From Rubrivivax sp. (GTDB lineage: Bacteria; Pseudomonadota; Gammaproteobacteria; Burkholderiales; Burkholderiaceae_C): a stretch of 55,734 nt of DNA. The notes under the pieces are model-generated. The model made no database searches. It saw only the letters and a list, made by a program, of their open reading frames with translations, and was not told the origin of the DNA. The DNA is taken from the NCBI GenBank assembly GCA_020848515.1, contig JADLIA010000058.1, positions 1 to 55,734 of the forward strand, given 5' to 3'. The position numbers were made by a program, and so were the translations under genes. Of this stretch, positions 1-55,734 are shown in pieces; position 1 is the first letter of the stretch; each line of letters begins with the position of its first letter.

Positions 1-109
1 CACGGTGGGCTGGATCGCCCAGCTCAACGAAATGCTGGCCGACCCCGAGTACAAGATCGGCCGCCCGCGCCAGCTCTTCACCGGCTCGCCGCGCCGCGAC
101 GTGCCCTGA
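1..109 (+). CDS. gltA: Citrate synthase, C-terminal fragment
   Basis: The last 35 codons of a gene cut by the window edge, read in frame from base 2 to a TGA at 107–109. The peptide contains [20 protein letters not shown] and ends in a Pro/Arg-rich tail, which resembles the C-terminus of proteobacterial type II citrate synthase, the TCA-cycle enzyme condensing acetyl-CoA and oxaloacetate. No catalytic residues lie in this piece, so the call rests on the tail alone. A rho-independent terminator follows. Confidence 0.75.
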
Positions 110-140
110 GCCCGCGCCGCGCCGCGCCGCGCGCCGAGCA

Positions 141-162
141 CCCGCCCGCGTGGCGGGTTTTT
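141..162 (+). terminator. Rho-independent terminator after gltA
   Basis: A perfect 6-bp stem CCCGCC (141–146) / GGCGGG (152–157) with loop CGCGT is followed by five T residues (158–162). It lies 32 bases past the citrate synthase stop. Confidence 0.75.
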
Positions 163-180
163 CATGGCCGCCGCCACAAC

Positions 181-232
181 ACTACCAAAACGATAGCTGC
201 TGGCGCTTGCCACACAAGCGCCAACCGCCATT
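181..232 (+). repeat. Dispersed palindromic element, copy 1
   Basis: Carries CGATAGCTGCTGGCGCTTG followed by an inverted CAAGCGCCA arm (stem 201–209 / 215–223, 9 bp). It lies between gltA and leuC. The rest of the 110–380 gap holds the gltA terminator and a possible leuC -10. Confidence 0.8.
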
Positions 233-359
233 CGGACAACATGGATTCGGACTGCCCCGCACCCCGCACACGGCCGACCATGACGGCGCGGCCCGGCATT
301 GGCACCTGCCCCAGGCTGACAGCCCACCTGCGCGGCTCCCACGACGCGCAGCCGCAGCA

Positions 360-365
360 TAGAAT
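360..365 (+). promoter_or_regulatory. Possible -10 box of leuC
   Basis: TAGAAT lies 15 bases before the chosen leuC ATG. No convincing -35 is visible 17 bases upstream. The same hexamer precedes the asd leader frame and acpP in this window, which is the main reason to list it. Confidence 0.3.
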
Positions 366-380
366 TTGACAATCACGAGA

Positions 381-1844
381 ATGGCCGACATGACCCCGCG
401 AACGCTGTACGACAAGATCTGGGACGAGCACGTCGTCCGCACCGAAGAGGACGGCACCGCCCTGCTCTACATCGACCGCCACCTGGTGCACGAAGTCACC
501 AGCCCGCAGGCCTTCGAGGGCCTGCGTCAGGCCGGGCGCAAGGTCTGGCGCACCAGCAGCGTGGTCGCCACGGCCGACCACAACACCCCCACCACCGGCT
601 GGGAGCGTGGCTACGACGGCATCGAGGACCCGATCAGCAAGGAGCAGATCGTCACGCTGGACGCCAACATGCAGGCCCACGGCGCCGCCGCCTACTTTCC
701 GTTCATGAACCAGCGCCAGGGCATCGTGCACGTGATCGGCCCGGAAAACGGCGCCACCCTGCCCGGCATGACGGTGGTCTGCGGCGACAGCCACACCAGC
801 ACCCACGGCGCCTTCGGCGCGCTGGCGCACGGCATCGGCACCAGCGAAGTCGAGCACGTGCTGGCCACGCAGACGCTGATCGCCAAGAAGGCCAGGAACA
901 TGCTGGTGCGCGTGAACGGCGCGGTGGCACCCGGCATCACCGCCAAGGACATCGTGCTGGCCATCATCGGCAGGATCGGCACCGCCGGCGGCACCGGCCA
1001 CACCATCGAATTCGCCGGCCAGGCGATCCGCGACCTGAGCATGGAAGGCCGTATGACGGTGTGCAACATGGCCATCGAAGCCGGTGCGCGCGCCGGCCTG
1101 ATCGCGGTGGACGACAAGACCATCGACTACGTCAAGGGCCGCCCCATGGCCCCCGGCACCGACCCCGTCACCGGCCGCTTCGTCGGTGGCCCCGAGTGGG
1201 ACCAGGCGGTCGCCAGCTGGCGCAGCCTGCGCAGCGATGACGGCGCCCATTTCGACACCGTGGTCGAACTCGACGCCCAAGCCATCGTGCCCCAGGTCAC
1301 CTGGGGCACCAACCCCGAAATGGTGGTCGGTGTCGACGCCAGGGTGCCCGACCCGGACAAGGAGAAAGACCCGGTGCAGCGCGGCGCCATGGAACGCGCC
1401 CTGGCCTACATGGGACTGATTCCCGGCAAGCCGATCGCCGACATCCACGTCGACAAGGTGTTCATCGGCAGCTGCACCAACAGCCGCATCGAAGACCTGC
1501 GCGCCGCCGCAGTGGTGGTCAAGCGCCTGGGTCGCCGGCTGGCGCCGAACGTGAAGCTGGCCATGGTGGTGCCCGGCTCGGGGCTGGTCAAGCAGCAGGC
1601 CGAGGCCGAGGGCCTGGACAAGATCTTCACCGCCGCCGGCTTCGAGTGGCGCGAGCCCGGCTGCAGCATGTGTCTGGCCATGAACGCCGACCGCCTGGAG
1701 CCGGGCGAGCGCTGCGCCTCCACCAGCAACCGCAATTTCGAAGGCCGTCAGGGCCAGGGCGGGCGCACCCACCTGGTCAGCCCGGCCATGGCCGCCGCAG
1801 CGGCCGTGCATGGCCATTTCGTCGACATTCGCCAGATCTCTTAA
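381..1844 (+). CDS. leuC: 3-isopropylmalate dehydratase large subunit
   Basis: Aconitase-family enzyme that isomerises 2-isopropylmalate to 3-isopropylmalate in leucine synthesis, as a heterodimer with LeuD. About 487 residues, the usual length. The [4Fe-4S] ligands are visible as Cys365 (IGSCTNSR) and Cys428/Cys431 (PGCSMC). The N-terminus [12 protein letters not shown] is typical of the family. The frame is open upstream to a TTG at 366; I prefer ATG 381, but ATG 390 (MTPRTLYD) is equally possible. It leads a leu cluster with the small lipoprotein gene, leuD and leuB, all on the plus strand. Confidence 0.95.
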
Positions 1845-1863
1845 CCCCCAGAAGGAGCTCATC

Positions 1864-1986
1864 ATGAAAAAAGTACTCGCCCTGGTTGCCGCAGCCCTGA
1901 TGCTGGCCGGTTGCAATACCGTGCAAGGCGTCGGCAAGGACGTGCAGAAGGCCGGCTCGGCGGTCGAGAACGCCGGCAAGAAGTAA
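1864..1986 (+). CDS. Entericidin A/B-like small lipoprotein
   Basis: A 40-residue gene with a strong ribosome binding site (GAAGGAGCTC, 1851–1860) five bases before its ATG. The protein is a Lys-Lys-led signal peptide with lipobox LAGC (Cys18), then [20 protein letters not shown] and a short Lys tail. This matches the entericidin A/B family of tiny lipoproteins. It sits between leuC and leuD with no metabolic link to leucine synthesis. The signal peptide and lipobox are seen; membrane anchoring follows from the motif; any bacteriolytic or stress role is only inferred from the E. coli relatives. Confidence 0.85.
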
Positions 1987-2176
1987 GCCCACGTTCGGCC
2001 CGCCCGCACTGGCCACACGCCCCCGGCGGGCGATGGCCAGGCTGCCATTCGCCCGACCACCCCAGGCGCACGCCCCGTGCGTGCGCCAGCGGTGGCTTGG
2101 GCGAAGCATTCCACCCGTCCATCATCGGGCGCCGCCGCTGCCCGCGCCCCAGCAACCCTTTCCTCGAACCCACGAC

Positions 2177-2833
2177 ATGGACGCTTTCACCACCCACAAG
2201 GGCCTGGTCGCCCCGCTGGACCGCGAGAACGTCGACACCGACGCCATCATTCCCAAGCAGTTCCTGAAATCGATCCGGAAGACCGGCTTCGGCCCCAACC
2301 TGTTCGACGAATGGCGCTACCTGGACCACGGCGAGCCCGGCATGGACCCGGCCAGTCGCAAACCCAACCCCGATTTCGTGCTCAACCAGCCGCGCTACCA
2401 GGGGGCCAGCATTCTGCTGGCGCGCCAGAACTTCGGCTGCGGATCGAGCCGCGAGCACGCCCCCTGGGCGCTGCAGCAGTACGGCTTTCGCGCCATCCTG
2501 GCGCCAAGCTTTGCCGACATCTTCTTCAACAACTGCTTCAAGAACGGCCTGCTGCCCATCGTGCTGCCCGAGTCGGCCGTGGACAGGCTGTTCCATGACG
2601 TGGCGGCCTTTCCCGGCTACCAGCTCACCATCGACCTGCAGCGGCAGGTGGTCGTCAAGGGCGACGGCACCGAGCTGGCGTTCGACATCGACCCCTTCCG
2701 CAAGCACTGCCTGCTGGGCGGCCTGGACGACATCGGCCTGACGCTGCAGCACAAGGACGCGATCGCCCGCTTCGAAGCCGAGCGCCTGGCCAGCAAACCC
2801 TGGCTGGCCCACACCATGGGCCGCCCGGCCTGA
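2177..2833 (+). CDS. leuD: 3-isopropylmalate dehydratase small subunit
   Basis: The swivel-domain partner of LeuC, 218 residues, normal for the family. It shows the hallmark stretch [15 protein letters not shown] that closes over the active site, and [12 protein letters not shown] near the N-terminus. ATG 2177 gives the typical start [20 protein letters not shown]; the frame is open further upstream, but that part lacks family character. About 190 bases separate it from the lipoprotein gene. Confidence 0.95.
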
Positions 2834-2868
2834 TGGCGCGGCGCCGCGGCCGCGCCCCTTGCTTCCAA

Positions 2869-2915
2869 GCCAAATCGGCCGCCAGCGCGCACCAGACAAG
2901 CGCCGGCAGCTATCC
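2869..2915 (-). repeat. Dispersed palindromic element, copy 2
   Basis: On the minus strand it reads GGATAGCTGCCGGCGCTTG, then a GCGCGCTGGCGGC arm and CGATTTGG. It fills most of the 101-base gap between leuD and leuB. Confidence 0.7.
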
Positions 2916-2934
2916 ATTCTGAAGTCTTTGCCAC

Positions 2935-4005
2935 ATGAAAATCGCAGTTCTGCCGGGTGACGGCATCGGCCCCGAAATCACCTCCGCAGCCGTCAAGGTG
3001 CTGCAGGCGCTGGGCCTGAAACTCGAGCTGGAAAGCGCTCCCGTCGGTGGCGCCGCCTACGAGGCCGCGGGCCATCCGCTGCCCGAGTCCACCCTGAATC
3101 TGGCCCGGGCCGCCGATGCCATTTTGTTCGGCGCCGTGGGCGACTGGAAGTACGACACGCTGGATCGTCCGCTGCGTCCCGAGCAAGCCATCCTGGGCCT
3201 GCGCAAGCACCTGGGCCTGTTCGCCAACTTCCGCCCCGCGATCTGCTACGAGCAGCTCACGGCCGCCAGCAGCCTCAAACCCGAACTGGTGGCGGGGCTC
3301 GACATCCTGATCATCCGTGAGCTGACCGGCGACATCTACTTCGGCCAGCCGCGCGGCCGCCGCCAGGCCCCCGATGGGCACTTTCCGGGCGCCGAAGAAG
3401 CCTTCGACACCATGCGCTACACGCGCCCCGAAGTCGAGCGCATCGCCCGCGTGGCCTTCGAGGCGGCACGTCAGCGCTCGCGGCGCGTGACCAGCGTCGA
3501 CAAGGCCAACGTGCTGGAAACCTTCCAGCTCTGGAAGGACGTGGTCACCGAGGTGCACAAGGACTACCCGGACGTGGAGCTGTCGCACATGTACGTGGAC
3601 AACGCCGCCATGCAGCTGGTCAAGGCGCCCAAGGCGTTCGACGTCATCGTCACCGGCAACATGTTCGGCGACATCCTGTCGGACGAAGCCTCCATGCTCA
3701 CCGGCTCGATCGGCATGCTGCCCTCGGCCAGCCTGAACGACAAAAAGCAGGGCCTGTACGAGCCCAGCCACGGCAGCGCCCCCGACATCGCCGGCAAGGG
3801 CGTGGCCAACCCGCTGGCCACCATCCTCTCGGCCGCCATGATGCTGCGCTTCTCGCTCGGTCAGCCCGAAGCCGCCGACCGCATCGAAGCCGCCGTCAGG
3901 AAGGTGCTGGCCCAGGGCCTGCGCACGCCCGACATCTGGAGCGAAGGCACGACCCGTGTGGGCACGCGCGAGATGGGCGAGGCCGTGGTCCGGGCGCTGG
4001 ACTGA
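2935..4005 (+). CDS. leuB: 3-isopropylmalate dehydrogenase
   Basis: Oxidatively decarboxylates 3-isopropylmalate to 2-oxoisocaproate with NAD+, the third step of leucine synthesis. 356 residues, as expected. Visible signatures include the N-terminal [24 protein letters not shown] around the substrate-binding Arg/Tyr region, DKANVLE, and the metal-binding region [13 protein letters not shown] followed by the NAD-binding segment [15 protein letters not shown]. It ends the leucine run; leuA is not in the window. Confidence 0.96.
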
Positions 4006-4041
4006 AGATCGCCCGGCCCACCACCTGAGCGCCGCCGCGCC

Positions 4042-4087
4042 GCGGTGCCGGTCAGCGAGGGGCCGAACGGGGTTCAGCCGGCACCGC
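4042..4087. repeat. Long-looped inverted repeat after leuB
   Basis: GCGGTGCCGG (4042–4051) pairs perfectly with CCGGCACCGC (4078–4087) across a 26-base loop. No T tract follows, so it is not a classical terminator. The gap 4006–4471 otherwise holds palindromic element copy 3 and the putative asd leader. Confidence 0.5.
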
Positions 4088-4100
4088 AAAAGCATTCCTA

Positions 4101-4160
4101 AGCTATCATTTGAATAGCTTCTGGCGCTTGCTGCGTAAGCGCCAGTTGCCATTTTGTTCA
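4101..4160 (+). repeat. Dispersed palindromic element, copy 3
   Basis: One of the best copies. A small AGCTAT…ATAGCT inverted repeat (4101–4119) is followed by a perfect 9-bp stem CTGGCGCTT (4121–4129) / AAGCGCCAG (4137–4145) and then TTGCCATTTTG. Confidence 0.85.
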
Positions 4161-4264
4161 TGATTCCGCGCGCAGGCGCGGGCGCCGGCCAGCCACTGTC
4201 GCCCCCACGCCGCAGGTGCCGCGTGCCGCGCAGGGGCAGTCGCCGCAGCGGCGCCGGCCTGCGC

Positions 4265-4270
4265 TAGAAT
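4265..4270 (+). promoter_or_regulatory. Possible -10 box of the asd leader transcript
   Basis: TAGAAT lies 9 bases before the ATG of the putative leader peptide, so a transcript from here would have almost no leader before that ATG. No good -35 is visible. Confidence 0.35.
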
Positions 4271-4279
4271 CTGCGCACC

Positions 4280-4378
4280 ATGCACACGCCCGATCCCCGC
4301 GATCTGCACCGCCCGGCCACCGCGCCGGCCGCTGGCGTGTCCACGTTCCGCACAACCACGATCACCAAAAAAGGCTGA
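4280..4378 (+). CDS. Putative Thr/Ile/Lys-rich leader peptide ahead of asd
   Basis: A 32-codon frame (ATG 4280, TGA 4376) ending in S-T-F-R-T-T-T-I-T-K-K-G. Threonine, isoleucine and lysine codons cluster just before the stop, and the next gene, asd, makes the shared precursor of lysine, threonine (hence isoleucine) and methionine. The stop lies within the palindrome AAGGCTGATCAGCCTT (4371–4386), and GGTTCGTC (4388–4395) can pair with GACGAGCC downstream. I see no U-run terminator, so classical attenuation is not demonstrated. No ribosome binding site is evident. Confidence 0.45.
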   Translation: MHTPDPRDLHRPATAPAAGVSTFRTTTITKKG

Positions 4379-4386
4379 TCAGCCTT
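4371..4386 (+). promoter_or_regulatory. Palindrome at the asd leader stop codon
   Basis: AAGGCTGATCAGCCTT is a perfect 16-base palindrome that can fold as a 6-bp stem with a GATC loop. It overlaps the last codons and stop of the putative leader peptide, where a ribosome stalled on the Lys codons would interfere with folding. Confidence 0.45.
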
Positions 4387-4471
4387 CGGTTCGTCGTGCG
4401 CGCCGCCTCCGGAGCCAGACGAGCCCGGCAGGTCAGAGCAAATCCACTTTGTTTGAAAGGCGCCAAAGCAA

Positions 4472-5608
4472 ATGAAAACCGGTAACGTTGTTGGCCTCGT
4501 CGGCTGGCGGGGCATGGTCGGCTCGGTCCTGATGGACCGCATGCAGGCCGAGCGGGACTTCGACCTGATCGAGCCCATCTTCTTTTCCACCAGCAACGCC
4601 GGCGGCGCCGCGCCCGCCCAGGCCAGAAACGAACGCCAGCTGAAGGACGCGCACGACATCGAAGCACTGAAAAAGTGCGACATCATCCTCACCTGCCAGG
4701 GTGGCGACTACACCCATGCGGTCTACCCCAAGCTGCGCGCCGCCGGCTGGGGGGGCCACTGGATCGACGCCGCCTCGGCCCTGCGGATGGAAAAGAACGC
4801 CGTCATCGTGCTCGATCCGGTCAACCTGCCGGTGATCCAGAACGCGCTGGCCAAGGGCGGGCGCGACTGGATCGGTGGCAACTGCACCGTCAGCTGCATG
4901 CTGATGGGCGTGGGCGCGCTCTACAAGGCCGGCCTGGTCGAATGGATGAGCACCCAGACCTACCAGGCCGCCAGCGGTGGTGGCGCGCAGCACATGCGCG
5001 AGCTGCTGGCGCAGTTCGGCACCCTGAACCACGAGGTGCGCGACCTGCTGTCCGACCCGACCAGCGCCATTCTGGAAATCGATCGCAAGGTGATCGGCAA
5101 GCAGCGCGCGCTGGACGACGCCGAGAAAGCCAACTTCGGCGTGCCGCTGGGCGGCTCGCTGATCCCCTGGATCGACAAGGATCTGGGCAACGGCATGAGC
5201 CGTGAAGAATGGAAGGGCATGGCCGAAACCAACAAGATCCTCGGCCAGGGCGAAGGCTTCGACACGCCGGCGGTGCCGGTGGACGGCTACTGCGTGCGCA
5301 TCGGCGCCATGCGCTGCCACAGCCAGGCGCTGACTTTCAAGCTCAGGAAGGACGTGCCGGTGGCCGACATCGAAGCCATGATCGCCGCCGACAACGACTG
5401 GGTGAAAGTGGTGCCCAACAACCGCGACGCCACCCTGCGCGATCTGACCCCGGTGGCCGTCACCGGCACCCTGACCATCCCGGTGGGTCGCATCCGCAAG
5501 ATGGCCATGGGGCCGCAATACCTGGGCGCCTTCACCATCGGCGACCAGCTGCTGTGGGGTGCGGCCGAGCCGCTGCGCCGCATGTTGCGCATCCTGCTGC
5601 AGGACTGA
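4472..5608 (+). CDS. asd: Aspartate-semialdehyde dehydrogenase
   Basis: Reduces aspartyl phosphate to aspartate semialdehyde with NADPH, the branch point to lysine/diaminopimelate, threonine and methionine. 378 residues, typical of the proteobacterial long form. Visible are the nucleotide-binding start [14 protein letters not shown], the catalytic Cys138 in [19 protein letters not shown], and the substrate region [11 protein letters not shown] with its conserved His. It stands between the leu genes and fimV and appears to be transcribed alone, from the leader region described at 4265–4386. Confidence 0.96.
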
Positions 5609-5629
5609 CGAGCGGCGCGGATCTCGCAG

Positions 5630-5660
5630 CGGGCGGCCCTGGACGGGGGCTGCCCGTTGT
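5630..5660 (+). terminator. Possible terminator after asd
   Basis: CGGGCGGCCC (5630–5639) pairs with GGGCTGCCCG (5647–5656) with one G-U, followed by TTGT. The U tract is weak. Confidence 0.4.
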
Positions 5661-5731
5661 CGTATTGCAACAAGCTCAGTGCCCTTGCACCGCAGTGAGG
5701 CGCTACAGGCAGGATTAGACAGTGCCTCAGC

Positions 5732-5760
5732 TTGTCAGGCTAATACGTTGATGTTAATGT
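5732..5760 (+). promoter_or_regulatory. Candidate fimV promoter
   Basis: TTGTCA (5732–5737), a 17-base spacer, then TAATGT (5755–5760), about 50 bases before the fimV ATG and within a locally AT-richer stretch. Confidence 0.35.
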
Positions 5761-5808
5761 CGTTTTCCACATTCGTTCCGGCCGGGCTCAGCCTGCCCAA
5801 CACCAGAC

Positions 5809-8532
5809 ATGCAGAACAAGACCGCTATGACCTTGCTCGGGTCGATTGCTTCAAGTCACAGCGTTCGCCAACCTTGGCGCAAAGGCGTGCTGGCCTCGGC
5901 CGTGGCCATTGCCACGTGCGGCGTGAGCCTGGACGCGCAAGCGCTGGCGCTGGGTGCCATCACGGTCCGCTCGGCACTCGGTGAGCCCCTGAGAGCCGAG
6001 ATCGAGGTGCCGCAGATCTCTTCCGAAGAAGCCGCGACGCTCAAGGCCAACATCGGCTCACCCGAAGCGTTTCGCGCTGCCGGAGTGGATTTCCCCGCCG
6101 CCCTGGCCGGGGCGCGCGTGAGCCTGCAGCGGCGAGCCAGCGGTCAAGCCTACTTGCGGGTGACTGGTGAACGCACCGTCAACGAACCCTTCCTTAGCAT
6201 CGTGGTCGAGGCCAATTGGGCCAATGGCCGCGTAGTGCGCGACTACACCTTGCTGGTGGATCCGCCGGGTCGTGGTGCGCCTCCACCGGTCTCCGTCACC
6301 GCCTCGCAGGCCACAGCGCCACCGACATCTGCCGTGGTGCATGCGCCCAGGGCGGCCCCCCTCCCGCCCGTCGCGGCGGCGGACGCGGGCTCGCGCCCAC
6401 GCCGCGACATCCATCCCGCCGAGGCGCCACGACAGGCGGTGAGCTCCACCGGTGAAGGCGCCAACGTGACGGTGCAGCGTGGCGATACCGCAGGCAGCAT
6501 CGCGCGGGCGCATGCCATCGAGGGCGTGTCGCTTGATCAGATGCTGGTCGCCATGCTGCGCACCAACCCCGATGCGTTCATCAACGGCAACGTCAATTTG
6601 CTGCGGGCAGGCACCGTGCTCCAGATGCCGTCGGTCGAGCAGGCAAGCGCAGTCACCCGGCAAGCCGCCCGTCGTGCCATCGTTGCCCAGACGCGGGACT
6701 TCAACGCCTACCGTCTTGGCCTGGCGCAGCGCAGCGGAGCCACGCGCGTGGCCACGGCCGCCACTGGCAGTGCGTCCGGTGGGGTGCAACCTGAAGTCCG
6801 GGACAGCCGCGCGGCGGCGCCCAGCCCCGATCGCCTGAAGCTGTCGCGCGAGGGCGCACAAACGGGAGCGGAGTCACAACTGGCGCAGTCCCGCCAGGCT
6901 CAGGAGCAATCCGATCGCGTCGCCGAGTTGAACAAGAATCTCAGCGAGCTGGCGCGCCTGCAGGCCGCATCGGGCAGCGCGACTTCGACGGGCGTGAAAT
7001 TGCCCATCGGCACTCCGCCCGCAGCCGCACCCGTCGCAGCGACGCCCGCCGCACCTGCGGCTTCCGTCGCCGCCGAACCGGCGGCGCCCACCGTTGCGAC
7101 GCCAGCCAGCGCCTCCGAACCGGCCAGCGTCGCTTCAGCGCCGGCACCGGCACCGGCACCGACAATGGCCGATGCGGCTTCGGCCGTCCCGGCTGCACCC
7201 GCCTCCGCCGCCATGGCAGAACCTGCAGCGGTTCCGGCTTCCGGCGTCTCCGAAACGGTGACAGCGCCAGTTGCCGCTCCGGCGCCGCAGGCAGCTCCCG
7301 TGCCGCCGACCACCGCGAGTGAGGAGCCGTCTTTCCTCGATGCGCTGACCGACAACCCGCTGCTGCCTATCGCCGGTGCAGGTTTGATCGCCCTGCTGGC
7401 GGGCTTCGGTGTGTACCGCTGGCGCCAGAGCAAGAAGGGCGACGCCACAATGGACAGCTCGTTCATCGAGAGCCGTTTGCAGCCCGACTCCTTCTTCGGC
7501 GCCAGCGGTGGACAGCGCGTCGACACGCGCGAGGGTCGGCCGTCGGTGGGCAGCAGCTCGTCCATGGTCTATTCGCCCAGTCAACTCGACGCAGCCGGCG
7601 ACGTCGATCCCGTGGCCGAGGCCGACGTCTACCTGGCCTACGGACGTGACATGCAGGCCGAGGAAATCCTCAAAGAAGCACTGCGCACCCATCCTGGACG
7701 GGTCAGCGTGCATCGCAAGCTGGCAGAGATCTATGCCAGACGGCGCGACGCCCGCGCCCTCGAAATGGTCGCCTCGGAAGCCTGGAACCACGTCAAGGGA
7801 GAAGGTGCCGACTGGGCGGCAATCGCCAGCCTCGGCAGCGAACTCGATCCCGACAACCCTCTCTACAAGCCGGGCGGTGTTCCCATGATGCGGAGCGCCG
7901 CCACCGCCACTACACCGCAGCCGCGGTTCGGTGCCGATACCGAGCCACAGACGGCGCAATTGCAGGACAAGCGCGATTCCAAGCCCGACAGCTCGAGCAT
8001 CCCGCTGGATCTGGAACTCGACCTGGACGACGCCCCGGTGCGTGCCAGCGCGGTGACGTCGGTCCCCCCGTCCGTGGGGAACACCAGCGCCATGCCGAGT
8101 CACCACGGCCCGGAGCCCGCGATCGCTGCCGCGCCCGAAGTCAAGCCCGTGCCGATTGCGCTGCCCGACTTCGACCTCGACCTAGACACGCCGACCACGG
8201 TGGCCCCCGCCCTGGCTGCCGCGGTTGCCACGCAGGCCGACGACGAACCGCCATCGGTTGCTCAGCCCTATGTGGCGAGCAAGGCTGGCATGATCGACTT
8301 CGACATGGAGGCCCTGTCGATCGATCCGGACTCTCGCTCCGGGGTTGATCCGAAAACCGAACAACCGGACGATGCCGACGACGATCCGGTGGCCACCAAG
8401 CTGGCGCTGGCGCAGGAGTTCCACGCCATCGGCGATACCGAGGGCGCGCGCACGCTGGTCAGGGAAGTGATCGCCGAGGCCACCGGCAGCCTGCGCATGC
8501 GGGCCGAGCGGTTCCTGGCCGAGCTCGACTGA
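5809..8532 (+). CDS. fimV: FimV/HubP-family polar organiser protein
   Basis: A 907-residue inner-membrane protein. It has an N-terminal signal-like segment, then a FimV N-terminal domain ([20 protein letters not shown]). A LysM-like peptidoglycan-binding segment follows at about 219–275 ([14 protein letters not shown] … [11 protein letters not shown]), then an Ala/Pro-rich linker (about 380–505) and one membrane helix near 517–535 followed by RWRQSKKG. The acidic cytoplasmic part has a helical repeat at about 605–690 and the conserved C-terminal FimV motif from about 858 ([20 protein letters not shown]). Relatives place type IV pili and polar machinery. ATG 5809 is preferred, though ATG 5827 would also serve. 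Confidence 0.93.
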
Positions 8533-8571
8533 TCCGTCCCCACCGAGGCCTGGCCTCCGGACTCCGGCAAC

Positions 8572-8601
8572 GCGGCGCCCCGATGGGCGCCGCGCCCTTT
8601 T
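8572..8601 (+). terminator. Rho-independent terminator after fimV
   Basis: A perfect 9-bp stem GCGGCGCCC (8572–8580) / GGGCGCCGC (8585–8593) with loop CGAT; four T residues follow at 8598–8601. It lies between fimV and truA. Confidence 0.65.
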
Positions 8602-8644
8602 GGAGCCCTCCTGGAGCCCACGCTTCGTCCACAATCACGCCATC

Positions 8645-9430
8645 GTGAGAATCGCCCTCGGCCTCAGCTATCTCGGCACCCCCTACCAGGGCTGGCAAAG
8701 CCAACCCACCGGGCAGACCGTGCAGGACCGGCTGGAGGCGGCGCTGACCGCATTTGCCACCTCCCCCATCGCCACGCTGTGCGCCGGCCGCACCGACGCC
8801 GGCGTGCATGGCCTGATGCAGGTGGTGCATTTCGACACCGAGCTTGAGCGCGATGCTTTCTCCTGGGTGCGCGGCACCAACCGCTTTCTGCCGCGCGACA
8901 TCGCCGTGCAGTGGGCGCAGCCGGTGCCGCAGGAGTTTCATGCGCGCGCCAGCGCGCTGGCGCGCCGCTACGCCTACGTCGTGCTGGAAGCGCCGGTGCG
9001 CCCCAGCCTGGAGAGCGGGCGCGTCGGCTGGGCCTTCCGGCCCCTGGATGGCGTGGCGATGCGGCGCGCGGCCGACCGACTCATCGGCGAACATGACTTC
9101 TCGTCGTTTCGCGCCAGCGCCTGCCAGGCGCTGACCCCCGTCAAGCAGCTGCAGCGCATTGACATCCGCCGCTGCGGCGCCTACTGGCGCTTCGACTTCG
9201 AGGCCAACGCCTTCCTGCACCACATGGTGCGCAACCTGATGGGCTGTCTGGTGGCGATCGGCCAGGGCCTGCACCCGCCCGAGTGGATCGACAGCGTGCT
9301 GGCCGCGCGCAGCCGCGATGCGGCGGCGCCCACGTTTGCGCCCGACGGACTGTATTTCCTCGGTCCGCGCTACGACGCCCGCTGGGGCTTGCCCGAGCGC
9401 ACGCCGGCCTATGATTGGCTGCCATCATGA
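8645..9430 (+). CDS. truA: tRNA pseudouridine(38–40) synthase
   Basis: Converts uridines 38–40 of the tRNA anticodon arm to pseudouridine. With the GTG start at 8645 the protein begins [17 protein letters not shown], as expected for TruA, and is 261 residues; a TTG at 8600 would add an atypical 15-residue extension. The catalytic Asp51 is in [11 protein letters not shown]. The substrate-binding region FRASACQA and the C-terminal HHMVRNLMG are present. Its TGA overlaps the trpF ATG (ATGA), so truA is translationally coupled to the trp genes. Confidence 0.95.
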
Positions 9431-10158
9431 CACCCGTTTCCCTTGCGCTCGCCGGGGCGCGCACCCGCATCAAGATCTGTGGCCTGACGCGCGCGCAGGA
9501 CGTGGACGCCGCCGTGGCCGCGGGAGTGGATGCGATCGGCTTCGTGCGCTACCCCAGGAGCCCGCGCCACGTCGACATCCGGCGCGCCGCCGAACTGGCG
9601 CGCCGGTTGCCGCCGATGGTCACGCCGGTGCTGCTCTACGTCAACGCCGATGCTTCAGAAATCATAGCTGATTGCGCGCTCCTGATGGGCGCTACACTGC
9701 AATTTCATGGTGATGAATCAGCCGCCGACTGCGCCCGGGTGGCGGCCCGCTGCGGGCGCCCGTACTGGCGCGCGGCGCGCATCCCTGCGGGCGCCGCCGG
9801 CGCGTTCGACTTGATAGAATTTGCCCACGCCTTCGCCACGGCACAGGCCCTGCTGCTCGACGCCCATGTCGAGGGCTTCGGCGGCGGCGGAAAGACATTC
9901 GATTGGTCACTGCTGCCTCCAAACGTCGCCGCTCACCTCGTCTTGTCTGGTGGGTTGACACCTGCAAATGTGGGCGATGGCCTGCGGCTGCTGCGCGGCC
10001 GCGGGCGCTCGCTCGCGGTTGACGTCTCCAGCGGCGTCGAAGCCGTCGGCCCCGACGGCCAGCCCCTGAAGGGCATCAAGGACGCTGCCCGCATTTTTCA
10101 GTTCGTCGCCGCCGTGCGTGCGGCCGACGCCGCCCTTGCAGGATCGCCCCCGACATGA
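9427..10158 (+). CDS. trpF: Phosphoribosylanthranilate isomerase
   Basis: Amadori rearrangement of phosphoribosyl anthranilate, third step of tryptophan synthesis; a single TIM barrel. 243 residues. Motifs [12 protein letters not shown] (active-site Cys), ADASEII and [10 protein letters not shown] are seen. ATG 9427 overlaps the truA stop, and the TGA overlaps the trpB ATG. Codons from about 9651 to 9705 (TSEII-type segment, then [10 protein letters not shown]) look like an in-frame copy of the dispersed palindromic element, lying in the loop region after a beta strand. Confidence 0.94.
9653..9705 (+). repeat. Dispersed palindromic element, degenerate copy 4, inside trpF
   Basis: TCATAGCTGATTGCGCGCT, then TGGGCGCTACACTGCAATTT. 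It keeps the ATAGCT–NNN–TGCGC core and the GGGCGCT arm, with more drift than the intergenic copies. It is read in frame as I-A-D-C-A. Confidence 0.6.
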
Positions 10159-11420
10159 GTGACTACCACCAGCCCGACGCCAGCGGGCATTTCGGCCGCT
10201 ACGGCGGCAGCTTCATCAGCGAGACGCTGACCTACGCCATCAACGAGCTGAGGGACGCCTACGCCAGGTACCAGCATGACCCGGAATTCCAGCGCGAATT
10301 CCGCCACGAGCTGGCGCACTACGTGGGCCGCCCCTCGCCGATCTACCACGCCGCGCGCACCAGCCGTGAGCTGGGGGGCGCGCAGATCTACCTCAAGCGC
10401 GAAGACCTCAACCACACCGGCGCGCACAAGATCAACAACGTGATCGGCCAGGCCATGCTGGCCAAGCGCATGGGCAAGCCGCGCATCATTGCCGAAACCG
10501 GCGCCGGCCAGCACGGCGTGGCCACGGCCACCATCTGCGCGCGCTATGGGCTGCAGTGCGTGGTCTACATGGGCAGCGAAGACGTCAAGCGCCAGAGCCC
10601 CAACGTCTACCGCATGAAGCTGCTGGGCGCCACCGTGGTGCCGGTGGAAAGCGGCAGCCGCACGCTCAAGGACGCGCTGAACGAGGCCATGCGCGACTGG
10701 GTGGCCAACGTGGACCACACCTTCTACATCATCGGCACCGTCGCCGGCCCCCACCCCTACCCCATGATGGTGCGTGACTTCCAGAGCGTGATCGGCCAGG
10801 AATGCCTGACGCAGATGCCCGAGCTGCTGGCCGAGCAGCACATGGCGGCCCGGCAACCCGACGCCGTGCTCGCCTGCGTGGGCGGCGGCAGCAACGCCAT
10901 GGGCATTTTCCACCCCTACATCCCGTTCGAAAACACGCGCCTGATCGGCGTCGAAGCCGCCGGCCAGGGCCTCGACAGTGGCAAGCACTCGGCCAGCCTG
11001 CAGCGCGGCAGCCCCGGCGTGCTGCACGGCAACCGCACCTATATCCTGCAGGACGACAACGGCCAGATCACCGAGACGCACAGCATCTCGGCCGGCCTGG
11101 ACTACCCCGCCGTCGGCCCCGAGCACGCCTGGCTGAAAGACACCGGCCGCGCCGAATACGTCGGCGCCACCGACGCCGAGGCGCTGGCGGCCTTTCACCA
11201 CCTGTGCCGCACCGAGGGCATCATCCCGGCGCTCGAGTCCAGCCACGCCTTCGCCCACGCCATGAAGCTGGCGCCCACCATGCGACCCGACCAATCCATT
11301 CTGGTGTGCCTGTCGGGCCGGGGCGACAAGGACATCGGGACCGTGGCCGATCTCGACGGCGCCGACTTCTACGACCGCCCCTCCATGCGCGGCCACGTGG
11401 TGAAGGGGGCCAGGGCATGA
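10155..11420 (+). CDS. trpB: Tryptophan synthase beta chain
   Basis: PLP enzyme joining indole and serine to give tryptophan, working as an alpha2-beta2 complex with TrpA. 421 residues, normal. The start [13 protein letters not shown] is typical. The PLP Lys92 is in HTGAHKINN, and GGGSNAMG binds the PLP phosphate. Other family stretches include AETGAGQHG and GRGDKD near the C-terminus. It overlaps trpF and trpA by four bases at each end (ATGA). Confidence 0.97.
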
Positions 11421-12226
11421 GCCGCATCGCCGCCACCTTCGAAGCCCTGCAGGCCCGGGGCCGCAAGGCCCTCATTCCCTACGTCACGGCCGGTTTTCCG
11501 TACGCCGACATCACGCCCGCCGTGATGCACGCCATGGTGGCCGCCGGCGCCGACGTGATCGAGCTGGGGGTGCCGTTTTCCGACCCCAGCGCCGACGGCG
11601 CGGTGATCCAGAAGGCGGGCGAACGTGCCCTGGCGCTGGGCATCGGCCTGGGCCAGGTGCTGGCCATGGTGCGCAGCTTTCGCGCCAAGGACGGCGACAC
11701 CCCGGTGGTGCTGATGGGCTACGCCAACCCGGTCGAACGCTACGACCAGAAGCACGGCGATGGCGCCTTCATCCGCGATGCGGCGGCCGCCGGCGTCGAT
11801 GGCGTGCTGATCGTCGACTACCCGCCCGAGGAATGCCGTGACTTCGCCGCCCGCCTGCGCGCCGCCGGGCTGGACCTGATCTTCCTGCTGGCGCCCACCT
11901 CCACCGAAGCGCGCATGCGCCAGGTGGCCGAAGTCGCCAGCGGCTACGTGTACTACGTCTCGCTCAAGGGCGTCACCGGCTCGGGCGCGCTCGACACCGC
12001 CGAGGTGGGCGCCATGCTGCCGCGCATCCGCCAGCACGTCCACATTCCGGTCGGTGTCGGTTTCGGCATCCGCGACGCCGAGACCGCACGCGCCATCGGT
12101 CAGGTGGCCGACGCGGTGGTGATCGGCAGCCGGCTGATCCAGCAGATCGAAAACCAGCCACACGAGCGCGTGGCCGCCGCCGCGGCCGATTTTCTGCGCC
12201 CGATGCGCGCCGCGCTGGACGCATAA
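11417..12226 (+). CDS. trpA: Tryptophan synthase alpha chain
   Basis: Cleaves indole-3-glycerol phosphate to indole, which is channelled to TrpB. 269 residues. Catalytic Glu49 ([12 protein letters not shown]) and Asp60 (SADG) fall at exactly the numbers of the Salmonella enzyme. ATG 11417 overlaps the trpB stop. accD follows after 27 bases, so truA–trpF–trpB–trpA–accD may be one transcript. Confidence 0.97.
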
Positions 12227-12253
12227 TCGGCGCCACTCAAGAAGGAAAGCGCC

Positions 12254-13126
12254 ATGAGCTGGCTCGAAAAACTCCTCCCGCCCAAGATCCAGAAAAGCGA
12301 CGCCGCCGAGCGGCGCCAGATGCCCGAGGGGCTGTGGATCAAGTGCCCGGACTGCGACACCGTCCTCTACAAGACCGACCTGGAGCAGAACCAGAACGTC
12401 TGCCCGCACTGCGGCCACCACCACCGCATCGGCGCGCGCGAGCGCCTGAACGCCTTCCTCGACGGCGAGGGTCGCTACGAGATCGGGCAGGAGGTGGTGC
12501 CGGTCGACGCCCTGAAGTTCAAGGACAGCCGCAAGTACCCCGAGCGCCTGAAGGAGGCGCTGGAAAACACCGGCGAAACCGACGCCCTGGTCGTCATGGG
12601 CGGCGCCGTCAGGAGCATCAGCGTGGTGGCGGCGGCGTTCGAGTTCGACTTCATGGGCGGCTCCATGGGCAGCGTGGTGGGCGAACGCTTCGTGCGCGGC
12701 GTGCAGACCGCGATCGAGCAGAAAGTGCCCTTCATCTGCTTTACCGCCACCGGCGGCGCGCGCATGCAGGAGGGCCTGTTCAGCCTGATGCAGATGGCCA
12801 AGACCAACGCCGCCCTCACCCAGCTGGCCAAGAAGGGCCTGCCCTACATCAGCGTGCTCACCGACCCGACCATGGGCGGCGTGTCGGCCGGCTTCGCCTT
12901 CGTCGGCGACGTGGTGATCGCCGAGCCCAAGGCGCTGATCGGCTTTGCCGGCCCGCGCGTGATCGAAAACACCGTGCGCGTGACCCTGCCCGAAGGCTTT
13001 CAGCGTGCCGAATTCCTGCAGCAGAAAGGCGCGGTCGATTTCATCTGCGACCGGCGCGAACTGCGCCAGAAGGTGGCCTCCATCCTGGCGATGCTGCAGC
13101 GCCAGCCGGCCGACGCCGTCGAGTAA
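12254..13126 (+). CDS. accD: Acetyl-CoA carboxylase carboxyltransferase subunit beta
   Basis: Transfers the carboxyl group from biotin to acetyl-CoA, with AccA, in fatty-acid synthesis. 290 residues. An N-terminal four-Cys zinc ribbon is seen (Cys31/Cys34 in CPDC, Cys50/Cys53 in CPHC). The crotonase-fold core has [22 protein letters not shown] and [14 protein letters not shown] ribosome binding site AAGGAAAG precedes the ATG. The trpFBA–accD order is usual in beta- and gammaproteobacteria. Confidence 0.97.
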
Positions 13127-13182
13127 AAAAACAGGCTGCAGCGCCCATGGGTGCAGCGCCGAAAGCTATCACATTGATAGCA
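13127..13182 (-). repeat. Dispersed palindromic element, copy 5
   Basis: On the minus strand: GCTATCAATGTGATAGCT, then TTCGGCGCTG, a GGGCGCTGCAG arm and a run of seven T residues. It directly abuts the accD stop. With its T run it could serve as the minus-strand terminator for the yggT gene read from the other side. The rest of 13183–13295 shows nothing recognisable. Confidence 0.7.
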
Positions 13183-13295
13183 ATTCGGGGTGGTGGCAGA
13201 ACCGGCCAGCGGGCCGCAGGGCCGAGCGGGCAGCGCCTCATGCGAGCTCGCGTTCAAAATGACCCTTGGGTCATGCATGTGAACGCGCAGCCGCA

Positions 13296-13865
13296 TCAGC
13301 CAGCCAGCGCCGGCACCCCCGGACCCAGCAGGCCCGACTGCAACGAGCTGAGCACGATGCCCAGCACCTGCAGCAGCACGATCAGCAGCAGCGGCGACAG
13401 ATCCACCCCGCCGACCAGCCGGATGCGGCGGCGGATCGGCGCCAGCAGCGGCGCGCACAGGCGCTCGAACACGTCGTGCGCCCGGCTGCGCTGGCCGGTC
13501 CACGACAGCACGGCCGCGATGATCACCAGCGCCGTCGACACCGACACCGCCAGCCGGGCCGTGCCCAGCAGCGCCAGCACCGGCAGCAGACCCCAGCGCG
13601 GCAGCTCCAGCAGCGCCATCAGCAGCGCGTACTGCACCAGCTTGAGCAGCCAGGCAGCCAGCAGACTGGCCACGTCCAGCCCGCCGGCGGGCGGCACCAC
13701 GCGCTGCAGCGGCTGCACCAGCCAGTCCGACAGCGCCAGCACGAACTGGCCCACCGGGTTGTCGAAGCTCATGCGCCGCCAGCGCATGTAAAGCCGCAGC
13801 AGGCAGGCGCCCCCGACCAGGGTGACGCCGATTTCGAGCAGAAAGGAAAAGATCGTGTAGAGCAT
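13296..13865 (-). CDS. YggT family membrane protein
   Basis: A 189-residue integral membrane protein with two tandem YGGT domains, each made of hydrophobic helices. The first contains RWRRMSFDNPVGQFVLALSDWLVQPL and the second APIRRRIRLVGGVDLSPLL, the paired Pro-rich amphipathic motif of the family. Some YggT proteins have been linked to osmotic stress or envelope biogenesis; the function here is unknown. The start is ATG at 13865; the frame is open far upstream but without family character. Confidence 0.85.
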   Translation of the reverse strand: MLYTIFSFLLEIGVTLVGGACLLRLYMRWRRMSFDNPVGQFVLALSDWLVQPLQRVVPPAGGLDVASLLAAWLLKLVQYALLMALLELPRWGLLPVLALLGTARLAVSVSTALVIIAAVLSWTGQRSRAHDVFERLCAPLLAPIRRRIRLVGGVDLSPLLLIVLLQVLGIVLSSLQSGLLGPGVPALAG

Positions 13866-13988
13866 GCGGGGCGACGGCCACGGGATCGGCACGGCCTGGC
13901 GTCCAGGCCCATCGCACGCCGATCCCCGCGTGCGATGATAGCGGCCGCCGTCCGCCCGCCCCGCGGCGCCGGTCGACCACCCTGCCCC

Positions 13989-14633
13989 ATGGCCGACGCT
14001 CCGCTCACCCTCACCAGCCTGCCGCTGTTTCCGCTCGACACCGTGCTGTTTCCGGGCGGCTGGCTGCCGCTGCGGGTGTTCGAGGTGCGCTACCTGGACA
14101 TGATCGGGCGCTGCCAGCGCGCCGGCGCGCCGTTCGGCGTGGTGGCGCTGGCGCAGGGTCAGGAAGTGCGCACCCCGGGCGCACCGCAGGAGCGGCTGCA
14201 GCCGGTCGGCACGCTGGCGCATGTGCGCACGCTGACGCAACCGCAGCCGGGGCTGATGCTGATCGAATGCCAGGGCGAACAGCGCTTTCGCATCGACCAG
14301 CCGCACCAGCTGCGCCATGGCCTGTGGGTGGCCGACGTCAGCCTGCTGCCGCCCGACCCGGTGGTGACCATTCCGGACGACCTGCAGGCCGCCGCCCGCA
14401 CCCTGCGCCGCGCGCACGACACCCTGCGCCAGCAACCCCAGGGCCTGCGGCTGCCCGGCGGCGACGCGCTGGACTACGACGACTGCGGCTGGGTGGCCAA
14501 CCGCTGGTGCGAGCTGCTGCCGCTGCCCACCGCCACGCGTCAGCACCTGATGAGCCTGGACAGTCCCCTGCTGCGGCTGGAGCTGGTGGTCGATCTGCTG
14601 AGCCGCACCGGCATCGGCGGCGCGCCCCGCTGA
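13989..14633 (+). CDS. LON substrate-binding domain protein
   Basis: 214 residues. The N-terminal half matches the Lon N-terminal (LAN/PUA-like) domain: LPLFPLDTVLFPGGWLPLRVFEVRYLDMI. No AAA or Ser-Lys protease domain follows, so this is a stand-alone LON-domain protein (peptidase S16-like), common in Burkholderiales, not the Lon protease. It may bind peptides or act as an adaptor; that is inference. It faces away from yggT with about 120 bases between starts. Confidence 0.85.
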   Translation: MADAPLTLTSLPLFPLDTVLFPGGWLPLRVFEVRYLDMIGRCQRAGAPFGVVALAQGQEVRTPGAPQERLQPVGTLAHVRTLTQPQPGLMLIECQGEQRFRIDQPHQLRHGLWVADVSLLPPDPVVTIPDDLQAAARTLRRAHDTLRQQPQGLRLPGGDALDYDDCGWVANRWCELLPLPTATRQHLMSLDSPLLRLELVVDLLSRTGIGGAPR

Positions 14634-14643
14634 GGCTTCCGGA

Positions 14644-14701
14644 TACTATTCTTTTTATAGCTTGCGGCGCATGACAGACGGGCGTCAAAGGCCGATTTCA
14701 T
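14644..14701 (+). repeat. Dispersed palindromic element, copy 6
   Basis: TTATAGCTTGCGGCGCATG, then CGGGCGTC and GGCCGATTTC. It lies between the convergent ends of the LON-domain gene and the sugar transferase gene. Confidence 0.65.
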
Positions 14702-15327
14702 CTGGAATCCGGACGCCGCAGCACGGCCCGCAGCGTGTGCCACAGAATGCCCACATCGCCGGTCAGGCTGCGCTGCGCCACGTAGTCCAGGTAGTAGCGC
14801 TGCTTGATCGGCATGACCTGCTCGACGTAGGCACGCTCGGGATCGCTGGCGGCGGCCAGCAGCCGCTCTTCGTCCCGAAATTCGATCGACGCCCGGTCGG
14901 TCAGGCCAGGGCGCACCGACAGGATCAGGCGCCGCGCCTCGTCCGGGTACAGCGCCATGTAGCGCGGCACCTCGGGGCGCGGGCCGACCAGGCTCATGTC
15001 GCCGCGAACCACATCCAGCAACTGCGGCAGCTCATCCAGCTTGGTGCGTCGCAGCCAGCGCCCGGCCCGCGTCACGCGGGCGTCGCCGGCCACGGTGATC
15101 AGGGGCCCGCCGGCCACGGCCTGCACCTGCATGGTGCGGAACTTGTGGATGCGAAACAGCCGCCCGCCGCGCCCCACACGCGCCTGTCGGAACCACGCCG
15201 GCCCGGGCGAGTCGAGCCGCACCCACAGCGCGATGGCGGCCATCAGCGGCAGCGCCAGCAGCAGGGCCGGCAACGCCAGGGCCAGGTCGAACACGCGCTT
15301 GGCGGCGTCGGTGCTCGTGGTGCTCAT
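14698..15327 (-). CDS. Polyprenyl-phosphate sugar-1-phosphate transferase (small, PglC-like size)
   Basis: 209 residues of the bacterial sugar transferase family, which starts lipid-linked glycan synthesis by moving a sugar-1-phosphate from a nucleotide sugar to undecaprenyl phosphate. Visible are the N-terminal KRVFDLALALP and a re-entrant hydrophobic helix (about 15–36). The basic loop IHKFRTM, the catalytic Asp98-Glu99 in KLDELPQ, and GDMSLVGPRPE follow. It lacks the large N-terminal membrane domain of WbaP-type enzymes. It is last in the operon; its ATG overlaps the stop of the preceding gene (ATGA). Confidence 0.93.
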   Translation of the reverse strand: MSTTSTDAAKRVFDLALALPALLLALPLMAAIALWVRLDSPGPAWFRQARVGRGGRLFRIHKFRTMQVQAVAGGPLITVAGDARVTRAGRWLRRTKLDELPQLLDVVRGDMSLVGPRPEVPRYMALYPDEARRLILSVRPGLTDRASIEFRDEERLLAAASDPERAYVEQVMPIKQRYYLDYVAQRSLTGDVGILWHTLRAVLRRPDSR

Positions 15328-16031
15328 GCCGGCTTGCGGTAGACGTGCAGCAGCACGGCGTGGCGCCGCACCCAGGGCGACAGCAACAGATCGGCGCCGT
15401 ACAGCGCGTCGTCGCTCCAGCGCCCCGGCCGACCCAGGCGGGTGGCGGCCGAGAAGCTGCCCAGCAGGCCGAAGCCGTACGCCGCCGCCGCCGGCGGGAA
15501 CTCGTCGCGCGTGAAAAAGCGCCAGCCGTTGCGGCGCGCGCCAAAGCGCGACCACAGCGGCTCCAGCGCGGTGCGCCCGTTGTCCAGCGTCACCAGCAGG
15601 CCGCCCGGGCGCAGGTGCCGGGCCACCAGTTGCTCCAGGGTGGTGTGCACGTCGGCCAGCGAGGAGCGGCCCAGCCGGTGCACGCCGCCCAGCACCGACT
15701 TCATGACGATCAGGTCCCATTGCCCGTGCAGCGCCCGCAGATCGCGCACGCCGTGGGCGATGCGGGCGGCGTCCTGCGGTGCCAGAAGGTCGCGGTGGCG
15801 CGCCTCGATGACCGGCAGGCTGGCCGCGTCCTGGGCCGAGCATTCCACCTGCCGCACCAGGCTCAGCATCAACGGCGCCAGCGCCGAGCGCGGACCGGCG
15901 CCGAGCTCCAGCCCGCACTCGCCCTGCCAGCCGGCGAAGTCGCGCACGAACGCACGCCAGGGCCGCGCCCAGGCGCGCGCGCTCCAGCCAAACCAGGGCC
16001 AGGGCGAAGCAGCCAGGCGGGCCGGCGTCAT
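15324..16031 (-). CDS. Class I SAM-dependent methyltransferase-like protein
   Basis: 235 residues. [13 protein letters not shown] (about 42–54) fits motif I of the SAM-binding fold, [11 protein letters not shown] lies where motif IV would be, and [13 protein letters not shown] resembles the motif VI region. The target is unknown; the operon suggests a sugar, lipid-linked glycan or polymer end. It overlaps its neighbours by four bases on both sides. The methyltransferase fold is fairly secure; the role is inferred. Confidence 0.7.
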
Positions 16032-17188
16032 TGCAGGCAGGCCCTCAGCGCCGCGATCACGCGCCCCTGCTCCGCATCGCTCATGGCGGTGAACAGAGGC
16101 ACGCTGAGCATGCGCTGGTAGGCCGCCTCGGCCACCGGAAAATCCTGCGGCCTGAGCGCATAGCGATCGCGCCAGTAGGGCTGGCGGTGCAGCGGCACGA
16201 AATGCACGCTGGTGCCGATGCCGGCGTCCGCCAGCGCCTGCACCACCTCGTCGCGCGTCACCCGCGCGGTGTCGGCCAGGCGCAGCACGAACAGGTGCCA
16301 GGCGTGCGTGTCGCCGGCCGGCGCCTGGGGCGGCAGCACCAGCGGCAGCCCGGCCAGCTCGCGCAGGTAACGTGCCGCCAGCTGCTGGCGCCGTTGCACG
16401 AAGGCCGGCAGGCGCGCCAGTTGCACGCGCCCGAGCGCGGCGGCGAGGTCGGTCAGGTTGTACTTGAAGCCCGGCGCCACCACCTCGTAATACCAGGCCG
16501 GCGTGCGGCTGGTGAAGCGGTCGAAGGCGTCGCGGCTGATGCCGTGCAGGCGCATCACGCGCATGCGCGCGGCCAGCGCTTCGTCGCGCGTCACCACCAT
16601 GCCGCCCTCGCCGGTGGTCATGGTCTTGTTGGCGTAGAAGCTGAACACCGTTGCCGCGCTAGGCAACTGCCCCACCGGCGTGCCGCCGCAGCTGGCGGGC
16701 AGCGCGTGCGCCGCGTCCTCGACCACCTGCAGGCCGTAGCGACGCGCGATCGCGTGAATGGCCGCCATGTCGCAGGCCAGGCCGCCGTAGTGCACCGGCA
16801 GGATGGCGCGCGTGCGCGGCGTGATGGCGGCCTCGATGGCGGCCGGATCGATGTTCAGGGTGACCGGATCGACGTCCACCAGCACCGCGTCGGCGCCCAG
16901 GTAGCGCGCCACCTCGACGGTGGCGGTGAAGGTCAGCGTGGGGGCGATCACCTCGTCGCCCGGGCCGATGCCGATCGCCTCCAGCGCCAGGTGCAGGCCG
17001 GCGGTGGCGGAATTGACGGCGATCGCCTGCACGCCGCCGCCCAGGAAAGCGGCGAACTCCTGCTCGAAGGCGCGCGTCTCGGGCCCGGTGGTGACCCAGC
17101 CGGAGCGCAGCGCGCGCGCCACGGCGTCGATTTCGGCCTCACCGATGTCGGGGCGGGCAAAGGGAAGAAAGCTTGCGGGAACGCTCAT
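16028..17188 (-). CDS. DegT/DnrJ/EryC1/StrS family sugar aminotransferase
   Basis: 386 residues, PLP-dependent, expected to aminate a nucleotide keto-sugar. PLP Lys188 is in [14 protein letters not shown]. The substrate and cofactor motifs [36 protein letters not shown] and EDAAHALPA are present. The start is set at ATG 17188 ([19 protein letters not shown]); a start ten codons earlier is less typical. No sugar dehydratase, the enzyme that would make the keto substrate, is in this window. The gap of 40 bases to the GT2 gene is the only non-overlapping junction in the operon. Confidence 0.93.
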
Positions 17189-17228
17189 GAAGCCGCTATT
17201 GTCTGCGCTGCGCGCCACGGCGCCTGTG

Positions 17229-18293
17229 TCAGCGTGTCAGGCGGGTCGCCGCCTGCGGGGCGGCGCGCCGGCGCCACAGGCCCCAGACGCCGCGCCAGCT
17301 GCCCAGGCCATAGCCCAGGTGGTAGGCGGCGATCACCCACGGCAGCCGCCACGCCAGACGCGCCTCGCCGGCCTGGTGCGCCGCCTGCGCGCTGGCCGCC
17401 AGCAGGTAGGCGGCATAGGCCGCGGCCCAGGCCTTCAGACCAAGATCAAACACCGGAGCAAGCAGCGCGCAGAAAGCGCCAGCAGCTACAAAAACCATAG
17501 GAACGAGCTGCCGCACCGAGCCCGCCTGCCGGTGCTTGCGCAGCACGAAGGGGCGCCAGTAGCCGTATTGCATCTGCTGCTCGAAGAGCTGGCGCAGCGA
17601 ATCGCGCGGCCGGTAGCTGGAGTGAATGCGCCGGCTCTGCCAGATGCGACCACCGGCCAGCCGCAGGCGCAGGTTGTGCTCGTCGTCCTGGTTGCGCACC
17701 AGGGTTTCGTCAAAGCCGCCGACGCGCGCCAGGCTCGCGCGTGGCCAGCAGCCCAGGTAGACGGTATCGACCTCGCCTTCGAACGCCGCATCGCGCGAGC
17801 GCGCCCCGCCCACCACCCAGCGGCTCTGAAACGCCGCCGCGATGGCCCGCCCCCAGCCGCCCTGCCCGCGCGCCACCCAGGGGCCGCCCACGTTGTCGGC
17901 ACCGCTGCGCGCCAGCGCGGCGATGCATTCGGCGACATAGTCGGGGGCGAACCGGGTGTGGATGTCCATGCGCACGATCACCTGCCCGCGCGCCTGCGCC
18001 AGGCAGGCGTTCAGACCGCTGGAGACGATGCGCCGCGGGTTGTCCAGCAGGCGCAGCCGGGCATCGGCGGCGGCGCGCTCGGCCAGCCGCGCGCGCGTGC
18101 CGTCGTCGCTGGCGCCGTCGGCCACCAGCAGCTCCATGCGCCAGCCTTCGGGCAGGCGCTGAGCCAGCGCCGAGTCGCAGAAGGCGTCGATGTGGGCCCG
18201 CTCGTTGCGGCACGGCGCCACCACGCTCACCAGCCCGGCTTCGCCCGGCGTCAGCAGCTGCGGCAGCGGCGGCGTGGCCAGATCCTGCGTCAT
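17229..18293 (-). CDS. Glycosyltransferase family 2 with C-terminal membrane segments (ExoA-like)
   Basis: 354 residues. The GT-A domain runs about 20–235: [26 protein letters not shown], the metal-binding MDIHTRF (DxH variant) and [12 protein letters not shown]. Two or three hydrophobic segments follow (about 255–310), as in the succinoglycan ExoA group. Codons for [18 protein letters not shown] (17443–17500) coincide with a copy of the dispersed palindromic element, so part of the first membrane segment appears to be encoded by it. Starts overlapping the stop of the GT4 gene. Confidence 0.9.
17443..17491 (-). repeat. Dispersed palindromic element, copy 7, inside the GT2 gene
   Basis: On the minus strand TTGTAGCTGCTGGCGCTTT, CTGCGCGCTG, then GTGTTTGAT. 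The left half is nearly perfect; the right arm has drifted. It is read in frame as V-A-A-G-A. Confidence 0.7.
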
Positions 18294-19348
18294 CGGCCGG
18301 CCTCCTGCAGCAGGCGCCGGCAGGCGGCGTCGATGGCGTCCATCTGCACGCGCCGATCCCCGTCGCGCGCGATGCGTTCGGCGTTGGCCGCGCCCAGCGC
18401 CGCGGCGCGGCCGTCGTCCTGCAGCAGCGCCAGCCAGCGCGCCGCCAGCGCCGCCACGTCGCCGGCCGCCACCAGCGCCTCGGGCGCCAGCCAGTCGCGG
18501 TTGGCCGGCAGGTCGCTGGCGATCACCGCCAGGCCGCAGGCCATGCTCTCCAGCACCGACACCGAGGTGGCGTCGCTCTCGGGCACGCTGATCGACAGCT
18601 TGCAGCGCGCCAGCACCGCGGCCATGCCGGCGTCGTCGAGCCGGCCGTGCAGGCGCACCGCGTCCTGCAGCCCCAGCTGTCCGGTCAGGGCGCGCAGATC
18701 GGCCTCCAGCGGGCCACCGCCCAGCAGGTGCAGGCGCGCTTCCGGGCGCACGGCGCGCACCTGCGCCAGCGCGCGCAGCACGACGTCGATGCGGTAGTTG
18801 GGCTCCCAGTTGCGCGGGCTCACGGCCTCGGCCGCCGGCTTGTCGGCCCAGGGCACGGGTGCGAAGCGGCTGCGCTCCACGCCCCAGTGCACCAGCTGGG
18901 TCGGCACACCCGGCGCCAGCGCCCGCGCCGCAGCCAGCAAGTCGCGCGAGTCGCCCGTCACCAGGCGTGCGCGGCGCAGGCTCCAGGCCGTCAGCCAGCG
19001 CTTGAGCGCGCTCTGTCGCGGCGTGACCAGCAGGTCACTGCCCCAGGCCGTGAGCACCAGCGGTTGCAGGCCGGCGCGCGCCGCCAGGTAGCCGTAGGAG
19101 GTGACGTAGTGCGCATGCACCAGGTCGGGCTGCAACTGGGTCAGCGCGCGCCGCGCCTCGCCCACGCGCCACAGCCAGTCGCTGGCGCGCCGCACCGGGC
19201 GCAACACGATCTGCGACACGCCCTCGATGGGCGCCGGCCGCGCCGTCACCAGCGACACGCGCCAGCCGCGCGCGCGCATCTCACGCGCCCAGCGCTGCAC
19301 GTGCACGCTGCTGGCGTCGCCCAGAAGGCCCAGATGCGGCGCCGTCAC
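18290..19348 (-). CDS. Glycosyltransferase family 4 (GT-B)
   Basis: 352 residues. N-terminal HLGLLGDASSVHVQRWAREM and VHAHYVTSYGYLAA form the acceptor side. The C-terminal half has the donor-binding features of GT4 enzymes: LHLLGGGPLEADL and ISVPESDATSVSVLESMACGLAVIASD, an E-x7-E-like arrangement. Retaining transfer from a nucleotide sugar to a lipid-linked acceptor in the cytoplasm is expected. Overlaps both neighbours by four bases. Confidence 0.9.
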   Translation of the reverse strand: MTAPHLGLLGDASSVHVQRWAREMRARGWRVSLVTARPAPIEGVSQIVLRPVRRASDWLWRVGEARRALTQLQPDLVHAHYVTSYGYLAARAGLQPLVLTAWGSDLLVTPRQSALKRWLTAWSLRRARLVTGDSRDLLAAARALAPGVPTQLVHWGVERSRFAPVPWADKPAAEAVSPRNWEPNYRIDVVLRALAQVRAVRPEARLHLLGGGPLEADLRALTGQLGLQDAVRLHGRLDDAGMAAVLARCKLSISVPESDATSVSVLESMACGLAVIASDLPANRDWLAPEALVAAGDVAALAARWLALLQDDGRAAALGAANAERIARDGDRRVQMDAIDAACRRLLQEAGR

Positions 19349-19929
19349 TGCGCCAGCCCCTGGCGCCAGCGCCGATACGCCGCCAGCAGTTCGGGATGGG
19401 CCGCCAGCCAGCGCTCGTCGGCCGCGCGCGTGTCGCCCACCACCTGCGCCGGACTGCCGGCCAGCACGGCGAAGTCCGGAAACACCCCACGCACCCGGCT
19501 GTGCGCCGCCACCAGCGTGCCGTGGCCGAGCGTGGTGCCGGCCTCGATGGTGCTGTGCGGGCCGATGAAGCAGCGTTCACCGATCACGATCGGCGCGCGC
19601 CGCACCGCCGCCTCCAGCGGCGCGCCCGACAACCCGGCCGCCACCCGCAGCGCGCGGTGCGTGCTGTGGCTGACGATGCTGACGAAGTTGGTCACCTGCG
19701 TGCCGCCACCGATGCGCACGCCGCCACTGGCCTCGATGAAGCAGAAATGGCCGATGAACACGTCGTCGGCCAGCGTCAGCGTCGGCTCGTGCTCGATGCA
19801 CACCGTGGGCGACAGTCGCGTGGCCGGGCGCAGCACGCCGGCACTGGCTTCGCCGAACAGCATGCGGTGAAACAGCAGCCGCCACAGCCGGCGGCGCAGA
19901 CGGTTGAGCGCGGCACGCAGCGCGATCAT
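19345..19929 (-). CDS. Left-handed beta-helix acyltransferase (hexapeptide repeat)
   Basis: 194 residues with hexapeptide-repeat character: IGHFCFIEASGGVRIGGGTQVTNFVSIVSHSTH, then VIGERCFIGPHSTIEAGTTLGHGTLVAAHSRV and the closing LAGSPAQVVGDTR loop. This resembles WbbJ/NodL-type O-acetyltransferases using acetyl-CoA. The conserved His of the HSTHRALR segment is a plausible catalytic base. An N-acyl role on an amino sugar made by the operon's aminotransferase is an alternative. Confidence 0.87.
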   Translation of the reverse strand: MIALRAALNRLRRRLWRLLFHRMLFGEASAGVLRPATRLSPTVCIEHEPTLTLADDVFIGHFCFIEASGGVRIGGGTQVTNFVSIVSHSTHRALRVAAGLSGAPLEAAVRRAPIVIGERCFIGPHSTIEAGTTLGHGTLVAAHSRVRGVFPDFAVLAGSPAQVVGDTRAADERWLAAHPELLAAYRRWRQGLAQ

Positions 19930-21230
19930 GGGGCACCCTCGCGCGGCGGCACGCCCGGGGGCGATGGAATGTCGCGCCAGCCGGCCAGGCGCCAGAAGTA
20001 CCAGCCGAAGTACGGCAGCATCACTGCCGAAACCGCCCAGGCGCCGCCCAGCAGCCCCCCCTGGCGCAGACCCAGCGCCAGCGCGGCCAGAAGCGCCAGC
20101 TGACCCAGCAGCGCCAGCCGAAACGCCCAGCGCTGGGCGCGCCAGGCCATGGTCACCACCGCCAGCGGCGCGGCAACGAAATGCGCCGCGATGTAGGGCG
20201 CCAGCGCACGCGCCAGCTCGCCCGCCTCGCGCCAGGGCGGGCCGAACACGCGCTCGAACAGCCACGGCCCGGCCAGCAGCAGCAGCGCCATCAGCCCCAG
20301 GGCCAGCGCCCCCAGCAGGGCCATCAGCCGGCGCACCAGGCGACGCGCGTCGTCGGCCCGGGCCGCCGCCAGGCGCGGGTACAGCGCCTGCGACACCGCC
20401 CCCCCCACCAGCGTGGCCGGCGCCTTCAGGTAGCGCAGCGCCAGGCCCCAGACGCCGGCCGCCGCCTCGCCCGACCAGGCCACCAGCAGCGCCACCGCCA
20501 GCGCGTCCTGCAGCAGGCCCAGCAGGGCGTGCGGCGTGTTGATGAGAGCAAAGTCGCGCTGCTGCCGCGCCACCGTCCGCATCTGCGTGCGCAGCGCGGC
20601 CGACGCCGGCACCAGCAGCGCCCGCCAGCCGCCGGCCGGCGCGGGCCGCCACAGCCCGCCGCAGGCCAGCAGCTGCGCCAGCAGCGGAGCCAGCGCCAGC
20701 GCCCAGGCGCCCTCGGCCCCGCTGGCCGCGCCGCGCCACAGGGCCCAGCCCAGCACCAGTTGCAGCGCCGCCGCGCCGCCGTAGTGCAGCACCCGGCTGG
20801 TGGCCAGGGCACCGAAACGCTGGGCCCGATTGGCCCACAGCATCAGCACCTGCAGCAGGCCGGCCGTGGCCAGCGCCGGCGCCAGCAGCACCGCCAGCGG
20901 CAAGGCGCCCAGCGCGTGCAGCGCCCAGCCCAGCGGCACGCCCAGCAGCACCGCCGCCAGCAGCAGTCGCAGCGCCAGCGCCAGCAGCGCGCGCGCCTCG
21001 TCGTCGCTGCGTGCCAGCGGCAGCGCCTGCTCATAGCGCAGACTGGCGGCCACCGCCAGCGCCGCCGCCACGGTGGCAAACTGGGTGTACAGGCCGAACG
21101 CTTCGGGCGTGAACAGGCGGGCGATGAACGGCCCCAGCAGCAGCGGCAGCAGCTGCGCCAGCGCGCCGCCGCCCAACAGGGTGAGCGTGGCCCGGGTCAG
21201 CGACGGCTGCGCGCCGGAGGCGGCCTTCAC
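19926..21230 (-). CDS. Polysaccharide flippase-type membrane protein (Wzx/MATE-like)
   Basis: 434 residues, almost entirely hydrophobic helices (about 12 can be counted). It starts with TRATLTLLGGGALAQLLPLLLGPFIARLFTPEAFGLYTQFATV, the N-terminal pattern of polysaccharide transporters. It would move lipid-linked oligosaccharide across the inner membrane. It is first in the operon and so sets its promoter in the 201-base divergent gap with lysS. No Wzy-type polymerase or O-antigen ligase is seen nearby. Confidence 0.88.
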   Translation of the reverse strand: MKAASGAQPSLTRATLTLLGGGALAQLLPLLLGPFIARLFTPEAFGLYTQFATVAAALAVAASLRYEQALPLARSDDEARALLALALRLLLAAVLLGVPLGWALHALGALPLAVLLAPALATAGLLQVLMLWANRAQRFGALATSRVLHYGGAAALQLVLGWALWRGAASGAEGAWALALAPLLAQLLACGGLWRPAPAGGWRALLVPASAALRTQMRTVARQQRDFALINTPHALLGLLQDALAVALLVAWSGEAAAGVWGLALRYLKAPATLVGGAVSQALYPRLAAARADDARRLVRRLMALLGALALGLMALLLLAGPWLFERVFGPPWREAGELARALAPYIAAHFVAAPLAVVTMAWRAQRWAFRLALLGQLALLAALALGLRQGGLLGGAWAVSAVMLPYFGWYFWRLAGWRDIPSPPGVPPREGAP

Positions 21231-21336
21231 CGCGGCGCTCCCAGGCCCGCCGGCGCCCGCGGGCAGGCGCCGGCAGGGGTGCGCGGGGTCGACGGGCGGA
21301 AACGGGTCAGCGGCAGGGTCACGGGCGGCGCGCGCC

Positions 21337-21342
21337 TAAAAT
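21337..21342 (+). promoter_or_regulatory. Possible -10 box of lysS
   Basis: TAAAAT lies about 90 bases before the lysS start, in the divergent gap. The -35 region is unconvincing. The opposite promoter for the polysaccharide operon was not identified. Confidence 0.35.
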
Positions 21343-21431
21343 AGACAGTTTCCCTCGACATCGGCAAGGGTCGCGGCGAATTATCGCTGCCGCCCATGCC
21401 CTGCTCGCGCCCCAGCCCTGCCCGACACGCC

Positions 21432-22994
21432 ATGAACCAGCCCGCAGCGCCCGCCGACCTGCAAGCCGCCGCTTCCGAACACGACGAAAACAAGCTGATC
21501 GCCGAGCGGCGCGACAAGCTGCGCGCCATCCGCGCCGTGCAGGCCGCCGGCGGGGCCGTGGCCTTTCCCAATGACTTCAAGCCAAAAGACCGCGCCTCGC
21601 AGCTCCAGCAAGCGCACGGCGCTATCGAAAAGGAAGTATTCGAGGCCGACCTGGCGGCCGGCCGCCAGCGGCACGCCAGCGTGGCCGGGCGCATGATGCT
21701 CAAGCGCGTGATGGGCAAGGCCAGTTTTGCCACCTTGCAGGACGCCACCGGCCGCATCCAGATCTACGTCGCGCGCGAAGCCGTCGGCGAGGCCGATTAC
21801 GAGGCCTTCAAGCACTGGGACCTGGGCGACATCGTGGCCTGCGAGGGCCACCTGTTCAAGACCCGCACCGGCGAGCTGTCGATCCACGCCACGCGCATCC
21901 GCCTGCTGACCAAGAGCCTGCGCCCGCTGCCCGACAAGTTCCACGGCGTGCAGGATCAGGAGCTGAAGTACCGTCAGCGCTACGTCGACCTGATCATGGA
22001 CGGCGAGGCGCGCACCCGCTTTGCTGCCCGCAGCGCCACCCTGTCGGCGATGCGCGCCTTCATGACAGGGCACGGCTTCATGGAGGTGGAAACGCCCATG
22101 CTCCACCCCATCCCCGGCGGTGCCAACGCCAAGCCCTTCGTGACGCACCACAACGCGCTGGACCAGCAGATGTTCCTGCGCATCGCGCCCGAGCTGTACT
22201 TGAAGCGCCTGATCGTGGGCGGCTTCGAGCGCGTGTTCGAGATCAACCGCAGCTTTCGCAACGAAGGCATCAGCGTGCGGCACAACCCCGAGTTCACGAT
22301 GATGGAGTTCTACGCCGCGTACTGGAACTACCAGGACCTGATGGACTTCACCGAGGCGCTGCTGCGCGACACCGCGCAACAGGCCACCGGCTCGCTGCAA
22401 CTGAGCTACCAGGGTCGGGCGGTGGACCTGAGCCAGCCGTTCCAGCGCATGACCATCCGTCAGGCGCTGCACACGCACACCGACATCGGCGCCCACGTCG
22501 ACGATGCGGCCGAGCTGATCCGACGCCTGAAAAAGCTCGGCCTGAGCGAGGACAAGGACCGCCTGAGCCAGCGCAGCCTGGCCAGCCTGCAGGTGATGTA
22601 CTTCGAGGAAGAGGTGGAGCAGCACCTGTGGCAGCCCACCTTCATCATGGAGCACCCGACCGAGATCAGCCCGCTGGCGCGCGCCAACGACCAGCGGCCC
22701 GAGGTGACCGAGCGCTTCGAGCTCTACATCACCGGCCGCGAGATGGCCAACGGTTTTTCCGAGCTGAACGACGCCGAAGACCAGGCGGCCCGCTTTGCCG
22801 CCCAGGCCAGCGCCAAGGACGCGGGCGACGAAGAGGCGATGTACTTCGACCAGGACTTCATCCGCGCGCTGGAATACGGCATGCCGCCCACCGGCGGCTG
22901 CGGCGTCGGCATCGACCGCTTCATGATGCTGCTGACCGACAGCCAGAGCATCCGTGACGTGATCCTGTTCCCGGCGCTGCGCCACGAGGCCTGA
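21432..22994 (+). CDS. lysS: Lysyl-tRNA synthetase, class II
   Basis: 520 residues. An N-terminal OB-fold anticodon domain ([21 protein letters not shown]) is followed by a class II core. Motif 2 is in [20 protein letters not shown] and motif 3 is [17 protein letters not shown] 21432 gives [11 protein letters not shown]; an upstream in-frame codon would add a 12-residue Pro/Arg-rich extension. It is transcribed away from the polysaccharide operon and has its own terminator. Confidence 0.97.
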
Positions 22995-23003
22995 ACAGCT
23001 GTG

Positions 23004-23028
23004 GGCGGGCCTCTCATGCCCGCCTTCT
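23004..23028 (+). terminator. Terminator after lysS
   Basis: A perfect 7-bp stem GGCGGGC (23004–23010) / GCCCGCC (23018–23024) with loop CTCTCAT, then TTCT. Confidence 0.6.
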
Positions 23029-23048
23029 GACCGGCCGAATCGTGGTCA

Positions 23049-23101
23049 GATCGGCATCCAGCGCTTACCCGGAAAGCGCAGGCAGCTATTGTTAATGTAG
23101 C
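23049..23101 (-). repeat. Dispersed palindromic element, copy 8
   Basis: On the minus strand GCTACATTAACAATAGCTG, then CCTGCGCTTTCC, a TAAGCGCTGG arm and ATGCCGAT. The main stem is CCAGCGCTT (23058–23066) / AAGCGCAGG (23074–23082). It lies between lysS and the small membrane-protein gene. Confidence 0.8.
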
Positions 23102-23116
23102 AACGGTGGAGGGGTT

Positions 23117-23518
23117 TCAGCGCCCCGGCGCGTCGCCGTCGGCGGCCGGCGCGGCCGGTACCTCGCGCCACGACACGTCCTGCACCGACGTCTGGGCACT
23201 GGCGGCGCCGGTGGCCTGGGCCGCGTCGGCGCGCGGCGTGCTGCTGGCGGGCGACGGCGACCAGCGGCTGCGCGTCACCTCGCGCGTCATGTCGCGGTAG
23301 CGGCGCCACAGCAGGGTCACCGTGGCCGGCCGGCCGGTGAACAGGCTGCCCACCAGGCTGACCACCACCATCACCACCAGCCAGATCAGCAGACTGAGGG
23401 CAAACACCGCCCCCAGCGCGGCCAGCATCAGCCACACCAGCGCGCCCAGCACGCGCGCCAGCAGACCGTCGGCGCCGCCGCTGACCGGAGCGGGTGGAGG
23501 CAGGGAGTGAAAGAACAT
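23117..23518 (-). CDS. Small membrane protein of unknown function
   Basis: About 133 residues from ATG 23518 (or 136 from ATG 23527). A Pro-rich N-terminus is followed by a long hydrophobic stretch (about 22–63) able to form two membrane helices. Then come a basic segment (RRYRDMTREVTRSR) and an Ala/Ser-rich, probably disordered C-terminus. I do not recognise a domain. Opposite strand to both neighbours, and not obviously part of the pst cluster although it faces its promoter. Confidence 0.55.
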   Translation of the reverse strand: MFFHSLPPPAPVSGGADGLLARVLGALVWLMLAALGAVFALSLLIWLVVMVVVSLVGSLFTGRPATVTLLWRRYRDMTREVTRSRWSPSPASSTPRADAAQATGAASAQTSVQDVSWREVPAAPAADGDAPGR

Positions 23519-23624
23519 GCGTGTCATGTTACCCCTGATCGTCGCGAACCCCGAAAGTTCGCTCCAGCAGGCCTTCTGGCGTCACGGACAAGCGGCGGCC
23601 AGGGTGCGACCAGCCCCGCCAGGG

Positions 23625-23676
23625 CTGTCAGGGCTGTCAGGGCTGTCACAGCGCCGTCACACAAGCTTTCTAGAGT
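23625..23676 (+). promoter_or_regulatory. Pho box and -10 of the pst operon
   Basis: CTGTCAC (23643–23649), AGCG, CCGTCAC (23654–23660) is a clean PhoB site: two 7-mers at 11-base spacing. Ten bases later comes TAGAGT (23671–23676), the expected place for the -10 of a PhoB-activated promoter. Two further CTGTCA copies lie upstream at 23625 and 23634, but at 9-base spacing. The operon encodes PhoB itself, so phosphate starvation should autoactivate it. Confidence 0.8.
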
Positions 23677-23717
23677 TCAAGGCGTGGTCTGTTTCAACAC
23701 TCTGAAGGTCTGAACCA

Positions 23718-24776
23718 ATGAATCAACTTGCAATCCGCGCGCTGATGGGCAGCGTGCTTGCGGCCGCCGTCATCGCTCCCGCGTGGGCCCAGCTGGAGGC
23801 CACCGGCGCCGGCGCCAGCTTTCCCGCGCCGCTGTACTCCAAGTGGGCGGCCGACTACCACAAGGCCACCGGCGTGAAGATCAACTACCAGTCTGTGGGC
23901 TCGAGCGCGGGCGTCAAGCAGATCGATGCCAAGACCGTGGACTTCGGCGCCTCCGACGCCCCGCTGACCGATGAGGAACTGGCCAAGAAGGGCCTGCTGC
24001 AGTTCCCCACCGTGGTCGGTGGCGTGATTCCGGTGGTCAACATCGCGGGCATCAAGGCCGGCGAGCTCAAGCTCTCGGGCGCCGTGCTCGGCGACATCTA
24101 CCTGGGCAAGATCACCAAGTGGAATGACCCGGCGATCACCGCGCTCAACCCCGGCGTCAAGCTGCCCGACGCAACGATAGCCCCCGTGCGCCGCGCCGAC
24201 GGCTCGGGCACGACCAACGCCTTCACCAACTACCTGAGCCAGGTCAACCCCGAGTGGAAGGCCAAGGTCGGCGAGGGCACGGCCGTCAACTGGCCCACGG
24301 GCGCGGGCGGCAAGGGCAACGAGGGCGTGGCCGCCTTCGTGGGCCGCCTGCCCAACTCCATCGGCTACGTGGAGTACGCCTACGTCAAGCAGAACAAGAT
24401 GAACTACGTGCAGCTGCAGAACGCGGCCGGCAAGTTCGTGAGCCCGGGCGACGCCAACTTCAAGGCCGCGGCCGCGGGCGCGGACTGGTCGCGCTCGTTC
24501 TACCAGGTGCTCAACAACAAGCCGGGCGATGCCTCCTGGCCCATCACCAGCGCCACCTACATCCTGATGCACAAGAACCAGGACAAGCCGGCGCAGGCGG
24601 CCACGGTGCTCAAGTTCTTCGAATGGGCCTACCAGAACGGCGACGCCACGGCCGACGCGCTGGACTATGTGCCCATGCCCGCCAGCGTCAAGGAGCTGAT
24701 CTACAAGTCCTGGGGCCAGATCAAGGACGGCGCGGGCAAGCCGGTCGCACCGATGGCACCGGTGGCGCTGAAGTAG
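23718..24776 (+). CDS. pstS: Phosphate ABC transporter substrate-binding protein
   Basis: 352 residues with a cleavable signal peptide (cleavage near AWA-QLE, about residue 24). The mature start [21 protein letters not shown] is the family signature. Phosphate-contacting stretches [20 protein letters not shown] and [10 protein letters not shown] are present. It acts in the periplasm, delivering Pi to PstCAB. It is the first gene behind the Pho box. A 200-base gap with a GC-rich double hairpin separates it from pstC. Confidence 0.96.
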
Positions 24777-24791
24777 GCGCTATTGGCATGG

Positions 24792-24907
24792 CTCCTTCCC
24801 CCTCTGGGGGAAGGCGGGGATGGGGGCTTTCGGGCCGCGGCCTGAACGACAGCTTTCAGCCAAGCGCCGCTGGCCCCCACCCCTGCCCTCCCCCAAAGGG
24901 GGAGGGA
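24792..24907. repeat. GC-rich double-hairpin element, copy 1 (pstS–pstC gap)
   Basis: Two hairpins face each other: CCTTCCCCC (24794–24802) / GGGGGAAGG (24806–24814), and CCCTCCCCC (24886–24894) / GGGGGAGGG (24898–24906). The flanks GGCGGGGATGGGGGC and GCCCCCACCCCTGCC are also mutually complementary, so the whole unit can fold as one large inverted repeat. This resembles REP/BIME-type elements seen in many proteobacteria. Confidence 0.75.
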
Positions 24908-24976
24908 GTAAAGACAAAGCACAGACTGAAATAATCCGCGGGCGGCGGGCGCCCCCATCGTGCCCGCCGCCGCACC

Positions 24977-26026
24977 ATGCAAGACCACAAAGGCATTCCC
25001 GTGTCCATTACGCTGACCGCTCCCCCCATGCCGCAGCCGGTGCGGCAGTCCGGCTCCGGCCAGACCCTGCCCCCCGCGCGCGGGCCGGTGCTCTCCAACA
25101 GCATGGCCGACCGCCTCTTCGCCTGGCTCGCACGATCGGCCGCATTGCTCACGCTGGCCACGCTGCTGGGCATATTGATTTCCCTCGTGGTGGGGGCGTG
25201 GCCCTCCATCACCACCTATGGCCTGGGCTTTCTCACGAGCAGCGCCTGGGACCCCGTGCAGAACGACTACGGCGGCCTGGTGATGATCTACGGCACGCTG
25301 GCCACCTCGGCCATAGCCCTCTTCATCGCCGTGCCCGTGAGCTTCGGCATCGCCCTGTTCCTCACCGAGCTGTCCCCGGCCTGGCTCAAGCGCCCGCTGG
25401 GCACGGCCATCGAGCTGCTGGCCGCCGTGCCCTCCATCGTCTATGGCATGTGGGGGCTGATGGTGTTCGGCCCGCTGCTGGCCACCTGGGTGCAGCAGCC
25501 GCTGCAGAGCCTGCTCTCGGGCGTGCCCTGGCTGGGCGCGCTGGTCTCTGGCCCGCCCGTGGGCATAGGCATTCTGTCGGCCGGCATCATCCTCGCGATC
25601 ATGATCATTCCGTTCATCGCCTCGGTCATGCGCGATGTGTTCGAGGTGACTCCGGCGCTGCTCAAGGAATCGGCCTACGGCCTGGGCGCCACGACCTGGG
25701 AGGTGATCTGGAAGGTCGTCCTGCCCTACACCAAGGCCGGCGTGCTCGGCGGCATCATGCTCGGCCTGGGCCGCGCCCTCGGTGAGACCATGGCCGTGAC
25801 CTTTGTGATTGGCAACATGAACCAGCTCGCCTCGCTGTCGGTGTTCGAGGCCGCCAACAGCATCACCTCGGCCCTGGCCAACGAGTTCGCCGAGGCCGGC
25901 GAGGGCCTGCACCAGGCGTCGCTGATCTATCTGGGCCTGGTGCTGTTCTTCATCACCTTCGTGGTGCTGTCGGCCTCCAAGCTGTTGCTGAGCCGCCTGC
26001 AGAAGGCCGAAGGAGCACGCGCATGA
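24977..26026 (+). CDS. pstC: Phosphate ABC transporter permease PstC
   Basis: 349 residues with about six membrane helices. The family segments [18 protein letters not shown] and [12 protein letters not shown] are present, as is the cytoplasmic EAA-type loop [21 protein letters not shown] … [17 protein letters not shown] that docks on PstB. ATG 24977 gives a longish N-terminal tail; a GTG at about 25001 (VSITLTAP) would also work. It overlaps pstA by four bases. Confidence 0.95.
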
Positions 26027-26913
26027 ACGCCGCCACCACGTCACAAAAATTGCTGAGCCGGGCCGCACTGGAGCAGGCACGCGGCCGGCGCTACGCGGCG
26101 CGCAAGCGCGTGAACCAGGTGGCGCTGACGCTGTCGCTCGCCGCCATGGCCTTCGGCGTGTTCTGGCTGGTGTGGATTCTGTGGGAGACGCTGCGCCTGG
26201 GCCTGGGTGGCCTGTCGCTGTCACTGTTCACCGAGATGACGCCCCCGCCCAACGAGGCCGGCGGCCTGGCCAACGCGCTCTACGGCTCGTTCATGATGGT
26301 GCTGCTGGCCACCTTCGTGGGCACGCCCGTCGGCATTCTGGCCGGCATCTACCTGGCCGAGTATGGCAAGCGCGGCTGGCTGGCGCCGGCCACGCGCTTC
26401 GTCAACGACATCCTGCTGTCGGCGCCCTCCATCGTCATCGGCCTGTTCGTCTACACGGTGGTCGTGGTGCGCTTCAAGAGCTTCTCCGGCTGGGCCGGCG
26501 TCGTGGCCCTGGCGCTCATCGTCGTGCCCGTGGTCATCCGCACGACGGAGAACATGCTGCTGCTCGTGCCCGCCAGCCTGCGCGAGGCCGCCTACGCCCT
26601 GGGCACGCCGAAGTGGAAGGTCATCACCATGGTGACGCTGCGCGCCGCCCGCGCCGGCGTGATCACCGGAGTGCTGCTGGCCGTGGCGCGCATCGCGGGC
26701 GAGACTGCGCCGCTCTTGTTCACCGCGCTGAACAACCAGTTCTGGAGCGGCGACATGTCCAAGCCGCTGGCCAACCTGCCCGTGACCATCTTCAAGTTCG
26801 CCATGAGCCCCTACGAGAACTGGCAACAGCTCGCCTGGGCGGCCGTGTTCCTCATCACCGTCGCGGTGCTGGGCCTGAACATCCTGGCGCGCGTGCTGAC
26901 CCGTCAAAAGTAA
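26023..26913 (+). CDS. pstA: Phosphate ABC transporter permease PstA
   Basis: 296 residues, about six helices. It shows [20 protein letters not shown], typical of PstA, and the cytoplasmic loop [49 protein letters not shown]. Its ATG overlaps the pstC stop (ATGA), consistent with one-to-one assembly of the PstC–PstA pair. pstB follows after 24 bases. Confidence 0.96.
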
Positions 26914-26937
26914 CCCCTTCTTTTCCGGAAGACATTC

Positions 26938-27717
26938 ATGCCCCCCACCTCCCACCCCGCCGTGCCCTCCAAGATCGCGGTGCGTGACCTGAACTTCTAT
27001 TACGGCAAGTTCCACGCGCTCAAGGGCATCAACCTGGACATCCCCGAGAAGAAGGTCACGGCCTTCATCGGGCCATCGGGCTGCGGCAAGTCCACGCTCC
27101 TGCGCACCTTCAACCGCATGTTCGAGCTCTACCCCGAGCAGCGCGCCGAGGGCCAGATCGTGCTGGACGGCGAGAACCTGCTGCAGTCCAAGCAGGACGT
27201 GGCGCTGATCCGTGCCAAGGTCGGCATGGTGTTCCAGAAGCCCACGCCGTTCCCGATGTCGATCTACGACAACATCGCCTTCGGCGTGAAGCTGTTCGAG
27301 AACCTGAACGCATCCGACATGGACGAGCGCGTCGAATGGGCGCTCAGAAAGGCCGCGCTGTGGAACGAGGTCAAGGACAAGCTCACGCAAAGCGGCGCGG
27401 GCCTGTCGGGCGGCCAACAGCAGCGCCTGTGCATCGCGCGCGGCATTGCCGTGCTGCCCGAGGTGCTGCTGCTCGACGAACCCTGCTCGGCGCTGGACCC
27501 AATCTCCACGGCCAAGATCGAGGAGCTGATCGCCGAGCTCAAGAACGACTACACCGTCGTCATCGTCACGCACAACATGCAGCAGGCAGCGCGCTGCAGC
27601 GACTACACGGCCTACATGTACCTGGGTGACCTCGTGGAGTTCGGTGCCACCGAGCAGATGTTCTTCAAGCCCGAGCGCAAGGAAACGGAAGACTACATCA
27701 CGGGCCGCTTTGGCTGA
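26938..27717 (+). CDS. pstB: Phosphate ABC transporter ATPase
   Basis: 259 residues. Walker [10 protein letters not shown] (45–53), Q-loop in [18 protein letters not shown], signature [14 protein letters not shown] and Walker [14 protein letters not shown] are all intact, followed by the switch His in [13 protein letters not shown]. It energises Pi import and relays Pi status to PhoR through PhoU. Confidence 0.98.
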
Positions 27718-27727
27718 CAGCGGAACT

Positions 27728-27821
27728 CCCTCTCCCGCGTGCGGGAGAGGGCGGGGGTGAGGGTCTCGGCAAGAGGCGCTGCACCCCCTCACCCCCACCC
27801 TCTCCCCCAAGGGGGCGAGGG
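27728..27821. repeat. GC-rich double-hairpin element, copy 2 (pstB–phoU gap)
   Basis: CCCTCTCCCGC (27728–27738) / GCGGGAGAGGG (27741–27751) is a perfect 11-bp stem with a two-base loop. CCCTCTCCCCC (27798–27808) / GGGGGCGAGGG (27811–27821) has one mismatch. The inner flanks GGGGGTGAGGG and CCCCCTCACCCCC are complementary. Same architecture as the copy at 24792–24907. Confidence 0.75.
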
Positions 27822-27838
27822 AGTCAAGAAAGAACACC

Positions 27839-28540
27839 ATGACAGACAAACATCTCTCCACCCAGTTCGACAGCGAACTCAACCAGGTCTCGGCCCGCGT
27901 GATGGAGCTCGGCGGCCTGGTCGAATCGCAGATCCGCGAGGCGATTTCCGCGCTCTCGCACTTCAGCCTGGAGGCCGCCGCGCAGGTCGAGTCCATCGAA
28001 AGCCGCGTCAACCAGATGGAGGTGGACATCGACCACGAGCTCATCACCATCATCGCGCGGCGCCAGCCCACGGCGCGCGACCTGCGCCTGCTGATGGCCT
28101 TCTCCAAGGCCACGGCCAACCTCGAGCGCATGGGCGACGAGGCCGCACGCATGGCGCGCATGGTGCGCTCCATCATCGAAAGCGGCGCGGCGCGCTCGCT
28201 GCCGAGCTCCGACCTGCGCGTGGCGGCCGACCTGGCCTCGGGCCTGCTGCGCAAGGCGCTCGATTCGTTCGCGCGCCTGGACGTGAAGGCCGCGGTCGCC
28301 ATCCTCAAGGAGGACGACCTCATCGACCGCGAGTTCGACGGCTTCGTGCGCAAGCTCATCACCTACATGATGGAGGACGCGCGCACCATCTCGGCCAGCC
28401 TCGACCTGCTGTTCCTGGCCAAGGCCATAGAGCGCATCGGCGACCATTCCAAGAACATCGCCGAGCTCATCATCTACCTCGTCGAGGGCAAGGACGTGCG
28501 CCACCGCCCCGTCGCCGACATCGAATCCACCATCCAATGA
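27839..28540 (+). CDS. phoU: Phosphate signalling protein PhoU
   Basis: 233 residues, all-alpha, two PhoU repeats. The metal-binding E/DxxxD pattern is visible in ATANLERMGDEAARMARM (first repeat) and KAIERIGDHSKNIAELIIYLVEG (second repeat). It represses the Pho response when phosphate is ample, by linking PstSCAB to PhoR. Its stop overlaps the phoB ATG (ATGA). Confidence 0.96.
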   Translation: MTDKHLSTQFDSELNQVSARVMELGGLVESQIREAISALSHFSLEAAAQVESIESRVNQMEVDIDHELITIIARRQPTARDLRLLMAFSKATANLERMGDEAARMARMVRSIIESGAARSLPSSDLRVAADLASGLLRKALDSFARLDVKAAVAILKEDDLIDREFDGFVRKLITYMMEDARTISASLDLLFLAKAIERIGDHSKNIAELIIYLVEGKDVRHRPVADIESTIQ

Positions 28541-29256
28541 GAAAGCTGCCCACGATCCTGATCGTCGAGGACGAGCCGGCGATTGCCGAGCTGATTTCCG
28601 TGAACCTGCGCCACAACGGCTTCGCGCCCATCTGGGCCGAGGACGGCGACAGCGCCCAGCGCGAGCTCGATGCCGTGCTGCCCGACATGATCCTGCTCGA
28701 CTGGATGCTGCCGGGCCAAAGCGGCCTGGAGCTGTCGCGCAAATGGCGCGGCCACCCGCGCACGCGCGCCGTGCCCATCATCATGCTGACCGCGCGCGGC
28801 GACGAGCCAGACAAGATCGCCGGCCTGGACGCGGGCGCCGACGACTACATCACCAAGCCGTTCTCCACCCAGGAAATGCTCGCGCGCATCCGCGCCGTGC
28901 TGCGTCGGCGCGCGCCCGAGCACAGCGGCGAGAGCGTGGCCATCGGCGCGCTCTCGCTCGACCCGGCCACGCACCGCGTGAGCCACGCGGGCCAGCCGCT
29001 CAAGCTCGGCCCCACCGAGTTCAAGCTGCTGCACTACCTGATGCGCAACGCCGAGCGCGTGCACAGCCGCGGCCAGCTGCTCGACAAGGTCTGGGGCGAC
29101 CATGTCTACATCGAGGAGCGCACCGTGGACGTGCACGTCAAGCGCCTGCGCGAGGCCCTGGGCGACGCCGCCACCATGGTCGAGACCGTGCGCGGCGCGG
29201 GTTATCGGCTGACGGCCCAGCCAGACGCTAGCAAATCCATAGCTTCCGGCGCTTGA
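28537..29256 (+). CDS. phoB: Phosphate regulon response regulator PhoB
   Basis: 239 residues. The receiver domain (about 6–122) has acidic pocket Glu11/Asp12, phospho-acceptor Asp55 in LLDWMLPG and the Lys of TKPFS. The winged-helix DNA-binding domain (about 135–228) has GPTEFKLLHYLM, RTVDVHVKRLR and VRGAGYRLT. It should bind the box at 23643–23660. The last eight or so residues (…SKSIASGA) and the stop codon come from a copy of the dispersed palindromic element, replacing the usual short tail. Confidence 0.96.
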   Translation: MRKLPTILIVEDEPAIAELISVNLRHNGFAPIWAEDGDSAQRELDAVLPDMILLDWMLPGQSGLELSRKWRGHPRTRAVPIIMLTARGDEPDKIAGLDAGADDYITKPFSTQEMLARIRAVLRRRAPEHSGESVAIGALSLDPATHRVSHAGQPLKLGPTEFKLLHYLMRNAERVHSRGQLLDKVWGDHVYIEERTVDVHVKRLREALGDAATMVETVRGAGYRLTAQPDASKSIASGA

Positions 29257-29280
29257 TGCGCCTGCGCTGGAGCCCGATTT
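29228..29280 (+). repeat. Dispersed palindromic element, copy 9, forming the 3' end of phoB
   Basis: CCATAGCTTCCGGCGCTTG, ATGCG, then CCTGCGCTGGAGCCCGATTT. The phoB TGA (29254–29256) lies inside the GCGCTTGA part of the element, and the second arm extends past the stop toward phoR. Confidence 0.8.
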
Positions 29281-29301
29281 CTTCAGAATTGCTGCAAACC
29301 C

Positions 29302-30666
29302 ATGGTCTGGCGTGTGTTGATGTTCAGTCTGCTGCAGCTGGCCTGCGCCGCGGCGGGCGGGCTGCTGCTGGGCCCATGGGGGGTGGTCGGCGGCGTGGTG
29401 CTTGCCGCCTGGCTGGCCTTCGGCTGGGAAACCTGGAGCGGGCAGCGCGTGATCCGCTGGCTGCGCGGCGACGGTGCGGCGTCCAGTGCCCCCGTGCTGC
29501 GCGGACTGTGGGGCGAGGCGGCGGCGCGCATGCGGCGGCGGCTGCGCCAGCAGGAGCAGCAGGCGCTGGCCAGCGGGCAACGCCTGCAGGAGTTCCTGGC
29601 GGCGCTGCAGGCTTCGCCCAACGGCGTGGTGCTGCTGGATCCACAGGGTCACATGGAATGGTTCAACCAAACGGCGGCGCAGCATTTCGGCCTCGACGCC
29701 GGGCGCGATCTGCAGCAGCAGATCGGCAACCTGCTGCGCGATCCGAACTTCAGCGCCTACCTGGCGCGCCCGGACGACGCACAGGACCTGGTGCTGAACG
29801 CACGCGCCAGCACGCCCGAGCGGCCGCAACGCCTGGCCGTGCGCCTGCACCCCTACGGCGAAGGGCGCAGGCTGCTGCTGTCGCGCGACATCACGCAGCT
29901 GGAGCAGGCCGAGGCCATGCGGCGCGACTTCGTGGCCAACGTGTCACACGAGATCCGCACCCCGCTGACCGTGCTGGCCGGCTTCATTGAAACCATGCAG
30001 TCGCTGCCGCTGTCAGAGGCCGAGCGGGCGCGCTATCTGGGCCTGATGGCGCAGCAGGCCCAGCGCATGCAGCACCTGGTGCAGGACCTGCTGACGCTGT
30101 CGCGCCTGGAAGGCAGTCCCCTGCCCGGCTTTCAGACCTGGACGCCGGTGGCCGCCCTGCTGCGCCCGTGCGAGGACGAGGCGCACACCCTGTCGGCGCT
30201 GCTCACACCGGCTGGCGCCGCGCCCCAGACGCTGGTGTTTCCGACCCAGGACGAGCTGCGCGCAGCGGGCGAGCTGGCGGGTGACCCGGCCGAGCTGCAA
30301 AGCGCGCTGTCCAACCTGGTGACCAACGCGGTGCGCTACACCCCGACGGGCGGGCGCATCACGGTGCAATGGCAGCGCCTGCCGGACGGCGGCGCGCGCT
30401 TTGCCGTGCACGACACCGGCCCCGGCATCGCCGCCGAGCATCTGCCGCGCCTGACCGAGCGCTTCTACCGCATCGACCGCAGCCGCTCGCGCGACACCGG
30501 CGGCACCGGCCTGGGCCTGGCCATCGTCAAGCATGTGCTGCAGCGCCACGACGCCCGCCTGCACATCGCCAGCGTGCCGGGACAGGGGTCGGTGTTTTCG
30601 GTGGATTTCCCCGCCGGCCGGCTGCGCGATGCGGCGCTGGCGCGGCCCGGGGCCGCATCGGCCTGA
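29302..30666 (+). CDS. phoR: Phosphate regulon sensor histidine kinase PhoR
   Basis: 454 residues. N-terminal membrane hairpin (about 4–42), a PAS domain (about 97–200, starting LQASPNGVVLLDPQGHMEWFN), then HisKA with phospho-His216 in NVSHEIRTPLTVLAGF. The HATPase domain has N-box LSNLVTNAVRYTPTGG, G1 HDTGPGIAAEHL, and G2 GGTGLGLAIVKHV. It phosphorylates PhoB when phosphate is scarce. It starts 45 bases after phoB, the gap being mostly palindromic element. Confidence 0.95.
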   Translation: MVWRVLMFSLLQLACAAAGGLLLGPWGVVGGVVLAAWLAFGWETWSGQRVIRWLRGDGAASSAPVLRGLWGEAAARMRRRLRQQEQQALASGQRLQEFLAALQASPNGVVLLDPQGHMEWFNQTAAQHFGLDAGRDLQQQIGNLLRDPNFSAYLARPDDAQDLVLNARASTPERPQRLAVRLHPYGEGRRLLLSRDITQLEQAEAMRRDFVANVSHEIRTPLTVLAGFIETMQSLPLSEAERARYLGLMAQQAQRMQHLVQDLLTLSRLEGSPLPGFQTWTPVAALLRPCEDEAHTLSALLTPAGAAPQTLVFPTQDELRAAGELAGDPAELQSALSNLVTNAVRYTPTGGRITVQWQRLPDGGARFAVHDTGPGIAAEHLPRLTERFYRIDRSRSRDTGGTGLGLAIVKHVLQRHDARLHIASVPGQGSVFSVDFPAGRLRDAALARPGAASA

Positions 30667-30715
30667 CGGCGCTGCTCGCACGGCGCGGCCAGCCGCGGCG
30701 CCCACCCGGCGCGGC

Positions 30716-31771
30716 TCAGGGAACCAGCGCCAGCGCGTGCAGGTAGGCGGGCGAGCGCATCAGCGCGTCCCAGTCGGGCGCCGGCTCGCGCGGCAGCAGC
30801 GCCTGGCAGCGCGCGGCGCTGGCCTCGCGCGGCTGCCAGCGGCCCTGAACCTGGGCGCGCGCCAGGCCGTCGATCACTTCGTCCAGCACCGCGCCGCCAC
30901 CGAGCGACTGGTTGCACAGCAGCGCCAGGTCGCAGCCGGCGTCGAGCGCGGCCAGCACCGCCTCGACCGGGGTGACGGTGCGACCTTCGAGGTGGCGCGC
31001 GGCTTGCATGCTGAGGTCGTCGGTGAAGATGGCGCCGCCAAACCCCAGCCGCCCGCGCAGCACCGCCTGCAGCCAGCGCGCCGAATAGCCGGCCGGCCGC
31101 GCGTCCACCCGCGGATAGACGACGTGGGCGGCCATCACCGCGTCCAGCACGCTGCTCAGCCAGCCGTAGGGCGCGGCGTCGGCGGCCAGGATGGCCTTGA
31201 GCGTGCGCGTGTCGCGCGGCAACGCGGTGTGCGAATCGGCGGCGACGAAGCCATGCCCCGGGAAATGCTTGCCGCAGCAGGCCATGCCGGCACGCCGCAG
31301 GCCGTGCGCCAGGCTCTTGGCCAGCATGGTGACGACGCGGGCGTCGGCATGGAAAGCGCGGTCGCCGATCACCCCCGAGGGGCCCCAGTCCAGGTCCAGC
31401 ACCGGGGTGAACGACAGATCGACGCCGCAGGCGCGCAGTTCGGCGCCCAGCACGTAGCCGTAGGCGCTGGCCGCGTCCTGCGCGCGCATGGCGTCCTGCA
31501 TCCACAGCTCGCCCAGCGCGCGCATGGGCGGCAGGTGGGTGAAGCCGCCGCTGCGAAAGCGCTGCACGCGCCCGCCTTCGTGATCGACGCAGATCAGCAG
31601 TTCGGGCCGCAGGCGCCTGACTTCGGCGCACAGGCTGCCGAGCTGTTCACGATCCTGCCAGTTGCGGGCAAACAGGATCAGGCCGCCCACCAGGGGGTGC
31701 GCCAGGCGGCGACCATCGTCCTCGGTCAGGGCGGTGCCGGCGATGTCGATGATCAGGGGGGCGTGCTGCAT
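30716..31771 (-). CDS. nagZ: Beta-N-acetylhexosaminidase NagZ
   Basis: 351 residues, glycoside hydrolase family 3, cytoplasmic (no signal peptide). It removes GlcNAc from anhydro-muropeptides in peptidoglycan recycling. Visible are DHEGGRVQRF, the flexible-loop motif KHFPGHG (168–174) with its catalytic His, and the nucleophile Asp in FTDDLSMQAA. Last gene of the minus-strand run; converges on phoR with only 49 bases between. Confidence 0.95.
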   Translation of the reverse strand: MQHAPLIIDIAGTALTEDDGRRLAHPLVGGLILFARNWQDREQLGSLCAEVRRLRPELLICVDHEGGRVQRFRSGGFTHLPPMRALGELWMQDAMRAQDAASAYGYVLGAELRACGVDLSFTPVLDLDWGPSGVIGDRAFHADARVVTMLAKSLAHGLRRAGMACCGKHFPGHGFVAADSHTALPRDTRTLKAILAADAAPYGWLSSVLDAVMAAHVVYPRVDARPAGYSARWLQAVLRGRLGFGGAIFTDDLSMQAARHLEGRTVTPVEAVLAALDAGCDLALLCNQSLGGGAVLDEVIDGLARAQVQGRWQPREASAARCQALLPREPAPDWDALMRSPAYLHALALVP

Positions 31772-31794
31772 GGGGCCTTTCGGTAAGCTCGGTG

Positions 31795-31852
31795 ACTACA
31801 ATTATCATAGCTTCTGGCGCTTGCCGGGAGCGCGCCAGAGCCGCTTTTCATT
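31795..31852 (+). repeat. Dispersed palindromic element, copy 10
   Basis: TCATAGCTTCTGGCGCTTG, CCGGG, AGCGCGCCAGAGCCGCTTTTCA. It fills the gap between acpS and nagZ; the acpS stop codon (31848–31850) lies in its right end. Confidence 0.8.
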
Positions 31853-32255
31853 CACGAACCGGCGGCAGGCGCTCGACCACGCAGAAGCTGGCCGCGTAGT
31901 CGCTCTCGTCGCTCACGCTGATGTGCGCCACCAGGTGCCGGGCCTCGAACCAGTCCTTCAGCGGTCCGTGCAACACGATGCACGGCTGGCCGCTGGGCTG
32001 GTTGGCGATTTCGCAGCGGCGCCAGTGCATGGGCATGCGCATGCCCAGGCCGACCGCCTTGGAAAACGCTTCCTTGGCCGAAAAGCGTGTGGCCAGGTAA
32101 CGCAGCCCGCGCTCGGGCCAGCGGGCGCTGCGGCGGCGCCACACGGCCAGTTCGGCCTCGCTCAGGATCTTCTGCGCAAAGCGCTCGCCGTGCCGCTCGA
32201 CGCTGGCGCGGATGCGGCGCACGTCGCAGATGTCGGTGCCGATGCCGTGGATCAT
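31848..32255 (-). CDS. acpS: Holo-[acyl-carrier-protein] synthase
   Basis: 135 residues. Transfers 4'-phosphopantetheine from CoA to the Ser of AcpP. The Mg-binding Asp8 is in [14 protein letters not shown] and the second acidic site in [31 protein letters not shown] closes the fold. ATG 32255 is chosen because the family starts MI-GIGTD; eleven upstream in-frame codons overlap the palindromic element. It follows pdxJ, a classical pairing in proteobacteria. Confidence 0.94.
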
Positions 32256-32266
32256 GGGATCAAGCT

Positions 32267-32316
32267 TGAATTCGCCTGCAACGCGCATGCAGCAAGCGCC
32301 GCAAGCTATTCATTCA
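32267..32316 (-). repeat. Dispersed palindromic element, copy 11
   Basis: On the minus strand GAATAGCTTGCGGCGCTTG, CTGCA, then TGCGCGTTGCAGGCGAATTC. It occupies the whole pdxJ–acpS junction; the pdxJ TGA lies at its left edge. Confidence 0.75.
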
Positions 32317-33066
32317 GGAGCGCCCGGCCTGGGCGATGCAGCTCAGGTAGGCCTCGGTGGTGGCGGCGTAGCCGCGCTCCAGCGCGTCGGCGATGAAGGC
32401 GTGGCCGATCGACACTTCCAGCAGCCCCGGCACGCGCGCCACGAAGGTGCCCAGGTTGTGCAGGTTCAGATCGTGCCCGGCGTTGACGCCCAGGCCGGCG
32501 TCGCCTGCCGCCTGCGCCGCGACGGCGTAGCGCTGCAGCTGGCGCCCTTGTTCGGGCGTGCCCCAGGCGGCGGCGTAGGGCTCGGTGTAGAGCTCCACGC
32601 GCTCGGCACCGACCGCGCGCGCGGCCGCCATCAGTTCGGGCAGCGGGTCCATGAACAGGCTCACGCGCACGCCCAGGCCCTGGCATTCGTCGATCAGCGG
32701 CCGCAGGCGGGCCGCCACGCCGGCGTCGGCCAGGTCCCAGCCGTGGTCGCTGGTGAACTGGTCTTCGCTGTCGGGCACGAAGGTGGCCTGCGCCGGGCGC
32801 ACGGCGCGGATGAAGTCCATCAGGTTCTGCGTCGGGTTGCCCTCGATGTTGAATTCACGCCCCGGCCAGCCGCGCATCAGCGCCGCCAGCGCATGCACGT
32901 CGTCGGCGCGAATGTGGCGCGCGTCCGGGCGCGGGTGCACGGTGATGCCGTGCGCGCCGGCCTGCAGGCACAGCTGGGCGGCGCGGGTGACGCTGGGAAT
33001 GCCCAGGTGGCGCGTGTTGCGCACCAGGGCGACCTTGTTGACGTTGACGGAAAGCTGGGTGGGCAT
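32314..33066 (-). CDS. pdxJ: Pyridoxine 5'-phosphate synthase
   Basis: 250 residues, TIM barrel, condensing 1-deoxyxylulose 5-phosphate with 3-amino-2-oxopropyl phosphate to pyridoxine 5'-phosphate. Visible are LSVNVNKVALVRNTR, GITVHPRPDARHIRADDV (active-site His/Arg), EFNIEGNP (catalytic Glu) and VNAGHDLNLHNL. Ends at the palindromic element before acpS. recO lies 23 bases upstream in the same direction. Confidence 0.96.
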   Translation of the reverse strand: MPTQLSVNVNKVALVRNTRHLGIPSVTRAAQLCLQAGAHGITVHPRPDARHIRADDVHALAALMRGWPGREFNIEGNPTQNLMDFIRAVRPAQATFVPDSEDQFTSDHGWDLADAGVAARLRPLIDECQGLGVRVSLFMDPLPELMAAARAVGAERVELYTEPYAAAWGTPEQGRQLQRYAVAAQAAGDAGLGVNAGHDLNLHNLGTFVARVPGLLEVSIGHAFIADALERGYAATTEAYLSCIAQAGRS

Positions 33067-33089
33067 GGCGGGCTCGGTGGCTGCGCGTC

Positions 33090-33857
33090 TCAGGTCGCCA
33101 TCAGGCGCTGGGCGTCCTGCAGAAGCTGGCGCGTGCGCAACGTGGCACCGCCGCCATGGTAATGGAGCAGCTCGCCAAGCTGGCGGCGCAGGCTGCCGCG
33201 CTGTTCACCCGGCAGGCCGGCCACCACCGTCAGGGTGGCGGTCCAGGGGGCTTCGTCCGCCAGGGAGGCGGCCAGTCGCCGCCAGCTCTGGCCCGGCAGC
33301 CAGGCCGCGTCGTCGGCGTGGGCGGCGCGCAGGCCGCCTTCGGCCACCAGCCGGTAGGGCTCGCTCGCCTGCAGCGGCGCCAGGGTCAGGGTCTGGGCGT
33401 CGAGCGCTGGCAGGTGGCCGGTTTCGCGCAGCAGCAGCAGCTCGAAGGCGCGCAGCGCGGCGGCCGCCAGCGGCTCGGCATCGCCCGCCGCCAGCGCATG
33501 CACCAGGGCGGCATAGGCGTCGAACAGGCGCGGGTGGGCATCCTCGCGCGCCAGCAGGCGCAGCAGCAGCTCGTTGGCGTAAAAGCCCGACAGCAGCGCA
33601 TCGCCGCGCGGCATCACCTGCCCGCCGCCCCACTCGGCCGCCTTGAGCGTGCGGATCTCGCCGTCACCACCCCAGGACAGCAGCAGCGGCTGCAGCGGCA
33701 GCAGCACCGACCGGAAGTTGGACGACGGCCGCTTGGCGCCCTTGGCCACCAGGGCCACGCGGCCGTGCGCGCGCGTGAAGGCCTCGACGATCAGGCTGGA
33801 TTCGCTCCAGTCGTAGTGGTGCAGCACGTAGCCGGGCTCGTGAACGACGCGCTTCAT
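33090..33857 (-). CDS. recO: DNA repair protein RecO
   Basis: 255 residues. An N-terminal OB fold ([38 protein letters not shown]) is followed by a helical domain. RecO works with RecR to load RecA on SSB-coated DNA. I do not see the four-Cys zinc motif of some RecO proteins, as is usual in proteobacteria. ATG 33857 is chosen ([12 protein letters not shown]). It has no good ribosome binding site, but overlaps the stop of a small frame that bridges from era. Confidence 0.93.
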
Positions 33858-33940
33858 GCCAATGACGATTGACTTCGGACAGACGACGGCCGGCCATTCG
33901 CGCATTCGCCATCGAAGCCGCAGGCGAGGTCATTCGTCAT
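33854..33940 (-). CDS. Possible 28-residue bridging ORF between era and recO
   Basis: ATG 33940 lies four bases after the era stop, and its TGA overlaps the recO ATG (ATGA). The start region is built from heptamers GAATGAC, AGATGAC, GAATGAC. The peptide begins [12 protein letters not shown] and has no recognisable domain. It may serve translational coupling rather than encode a functional protein; it may also be chance. Confidence 0.25.
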
Positions 33941-33943
33941 CTG

Positions 33944-34945
33944 TCATTCATAGCCGAAGCTGCGCACGCGCGCCTCGTCGTCGGCCCAGCCGGAGCGCAC
34001 CTTGACCCAGATTTCCAGGAACACCTTGGCGTCCAGCAGCTTTTCGAGCTCCTGGCGCGCTTCGGTGCCGATGCGCTTGAGGCGCTCGCCCTGCTGGCCG
34101 ATGACCATCGCCTTGTGGCCTTCGCGCTCGACCACGATGGTGGCGGCGATGCGCAGCAGGCGGCCGTGGGCACGGCTTTTTTCTTCCTTGAACTGCTCGA
34201 TCACCACGGTGGAGGTGTAGGGCAGCTCGTCGCCGGTGAGGCGAAACAGCTTTTCGCGCACCGTTTCGCTGGCCAGGAATTTTTCGCTGCGGTCGGTCAG
34301 TTCGTCTTCGCCGTACCACCAGGGCTGCTCGGGCAGGTAACGGGCGCAGATCTCCAGCAGGCGCGCCACGTCGCGCGGGTTCTTGGCCGACATGGGCACG
34401 AATTCGGCGAATGGGTGGCGCTCCTGCATGCCCTTGAGCCAGGGCGCGATCTCGGCGCGGCGGTGCACGCTGTCGAGCTTGTTGGCCACCAGCAGCGCCG
34501 GCGTGCCGGGCTTGAGCAGCGACAGCACCTTGGCGTCCTGCAGGGTGAAGCTGCCGGCCTCGACCACGAACAGCACCAGATCCACCCCGTCGATGGCGCC
34601 CAGCACCGTCTTGTTGAGCGATTTGTTCAGCGCCGTGCTGTGCCGGGTCTGAAAGCCTGGCGTGTCGACGAACACGTACTGCGTGCCACCGCCCTGCCCG
34701 TCGGGCAGCGTGCGTACGCCGGTGATGCGGTGGCGCGTGGTCTGCGCCTTGCGGCTGGTGATGCTGATCTTCTGCCCCACCAGGGCGTTGAGCAGGGTCG
34801 ACTTGCCGACGTTGGGCTTGCCGACGATGGCGATCAGGCCGCAGCGCTGCACGCTGGCCCCGGGATCGGGCGCGGATGGAGTGCCATATCGGGCTCCAGC
34901 GCGCTCTGGATCAGCGCCGTCAGCTATGATTTCAGGAGTATTCAT
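33944..34945 (-). CDS. era: GTPase Era
   Basis: 333 residues, somewhat longer than E. coli Era because of an N-terminal extension. Ras-like G domain with G1 GKPNVGKS (42–49), switch DTPGF, and NKLD; the C-terminal KH domain has [27 protein letters not shown]. Acts in 16S rRNA maturation and 30S assembly. The ATG overlaps the rnc stop. The first 20 residues ([20 protein letters not shown]) are encoded largely by a dispersed palindromic element copy; the GTPase fold begins only about residue 34. Confidence 0.96.
34884..34931 (-). repeat. Dispersed palindromic element, copy 12, encoding the Era N-terminal extension
   Basis: On the minus strand TCATAGCTGACGGCGCTGA, TCCAG, AGCGCGCTGGAGCCCGAT. Right half closely matches the phoB copy. 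Read in frame as I-A-D-G-A-D. Confidence 0.75.
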
Positions 34946-35688
34946 GGACGGTTCTGGAGTTGCTCCAGCATCGACGCGGCGGCGCACTGCTCGGCGGCAC
35001 GGCGCGAGGCGCCCTGCCCTAGCACTTCCAGGTTCTGTTCGGCCACCTGGCACCGCACCTCGAAGGTCTGACGGTGCGCGGCGCCGAGCACGCGCACCAC
35101 CTCGTACTGGGGCAAGCGCATCTTGCGCGCCTGCAGCCATTCCTGCAAGGCGGTCTTGGCGTCCTTGGCGGCGGCCGACATGGCGGGGGAAATCTCCACC
35201 TGCTCGAACAGCCGGCGCACCAGCGCATCGGCGGGCGTGTGGCCGCCGTCCAGGTAGACGGCGCCGATCAGGGCCTCCAGCGCGTCGGCCAGGATCGAGG
35301 GCCGGCGCTGCCCGCCCGAACGCAGCTCGCCCTCGCCCAGGCGCAACAGTGGCGGCAGACCCAGGTGGAGCGCCAGCTGATGCAGGCTGTCCTGCCGCAC
35401 CAGCTGGGCGCGCAGGCGCGACAGATCGCCTTCGGCACCCCCGCCGAGCGCCTGGTAAAGCATGTGAGCCACACCCAGACCCAGCACCGAGTCACCCAGG
35501 AACTCCAGGCGCTCGTTGTGGTCGGCCGAGAAGCTGCGGTGCGTCAGCGCCCGCTCGAGCAGCGACTCATCCCGAAAGTGGTACTGCAGACGCTCCTGCA
35601 GGGCCTTCCAGGGCGCACGTGCGCGACCCGACGAGCCGGGCGCGGACGTCGGCGGACGCTCAGTCGTAGCCACCCGCGGAGGAGCCAC
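34942..35688 (-). CDS. rnc: Ribonuclease III
   Basis: About 248 residues if the GTG at 35688 is used; GTG 35673 is an alternative, and neither has a strong ribosome binding site. Endonuclease domain with [13 protein letters not shown] (metal-binding Glu and Asp) and [18 protein letters not shown]. The C-terminal dsRNA-binding domain starts at about [20 protein letters not shown]. It processes rRNA precursors. The 5' end overlaps the DUF4845-like gene by about 29 bases if the longer start is right. Confidence 0.93.
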
Positions 35689-36028
35689 GGTACTTGATCA
35701 GCAGGTAGGCCGGACCAAACAGCGGGATTTCCTTGTCGTAGGCGAAGTTGACCACCACCTTGTCGCCCTGCTTGGTGACCTCCAGGTCCTTGCCGGAGAT
35801 GGAGGTGATGTAGTCCACCGAGGCGGTGCGGTCGAACGAGGCGCGCACGGCCGGCACGGTGTCGCCGTCGGCGGCGGCTTTCTTGACCGCCTTCTGGATC
35901 GTCATGAACTCGGACGCCGTGGGCACCACCCGTGCACCGACGATGGCCAGCAGCGCCAGCACGACGCCGAGGAACAGCAGGCCGAAAAAGGAAATGCCAC
36001 GCTGGGACGATGGACCTTGATGTTTCAT
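35660..36028 (-). CDS. DUF4845-like single-pass membrane protein
   Basis: 122 residues: a short basic N-terminus (MKHQGPSSQRG), one membrane helix (ISFFGLLFLGVVLALLAIVGARVVP, about 12–36), then a soluble domain (…YITSISGKDLEV … VVVNFAYDKEIPLFGPAYLLIKY). Proteins of this type are regularly found between lepB and rnc in betaproteobacteria; function unknown. It resembles a pseudopilin only in its N-terminal helix and lacks the prepilin cleavage motif. Confidence 0.8.
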   Translation of the reverse strand: MKHQGPSSQRGISFFGLLFLGVVLALLAIVGARVVPTASEFMTIQKAVKKAAADGDTVPAVRASFDRTASVDYITSISGKDLEVTKQGDKVVVNFAYDKEIPLFGPAYLLIKYRGSSAGGYD

Positions 36029-36053
36029 TTTTCTCGCGAAGGGTCGGAAAGGA

Positions 36054-37022
36054 TCAATGGAAGGAGCCAATGCGCTTGAGGTTGCCGAAGTTCATCCAGA
36101 CGAAGAACGCCTTGCCGACGATGTGGCCGTCAGGCACGAAGCCCCAGAAGCGCGAATCGAGCGAATTGTCGCGGTTGTCGCCCATCATGAAGTAATGCCC
36201 GGGCGGCACCTTGCAGCGGACACCCTCGACGCTATAGCGGCAATTGTCCTTGTATTCGAAGTCCGAAGCCCCGCCCACGAAAGCCGGACGCCGCCCGTCG
36301 ACGATGATCCGGTGATTTGTCACGCCCAGGCGTTCGTCGAACTGCTTGAAGTATTCCATCGCCTGTTCGTCGAAGAAGTCGGACACCGCCGTCTGCGGCA
36401 CCGGCTGGCCATTGATGGTGAGCTGCTTGTTGAGGTAGGCCACCTCGTCGCCGGGCAGGCCGACCACGCGCTTGATGTAGTCCACGCTGGGCTGCGGTGG
36501 ATAGCGGAACACCACCACGTCGCCGCGCTGCACCGGCTGGCCCTGAGTCAGGCGGGTGTGGATCACCGGCAGCTTCAGGCCATAGGTGTACTTGTTCACC
36601 AGAATCAGATCGCCCACCAGCAGGGTCGGCACCATGGAGCCGGAGGGAATCTTGAACGGCTCGAACACGAACGAGCGCAGCAGAAACACCACCGCGATCA
36701 CCGGGAACAGGCCGGCCGTCCAGTCCAGCCACCAGGGCTGGGCCAGCACGCGCTCGCGCGCCTGGGTCAGCTCGCCCTCGTCCACCTGGGTGATGCCCTG
36801 GGCCGCCAGCTCGCTGCGGCGCTGGGCCGCCTGCGCCTCCAGGGCCTGGGCGGCGGCACGACGGCGCGGCAGAAACACGAAGCGCTCGCCCAGCCAGTAC
36901 GCACCGGTCACCAGCGTGGCCAGCAGCAGCAGCAACGCGAAGTTGCCCTGAAGGATGCCGACGTACCAGGCGGCGGCGTAGGCCACGAAGGCGGCCAGAA
37001 TGACGGCGGTCAGCAAGGGCAT
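36054..37022 (-). CDS. lepB: Signal peptidase I
   Basis: 322 residues. Two N-terminal membrane segments (about 3–20 and 27–45) plus one near 105–120, then the periplasmic catalytic domain. Nucleophile Ser129 is in PSGSMVPTLL and general base Lys184 in YIKRVVGLPGD, 55 residues apart as in E. coli. MGDNRDNSLDSR is box E. It cleaves secretory signal peptides. Overlaps lepA by one base (TGATG). Confidence 0.97.
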   Translation of the reverse strand: MPLLTAVILAAFVAYAAAWYVGILQGNFALLLLLATLVTGAYWLGERFVFLPRRRAAAQALEAQAAQRRSELAAQGITQVDEGELTQARERVLAQPWWLDWTAGLFPVIAVVFLLRSFVFEPFKIPSGSMVPTLLVGDLILVNKYTYGLKLPVIHTRLTQGQPVQRGDVVVFRYPPQPSVDYIKRVVGLPGDEVAYLNKQLTINGQPVPQTAVSDFFDEQAMEYFKQFDERLGVTNHRIIVDGRRPAFVGGASDFEYKDNCRYSVEGVRCKVPPGHYFMMGDNRDNSLDSRFWGFVPDGHIVGKAFFVWMNFGNLKRIGSFH

Positions 37023-38830
37023 CAGTCCTCCACCTGCAAGATGGCGAGGAATGCCTCCTGCGGCACCTCGACCGAACCGATCTGCTTCATTCTCTTCTTG
37101 CCCGCCTTCTGTTTTTCCAATAGTTTGCGCTTGCGGGTGATGTCACCCCCATAGCATTTTGCCAGCACGTTCTTGCGCAGTGCCTTGATGTTCTCGCGCG
37201 CGATGATGTTGGCACCAATGGCCGCCTGGATCGCCACGTCGAACTGCTGGCGGCTGATGATCTCGCGCATCTTGGCCGCCACCGCCCGGCCGCGGAACTG
37301 CGCCTGACTGCGGTGCACGATGATCGACAGCGCATCGACCTTTTCGCCGTTGAGCAGGATGTCGACCTTGACCACGTCGGAGGGGCGATATTCCTTGAAC
37401 TCGTAGTCCATCGAGGCATAGCCGCGGCTGACGCTCTTGAGCTTATCGAAGAAGTCGAGCACGATCTCGCCCAGCGGCAGCTCGTAGGTCAGCATGACCT
37501 GGCGGCCGTGGTACTGCATGTTGATCTGCACGCCGCGCTTCTGGTTGGCCAGCGTCATCACCGGACCCACATAGTCCTGCGGCATGTACAGGTGCACCGT
37601 GACGATGGGCTCGCGGATCTCGTGGATCTTGCCCTGGTCGGGCATCTTCGAGGGGTTCTCGACCTGGATCACCTCGCCGTCGGCCTTTTCCACCTCGTAC
37701 ACCACGCTGGGCGCGGTGGTGATCAGATCCTGATCGAACTCGCGCTCCAGGCGCTCCTGCACGATCTCCATGTGCAGCAGACCCAGAAAGCCACAGCGAA
37801 AGCCGAAGCCCAGCGCCTGGCTGACCTCCGGCTCGAAGTGCAGCGAGGCGTCGTTGAGCTGGAGCTTTTCCAGCGCGTCGCGCAGCTGGTCGTACTGGTT
37901 GGCCTCGGTCGGGTACAGGCCGGCAAACACCTGCGGCTGGATTTCCTTGAAGCCCGGCAGCGGCCTGTCGGCCGGGCCCAGGTTGCCCGGCAGCTTCTTC
38001 TCCAGCGTGATGGTGTCGCCCACCTTGGCGGCCTTGAGCTCCTTGATGCCGGCGATGATGTAGCCGACCTCGCCCGCTTCCAGCACCTCACGCGCCTGCT
38101 GCGCCGGGGTGAACACGCCGAGCTGGTTGGCTTCATAGGCCGAGCCGCTGGCCATCATCTTGAAGCGCTCGCCCTTGGCCAGTCGGCCGTCGACCACGCG
38201 CACCAGCATCACCACGCCGACGTAGGCGTCAAACCAGGAATCGATGATCATGGCGCGCAGCGGCGCCTGGGCCTGGCCGCGCGGTGGCGGCACCTTGGCG
38301 ACGATCTGTTCCAGCACGTCGTCGATGCCCATGCCGGTCTTGGCCGAGATGGCGATGGCCTCGCTGGCATCGATGCCGATCACGTCCTCGATCTCGGCCT
38401 TGGCGTTGTCCGGGTCGGCCTGCGGCAGGTCCATCTTGTTGAGCACCGGCAGCACTTCCACGCCGAGCTCCAGTGCGGTGTAGCAGTTGGCCACCGTCTG
38501 CGCCTCCACGCCCTGGCTGGCATCGACCACCAGCAGCGCCCCTTCGCACGCCGACAGCGAACGCGACACCTCGTAGGAGAAGTCCACATGGCCCGGGGTG
38601 TCGATCAGGTTGAGGTTGTAGACCCTGCCATCGCGCGCCTGGTAGTGCAGCGCGGCGGTCTGGGCCTTGATGGTTATCCCCCGCTCCTTCTCGATGTCCA
38701 TCGAGTCCAGCACCTGCTCGCTCATCTCACGGTCGGACAGGCCGCCGCAACGCGAGATGAGCCGATCGGCAAGCGTGGACTTGCCGTGATCGATGTGCGC
38801 AATGATTGAGAAATTTCTGATGTGGTCCAT
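37022..38830 (-). CDS. lepA: Elongation factor 4 (LepA)
   Basis: 602 residues. Translational GTPase with G1 AHIDHGKST (11–19), G2/G3 including RGITIK and DTPGHVDF, and NKMDLP, then the EF-G-like domains and the LepA-specific C-terminal domain ([34 protein letters not shown]). It remodels stalled ribosomes. The frame is open to 38965, but only ATG 38830 ([17 protein letters not shown]) fits the family. A strong terminator lies 45 bases before this start. Confidence 0.97.
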
Positions 38831-38874
38831 CAACGAAAGAAGGCAAGTATTTGAATTACCGAGATGCGCACATG

Positions 38875-38906
38875 AAAAAAGGGCGCGCCAGTGATGCGGC
38901 GCGCCC
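38875..38906 (-). terminator. Strong terminator between the sigma-E module and lepA
   Basis: Read on the minus strand, GGGCGCGCC and GGCGCGCCC form a perfect 9-bp stem (38898–38906 / 38881–38889) with an 8-base loop, followed by six T residues (38880–38875). It could end the degP transcript, a small RNA, or act as an attenuator for lepA. Confidence 0.85.
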
Positions 38907-38941
38907 TCAAACCAACAATCTATGGCAACTGCGATGGTTGG
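38881..38941 (-). ncRNA. Candidate small RNA or lepA leader
   Basis: On the minus strand a good -10 box, TACAAT (38953–38948), is followed by about 65 bases ending in the strong terminator. CCAAC and GTTGG in between can form an upstream hairpin. The -35 (GCTTGG at 16 bases) is weak. The transcript would be about 65–70 nt. No family recognised. Confidence 0.35.
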
Positions 38942-38953
38942 GACTTCATTGTA

Positions 38954-39306
38954 GGCAAAAACCACCCGGCCAAGCGATACGGAATCTCATCTCCGCCACG
39001 TTGTGACGCTGCAACGAATATTTATCAACAGGTTGTCAACATGATTTGCAGGATAATTTCTGAACAACTTTCAGCGGCTTGTGGAAATCCGGTGGATCAT
39101 CCAACCGCGTCCCACATGGCGGTGTGACGGCCGGATCATATGCGAATCACGACCTTTGACCGACCCGTATTCTATCCAAACGCGTATGTAACTTCGGTGC
39201 CACAGGCGGCCTGCCCGACTGGCCTGCCGCCTCGGGGCGGCCGTCAGCACCCCGAATAGCCCCATACCCGACCTCAGTTTCGGGTTATGCCCCGGCCCAG
39301 GCAGGC
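38954..39306. other. AT-rich intergenic stretch between degP and lepA
   Basis: No convincing gene on either strand. Compared with its surroundings it is AT-rich, with TTATCAACA (39022–39030), TTGTCAACA (39033–39041) and TTGTGGAAA (39079–39087), which are near-matches to DnaA-box-type nonamers. On the minus strand a TTGACA occurs but without a well-spaced -10. Confidence 0.5.
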
Positions 39307-40797
39307 TCAGCGACCAGGCCTGACCAGCACGAACTGCACCAGCTCGCCGCGCTGCACCAGCATGCTGATGGGTTTGCCGCGCTCGGCCTTGGCCACCGCC
39401 GCCTCGAAGTCCCGCACACTGCGGACCTCGGCGTTGCCGACCGACAGGATCACGTCGCCTTCGCGCAGGCCGGCGCGCGCACCGGCGTCGGTGGCCGCTT
39501 CCACGCGCACGCCGTGGCGCACCTTCAGCTCCTTCTTCTGGGCTTCGGTGAGTTCGGTGACGGTCAGGCCGAGCACCTGGGTGGCTTCAGAGGCCTTGGG
39601 TGGGGCGCTGCCGCGCTGGCTGGGTCGGCGCGCGGTCTGCTCAGGTTCCAGCTCGGCGATGGTGATGTTCAGCTCGCGCGTCTGGCCGCGCCGGAACACC
39701 GTGAGGGCGCTGCGCGTGCCGGGTTTGGTGTTGCCCACTAGGCGCGGCAGATCGGACGCTTTATCGATCACCCGGCCATCGAAGCGGGTGATGATGTCGC
39801 CCGCCTCGACGCCCGCCTTGTCGGCCGGCGAGCCGGATTCGACGCCACGCACCAGCGCGCCCTGCGGCTTGCCCAGGCCGATGGACTCGGCCACCTCCTT
39901 GCTCACCTGATCGATCTGCACCCCAATGCGGCCGCGCGTGACGCGACCGCTGGCGCGCAGTTGCTCGCTCACGCGCATGGCCTCGTCGATCGGGATGGCA
40001 AACGAAATGCCCATGAAGCCGCCGGAGCGCGAGTAGATCTGGCTGTTGATGCCCACCACCTCACCGCGCATGTTGATCAGTGGCCCGCCCGAGTTGCCCG
40101 GGTTGACCGCCACGTCGGTCTGGATGAAGGGCAGGTAGTCGCCCGTGTCGCGCTGCTTGGCACTGACGATGCCGGCTGTCACGGTGTTGTCGAGACCGAA
40201 GGGCGAGCCGATGGCCATCACCCATTCGCCCACCTTCAGGCGGCTGACGTCACCGATGCGCACGGCCGGCAGGCCGCTGGCCTCGATCTTGACCACGGCC
40301 ACGTCGGTGCGCTTGTCGGCACCGACGATGCGAGCCTTGAATTCGCGCTTGTCGGTCAGCGTCACCAGCACTTCGTCGGCGCCGTCCACCACATGGGCGT
40401 TGGTCATCACGAAGCCGTCGGCGGTGAGGATGAAGCCGGACCCCACGCCGCGCGGCACCTCGCGCTCGGCCGGCTCCTGCGGCTCCTGCTGGCGCGGGCC
40501 CTGGCGCGGCACGCCGGGCAGCGGCAGGCCGAAGAAGCGTCGGAAGAACTCCTGCATCTCCTCATCCATCATCGGGCCATTGCGCCCGATGCCGGTGCGC
40601 ACGCGCTCGACGGTGCGGATGTTGACCACCGCCGGGCCCACCTGCTCGACCAGATCGGTGAAGTCCGGCAGCCCACGCACGATGGGTGCCGCGGGCGCCT
40701 GGGCCTGCGCGGCCAGCGGCAGATTCAGGGTGGCGCTCAGCAGCATCGGGACGGCCAGCGCGGCCAGGGACAACTTGTTCATGTTCAGCAAAGGCAT
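39307..40797 (-). CDS. degP: Periplasmic serine protease/chaperone, DegP/MucD type
   Basis: About 496 residues from ATG 40797; ATG 40782 (MNKLSLAAL…) would give an equally good signal peptide ending near AAQAQA. Trypsin-like domain with His135 (TNAHVVDG), Asp165 (KRTDVAVVKIE) and Ser237 (NPGNSGGPL), then two PDZ domains (about 295–385 and 405–490). Degrades or refolds misfolded envelope proteins; part of the sigma-E response. It follows rseB by 44 bases, as mucD follows mucB in related bacteria. Confidence 0.95.
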   Translation of the reverse strand: MPLLNMNKLSLAALAVPMLLSATLNLPLAAQAQAPAAPIVRGLPDFTDLVEQVGPAVVNIRTVERVRTGIGRNGPMMDEEMQEFFRRFFGLPLPGVPRQGPRQQEPQEPAEREVPRGVGSGFILTADGFVMTNAHVVDGADEVLVTLTDKREFKARIVGADKRTDVAVVKIEASGLPAVRIGDVSRLKVGEWVMAIGSPFGLDNTVTAGIVSAKQRDTGDYLPFIQTDVAVNPGNSGGPLINMRGEVVGINSQIYSRSGGFMGISFAIPIDEAMRVSEQLRASGRVTRGRIGVQIDQVSKEVAESIGLGKPQGALVRGVESGSPADKAGVEAGDIITRFDGRVIDKASDLPRLVGNTKPGTRSALTVFRRGQTRELNITIAELEPEQTARRPSQRGSAPPKASEATQVLGLTVTELTEAQKKELKVRHGVRVEAATDAGARAGLREGDVILSVGNAEVRSVRDFEAAVAKAERGKPISMLVQRGELVQFVLVRPGR

Positions 40798-40841
40798 GTC
40801 GGTGATCGTTGCGTGGGCGGCGGGGTGGGTGAACGCCGCGC

Positions 40842-41900
40842 TCAGGGAATGCGTTCCAGCCCGCGGACGAAGGCCTGCAGGGTGGCTGGCGGGACTTCGC
40901 CGACGGCGGTGACCCACCACTGACCGGAGCGGTCGACCACGCGGCGCGTCAGGGTCTGAGTAGCGCCCATGGCGACCGCGCCTTCCTGCTGGTGCCGCGC
41001 CGGATCGAGCGGTTGCATGAACAGCGACACCGTGGCCAGCCCATCCGAAAACAGGCACTGCACCAGCGATGCGCTGGCCGAAGGCGGACGGCGGTAGCAG
41101 TTGCGCGCCTCGAAACCGGGCACCATGGTCGTCAGCTGCCAGCCTTCGGCCTGCGGCGTGGTCCTGGCGTGCTCGGCCTTGACGATGCGGTAGCCCTGGG
41201 TGTTGGCCATCATCTGGCGCAGCTGCTCGGCCTGCACCGGCGCGTCCAGCTGCACCTCGGAAAAGGCGGCCTGCTCCAGCACCCGGCCGTGGGCGTTCAG
41301 GGTCTGGGTCTTGAGCACCAGGCCGGTGCGCCGTTCGCTCCAGATGCGGTAGCCGTAGCGCCATTCGTCGCGCGGCAGCAGCTGCACGATCTCGGCATCG
41401 CAGCCGGCCACGCGGCCGCGCCCCAGTTCACGCGCGTCATAGTAGTCGGCGACCGGCAGCCCCTGCGCCAGATTGAGCAGGTTGGGGAACACGGCACCCA
41501 GCTGGCGCTGATCCAGCGTGACCACCCGCGCATCGGGCAGGAAGGTCATCACCGTGTCGTTGCGCCGCAGGGTGGAACGCGGCACGCCGGTCAGGGCATC
41601 GACGCGCTCCAATTGCACATCGCCCTCGCACACATGCCAGATGCGTGAGCTGGACATGGCGCCAGACGCCGACGACACGACGAAGGTGCCGATGTAGGAA
41701 GGCACCCGAGACCCCTGTTGCAGCCTGGCCAGCCACTCGGCCACGCTGCGCTGCGACGGACCAACCACCCCGGCGGGCGCACCGCCGCCGAACTGGCCGA
41801 TGCTCTGCGCGCCCGCCAGACTGACCATGCCGCCGACACACCACAGCAGCGCAGCGCGGCGCAAACCGCCGCGGACCCGACCCCACCCGATCGCCTTCAA
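40842..41900 (-). CDS. rseB: Sigma-E regulatory protein RseB/MucB
   Basis: 352 residues with an N-terminal signal peptide (cleavage near LAGAQS, about 31). The domain starts at VAEWLARLQQGSRVPSYIGTFVV, the LolA/LppX-like lipid-sensing fold of RseB, and ends with a smaller C-terminal domain. In the periplasm it protects RseA from cleavage until envelope stress. Overlaps the rseA stop by four bases. Confidence 0.93.
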   Translation of the reverse strand: MKAIGWGRVRGGLRRAALLWCVGGMVSLAGAQSIGQFGGGAPAGVVGPSQRSVAEWLARLQQGSRVPSYIGTFVVSSASGAMSSSRIWHVCEGDVQLERVDALTGVPRSTLRRNDTVMTFLPDARVVTLDQRQLGAVFPNLLNLAQGLPVADYYDARELGRGRVAGCDAEIVQLLPRDEWRYGYRIWSERRTGLVLKTQTLNAHGRVLEQAAFSEVQLDAPVQAEQLRQMMANTQGYRIVKAEHARTTPQAEGWQLTTMVPGFEARNCYRRPPSASASLVQCLFSDGLATVSLFMQPLDPARHQQEGAVAMGATQTLTRRVVDRSGQWWVTAVGEVPPATLQAFVRGLERIP

Positions 41901-42547
41901 CGCCCTGCACCCTCGTAGGTGGCGTTGAGCACGAAACCGCCCAGCGCCGGCGTTGCCGACACCTGGCGATGCGCCTGCAGCAGTTCATCGAGGCGCGGAT
42001 CGCGCAACATCACCGCCGGCCCGTCGGCCACCCGGATTTCATCCGGCTCGGCGGTGCTCAGCGCAGGCGACGGACCGGCCACGGTCTGCAGCGCGGTCCG
42101 CGGCGCGGCAGCGCCCTGCGCCAGCTGCGCCCCGCCCTGACGCTGGGGTCCGAGATCGCCCAGCATTCCCCAGCCGATCACGGCCACGGCGGCAAACGAG
42201 GCCAGTCCGGCCACCATGCGCCAGCCAAACAGGCCGTCGTTGGCCGCCGGTCGCGTGAGCGCATGCGGCGACAGGGCCGGCGCCCGCGGCGCGGCGACCT
42301 CGGCCGGTCGCTGCGCCGCCAGCGTTGCGGCAAGGCGTGCCGCGAAGGCCCGATCCTGCCCGCAGGCGGCCAGATCGGCCGAGCGCAGCACATCGCCCAC
42401 CAGGTGATACAGCTGCCAGGATTCACGCGCCTGGCCGGAGGCGGTCATCATGCCGAGGGCCCGGGCTGCGTCGTCATCGCGCAGCTGCCCGTCCATCAGG
42501 GCCGAGATGGCTTCCAGATCCAGCGTTTGATCGATTCGAGCGTTCAT
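41897..42547 (-). CDS. rseA: Anti-sigma-E factor RseA
   Basis: 216 residues. The cytoplasmic anti-sigma domain (about 10–80: LEAISALMDGQLRDDDAARAL … WQLYHLVGDVLRS) is followed by an Ala/Pro linker, one membrane helix (about 110–129) and a periplasmic tail. It holds RpoE inactive at the membrane until proteolysis. It starts 28 bases after the rpoE stop. Confidence 0.92.
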   Translation of the reverse strand: MNARIDQTLDLEAISALMDGQLRDDDAARALGMMTASGQARESWQLYHLVGDVLRSADLAACGQDRAFAARLAATLAAQRPAEVAAPRAPALSPHALTRPAANDGLFGWRMVAGLASFAAVAVIGWGMLGDLGPQRQGGAQLAQGAAAPRTALQTVAGPSPALSTAEPDEIRVADGPAVMLRDPRLDELLQAHRQVSATPALGGFVLNATYEGAGR

Positions 42548-42575
42548 GGGTGATCACCGATTGCAGGGGTTGCCG

Positions 42576-43208
42576 TCACCAGCGCTTGCCGGTCTGGTGA
42601 CTCAGCAGGGGCTTGACCCGAGCCGAAATCGCTTCGCGTGCGCGGAAGATGCGCGAGCGGACGGTACCGATCGGGCAGTTCATGGTGTGTGCAATCTCTT
42701 CATAGCTCAGGCCCTCGATCTCGCGCAGCGTGATGGCCTGGCGCAGATCCTCGGGCAGGGCCTCGACGGCGGCATTGACGGCGGCGGCGATTTCACGTGC
42801 CGCCAGTTCGCTCTCCGGCGTGGACTCGGAGATTAGTTCGTTCTCCCGCCGGGAAGTTTCATCGTCGTCGTCGCTGGTGTGCAGGGCCGACTCGGTCAGC
42901 ACCGGATCGCGCTTGAGCTCCAGCAGCGACTTCTTGGCCGTGTTGACCGCGATGCGGTACAGCCAGGTGTAGAACTGGGCTTCCCCGCGAAACTGCGGCA
43001 GCGCCCGCCAGGCGCGCAGAAAGGTTTCCTGCGCGATGTCGGGCACCAGATCGACGTCGCGCACCAGGCGCCCGATCAGGCGCTCGATGCGGCGCTGGTA
43101 CTTGATGACCAGCAGCTCGTAGGCGCGCGTGTCGCCTGCCGCCGCGCGCTCGACCAGCAGCGCATCGCTGTCGGCGGGCGCAGGCGGGGGGGCGATGGAA
43201 TCGGTCAC
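42576..43208 (-). CDS. rpoE: RNA polymerase sigma-E factor (RpoE/AlgU)
   Basis: 210 residues, ECF sigma factor. Region 2 has YELLVIKYQRRIERLIGRLV and DIAQETFLRAWRALPQFRGEAQFYTWLYRIAVNTAKK; region 4 has LPEDLRQAITLREIEGLSYEEIAHTMNCPIGTVRSRIFRAREAI. The start is GTG 43208 (VTDSIAPPP); the frame is open upstream, but that part is not sigma-like. Slightly longer than E. coli RpoE, with an acidic insert (SDDDDETSRRENEL) between the regions. Confidence 0.96.
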   Translation of the reverse strand: MTDSIAPPPAPADSDALLVERAAAGDTRAYELLVIKYQRRIERLIGRLVRDVDLVPDIAQETFLRAWRALPQFRGEAQFYTWLYRIAVNTAKKSLLELKRDPVLTESALHTSDDDDETSRRENELISESTPESELAAREIAAAVNAAVEALPEDLRQAITLREIEGLSYEEIAHTMNCPIGTVRSRIFRAREAISARVKPLLSHQTGKRW

Positions 43209-43242
43209 GAACAGGGGTCCAGCACAGGCGGCGCGCCGGTGG

Positions 43243-43719
43243 TCAGGGGCGCGAAGCCTGGGTCGCGGCGGGCGAAGGCGCGGCCGAATATAGCGCACAG
43301 CGCAGCAGGTGCCAGCGCGCCGGATCGTGGGAAGCCTGGGCCCACAGCCAGTGCGCACCCGCTTCGGCCGGGTCGCGAAAGCGCAGCAGCAGCCAGCGCT
43401 GGGCGTCCAGCCGCACCTCGACACCGGTGCCCTCGCCGCCCCGGTCCGGCTCGGTGCCAGGGGTGTGCAGCAGCCAGTGTTCGCCGGTCCAGCGCAGCTG
43501 CCTGGCCTCCTGCGCGCGCCAGAAGCGCCACAGCCCAAGCGTCACCAGCGCATTGATTGCTATGCTTAGCATAGCTGCTGGCGCAAGCTGGATAAGCGCT
43601 GGAGCCAAGAAATATGTCAAACCCAGGGCCAGCCAACCGGCCGCCGCCAGGCCCAGCAGCACGCGCGCCAGCGCGGCGCTGCGGCCGACCGGATAACTCA
43701 CGGCAGGGGCGTGGGCCAC
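43243..43719 (-). CDS. Hypothetical two-helix membrane protein (YgfX-like layout)
   Basis: 158 residues. Two membrane helices near the N-terminus (about 15–36 and 45–62) are followed by RFWRAQEARQLRWTGEHWLL and a soluble beta-rich domain (VEVRLDAQRWLLLRFRD). The layout resembles the YgfX/CptA family, but similarity is too weak for a firm call. It lies between fabF and rpoE. Codons for about LAPALIQLAPAAMLSIAI (43559–43612) come from a palindromic element copy in antisense orientation and form part of the second helix. Confidence 0.65.
   Translation of the reverse strand: MAHAPAVSYPVGRSAALARVLLGLAAAGWLALGLTYFLAPALIQLAPAAMLSIAINALVTLGLWRFWRAQEARQLRWTGEHWLLHTPGTEPDRGGEGTGVEVRLDAQRWLLLRFRDPAEAGAHWLWAQASHDPARWHLLRCALYSAAPSPAATQASRP
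43559..43612 (+). repeat. Dispersed palindromic element, copy 13, inside the YgfX-like gene (antisense)
   Basis: GCTATGCTTAGCATAGC is a perfect palindrome, then TGCTGGCGCAAG, CTGGA, TAAGCGCTGGAGCC. It is near-identical to the copy after fabD (47281–47328) in reversed position. Confidence 0.85.
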
Positions 43720-43786
43720 GTGGGCTGTCGGTCAGGCGCCGCCGGGCGGAGACGTCGGGCGTCGCCCAGCGCGCGCTGCAGCGCAA

Positions 43787-45031
43787 TCAAAGGCGCCTGA
43801 ACACCAGCGAACCGTTGGTGCCGCCAAAGCCGAAGTTGTTCTTCAGCACCGCGTCGATCTTCATGTCGCGCGCGCTGTTGGCGCAGTAGTCCAGGTCGCA
43901 CTCGGGATCCGGGTTGAAAAGATTGATGGTGGGCGGCACCTTCTGGTGGTGCAGGGCCAGCACGCTGAACACGCTTTCGATGCCGCCGGCGCCGCCCAGC
44001 AGGTGGCCGGTCATGGACTTGGTGGAGCTGACCACCGCGCGCCGGGCGGCATCGCCCAGCGCCGCCTTGATGGCGTTGGATTCGTTGATGTCGCCCAGCG
44101 GGGTGGAGGTGCCGTGGGCGTTGACGTACTGCACCTGGTCGGCGTTCAGGCCGGCGTTGCGCAGGGCAGCCACCATGGCGCGGCGCGGGCCGTCCATGTT
44201 GGGGGCGGTCATGTGGCCGGCGTCGGCGCTCATGCCGAAGCCCGCCAGTTCGGCATAGATGCGGGCGCCGCGCGCCTTGGCGTGTTCGTACGCCTCGAGC
44301 ACCAGGATGCCGGCACCCTCGCCCAGCACGAAGCCGTCGCGGTCCTTGTCCCAGGGGCGCGAGGCGGTCTTGGGGTCGTCGTTGCGGGTGGACAGCGCGC
44401 GCATGGCAGCAAAACCGCCCACGCCCAGCGGCGACACCGTGGATTCGGCGCCGCCGGCAATCATCACATCGGCGTCGCCGTACTCGATCAGGCGCCCGGC
44501 CTCGCCGATGCAGTGCAGGCCGGTGGTGCAGGCGGTGGCGATCGCCAGGTTGGGCCCCTTGAAGCCGAACTTCATCGACACATGACCAGCCACCATGTTG
44601 ACGATGGACGCTGGCACGAAAAACGGCGAAATGCGGCGCGGACCGCGGGCGGCGTACTCGGTCTGGGTCTCTTCGATCAGCGGCAGGCCGCCGATGCCCG
44701 AGCCAACCACGCAGCCGATGCGCGTGGCGGCCTCGTCGTCCAGCGCCTCGCCCGTGGCCAGGCCGGCGTCCTGCACTGCCTCGGCGGCGGCCACGATGCC
44801 GTAGTGGATGAAGGTATCCATGGTGCGCGCCTCTTTCGCCGAGATATGCGGCGAAATGTCCAGCCCCCGGACCTCGCCGGCAATGCGGCTGGCGAAGGCG
44901 CTGGCGTCAAAGCGCGTGATGAGGTCGATGCCCGAACGGCCGGCCAGCAGGCTGGCCCAGCTTTCGGCCACCGTGTTGCCCACGGGGCTGACGCAACCCA
45001 GGCCGGTGACGACAACACGGCGTCGATTCAT
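43787..45031 (-). CDS. fabF: 3-oxoacyl-[ACP] synthase II
   Basis: 414 residues (416 if ATG 45037 is used). Thiolase-fold condensing enzyme elongating acyl-ACP with malonyl-ACP. Catalytic Cys168 is in [10 protein letters not shown]; the two His are in [11 protein letters not shown] and [15 protein letters not shown]. The C-terminus is typical ([15 protein letters not shown]). It follows acpP after about 160 bases in which I see only GC-rich sequence. Confidence 0.97.
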
Positions 45032-45194
45032 GGTCATCCGATCTTGCTTGTCTGTCTGTGGTCGTGCTCCGCCGGACGGTGCGTGCAAGACGGCTCAGAC
45101 CGTCCGACCGCACGCGCTCGGCCACGAAGCGCTGCGTGGCGCGGGCCGGCCGCTGGGGGTCGCGCCCACGCCGGCGGCAAAACCGCGGTGGGGG

Positions 45195-45446
<252 letters not shown>

Positions 45447-45463
45447 CTAGTAAGAAATGGTGG

Positions 45464-45469
45464 ATTCTA
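45464..45469 (-). promoter_or_regulatory. Possible -10 box of an acpP promoter
   Basis: TAGAAT on the minus strand, about 33 bases before the acpP ATG, in the 102-base fabG–acpP gap. A separate promoter would fit the very high demand for AcpP. No clear -35. Confidence 0.4.
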
Positions 45470-45533
45470 GCCGCGCCGCCCCGCAGACCGGAGCAGACGC
45501 GACAGGCGACGGCCAGTGGCCGATGGTAATGGC

Positions 45534-46283
45534 TCAGGCCATGAACATGCCGCCGTTGACGTGCAGCTCCTGACCTGTGACGTAGCCCGCCTCGGGGCTG
45601 GCCAGATAGGCCACGGCGGCGGCAATGTCGGCCGGCTGACCCAGGCGGCCGAGCGGAATCTGCGCCGCCAGCGCCTTGTGCTGTTCCTCGCCCAGGGCGG
45701 CGGTCATGTCGGTGGCGATGAAACCGGGCGCCACGCAGTTGACGGTGATGCCGCGGCTGCCCAGCTCGCGCGCCAGCGCGCGCGTCATGCCGGCCACGCC
45801 GGCCTTGGCGGCGGCGTAGTTGGCCTGCCCCGGGTTGCCCGAAGCGCCGACCACGCTGGTGATGTTGACGATGCGGCCATAGCGCTGCTTCATCATGGGC
45901 CGCATGACGGCGCGGCTCATGCGAAACACCGCCTTCAGGTTGGTGTCCAGCACCGCGTCCCAGTCCTCGTCCTTCAGCCGCATGGCCAGCATGTCGCGCG
46001 TGATGCCGGCGTTGTTGACCAGCACGTGCAACGCGCCGTGTTCCTTGACGATGGCCTCGATCAGCGCTTCGGCCGCGGCGGCGTCGTTGACGTCGAGCGC
46101 GGCGCCGCGGCAGCCGGGGTGCGCCGCCAGCGCGGCGCCGATGCGCGCCGCCCCGTCTTCGGTGGTGGCGGTGCCAATCACCTTGAGGCCGCGCTCGGCC
46201 AGTTGCGCCGCGATGGCCGCGCCAATGCCGCGCGAGGCGCCCGTGACCAGGGCCACCTGGCCTGCGAATGGGGTGTCTGACAT
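45534..46283 (-). CDS. fabG: 3-oxoacyl-[ACP] reductase
   Basis: 249 residues, short-chain dehydrogenase fold, NADPH-dependent. Nucleotide motif VTGASRGIGAAIA, NNAGITRD, and the catalytic set Ser143 (ITSVVG), Tyr156 and Lys160 (YAAAK). C-terminal GYVTGQELHVNGGMFMA is typical. It lies 28 bases after fabD. Confidence 0.97.
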   Translation of the reverse strand: MSDTPFAGQVALVTGASRGIGAAIAAQLAERGLKVIGTATTEDGAARIGAALAAHPGCRGAALDVNDAAAAEALIEAIVKEHGALHVLVNNAGITRDMLAMRLKDEDWDAVLDTNLKAVFRMSRAVMRPMMKQRYGRIVNITSVVGASGNPGQANYAAAKAGVAGMTRALARELGSRGITVNCVAPGFIATDMTAALGEEQHKALAAQIPLGRLGQPADIAAAVAYLASPEAGYVTGQELHVNGGMFMA

Positions 46284-46311
46284 GTGATGGGTCTCCTCGT
46301 GGCGTGCGGCT

Positions 46312-47262
46312 TCAGCCCAGCAGCGCCTTGACTTCGGCCAGCGTGGCCGGGTCGTACAGGGCGGCGCCGGTCAGACCGGCGTCGATGCGCTTGGTCATGC
46401 CGGCCAGCACCTTGCCGGGGCCGCATTCGACCACGGTGTCGATGCCCAGCGCCCTGATCTTCTGCACGCACTCGACCCAGCGCACCGGCCCGAAGGCCTG
46501 GCGGTAGAGCGCGTCGCGGATGCGGTCCGCCTCCTGTTCGACCGCGACGTCGATGTTGTTGACCACCGGGATGCGCGGCGCCCCCAATTCGAGCGCCGCC
46601 AGCGCCGCCTTCAGCTGCTCGGCGGCCGGCTTCATCAGGCTGGAGTGAAACGGCGCCGACACCGGCAGTGGCAGCGCGCGCTTGGCGCCCAGGCCCTTGA
46701 GCACCTCGCAGGCCTTGTCGACCGCCGCCTTGCTGCCGGCGATCACGGTCTGCGCCGGGTCATTGAAATTGACCGCTTCCACCACTTCGGCGCCCGCCTG
46801 GCCCATGGCGGCCGTGGCTTCGGCGCAGCCGGCGATCACTTTTTGAGCATCCAGCCCCAGAATGGCGGCCATAGCGCCCGTGCCCACCGGCACCGCCTGC
46901 TGCATGGCGGCGGCGCGCAGGCGCACCAGCGGCACGGCCTGGGCCAGCGTCAGAACTTCGGCGGCCACCAGGGCCGAGTACTCGCCCAGCGAATGCCCGG
47001 CCACCGCCGCCGGCAGCGCGCCACCTTCGGCGCGCCAGGCGCGCCAGCTGGCCACGCCGGCCACCAGCATCACCGGCTGGGTGTTGGTGGTGAGCGCCAG
47101 CGCCTCCTTGGGACCCTGGGCGATCAGTGCGCCCAGGTCTTCGCCCAGCGCGGCCGAGGCCTCGGCCAGCGTGTCGCGCACCGCCGAGTGGTCGCCCCAG
47201 GCATCCAGCATGCCCACGGCCTGCGAGCCCTGGCCAGGAAAGACGAAAGCAAAGGGTTTCAT
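46312..47262 (-). CDS. fabD: Malonyl-CoA:ACP transacylase
   Basis: 316 residues. Nucleophile Ser91 is in GHSLGEYSALVA; FVFPGQGSQAVGM is the N-terminal motif and APFHSSLM holds the catalytic His. Loads malonate onto AcpP. A 60-base gap with a palindromic element separates it from fabH. Confidence 0.97.
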   Translation of the reverse strand: MKPFAFVFPGQGSQAVGMLDAWGDHSAVRDTLAEASAALGEDLGALIAQGPKEALALTTNTQPVMLVAGVASWRAWRAEGGALPAAVAGHSLGEYSALVAAEVLTLAQAVPLVRLRAAAMQQAVPVGTGAMAAILGLDAQKVIAGCAEATAAMGQAGAEVVEAVNFNDPAQTVIAGSKAAVDKACEVLKGLGAKRALPLPVSAPFHSSLMKPAAEQLKAALAALELGAPRIPVVNNIDVAVEQEADRIRDALYRQAFGPVRWVECVQKIRALGIDTVVECGPGKVLAGMTKRIDAGLTGAALYDPATLAEVKALLG

Positions 47263-47280
47263 GATGGGCTCAGGAAAAAT

Positions 47281-47328
47281 GAAGAAAAAACACTCCAGCG
47301 CTTATCCAGCAAGCGCCAGCAGCTACAT
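47281..47328 (-). repeat. Dispersed palindromic element, copy 14, providing the fabH stop codon
   Basis: On the minus strand ATGTAGCTGCTGGCGCTTG, CTGGA, TAAGCGCTGGAG then a T-rich run. The TAG of TAGCTGC is the fabH stop (47325–47323). With the T run (TGTTTTTTC) it could also act as a partial terminator between fabH and fabD. Confidence 0.85.
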
Positions 47329-48303
47329 ATTGAGGAGCACCGCACCCCAGGTGAAGCCACCGCCCACGCCTTCCAGCAGCAGCGTCTGGCCGGGCTGAAT
47401 CTGCCCGCTGCGCACGCCGTGGTCAAGCGCCAGCGGGATCGACGCCGCCGAGGTGTTGCCGTGCTCGTTCACGGTGACGATCACCTTGTCCAGCGGCAGG
47501 TGCAGCTTTCTGGCGGTGCCGTGCATGATGCGCAGGTTGGCCTGGTGCGGGATCAGCCAGTCGATGTCGGCCTCGCTCTTGCCGGCCTTGGCCAGCACGG
47601 CGCGGGCGGCCTTGTCGAGCACGCCGACGGCCAGCTTGAACACCGCCTGGCCGTCCATCTTGAGCAGCGGATCGCCCAGCACCTGCCCGCCCGAGACGCC
47701 ACCGGGCACGCACAGGATGTCGACGTACTTGCCATCGGCGTGCAGGTCGGTGGCCAGGATGCCGGGCCGGTCGCTGGCTTCCAGCACCACGGCGCCGGCG
47801 CCGTCACCGAACAGCACGCAGGTGGTGCGGTCGCTCCAGTCGAGGATGCGCGAAAACACCTCGGCGCCGATCACCAGCGCGCGGCGCGCCGTGCCATTGG
47901 CGATCAGCGCATCGGCCACCGTGAGCGCGTAGACGAAGCCGCTGCACACCGCCTGCACGTCGAACACCGGGCAGCCGGCCATGCCCAGCTTGTGCTGCAC
48001 GATGGCGGCGGTGGACGGGAACACCATGTCGGGCGTCGAGGTGGCGACGATGATGAGGTCGATGTCTCCCGGCTGCAGCCCCGCCGCCGCCAGCGCCTGC
48101 CGCGCCGCGGGCACCGCCAGCTCGCTGGCGGGCACGTCGGGCGCCGCCAGATGGCGCGCACGGATGCCGGTGCGCTCGACGATCCATTCGTCCGAAGTCT
48201 CGATGCCGCGGCTGGCCAGCTCGGCCACCAGATCCGCGTTGGTGACGCGGCGCGGCGGCAGGTAGCTGCCGGTGCCGGTGATGCGGGAATAGCGTCTGCT
48301 CAT
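47323..48303 (-). CDS. fabH: 3-oxoacyl-[ACP] synthase III
   Basis: 326 residues. Starts fatty-acid synthesis by condensing acetyl-CoA with malonyl-ACP. Catalytic Cys120 is in [12 protein letters not shown], His in [10 protein letters not shown] and Asn in [13 protein letters not shown] 48303 ([16 protein letters not shown]) is preferred to ATG 48309. The stop codon is the TAG of a palindromic element copy, and the protein ends normally (GAVLLNM), so little or no sequence was added. Confidence 0.96.
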
Positions 48304-48344
48304 GAACATGCTTGTGTGGATGCCGGGCCGCGGCCGCGCCGGGC

Positions 48345-49382
48345 TCAGGCAGCCGGCGCTGCAGCCGCCCCGGACGCCGCCAGAAGCGGCGCCGCATGGG
48401 CGATGCGCTGCTGCACGCGCGCCAGCAATTGATGGCTGGCGGCATCATACGCGCGCACCAGCGCCTGCTCGAAGGCCAGCGCGTCGGCCGAACCATGGCT
48501 CTTGAACACCAGACCGCGCAGCCCCAGCAGCGCGGCGCCGTTGTAGCGCCGGTGGTCCATGCGGCGCTTGAGCGCGGCCAGCACCGGATAGGCGACGACG
48601 GCCGCCGCCTTGGTCAGCAGGTTGCGCGAGAACTCTTCCTTCATGAAGCCGCCGATCATGCTGGCCAGCCCCTCGATGGTCTTGAGCGCCACGTTGCCGA
48701 CGAAACCGTCGCACACCACGATGTCGGCCGTGCCCTTGAAGATGTCGTTGCCCTCGACGTTGCCGACGAAGTTCAGGTCGCCGGCATCGCCCGCAGCGCG
48801 CAGCAGTTCGCCGGCGCGCTTGATCTCCTCGCTGCCCTTGATGGCCTCTTCACCGATGTTGAGCAGGCCGACCGTGGGCTGCGGGTCGTCGTTGAGCACC
48901 GACACCAGGGCCGAGCCCATGACGGCGAACTGCAGCAGGTGCTCGGCCGTGCAGTCCACGTTGGCGCCCAGGTCGAGCACGGTGGTGGCGCCACCCTTCT
49001 GGTTGGGAATCTGGGTGGCGATGGCCGGGCGGTCGATGCCCTCCAGCGTCTTGAGCAGGTAGCGCGCCACCGCCATCAGCGCGCCGGTGTTGCCGGCCGA
49101 CACCGCCGCCTGGGCCGCGCCGTCCTTGACCTGCTGGATGGCCACGCGCATGGACGAATCCTTCTTGCGACGCAGGGCCACCTCCACCGCGTCGTCCATG
49201 GTCACCACTTCGCTGGCGGCGATCACCCGGGCGCGCTCGTGCGTCAGGCCCGCCAGCGCCTCCGGCTGGCCGACCAGCAGCAGCTCGGCCTCGGGGTGGC
49301 GGTCGAGAAACTGCCGGCACGCCGGCAAGGTGACCGCGGGGCCGTGGTCACCCCCCATGCAATCGACGGCCAGAACGATCAT
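48345..49382 (-). CDS. plsX: Phosphate acyltransferase PlsX
   Basis: 345 residues. Makes acyl-phosphate from acyl-ACP for phospholipid synthesis. N-terminal [13 protein letters not shown], then [29 protein letters not shown] and [16 protein letters not shown] are all family features. The Ala-rich C-terminal tail is poorly conserved. fabH begins about 40 bases later. Confidence 0.96.
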
Positions 49383-49567
49383 GCAAGCCCCGCAACAGCG
49401 CCGCCGCCGTCGCGCGACGGCACGGCTCGAACCATGAACCGGGCTGGATCGCCCGGACGCGCAAACGCCGAAGGCCCGAGGCTACGGGTCGTAGCGCCGG
49501 GCCAGGGAGTCATCGGCGGATGGAAAACGGCGACGGTCGCACGCACGCCGCGCGCCCGCGCCATCGA

Positions 49568-49750
49568 TCAGGCTTCGGTCTTGGACTTGATGACCTGGCG
49601 ACCGCGGTAGAAGCCGTTGGGGCTGATGTGGTGGCGCAGGTGGGTTTCGCCGGTGGTCGGTTCCACAGCGATGCCGGGCACGGACAACGCGTTGTGCGAA
49701 CGGTGCATACCGCGCTTGGACGGCGACTTCTTGTTTTGCTGAACAGCCAT
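49568..49750 (-). CDS. rpmF: 50S ribosomal protein L32
   Basis: 60 residues. Starts [19 protein letters not shown], the classical L32 N-terminus, followed by the short beta segment [22 protein letters not shown]. The Cys zinc ligands of some L32 proteins are absent, as in many proteobacteria. Ribosome binding site AAGGAG lies upstream. 185 bases separate it from plsX; I see no feature in that gap. Confidence 0.97.
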
Positions 49751-49867
49751 GGTGGCTCCTTGTTGGATGGGCCCCGCCGCTCGGGCGTGGACGCGGGCAA
49801 GTGGGTAAGCGATGCATCCTGGCCTGGGGCAGCCAATGGCCGCGCCCCGCCGAATGCGAAGCCTTAA

Positions 49868-49873
49868 ATTATA
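49868..49873 (-). promoter_or_regulatory. -10 box of the rpmF–plsX–fab promoter
   Basis: A perfect TATAAT on the minus strand (49873–49868), about 120 bases before rpmF, in the gap after yceD. The -35 is weak. Confidence 0.5.
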
Positions 49874-49907
49874 GCGCGAAAGCGTGGGCGCGCCACAGCG
49901 GCACGCA

Positions 49908-50459
49908 CTATCGGCCCTTGCCGCCCTGCTTCAGCGCCGCCAGCGCAGCAAAGGGATGGGGCCGCTGCGGCGGTGCGGCGTCGAACCCCTCGCTGTGCGC
50001 CGACAGACGCACGGCGTCCGGACAGACCTCGTGACGCGGCACCAGCGGCAGCGCCAGCAGCAGCTCGTCCTCGATCAGCTCGCGCAGATCGAGCGCCGGT
50101 GTCAGCGCCAGCACGTCGTCGTCGGACGCGTCGTCCAGAGCGGCGGCGCGCGCCTCGCTTTCAACAAATACCAAGTGCCGGTCCACCACCAGCGGCGTCG
50201 CCACCGGACCCAGACAGCGCTGACAGGTCAGCGGCAAGCGTGTCTGCGCCTGCAGATGCAGCGACGGCCGCCATTGGCCATCGACCGCCTGACGGCGCCC
50301 GCCCTGGACCTTCCATTCGACCGTCAGATCCTTGTCCGCGCCTTGCGCTTCGAGCGCCAGGCGCTCATAATTTTGTAGCTCATCGGCGCCCGAAAGGCTG
50401 GCCCCGGCCTCGGCCAAAGCCGCCACGTCGAGGCGCCGCGCATCAAAGCTCCTGCTCAT
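49908..50459 (-). CDS. yceD: YceD family protein (DUF177)
   Basis: 183 residues. The conserved [20 protein letters not shown] motif (C-x2-C) and the acidic [24 protein letters not shown] are diagnostic. YceD is linked to 23S rRNA accumulation and is usually next to rpmF, as here. ATG 50459 is chosen; the longer upstream frame has no similarity. It starts back-to-back with the yceF gene, 26 bases apart. Confidence 0.9.
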
Positions 50460-50485
50460 GCGGCCAGTGTAAGAGAATCGGCGCC

Positions 50486-51094
50486 ATGCCGACCGACACC
50501 ACCGACGCCAGCGCCGCGCCACCGCTGGTGCTGGGCTCCACCTCCCCCTATCGCCGCGAACTGCTGTCGCGCCTGCGCCTGCCGTTCACCACCGCTGCGC
50601 CGCAGGTGGACGAAACCCCGCTCCCCCACGAAACACCGGCGGCGCTGGCGCGCCGGCTGGCCCTGGCCAAGGCGCGCGAAGTGGCGGCCCGCCACCCGCA
50701 GGCCATCGTCATCGGTGCCGACCAGGTGGCCGACCTGGCCGGCGAGCCGCTGGGCAAGCCCGGCAGCCACGAACGCGCCGTGGCCCAGTTGCAGCGCATG
50801 AGCGGGCAGACCGTGGTGTTTCAGACCGCCCTGTCGGTGGTGTGCCTGGCCAGCGGCTTCGAGCAGAGCGAGCTGGCGCCGGTCGAGGTGCGCTTTCGCG
50901 CGCTGGACGCGGGCGAGATCGAGCGTTACCTGCGCGCCGAACAACCCTACGACTGCGCCGGCAGCGCCAAGAGCGAAGGCCTGGGCATCGCCCTGCTGGA
51001 GGCCATCCACAACGACGACCCCACGGCGCTGGTCGGCCTGCCGCTGATCCGCACCGCCCGGCTGCTGCGCGCCGCCGGGCTGCGGCTGCCATGA
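50486..51094 (+). CDS. yceF: Maf-family nucleotide pyrophosphatase (YceF type)
   Basis: 202 residues. LVLGSTSPYRRELLSRLRLPF is the YceF variant of the Maf motif, with VDETPLPHETPAALARRLA and VIGADQVADLAGEPLGKPG (catalytic Asp). E. coli YceF hydrolyses 7-methyl-GTP, so that substrate is expected here. The yceF–yceD–rpmF–plsX neighbourhood is shared with E. coli, though here yceF is divergent. Confidence 0.92.
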   Translation: MPTDTTDASAAPPLVLGSTSPYRRELLSRLRLPFTTAAPQVDETPLPHETPAALARRLALAKAREVAARHPQAIVIGADQVADLAGEPLGKPGSHERAVAQLQRMSGQTVVFQTALSVVCLASGFEQSELAPVEVRFRALDAGEIERYLRAEQPYDCAGSAKSEGLGIALLEAIHNDDPTALVGLPLIRTARLLRAAGLRLP

Positions 51095-51876
51095 GCGCGG
51101 CCCCGACCCCCGGCACGCTGTACCTGGTGCCAACGCCGCTGGACCATGGCTGCCCCCTCCAGGCGCCCCTGACCGACGCCCTGCCCCAGGGCACGATCGA
51201 GGTCGCCGCGCGCCTGTCGCACTGGATCAGCGAGAACGCCAGATCGACCCGCGCCTTTCTCAAGCGCGTCGCCGCGCTGGTGCCGCTGGCGCAACCGCTG
51301 CAGGCGCAGCACATCCAGCAGCTGCCGCACGCCATCCACAAACAGGGCGATCACCGGCGCGCCGGCACCTGGGACGCCCGCCCGCTGCTGGCCCCGGCCC
51401 TGCAGGGCCACGACCTGGGCCTGGTCAGCGAAGCCGGCATGCCCGCGGTGGCCGACCCTGGCAGTTCGGTGGTGCGCGCCGCCCACGATCTGGGCATCGA
51501 GGTGCGGCCCCTGGTCGGTCCGGTGTCGATGCTGCTGGCGCTGGCCGCCAGCGGGCTGAACGGCCAGAGCTTCGCGTTCGTGGGCTATCTGCCGCAGGAG
51601 GCCAGCCGCCGCGCCACGCGCCTGCGCGAACTGGAGGCCTGGGCACAGCAAAGCGGCCAAAGCCAGTTGTTCATCGAAACGCCCTACCGCAACGCAGCCC
51701 TGCTGCAGGCCCTGCTGCAGCAGCTCCGACCCGACACCCGGCTGGCGGTGTGCAGCGGGCTGACGCTGGCGCAGCAACGCTGCACCAGCCTGCGCGTGGC
51801 CGACTGGCGCCGACGGTCAGCGGCACTGACGGCAGACCTGTCGGCTCAGCCGGCGGTGTTTGCCATCGGCCCCTGA
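51091..51876 (+). CDS. SAM-dependent methyltransferase, tetrapyrrole-methylase fold (RsmI-related)
   Basis: 261 residues. GTLYLVPTPL at the start, LGLVSEAGMPAVADPGSSVVRAAHD and GPVSMLLALAASGLNGQSFAFVGYLP are typical of the RsmI branch, which methylates 16S rRNA C1402. But the N-terminal part is divergent (about 60 residues of ISENARSTRAFLKRVAALVPL type), so it is probably an RsmI paralogue of unknown target. Its ATG overlaps the yceF stop. Confidence 0.85.
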   Translation: MSAAPTPGTLYLVPTPLDHGCPLQAPLTDALPQGTIEVAARLSHWISENARSTRAFLKRVAALVPLAQPLQAQHIQQLPHAIHKQGDHRRAGTWDARPLLAPALQGHDLGLVSEAGMPAVADPGSSVVRAAHDLGIEVRPLVGPVSMLLALAASGLNGQSFAFVGYLPQEASRRATRLRELEAWAQQSGQSQLFIETPYRNAALLQALLQQLRPDTRLAVCSGLTLAQQRCTSLRVADWRRRSAALTADLSAQPAVFAIGP

Positions 51877-51934
51877 GGCGCTGCCGTCGCCGCCCCGAAC
51901 CGCCCTCCCATCACACCCAGACGGCAGCGCCGCC

Positions 51935-54190
51935 ATGTCCAAGCAACAAGCTCACCCCTCGCCATCGTCCGCCGCCAGCGGCGTGCCGGCCCTGTTTGAT
52001 CGCGCCGTGCGCCTGTTCAACGGCGGCCAGCCGGATCAGGCCGCCCCCTTGTGCCAGCAGGTGCTCCAGCAGCAGCCAAACCACGCCCATGCCTGGCAAC
52101 TGCTGGGCATGGTGCACGTGGTCGGCAACCGCCCGGCCGAGGCCCTGCCGGCGCTGCAGCGGGCGCTGGCGCTGAACCCGCGGCAGACCCAGATCCTGTG
52201 CCTGCTCGGCACGGTGCTTGCCCGACTGGGGCAATCCGAGCAGGCCATCGACCACTTCCGTCAGGCGCTCGCGCTGGCACCCCGGGACGCCAACATCTGG
52301 TACGACCTGGGCAACGTGCAGCACGGACTGGGTCAGCACCTCCAGGCGCTGGCCAGCCATGATCGGGCGCTGGCGCTGGCCCCGGGGCACGCCGACGCCT
52401 GGCTCAACCGCGGCCATGCCCTGCTGGAACTCCACCGCCTGGGCGACGCCATCGCCAGCTTCGAGCGCGCCATCGACCTGCGCCCCCGGGCCAGCACCTG
52501 GCTGTTGTTGGGCAGCGCGCTGGAGCAGGCGCAGCGCCTGCCGGACGCGCTGGCCTGCTTCGAGAAAGTCGTGGCCCTGGAGCCGGACAACCTGGACGGC
52601 TGGCTGAAGTTCGGCGGCGTGCTGCTGCAGCTTGGACGCCCCGACCTGGCGCTCGAACGCATCGAGGTGGCGCAGCGCCTGGCGCCGCAGTCGCCCCGCG
52701 TGCTGCTGACCCAGGCGGCCGCCCTGGCCAAGACCCGCGGCGACGCGGCGGCGCTGGTGCCGCTGCTGCAAGCCCATGCGCTGGCACCCGACGATCTGTC
52801 CGTCTCCATGCAGTTGCTGTACTTCATGCTCAAGACCGCCCACTGGGAAGGTCTGACCGAGGTATTGGCTCAGACGCTGCGCCACTGGCGCGCCGGCGCC
52901 CGCGACGCCAACACGTTGACGCTGCTGGCCCACCCCGACGTCGGCGCCGCCGATCTGCTGCAGATTGCGCAGGCGTATCACGCCCCACTCAACGACGCCT
53001 TTCGCGCCATGCACGCGAAGGTGGCGCGTGGCGCACCGGCCGGGCGCCGGCTGCGACTGGGTTACCTGTCGTCCGATCTGCGGCACCACGCAGTCGGCTT
53101 TCTGATGACCGGCGTGTTCGAAGCCCATGACCGCCAGCGCTTCGAAACCTTCGCGTTCTCCATCTACCCGCAACCCGATCGGTCGCCCGAGCGGCAGCGC
53201 GCGCAGGCGGCCTTCGATCATTTCATCGACATCCACCACCTGGGCGATGACGAGGCCGCCGCCCTGATCGCTGGCCACGGCATCGATCTGCTGGTCGATC
53301 TCAACGGCCTGACCACCTTCAGTCGGCCCGGCATCCTGGCCCGCCGGCCAGCGCCGGTGCAGGTGCAGTACCTCGGCTTCCCGGGCACCAGCGGGCTGGC
53401 GGCGATCGACTACATCCTTGGCGACCGCTGGGTCACGCCGGTCGAGCTGGCGCAGGCGTTTTCCGAACACATCGTGCGCATGCCCGACTGCTTCCAGGCC
53501 AACGACGACCAGCGCCGCATCGCGGCCGCAACCCCGACCCGCCGGGAACTGGGGTTGCCGGACCAGGGCTTCGTGTTCTGCTGCCTGAACAACAGCTACA
53601 AGATCCTGCCCGGCGTGTTCGATGGCTGGATGCGGCTGCTGCAAAACACACCCGGTTCGGTGCTGTGGCTGCTGGGCGACAACGACACCGCCCGCAGCAA
53701 CCTGCGCGCCCACGCGCAGGCGCGCGGGGTGGCGCCCGAGCGCCTGGTGTTCGCCGAACGGCGGCCCTACGACCAGTACCTGGCCCAGTATCGCCAGGCC
53801 GATCTGTTCCTGGACACGCTGCCCTTCAACGGCGGCACCACGGTCAGCGATGCGCTGTGGGCCGGTCTGCCGGTGCTGACCCAGGTCGGCGACCGCTTTG
53901 CCGGCCGCATGGCCGCCAGCCTGCTGGACTGCATCGGCCTGCCCGAACTGATCACCCACAGCCAGCCCGAGTACGAGGCGCTGGCGCATCGGCTGGCCAC
54001 CGAACCGGGGCTGCTGCCGGGCCTGCGCGATCGACTGGCCGCCAACATCCGGACCCGCCCGTTGTTCGACACGCGCCGCTTCACCCGCCACCTGGAGCGC
54101 GCCTTCGAGCACATGATCGAGCGCCACGCCCAGGGCCTGCCGCCGCAGGGCTTCGACGTGGCGGAGCTGCCGCCAGCAGCGTCGACCTGA
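51935..54190 (+). CDS. TPR–GT41 glycosyltransferase (O-GlcNAc-transferase-like)
   Basis: 751 residues. The N-terminal half (about 15–340) is a run of tetratricopeptide repeats (for example HAWQLLGMVHVVGNRPAEAL and NIWYDLGNVQHGLGQHLQAL). The C-terminal half (about 370–735) is a GT41 domain: LRLGYLSSDLRHHAVGF, DLLVDLNGLTTFSRPGI, QVQYLGFPGTSG, FCCLNNSYKILPGVFDGW and DTLPFNGGTTVSDALWAGLPVL. No signal peptide. It probably glycosylates Ser/Thr (or Asn) of cytoplasmic proteins, but the donor sugar and targets are unknown. A longer frame from 51860 overlaps the previous gene and is less likely. Confidence 0.92.
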   Translation: MSKQQAHPSPSSAASGVPALFDRAVRLFNGGQPDQAAPLCQQVLQQQPNHAHAWQLLGMVHVVGNRPAEALPALQRALALNPRQTQILCLLGTVLARLGQSEQAIDHFRQALALAPRDANIWYDLGNVQHGLGQHLQALASHDRALALAPGHADAWLNRGHALLELHRLGDAIASFERAIDLRPRASTWLLLGSALEQAQRLPDALACFEKVVALEPDNLDGWLKFGGVLLQLGRPDLALERIEVAQRLAPQSPRVLLTQAAALAKTRGDAAALVPLLQAHALAPDDLSVSMQLLYFMLKTAHWEGLTEVLAQTLRHWRAGARDANTLTLLAHPDVGAADLLQIAQAYHAPLNDAFRAMHAKVARGAPAGRRLRLGYLSSDLRHHAVGFLMTGVFEAHDRQRFETFAFSIYPQPDRSPERQRAQAAFDHFIDIHHLGDDEAAALIAGHGIDLLVDLNGLTTFSRPGILARRPAPVQVQYLGFPGTSGLAAIDYILGDRWVTPVELAQAFSEHIVRMPDCFQANDDQRRIAAATPTRRELGLPDQGFVFCCLNNSYKILPGVFDGWMRLLQNTPGSVLWLLGDNDTARSNLRAHAQARGVAPERLVFAERRPYDQYLAQYRQADLFLDTLPFNGGTTVSDALWAGLPVLTQVGDRFAGRMAASLLDCIGLPELITHSQPEYEALAHRLATEPGLLPGLRDRLAANIRTRPLFDTRRFTRHLERAFEHMIERHAQGLPPQGFDVAELPPAAST

Positions 54191-54268
54191 GGATTCGGCC
54201 GGAACGCGGCGGCCGACCGCCGGCCATCTGCGGGCCGGCGCCGCGCCCTACGGCCGCCTGTGTTGGGC

Positions 54269-55225
54269 TCAGCGCCAGCCCGGCGCGCCGCGCAGCGCCG
54301 CCAGCGCCCCCTCGCCGACCTGCGCCCCCAGCCGCTTGGCAAAGCGCTCGGCGAAGTTCTGCTTGTTGGTGTAGTCCACCAGCTTCTCGGCCTTCACCAC
54401 CTCGCGCGCCACCATGTCCAGGCTGCCAAGCTGGTCGGCCAGGCCGAGCTGCACCGCCTGCTCGCCGGTCCAGAACAGGCCGCTGAACATGTCCGGGGTT
54501 TCCTTCAGGCGCTCGCCACGGCCCTGGCGCACCACGTCGATGAACTGCTGGTGGATCTGGTCCAGCATGCGCTGGGCATGGGCGCGGTGGGCTTCGGACT
54601 GCGGGCTGAAGGGATCGAGAAAGCCCTTGTTCTCGCCCGCCGTCAGCAGCCGGCGCTCGACGCCCAGCTTTTCCAGCGCCCCGACGGCACCGAAGCCGTC
54701 GATCAGCACACCGATGCTGCCCACCAGGCTGGCCTTGTCGACGTAGATGCGGTCGGCGGCGGCGGCGATGTAGTAGGCCGCCGAGGCGCAGCTTTCTTCC
54801 ACCACGGCGTACACCGGCTTGTCGTGCAGCGCGCGCAGGCGGCGCACCTCGTCGTGGATCAGGCCCGCCTGCACCGGGCTGCCGCCGGGCGAGTTGATCA
54901 GCAGCACCAGCGCCTGCGCGCCCTTGTCTTCCATGGCGCTGCGCAGCGCGGGCAGGATGTACTCGGCGCTGCCCTCGCCGGTGTCGCTGATCTCGCCCTT
55001 GATCGACACCATGGCGGTGTGGGCGCTGCTGGGCGTGGCGCTGGGCAGGTGGTCGGACCACAGCAGCCAGGCCAGGGCGCCGATCAGGCCCAGCCACAGC
55101 GCGGTGCGCAAGGTGCGCCAGCGGCGCGCGGCGCGGCGCTCGCGCAGCTCGGCGAACAGCAGTTTCTCGATCGTGGCGCGCTCCCAGGGCACCGGCTGGC
55201 CGTTCACATGCACTTCGTTTTCCAT
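54269..55225 (-). CDS. sppA: Signal peptide peptidase-type S49 protease
   Basis: 318 residues, the short single-domain SppA type. One membrane helix (about 40–57) and an outside Ser/Lys protease domain. Nucleophile Ser148 (CASAAYYIAAAADRIY) and Lys200 (GENKGFLDPFSP) are 52 residues apart, as in B. subtilis SppA. LINSPGGSPVQAGLIHDEV is the substrate-groove motif. It degrades leftover signal peptides. The ATG sits on the edge of a palindromic element. Confidence 0.92.
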   Translation of the reverse strand: MENEVHVNGQPVPWERATIEKLLFAELRERRAARRWRTLRTALWLGLIGALAWLLWSDHLPSATPSSAHTAMVSIKGEISDTGEGSAEYILPALRSAMEDKGAQALVLLINSPGGSPVQAGLIHDEVRRLRALHDKPVYAVVEESCASAAYYIAAAADRIYVDKASLVGSIGVLIDGFGAVGALEKLGVERRLLTAGENKGFLDPFSPQSEAHRAHAQRMLDQIHQQFIDVVRQGRGERLKETPDMFSGLFWTGEQAVQLGLADQLGSLDMVAREVVKAEKLVDYTNKQNFAERFAKRLGAQVGEGALAALRGAPGWR

Positions 55226-55265
55226 AGCTTGTGGCGCTTGCTGCGCAAGGGTTTGAACTTGATTT
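55217..55265 (+). repeat. Dispersed palindromic element, copy 15
   Basis: CCATAGCTTGTGGCGCTTG, CTGCG, CAAGGGTTTGAACTTGATTTG. The CAT at its left end is the start codon of sppA on the other strand. It fills the gap to the Rieske gene. Confidence 0.75.
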
Positions 55266-55283
55266 GAGGCTCGGCCTTGGGCT

Positions 55284-55661
55284 TCAGAAGGCGATCGGCC
55301 GCAGCGCCCCGGTGGGCTGCCAGTGCACCTGGCCGGCCGCTTCGATCAGCTCGATACGAACCAGCTGCGCGCCGCTGCAGGGGCCGGCCACGCAATGGCC
55401 GGTGTCCGGGGCGTAGGTGGCGCCATGGGTGGCGCACAGCAGCCATTGGCCGCTGTCGTCGAAAAAGCGGTTGGGCTGCCAGTCCATTTCCATCGGCACA
55501 TGGGCGCAGCGGTTGAGGTAGGCATGCGCCCGGCCTTCGAAGCGCACGGCAAAGGCGCGCAGGTTTTCGCCACCATGCGCGACGTCGAACGGCACCGCCA
55601 GCCCGCCTTCCTGCAGGTCGGCGCTGTCGCACAGGTAAACCGGGCTCAGATCGTTGTCCAT
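55284..55661 (-). CDS. Rieske [2Fe-2S] domain protein
   Basis: 125 residues, a stand-alone Rieske ferredoxin-like protein. Cluster ligands Cys52/His54 (NRCAHVPMEMDW) and Cys76/His79 (LLCATHGATYAPDTG) are all present. No signal peptide or Tat motif. It lies before sppA. Its electron partner is unknown. Such proteins occur beside sppA and a HAD phosphatase in related bacteria; only the beginning of that next gene's region is in the window. Confidence 0.9.
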   Translation of the reverse strand: MDNDLSPVYLCDSADLQEGGLAVPFDVAHGGENLRAFAVRFEGRAHAYLNRCAHVPMEMDWQPNRFFDDSGQWLLCATHGATYAPDTGHCVAGPCSGAQLVRIELIEAAGQVHWQPTGALRPIAF

Positions 55662-55690
55662 ATTGCGCCAGCAGCTATCAAATCAATAGT
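55659..55690 (-). repeat. Dispersed palindromic element, half copy 16
   Basis: On the minus strand CTATTGATTTGATAGCTGCTGGCGC followed at once by AATATGG, the Rieske start codon. The right arm is missing. The window ends about 45 bases further on with nothing definable. Confidence 0.65.
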
Positions 55691-55734
55691 TTTCGAGGTG
55701 ACGGATCAGGCATTGTCGCTCAGCCACCGGTGCA

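Follow-up and report, generated by a model that had tools for sequence, protein, structure and literature searches.

Repeats in the window

The window, meaning the whole 55,734-nucleotide stretch analysed, is contig JADLIA010000058.1 of a Rubrivivax sp. genome (GCA_020848515.1), with gene nicknames inferred from Pfam families and gene order. An earlier note on this DNA named 16 copies of a dispersed palindromic element. Indeed, an exact pattern search found RTAGCTNNNKGCGC at all 16 of these places and no 17th match in the window; eight copies lie on each strand.

Copy 1 (178..244, +) is flanked by an ORF truncated at the edge of the window and by a leuC-like gene of the aconitase family. Copy 2 (2862..2928, -) occupies a leuD-leuB type gap that has a same-orientation copy in both congeners, G015 and G146, while copy 3 (4099..4165, +), with both hairpins well formed, follows the leuB-like gene. 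Copy 4 (9649..9715, +) is in frame within trpF (PRA isomerase), and similar aligned sequence occurs in G015, G146, and a further genome, G004. Three copies lie in convergent gaps: copy 5 (13118..13184, -), behind an accD-like gene, where G015 has a copy in the same orientation at another position and G146 has none; copy 6 (14642..14708, +); and copy 8 (23038..23104, -), which has the top genome score among the matches listed for model R1, built from window copies. The weak copy 7 (17438..17504, -; 19 bits) is inside a glycosyltransferase ORF, ~210 bases before its stop, and copy 9 (29224..29290, +), at a junction of the phoB-phoR type, overlaps the response-regulator ORF at its end.

Copy 10 (31792..31858, +) occupies a 76-bp gap that separates a nagZ-like from an acpS-like gene, and its counterparts in G015 and G146 have the same orientation. 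Copy 11 (32258..32324, -) follows in the acpS-like/pdxJ gap, where G146 has a same-orientation match (14 bits) and the G015 gap has no match. Copy 12 (34876..34942, -) is in the era-rnc gap, where G146 has a copy in the same orientation; the two genes as called in G015 overlap. Copy 13 (43556..43622, +) is downstream of a fabF-like gene and upstream of an rpoE-type gene group, and copy 14 (47275..47341, -) is in the 60-bp fabD-fabH gap, overlapping the end of fabH; G015 shares the orientation of both, and the fabD-fabH gap of G146 has no match of at least 10 bits. Copy 15 (55209..55275, +) is in a peptidase S49/Rieske gap with a weak, opposite-orientation match in G015 (11 bits), and copy 16 (55627..55693, -) overlaps the called start of a Rieske-domain gene. 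In all, three copies (those at 9653, 17443, and 55659) overlap called genes by more than half of the core defined below.

The window gave no Rfam match at the gathering score. As the earlier note had observed, no transposase is near: none appears among the Pfam matches (E<=1e-6) of 55 of the 57 called window genes, three of which had no match, the two unscanned ORFs being of 36 and 41 codons. As a separate observation, part of the Pfam family DUF1010 is suggested to be the repeat in translation.

Copy number and controls

The window's own genome contains 402 exact matches to the pattern versus 35 with the pattern read backwards; extended by a second GCGC, the pattern has 271 matches versus 0. 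A profile HMM seeded with 53 copies from this genome yielded 263 matches of at least 10 bits in 803 kb from the own genome, G015, and G146, and none in Markov-1 shuffles or reversed DNA. At a threshold of at least 5 bits, there were 354 real, 12 shuffled, and 8 reversed matches. After overlap removal, 230 copies remain in these 803 kb, 16 of them in the window. Densities in the genus of 0.24-0.31 copies per kb extrapolate to ~600 copies in the own MAG, which is incomplete, and ~1,200 in a complete congener.

Unit, core, and hairpins

HMM column conservation defines a polar unit of ~66 bp with sharp edges (model positions 5-71), larger than the ~45–60 bp first estimated, and reveals no terminal inverted repeats at those edges. 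The consensus is 5'-CT-N9-RTAG-CT-N4-GCGC-N11-GCGC-...-ATTT-3', with the tag tetranucleotide ATAG in 145 and GTAG in 18 of 188 copies. It includes two short dyads of equal 11-bp inner spacing, CT-N11-AG and GCGC-N11-GCGC. The consensus does contain the first of the two adjacent hairpins originally described, although good conservation is limited to its CT and AG.

The kept sequence core is CT-N9-RTAGCT-N4-GCGC, and A22 G23, T10, and C9 are among the best-kept bases of the unit. In 116 copies retrieved with a model restricted to the right half (1 match in shuffled and 0 in reversed DNA), conservation was 94% at T10, 99% at A22, 100% at G23, 99% at C24, 94% at T25, 97-99% over GCGC, 85% at C9, and 86% at T21, with the remaining left-half positions at 31-82%. 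The core conservation is seen separately in G000 (33 copies) and G015 (79 copies).

In the lower stem, positions 24-53 form Watson-Crick pairs in 151 of 188 copies and 25-52 in 98, around an unpaired base 26. The compensatory base changes predicted by the earlier note were sought in the 16 and in the 188 copies and found in neither set; the arms are complementary in the consensus, and the paired columns vary independently. Folding of 60 copies goes only slightly beyond that of 60 other gaps, with median z values of -0.99 and -1.10 compared with -0.49. Positions 56-66 include TTTT in 77 of 188 copies and AAAA in 22. Paired copies are scarce (4 of 201 neighbour distances <150 bp), and copies do not form REPIN-type inverted pairs.

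Genomic placement

Copies sit behind stop codons and avoid divergent gaps. Of 225 classified copies, 168 lie between called genes, compared with ~17% of random positions, and 57 lie inside; the gene calls come from an in-house script with rough starts, and some of the 57 are start errors. Among gaps of at least 60 bp, a copy is present in 110 of 274 tandem, 34 of 60 convergent, and 9 of 81 divergent gaps. Several copies also separate housekeeping genes that run in the same direction, in gaps of 60-101 bp (for example fabD/fabH, era/rnc, and leuD/leuB). Within element-rich stretches, a copy is found no more than 60 nt from the stop in 126 of 704 ordinary genes, in minus orientation in 60 of them. 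Orientation does vary, as had been noted: it is random relative to genes (55 same vs 65 opposite in tandem gaps) and stands at 52:51 relative to replication in 18 stretches where the skew is weak.

Conservation at homologous sites

The main feature that the earlier note overlooked is that the conserved core is held at homologous sites. We compared copies with their best homologous sequence from a different genome, after excluding subjects that had been retrieved because they carry the motif. Identity was 574/649 (88.4%) in the core, 1794/3068 (58.5%) in the rest of the unit, and 3959/5900 (67.1%) in the 50-bp flanks; the right GCGC, counted apart, was identical at 187 of 236 positions (79.2%). 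The core was above the rest in 54 of 59 copies and below it in 5, some pairs being counted from both sides. With all subjects included, the core was above the rest in 72 of 78 (67 of 73 without reciprocal pairs), and by base type the core reached 0.92 (G/C) and 0.83 (A/T) compared with 0.59 and 0.62 in the rest. This unequal drift suggests selection on the core rather than dead repeat DNA. Copies vary widely in sequence, yet the short core persists across species.

Presence and absence of copies between relatives had also been predicted. Sites do differ between species: among gaps with at least one copy, window and G015 share 6, with 2 in the window only and 4 in G015 only, and window and G146 share 4, with 2 in the window only. 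At least one "window only" case, era-rnc, is a gene-call effect, since the aligned G015 DNA keeps the core. However, where the window and a congener both hold copies in a gap, orientation agrees in 9 of 10 comparisons, so independent insertion at one site is unlikely. In close pairs (84-93% identity), 21 of 23 comparisons were gapless, 2 partial, and none absent, at loci partly chosen by motif. In a larger set, 112 were aligned (the subject need not score as an element), 10 partial, and 1 absent, and absence is under-counted because alignments break at indels. Among sampled stretches of nine genomes (6-118 copies each), no pair of copies exceeded 0.81 identity. When copies of one 20-kb stretch were compared with the whole of G015, the closest relatives listed had 91% identity across 54 bp and 93% across 44-46 bp. 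Because this search scored 40 of 1177 candidates and was crowded by another repeat, copies may still be moving slowly.

The RAYT homologue

The earlier note also recommended a search for a REP-associated tyrosine transposase (RAYT), and a homologue is present in the own genome. A profile built from 16 RAYTs has matches in 190 of 200 family genomes and also matches the TnpA_REP structure PDB 4er8 (E 5.7e-6), and the homologue adjoins gltB wherever the locus was read. By Pfam Y1_Tnp alone, RAYT had seemed absent from G141, G095, G196, and the own genome, and the profile found homologues in all four; neither method found one in the 70%-complete G040 and G163.

The one homologue found in the own genome, an incomplete MAG, has lost its catalytic residues, while the G015 RAYT has its motifs intact. 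H-x-H is present in 54 of 65 aligned sequences and missing in 11, including that of the own genome, although 10 of the 11 were chosen because their Pfam Y1_Tnp match was nil or weak. RAYTs without H-x-H occur in element-rich genomes (own genome, G136, G141), and the dead copies related to that of the own genome look constrained. At their ends, the RAYT units have inverted repeats of a GGGGWSAS-like type rather than REPs. An element copy of at least 6 bits lies within 60 nt behind the RAYT stop at 7 of 53 loci, all 7 in inverted orientation (6 of 23 loci from genomes at or above twice the control, 1 of 30 from others). Compared with 60 of 704 ordinary genes with an inverted copy within 60 nt, this is at best a weak excess, and the RAYT loci share one ancestral position.

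Taxonomic range and prior record

Clear enrichment (at least 40 matches and at least twice the control) was found in 25 of 200 family genomes; RAYT presence therefore does not predict the repeat, as the homologue is near-universal. Within our sample, enrichment is confined to part of one family, Comamonadaceae-type genomes; the class sample included only three genomes from the family and a single further one from the order, which is a weak test of the limit within the order.

We found no named family for this repeat in the literature searched; however, motif pairs from two genomes had already been reported in 2017. Table 7 of that paper lists ATAGCT(N)22CAAAAG in Polaromonas naphthalenivorans CJ2 (125 copies) and GCTTAT(N)5AAGCG in Acidovorax ebreus TPSY (114 copies), both unnamed and termed "potential novel motifs," and argues against a promoter role for the two pairs (PMC5217627). 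Both match our consensus in register and have similar gene context, and, judged from the published motifs, they very probably belong to the same repeat family. Unlike the present description, section 13 of the paper defines neither a unit nor a range and includes no structure test or connection to a RAYT (PMC5217627).

Origin and possible function

With moderate confidence, we favor an old REP-like family of Comamonadaceae-type genomes, spread by a RAYT and now kept as putative binding sites. Of the earlier REP/MITE-type assignment, the REP-like part agrees best with the data, given a copy number in the hundreds, the location behind genes, RTAG by a stem-loop, and a RAYT homologue in the genome; the MITE part fits poorly. 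By analogy with E. coli TnpA_REP, which requires both GTAG and a bulge and cleaves at a CT adjacent to the REP (PMC8266576), the gltB-adjacent RAYT/TnpA_REP-type protein would read the core through a CT cleavage dinucleotide, a GTAG-like guide, and a stem with unpaired bases. This protein probably spread the copies long ago via single-stranded intermediates, and the copies may now be retained as binding sites of the cell, no longer for movement. The placement behind genes is as described for REPs (PMC3733652).

An unlikely alternative is that a host protein unrelated to RAYT, such as a nucleoid or topology factor, binds the copies as double-stranded sites, with the hairpins a by-product of the dyads. 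A sequence-specific core without covariation, held at homologous sites, would be expected of such sites, as would folding barely beyond that of other gaps and the absence of orientation preference to genes or, within the weak skew, to replication. However, the polar unit, its sharp edges, and the uneven abundance among related genomes make the repeat look spread, and RTAG by the stem with CT upstream would be a coincidence.

It is improbable that the copies are functionless mobile-element fossils whose core seems kept because they were copied from core-intact parents. The scarcity of close relatives, both among the sampled copies of nine genomes and among the scored candidates in G015, agrees with this, but loss of function predicts equal rates, while the core diverges less than the rest and the flanks at homologous sites; the agreement in orientation makes independent insertion at the same site an unlikely way out. 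Less probable still are intrinsic transcription terminators or 3' mRNA stabilizers: despite the location downstream of stop codons and within convergent gaps, the TTTT runs, and the published argument against a promoter role (PMC5217627), copies show no orientation preference to the preceding gene, some have AAAA instead, compensatory changes are absent, and copies lie within the short co-directional housekeeping gaps. Finally, mobilization as a MITE by the transposase of an ordinary IS would agree with the defined ends and high copy number but is very improbable given no visible terminal inverted repeats at the edges and no transposase among the scanned window genes.

A stronger form of the REP-like reading, which we consider rather doubtful, is a domesticated REP system, in which a near-core RAYT-derived protein has repeatedly lost its chemistry and been kept as a DNA-binding protein, with about a thousand sites per genome under selection. 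If true, REP-like sites would be held by selection as binding sites of a RAYT-derived protein. Whether REPs are parasites or of use to the cell is an open question; it is testable here because the core is kept between species and the genus includes RAYTs with motifs (G015) and without (own genome). The repeat family is also now available to name and mask in Comamonadaceae genomes.

Comparison with known systems

The closest known systems are the GTAG REPs and REPtrons (PMC3733652, PMC8266576), which share with our repeat the high copy number, the position mostly behind genes, a stem-loop by RTAG with CT upstream, and a RAYT homologue. Because the tag is mostly ATAG rather than GTAG, we term the repeat a variant of the GTAG REP. 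It further differs in its ~66 bp unit, the extra AT-rich 5' hairpin, the near lack of paired copies, and the core held at homologous sites; unlike in REPtrons, the RAYT is flanked by GGGGWSAS-like repeats. Flanks of that type place the RAYT near the TIRYT/TIRtron as described in PMC3733652, while the dispersed repeat itself differs.

The Beta-proteobacterial repeat element BRE is likewise small and dispersed, and some of its host genera are shared, but its published features differ: ~90 bp, a mean of 69% GC in Bordetella copies, sometimes tandem, and at most 29 copies per genome reported (PMC3110155). The Rickettsia RPE, CGTC-tagged according to PMC3733652, likewise has some copies inside genes, but its tag and host are different, and our repeat is mostly intergenic.

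Copy number and taxonomic range

The motif is present at all 16 places in the window where the earlier note had placed a copy of a dispersed repeat family. In the window's own genome (G000), the 14-base pattern has 402 matches against 35 when read backwards, and the longer pattern with a second GCGC has 271 against 0. Wider scans bear out a dispersed family: a covariance model of the 16 copies yielded 69 matches in 275 kb of this genome (two antisense on another match) and, across 128 kb from two congeners, 47 matches (four overlapping another match). A profile HMM at ≥10 bits gave 263 matches over 803 kb; shuffled and reversed sequence gave none. Removal of overlaps reduced the 263 to 230 copies. 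With 67 copies in 275 kb of G000, and a total of 114 over 400 kb of evenly spaced stretches of G015, a complete congener, extrapolation gives ~600 and ~1,230 copies, respectively; six further family genomes (98-100 kb each, same model) had 0.07-0.18 copies per kb.

By our count, the pattern is clearly above its control in 25 of 200 family genomes, and abundance can vary widely within one genus (e.g., 357 vs 76). In a class-wide sample of 369 genomes, which includes only one genome of the order from outside the family, the longer pattern matched at least once in 21: 271 times in the own genome, 20 in a genome of the same family (G128), and at most three in every other. Named contigs among the matches listed belong to Acidovorax, Simplicispira, Giesbergeria, Comamonas, Ottowia, Alicycliphilus, Extensimonas, and Paenacidovorax; the remainder are MAGs with broad names. 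No paper naming the family appeared among the titles listed in literature searches mostly outside subscription journals.

Anatomy and core conservation

Information exceeds background from model position ~5 to ~71. The two adjacent hairpins proposed earlier can be drawn (7-12 with 20-25, 27-35 with 43-51), but their paired columns vary independently, and the compensatory base changes expected of them did not emerge: Watson-Crick cells number 1062 vs 1040 expected in helix 2 and 675 vs 687 expected in helix 1. Computed folding energies of the copies showed nothing distinctive.

To avoid circularity, conservation of the left core was assessed in 116 copies found with the right half of the unit only. 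Left-core positions are 94-100% conserved, except C9 (85%) and T21 (86%), and non-core left positions reach 31-82%; the left-core mean is 97% in G000 (33 copies) and 94% in G015 (79 copies). At homologous DNA of other genomes, identity is 88.4% in the core, 58.5% in the rest of the unit, and 67.1% in the flanks, with the core/rest contrast seen in 54 of 59 copies (nine gapped comparisons left out). Query copies were score-selected; subjects were unselected, except own-genome subjects on contigs from match lists. The comparisons are less independent than the Wilcoxon p of 2e-10 implies: some pairs enter twice, once from each side, and several comparisons share genomes.

RAYT homologues

In the search for a REP-associated tyrosine transposase (RAYT) raised in the earlier note, a profile of 16 RAYTs matches 190 of 200 family genomes (173 of 178 good-quality ones), once in 157 and two or three times in 33 by our count. 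Pfam Y1_Tnp matches 146 of the 200. The own-genome RAYT is an intact ORF of 223 aa (L294:1821-2492; own-genome C76:38320-38976) with HEL at the H-x-H site and W in the Tyr column, and its protein matched no Pfam family. There is possibly a second RAYT in this genome, since the MAG is 77% complete. Behind the RAYT in G000 and G015 lies an ORF named from its sequence as glutamate-synthase-like, and similar ORF starts follow RAYT at many loci read.

H-x-H is absent from 11 of 65 aligned homologues (L294, L048, L286-L293, L295), mostly chosen for examination as Pfam missed them; all 11 are intact ORFs and non-Tyr in the Tyr column. Nei-Gojobori dN/dS, with synonymous sites near saturation, is 0.17 for the pair G095/G196, both without the motifs, 0.25 and 0.35 for G000 against G095 and G196, 0.65 for G000 against motif-intact G015, and 0.13, 0.29, and 0.40 for three motif-intact pairs.

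The repeat may be tied to the RAYT, because its core is REP-like by comparison with PMC8266576, inverted repeat remnants sit behind some RAYT stops, and no other candidate came up. Separately, G015 carries an IS200-type transposase with five copies split into two frames at one common place (e.g., C1:112876-113234) alongside four intact ones.

DUF1010 cassettes and other repeats

Three class 1 integron cassettes on plasmids of Klebsiella, E. coli, and Agrobacterium carry DUF1010 (PF06231) ORFs (E 1e-26 to 4e-33) that start within, or pass through, a stretch resembling the repeat: 92% over 39 bases (ORF L237:1352-1525), 84% over 37 bases with E only 0.1 (L238:1351-1596), and 89% over 38 bases (L239:1352-1597). 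Its minus-strand frame reads like ..SSAC-ASASSY. To judge from these sequences, the repeat in translation seems to make up roughly the first third of the DUF1010 family.

Another repeat, ~110 bp long and rich in GC (L106:8584-8738), recurs at other places in G015 in at least 25 longer matches, with identities of 73-87%, and may be BRE-like. In the window, a pstB-like gene for an ABC transporter is separated from phoU by a stretch with a 39-nt inverted repeat of CCCTCTCCC type (27725-27824, 87% complementary).

Position relative to genes

By the gene calls, 168 of the 225 copies that were classified are intergenic, and the other 57 fall within genes. One of the window's copies (9649-9715) is in frame within trpF and includes an ATA codon, which is rare at the GC content of this genome; similar sequence also occurs in G015, G146, and G004. 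For gaps ≥60 bp, copies occupy 110 of 274 tandem, 34 of 60 convergent, and 9 of 81 divergent ones (divergent vs other, Fisher p 1.7e-8). Orientation is variable, as first noticed in the window, with 55 copies in tandem gaps along the gene direction and 65 against; in G015, we found no replication-strand preference (52 vs 51, in 18 of 20 stretches). This gene context resembles that of an Acidovorax ebreus motif, for which PMC5217627 gives 107 of 114 copies as intergenic, in 44 convergent, 4 divergent, and 59 co-oriented gaps.
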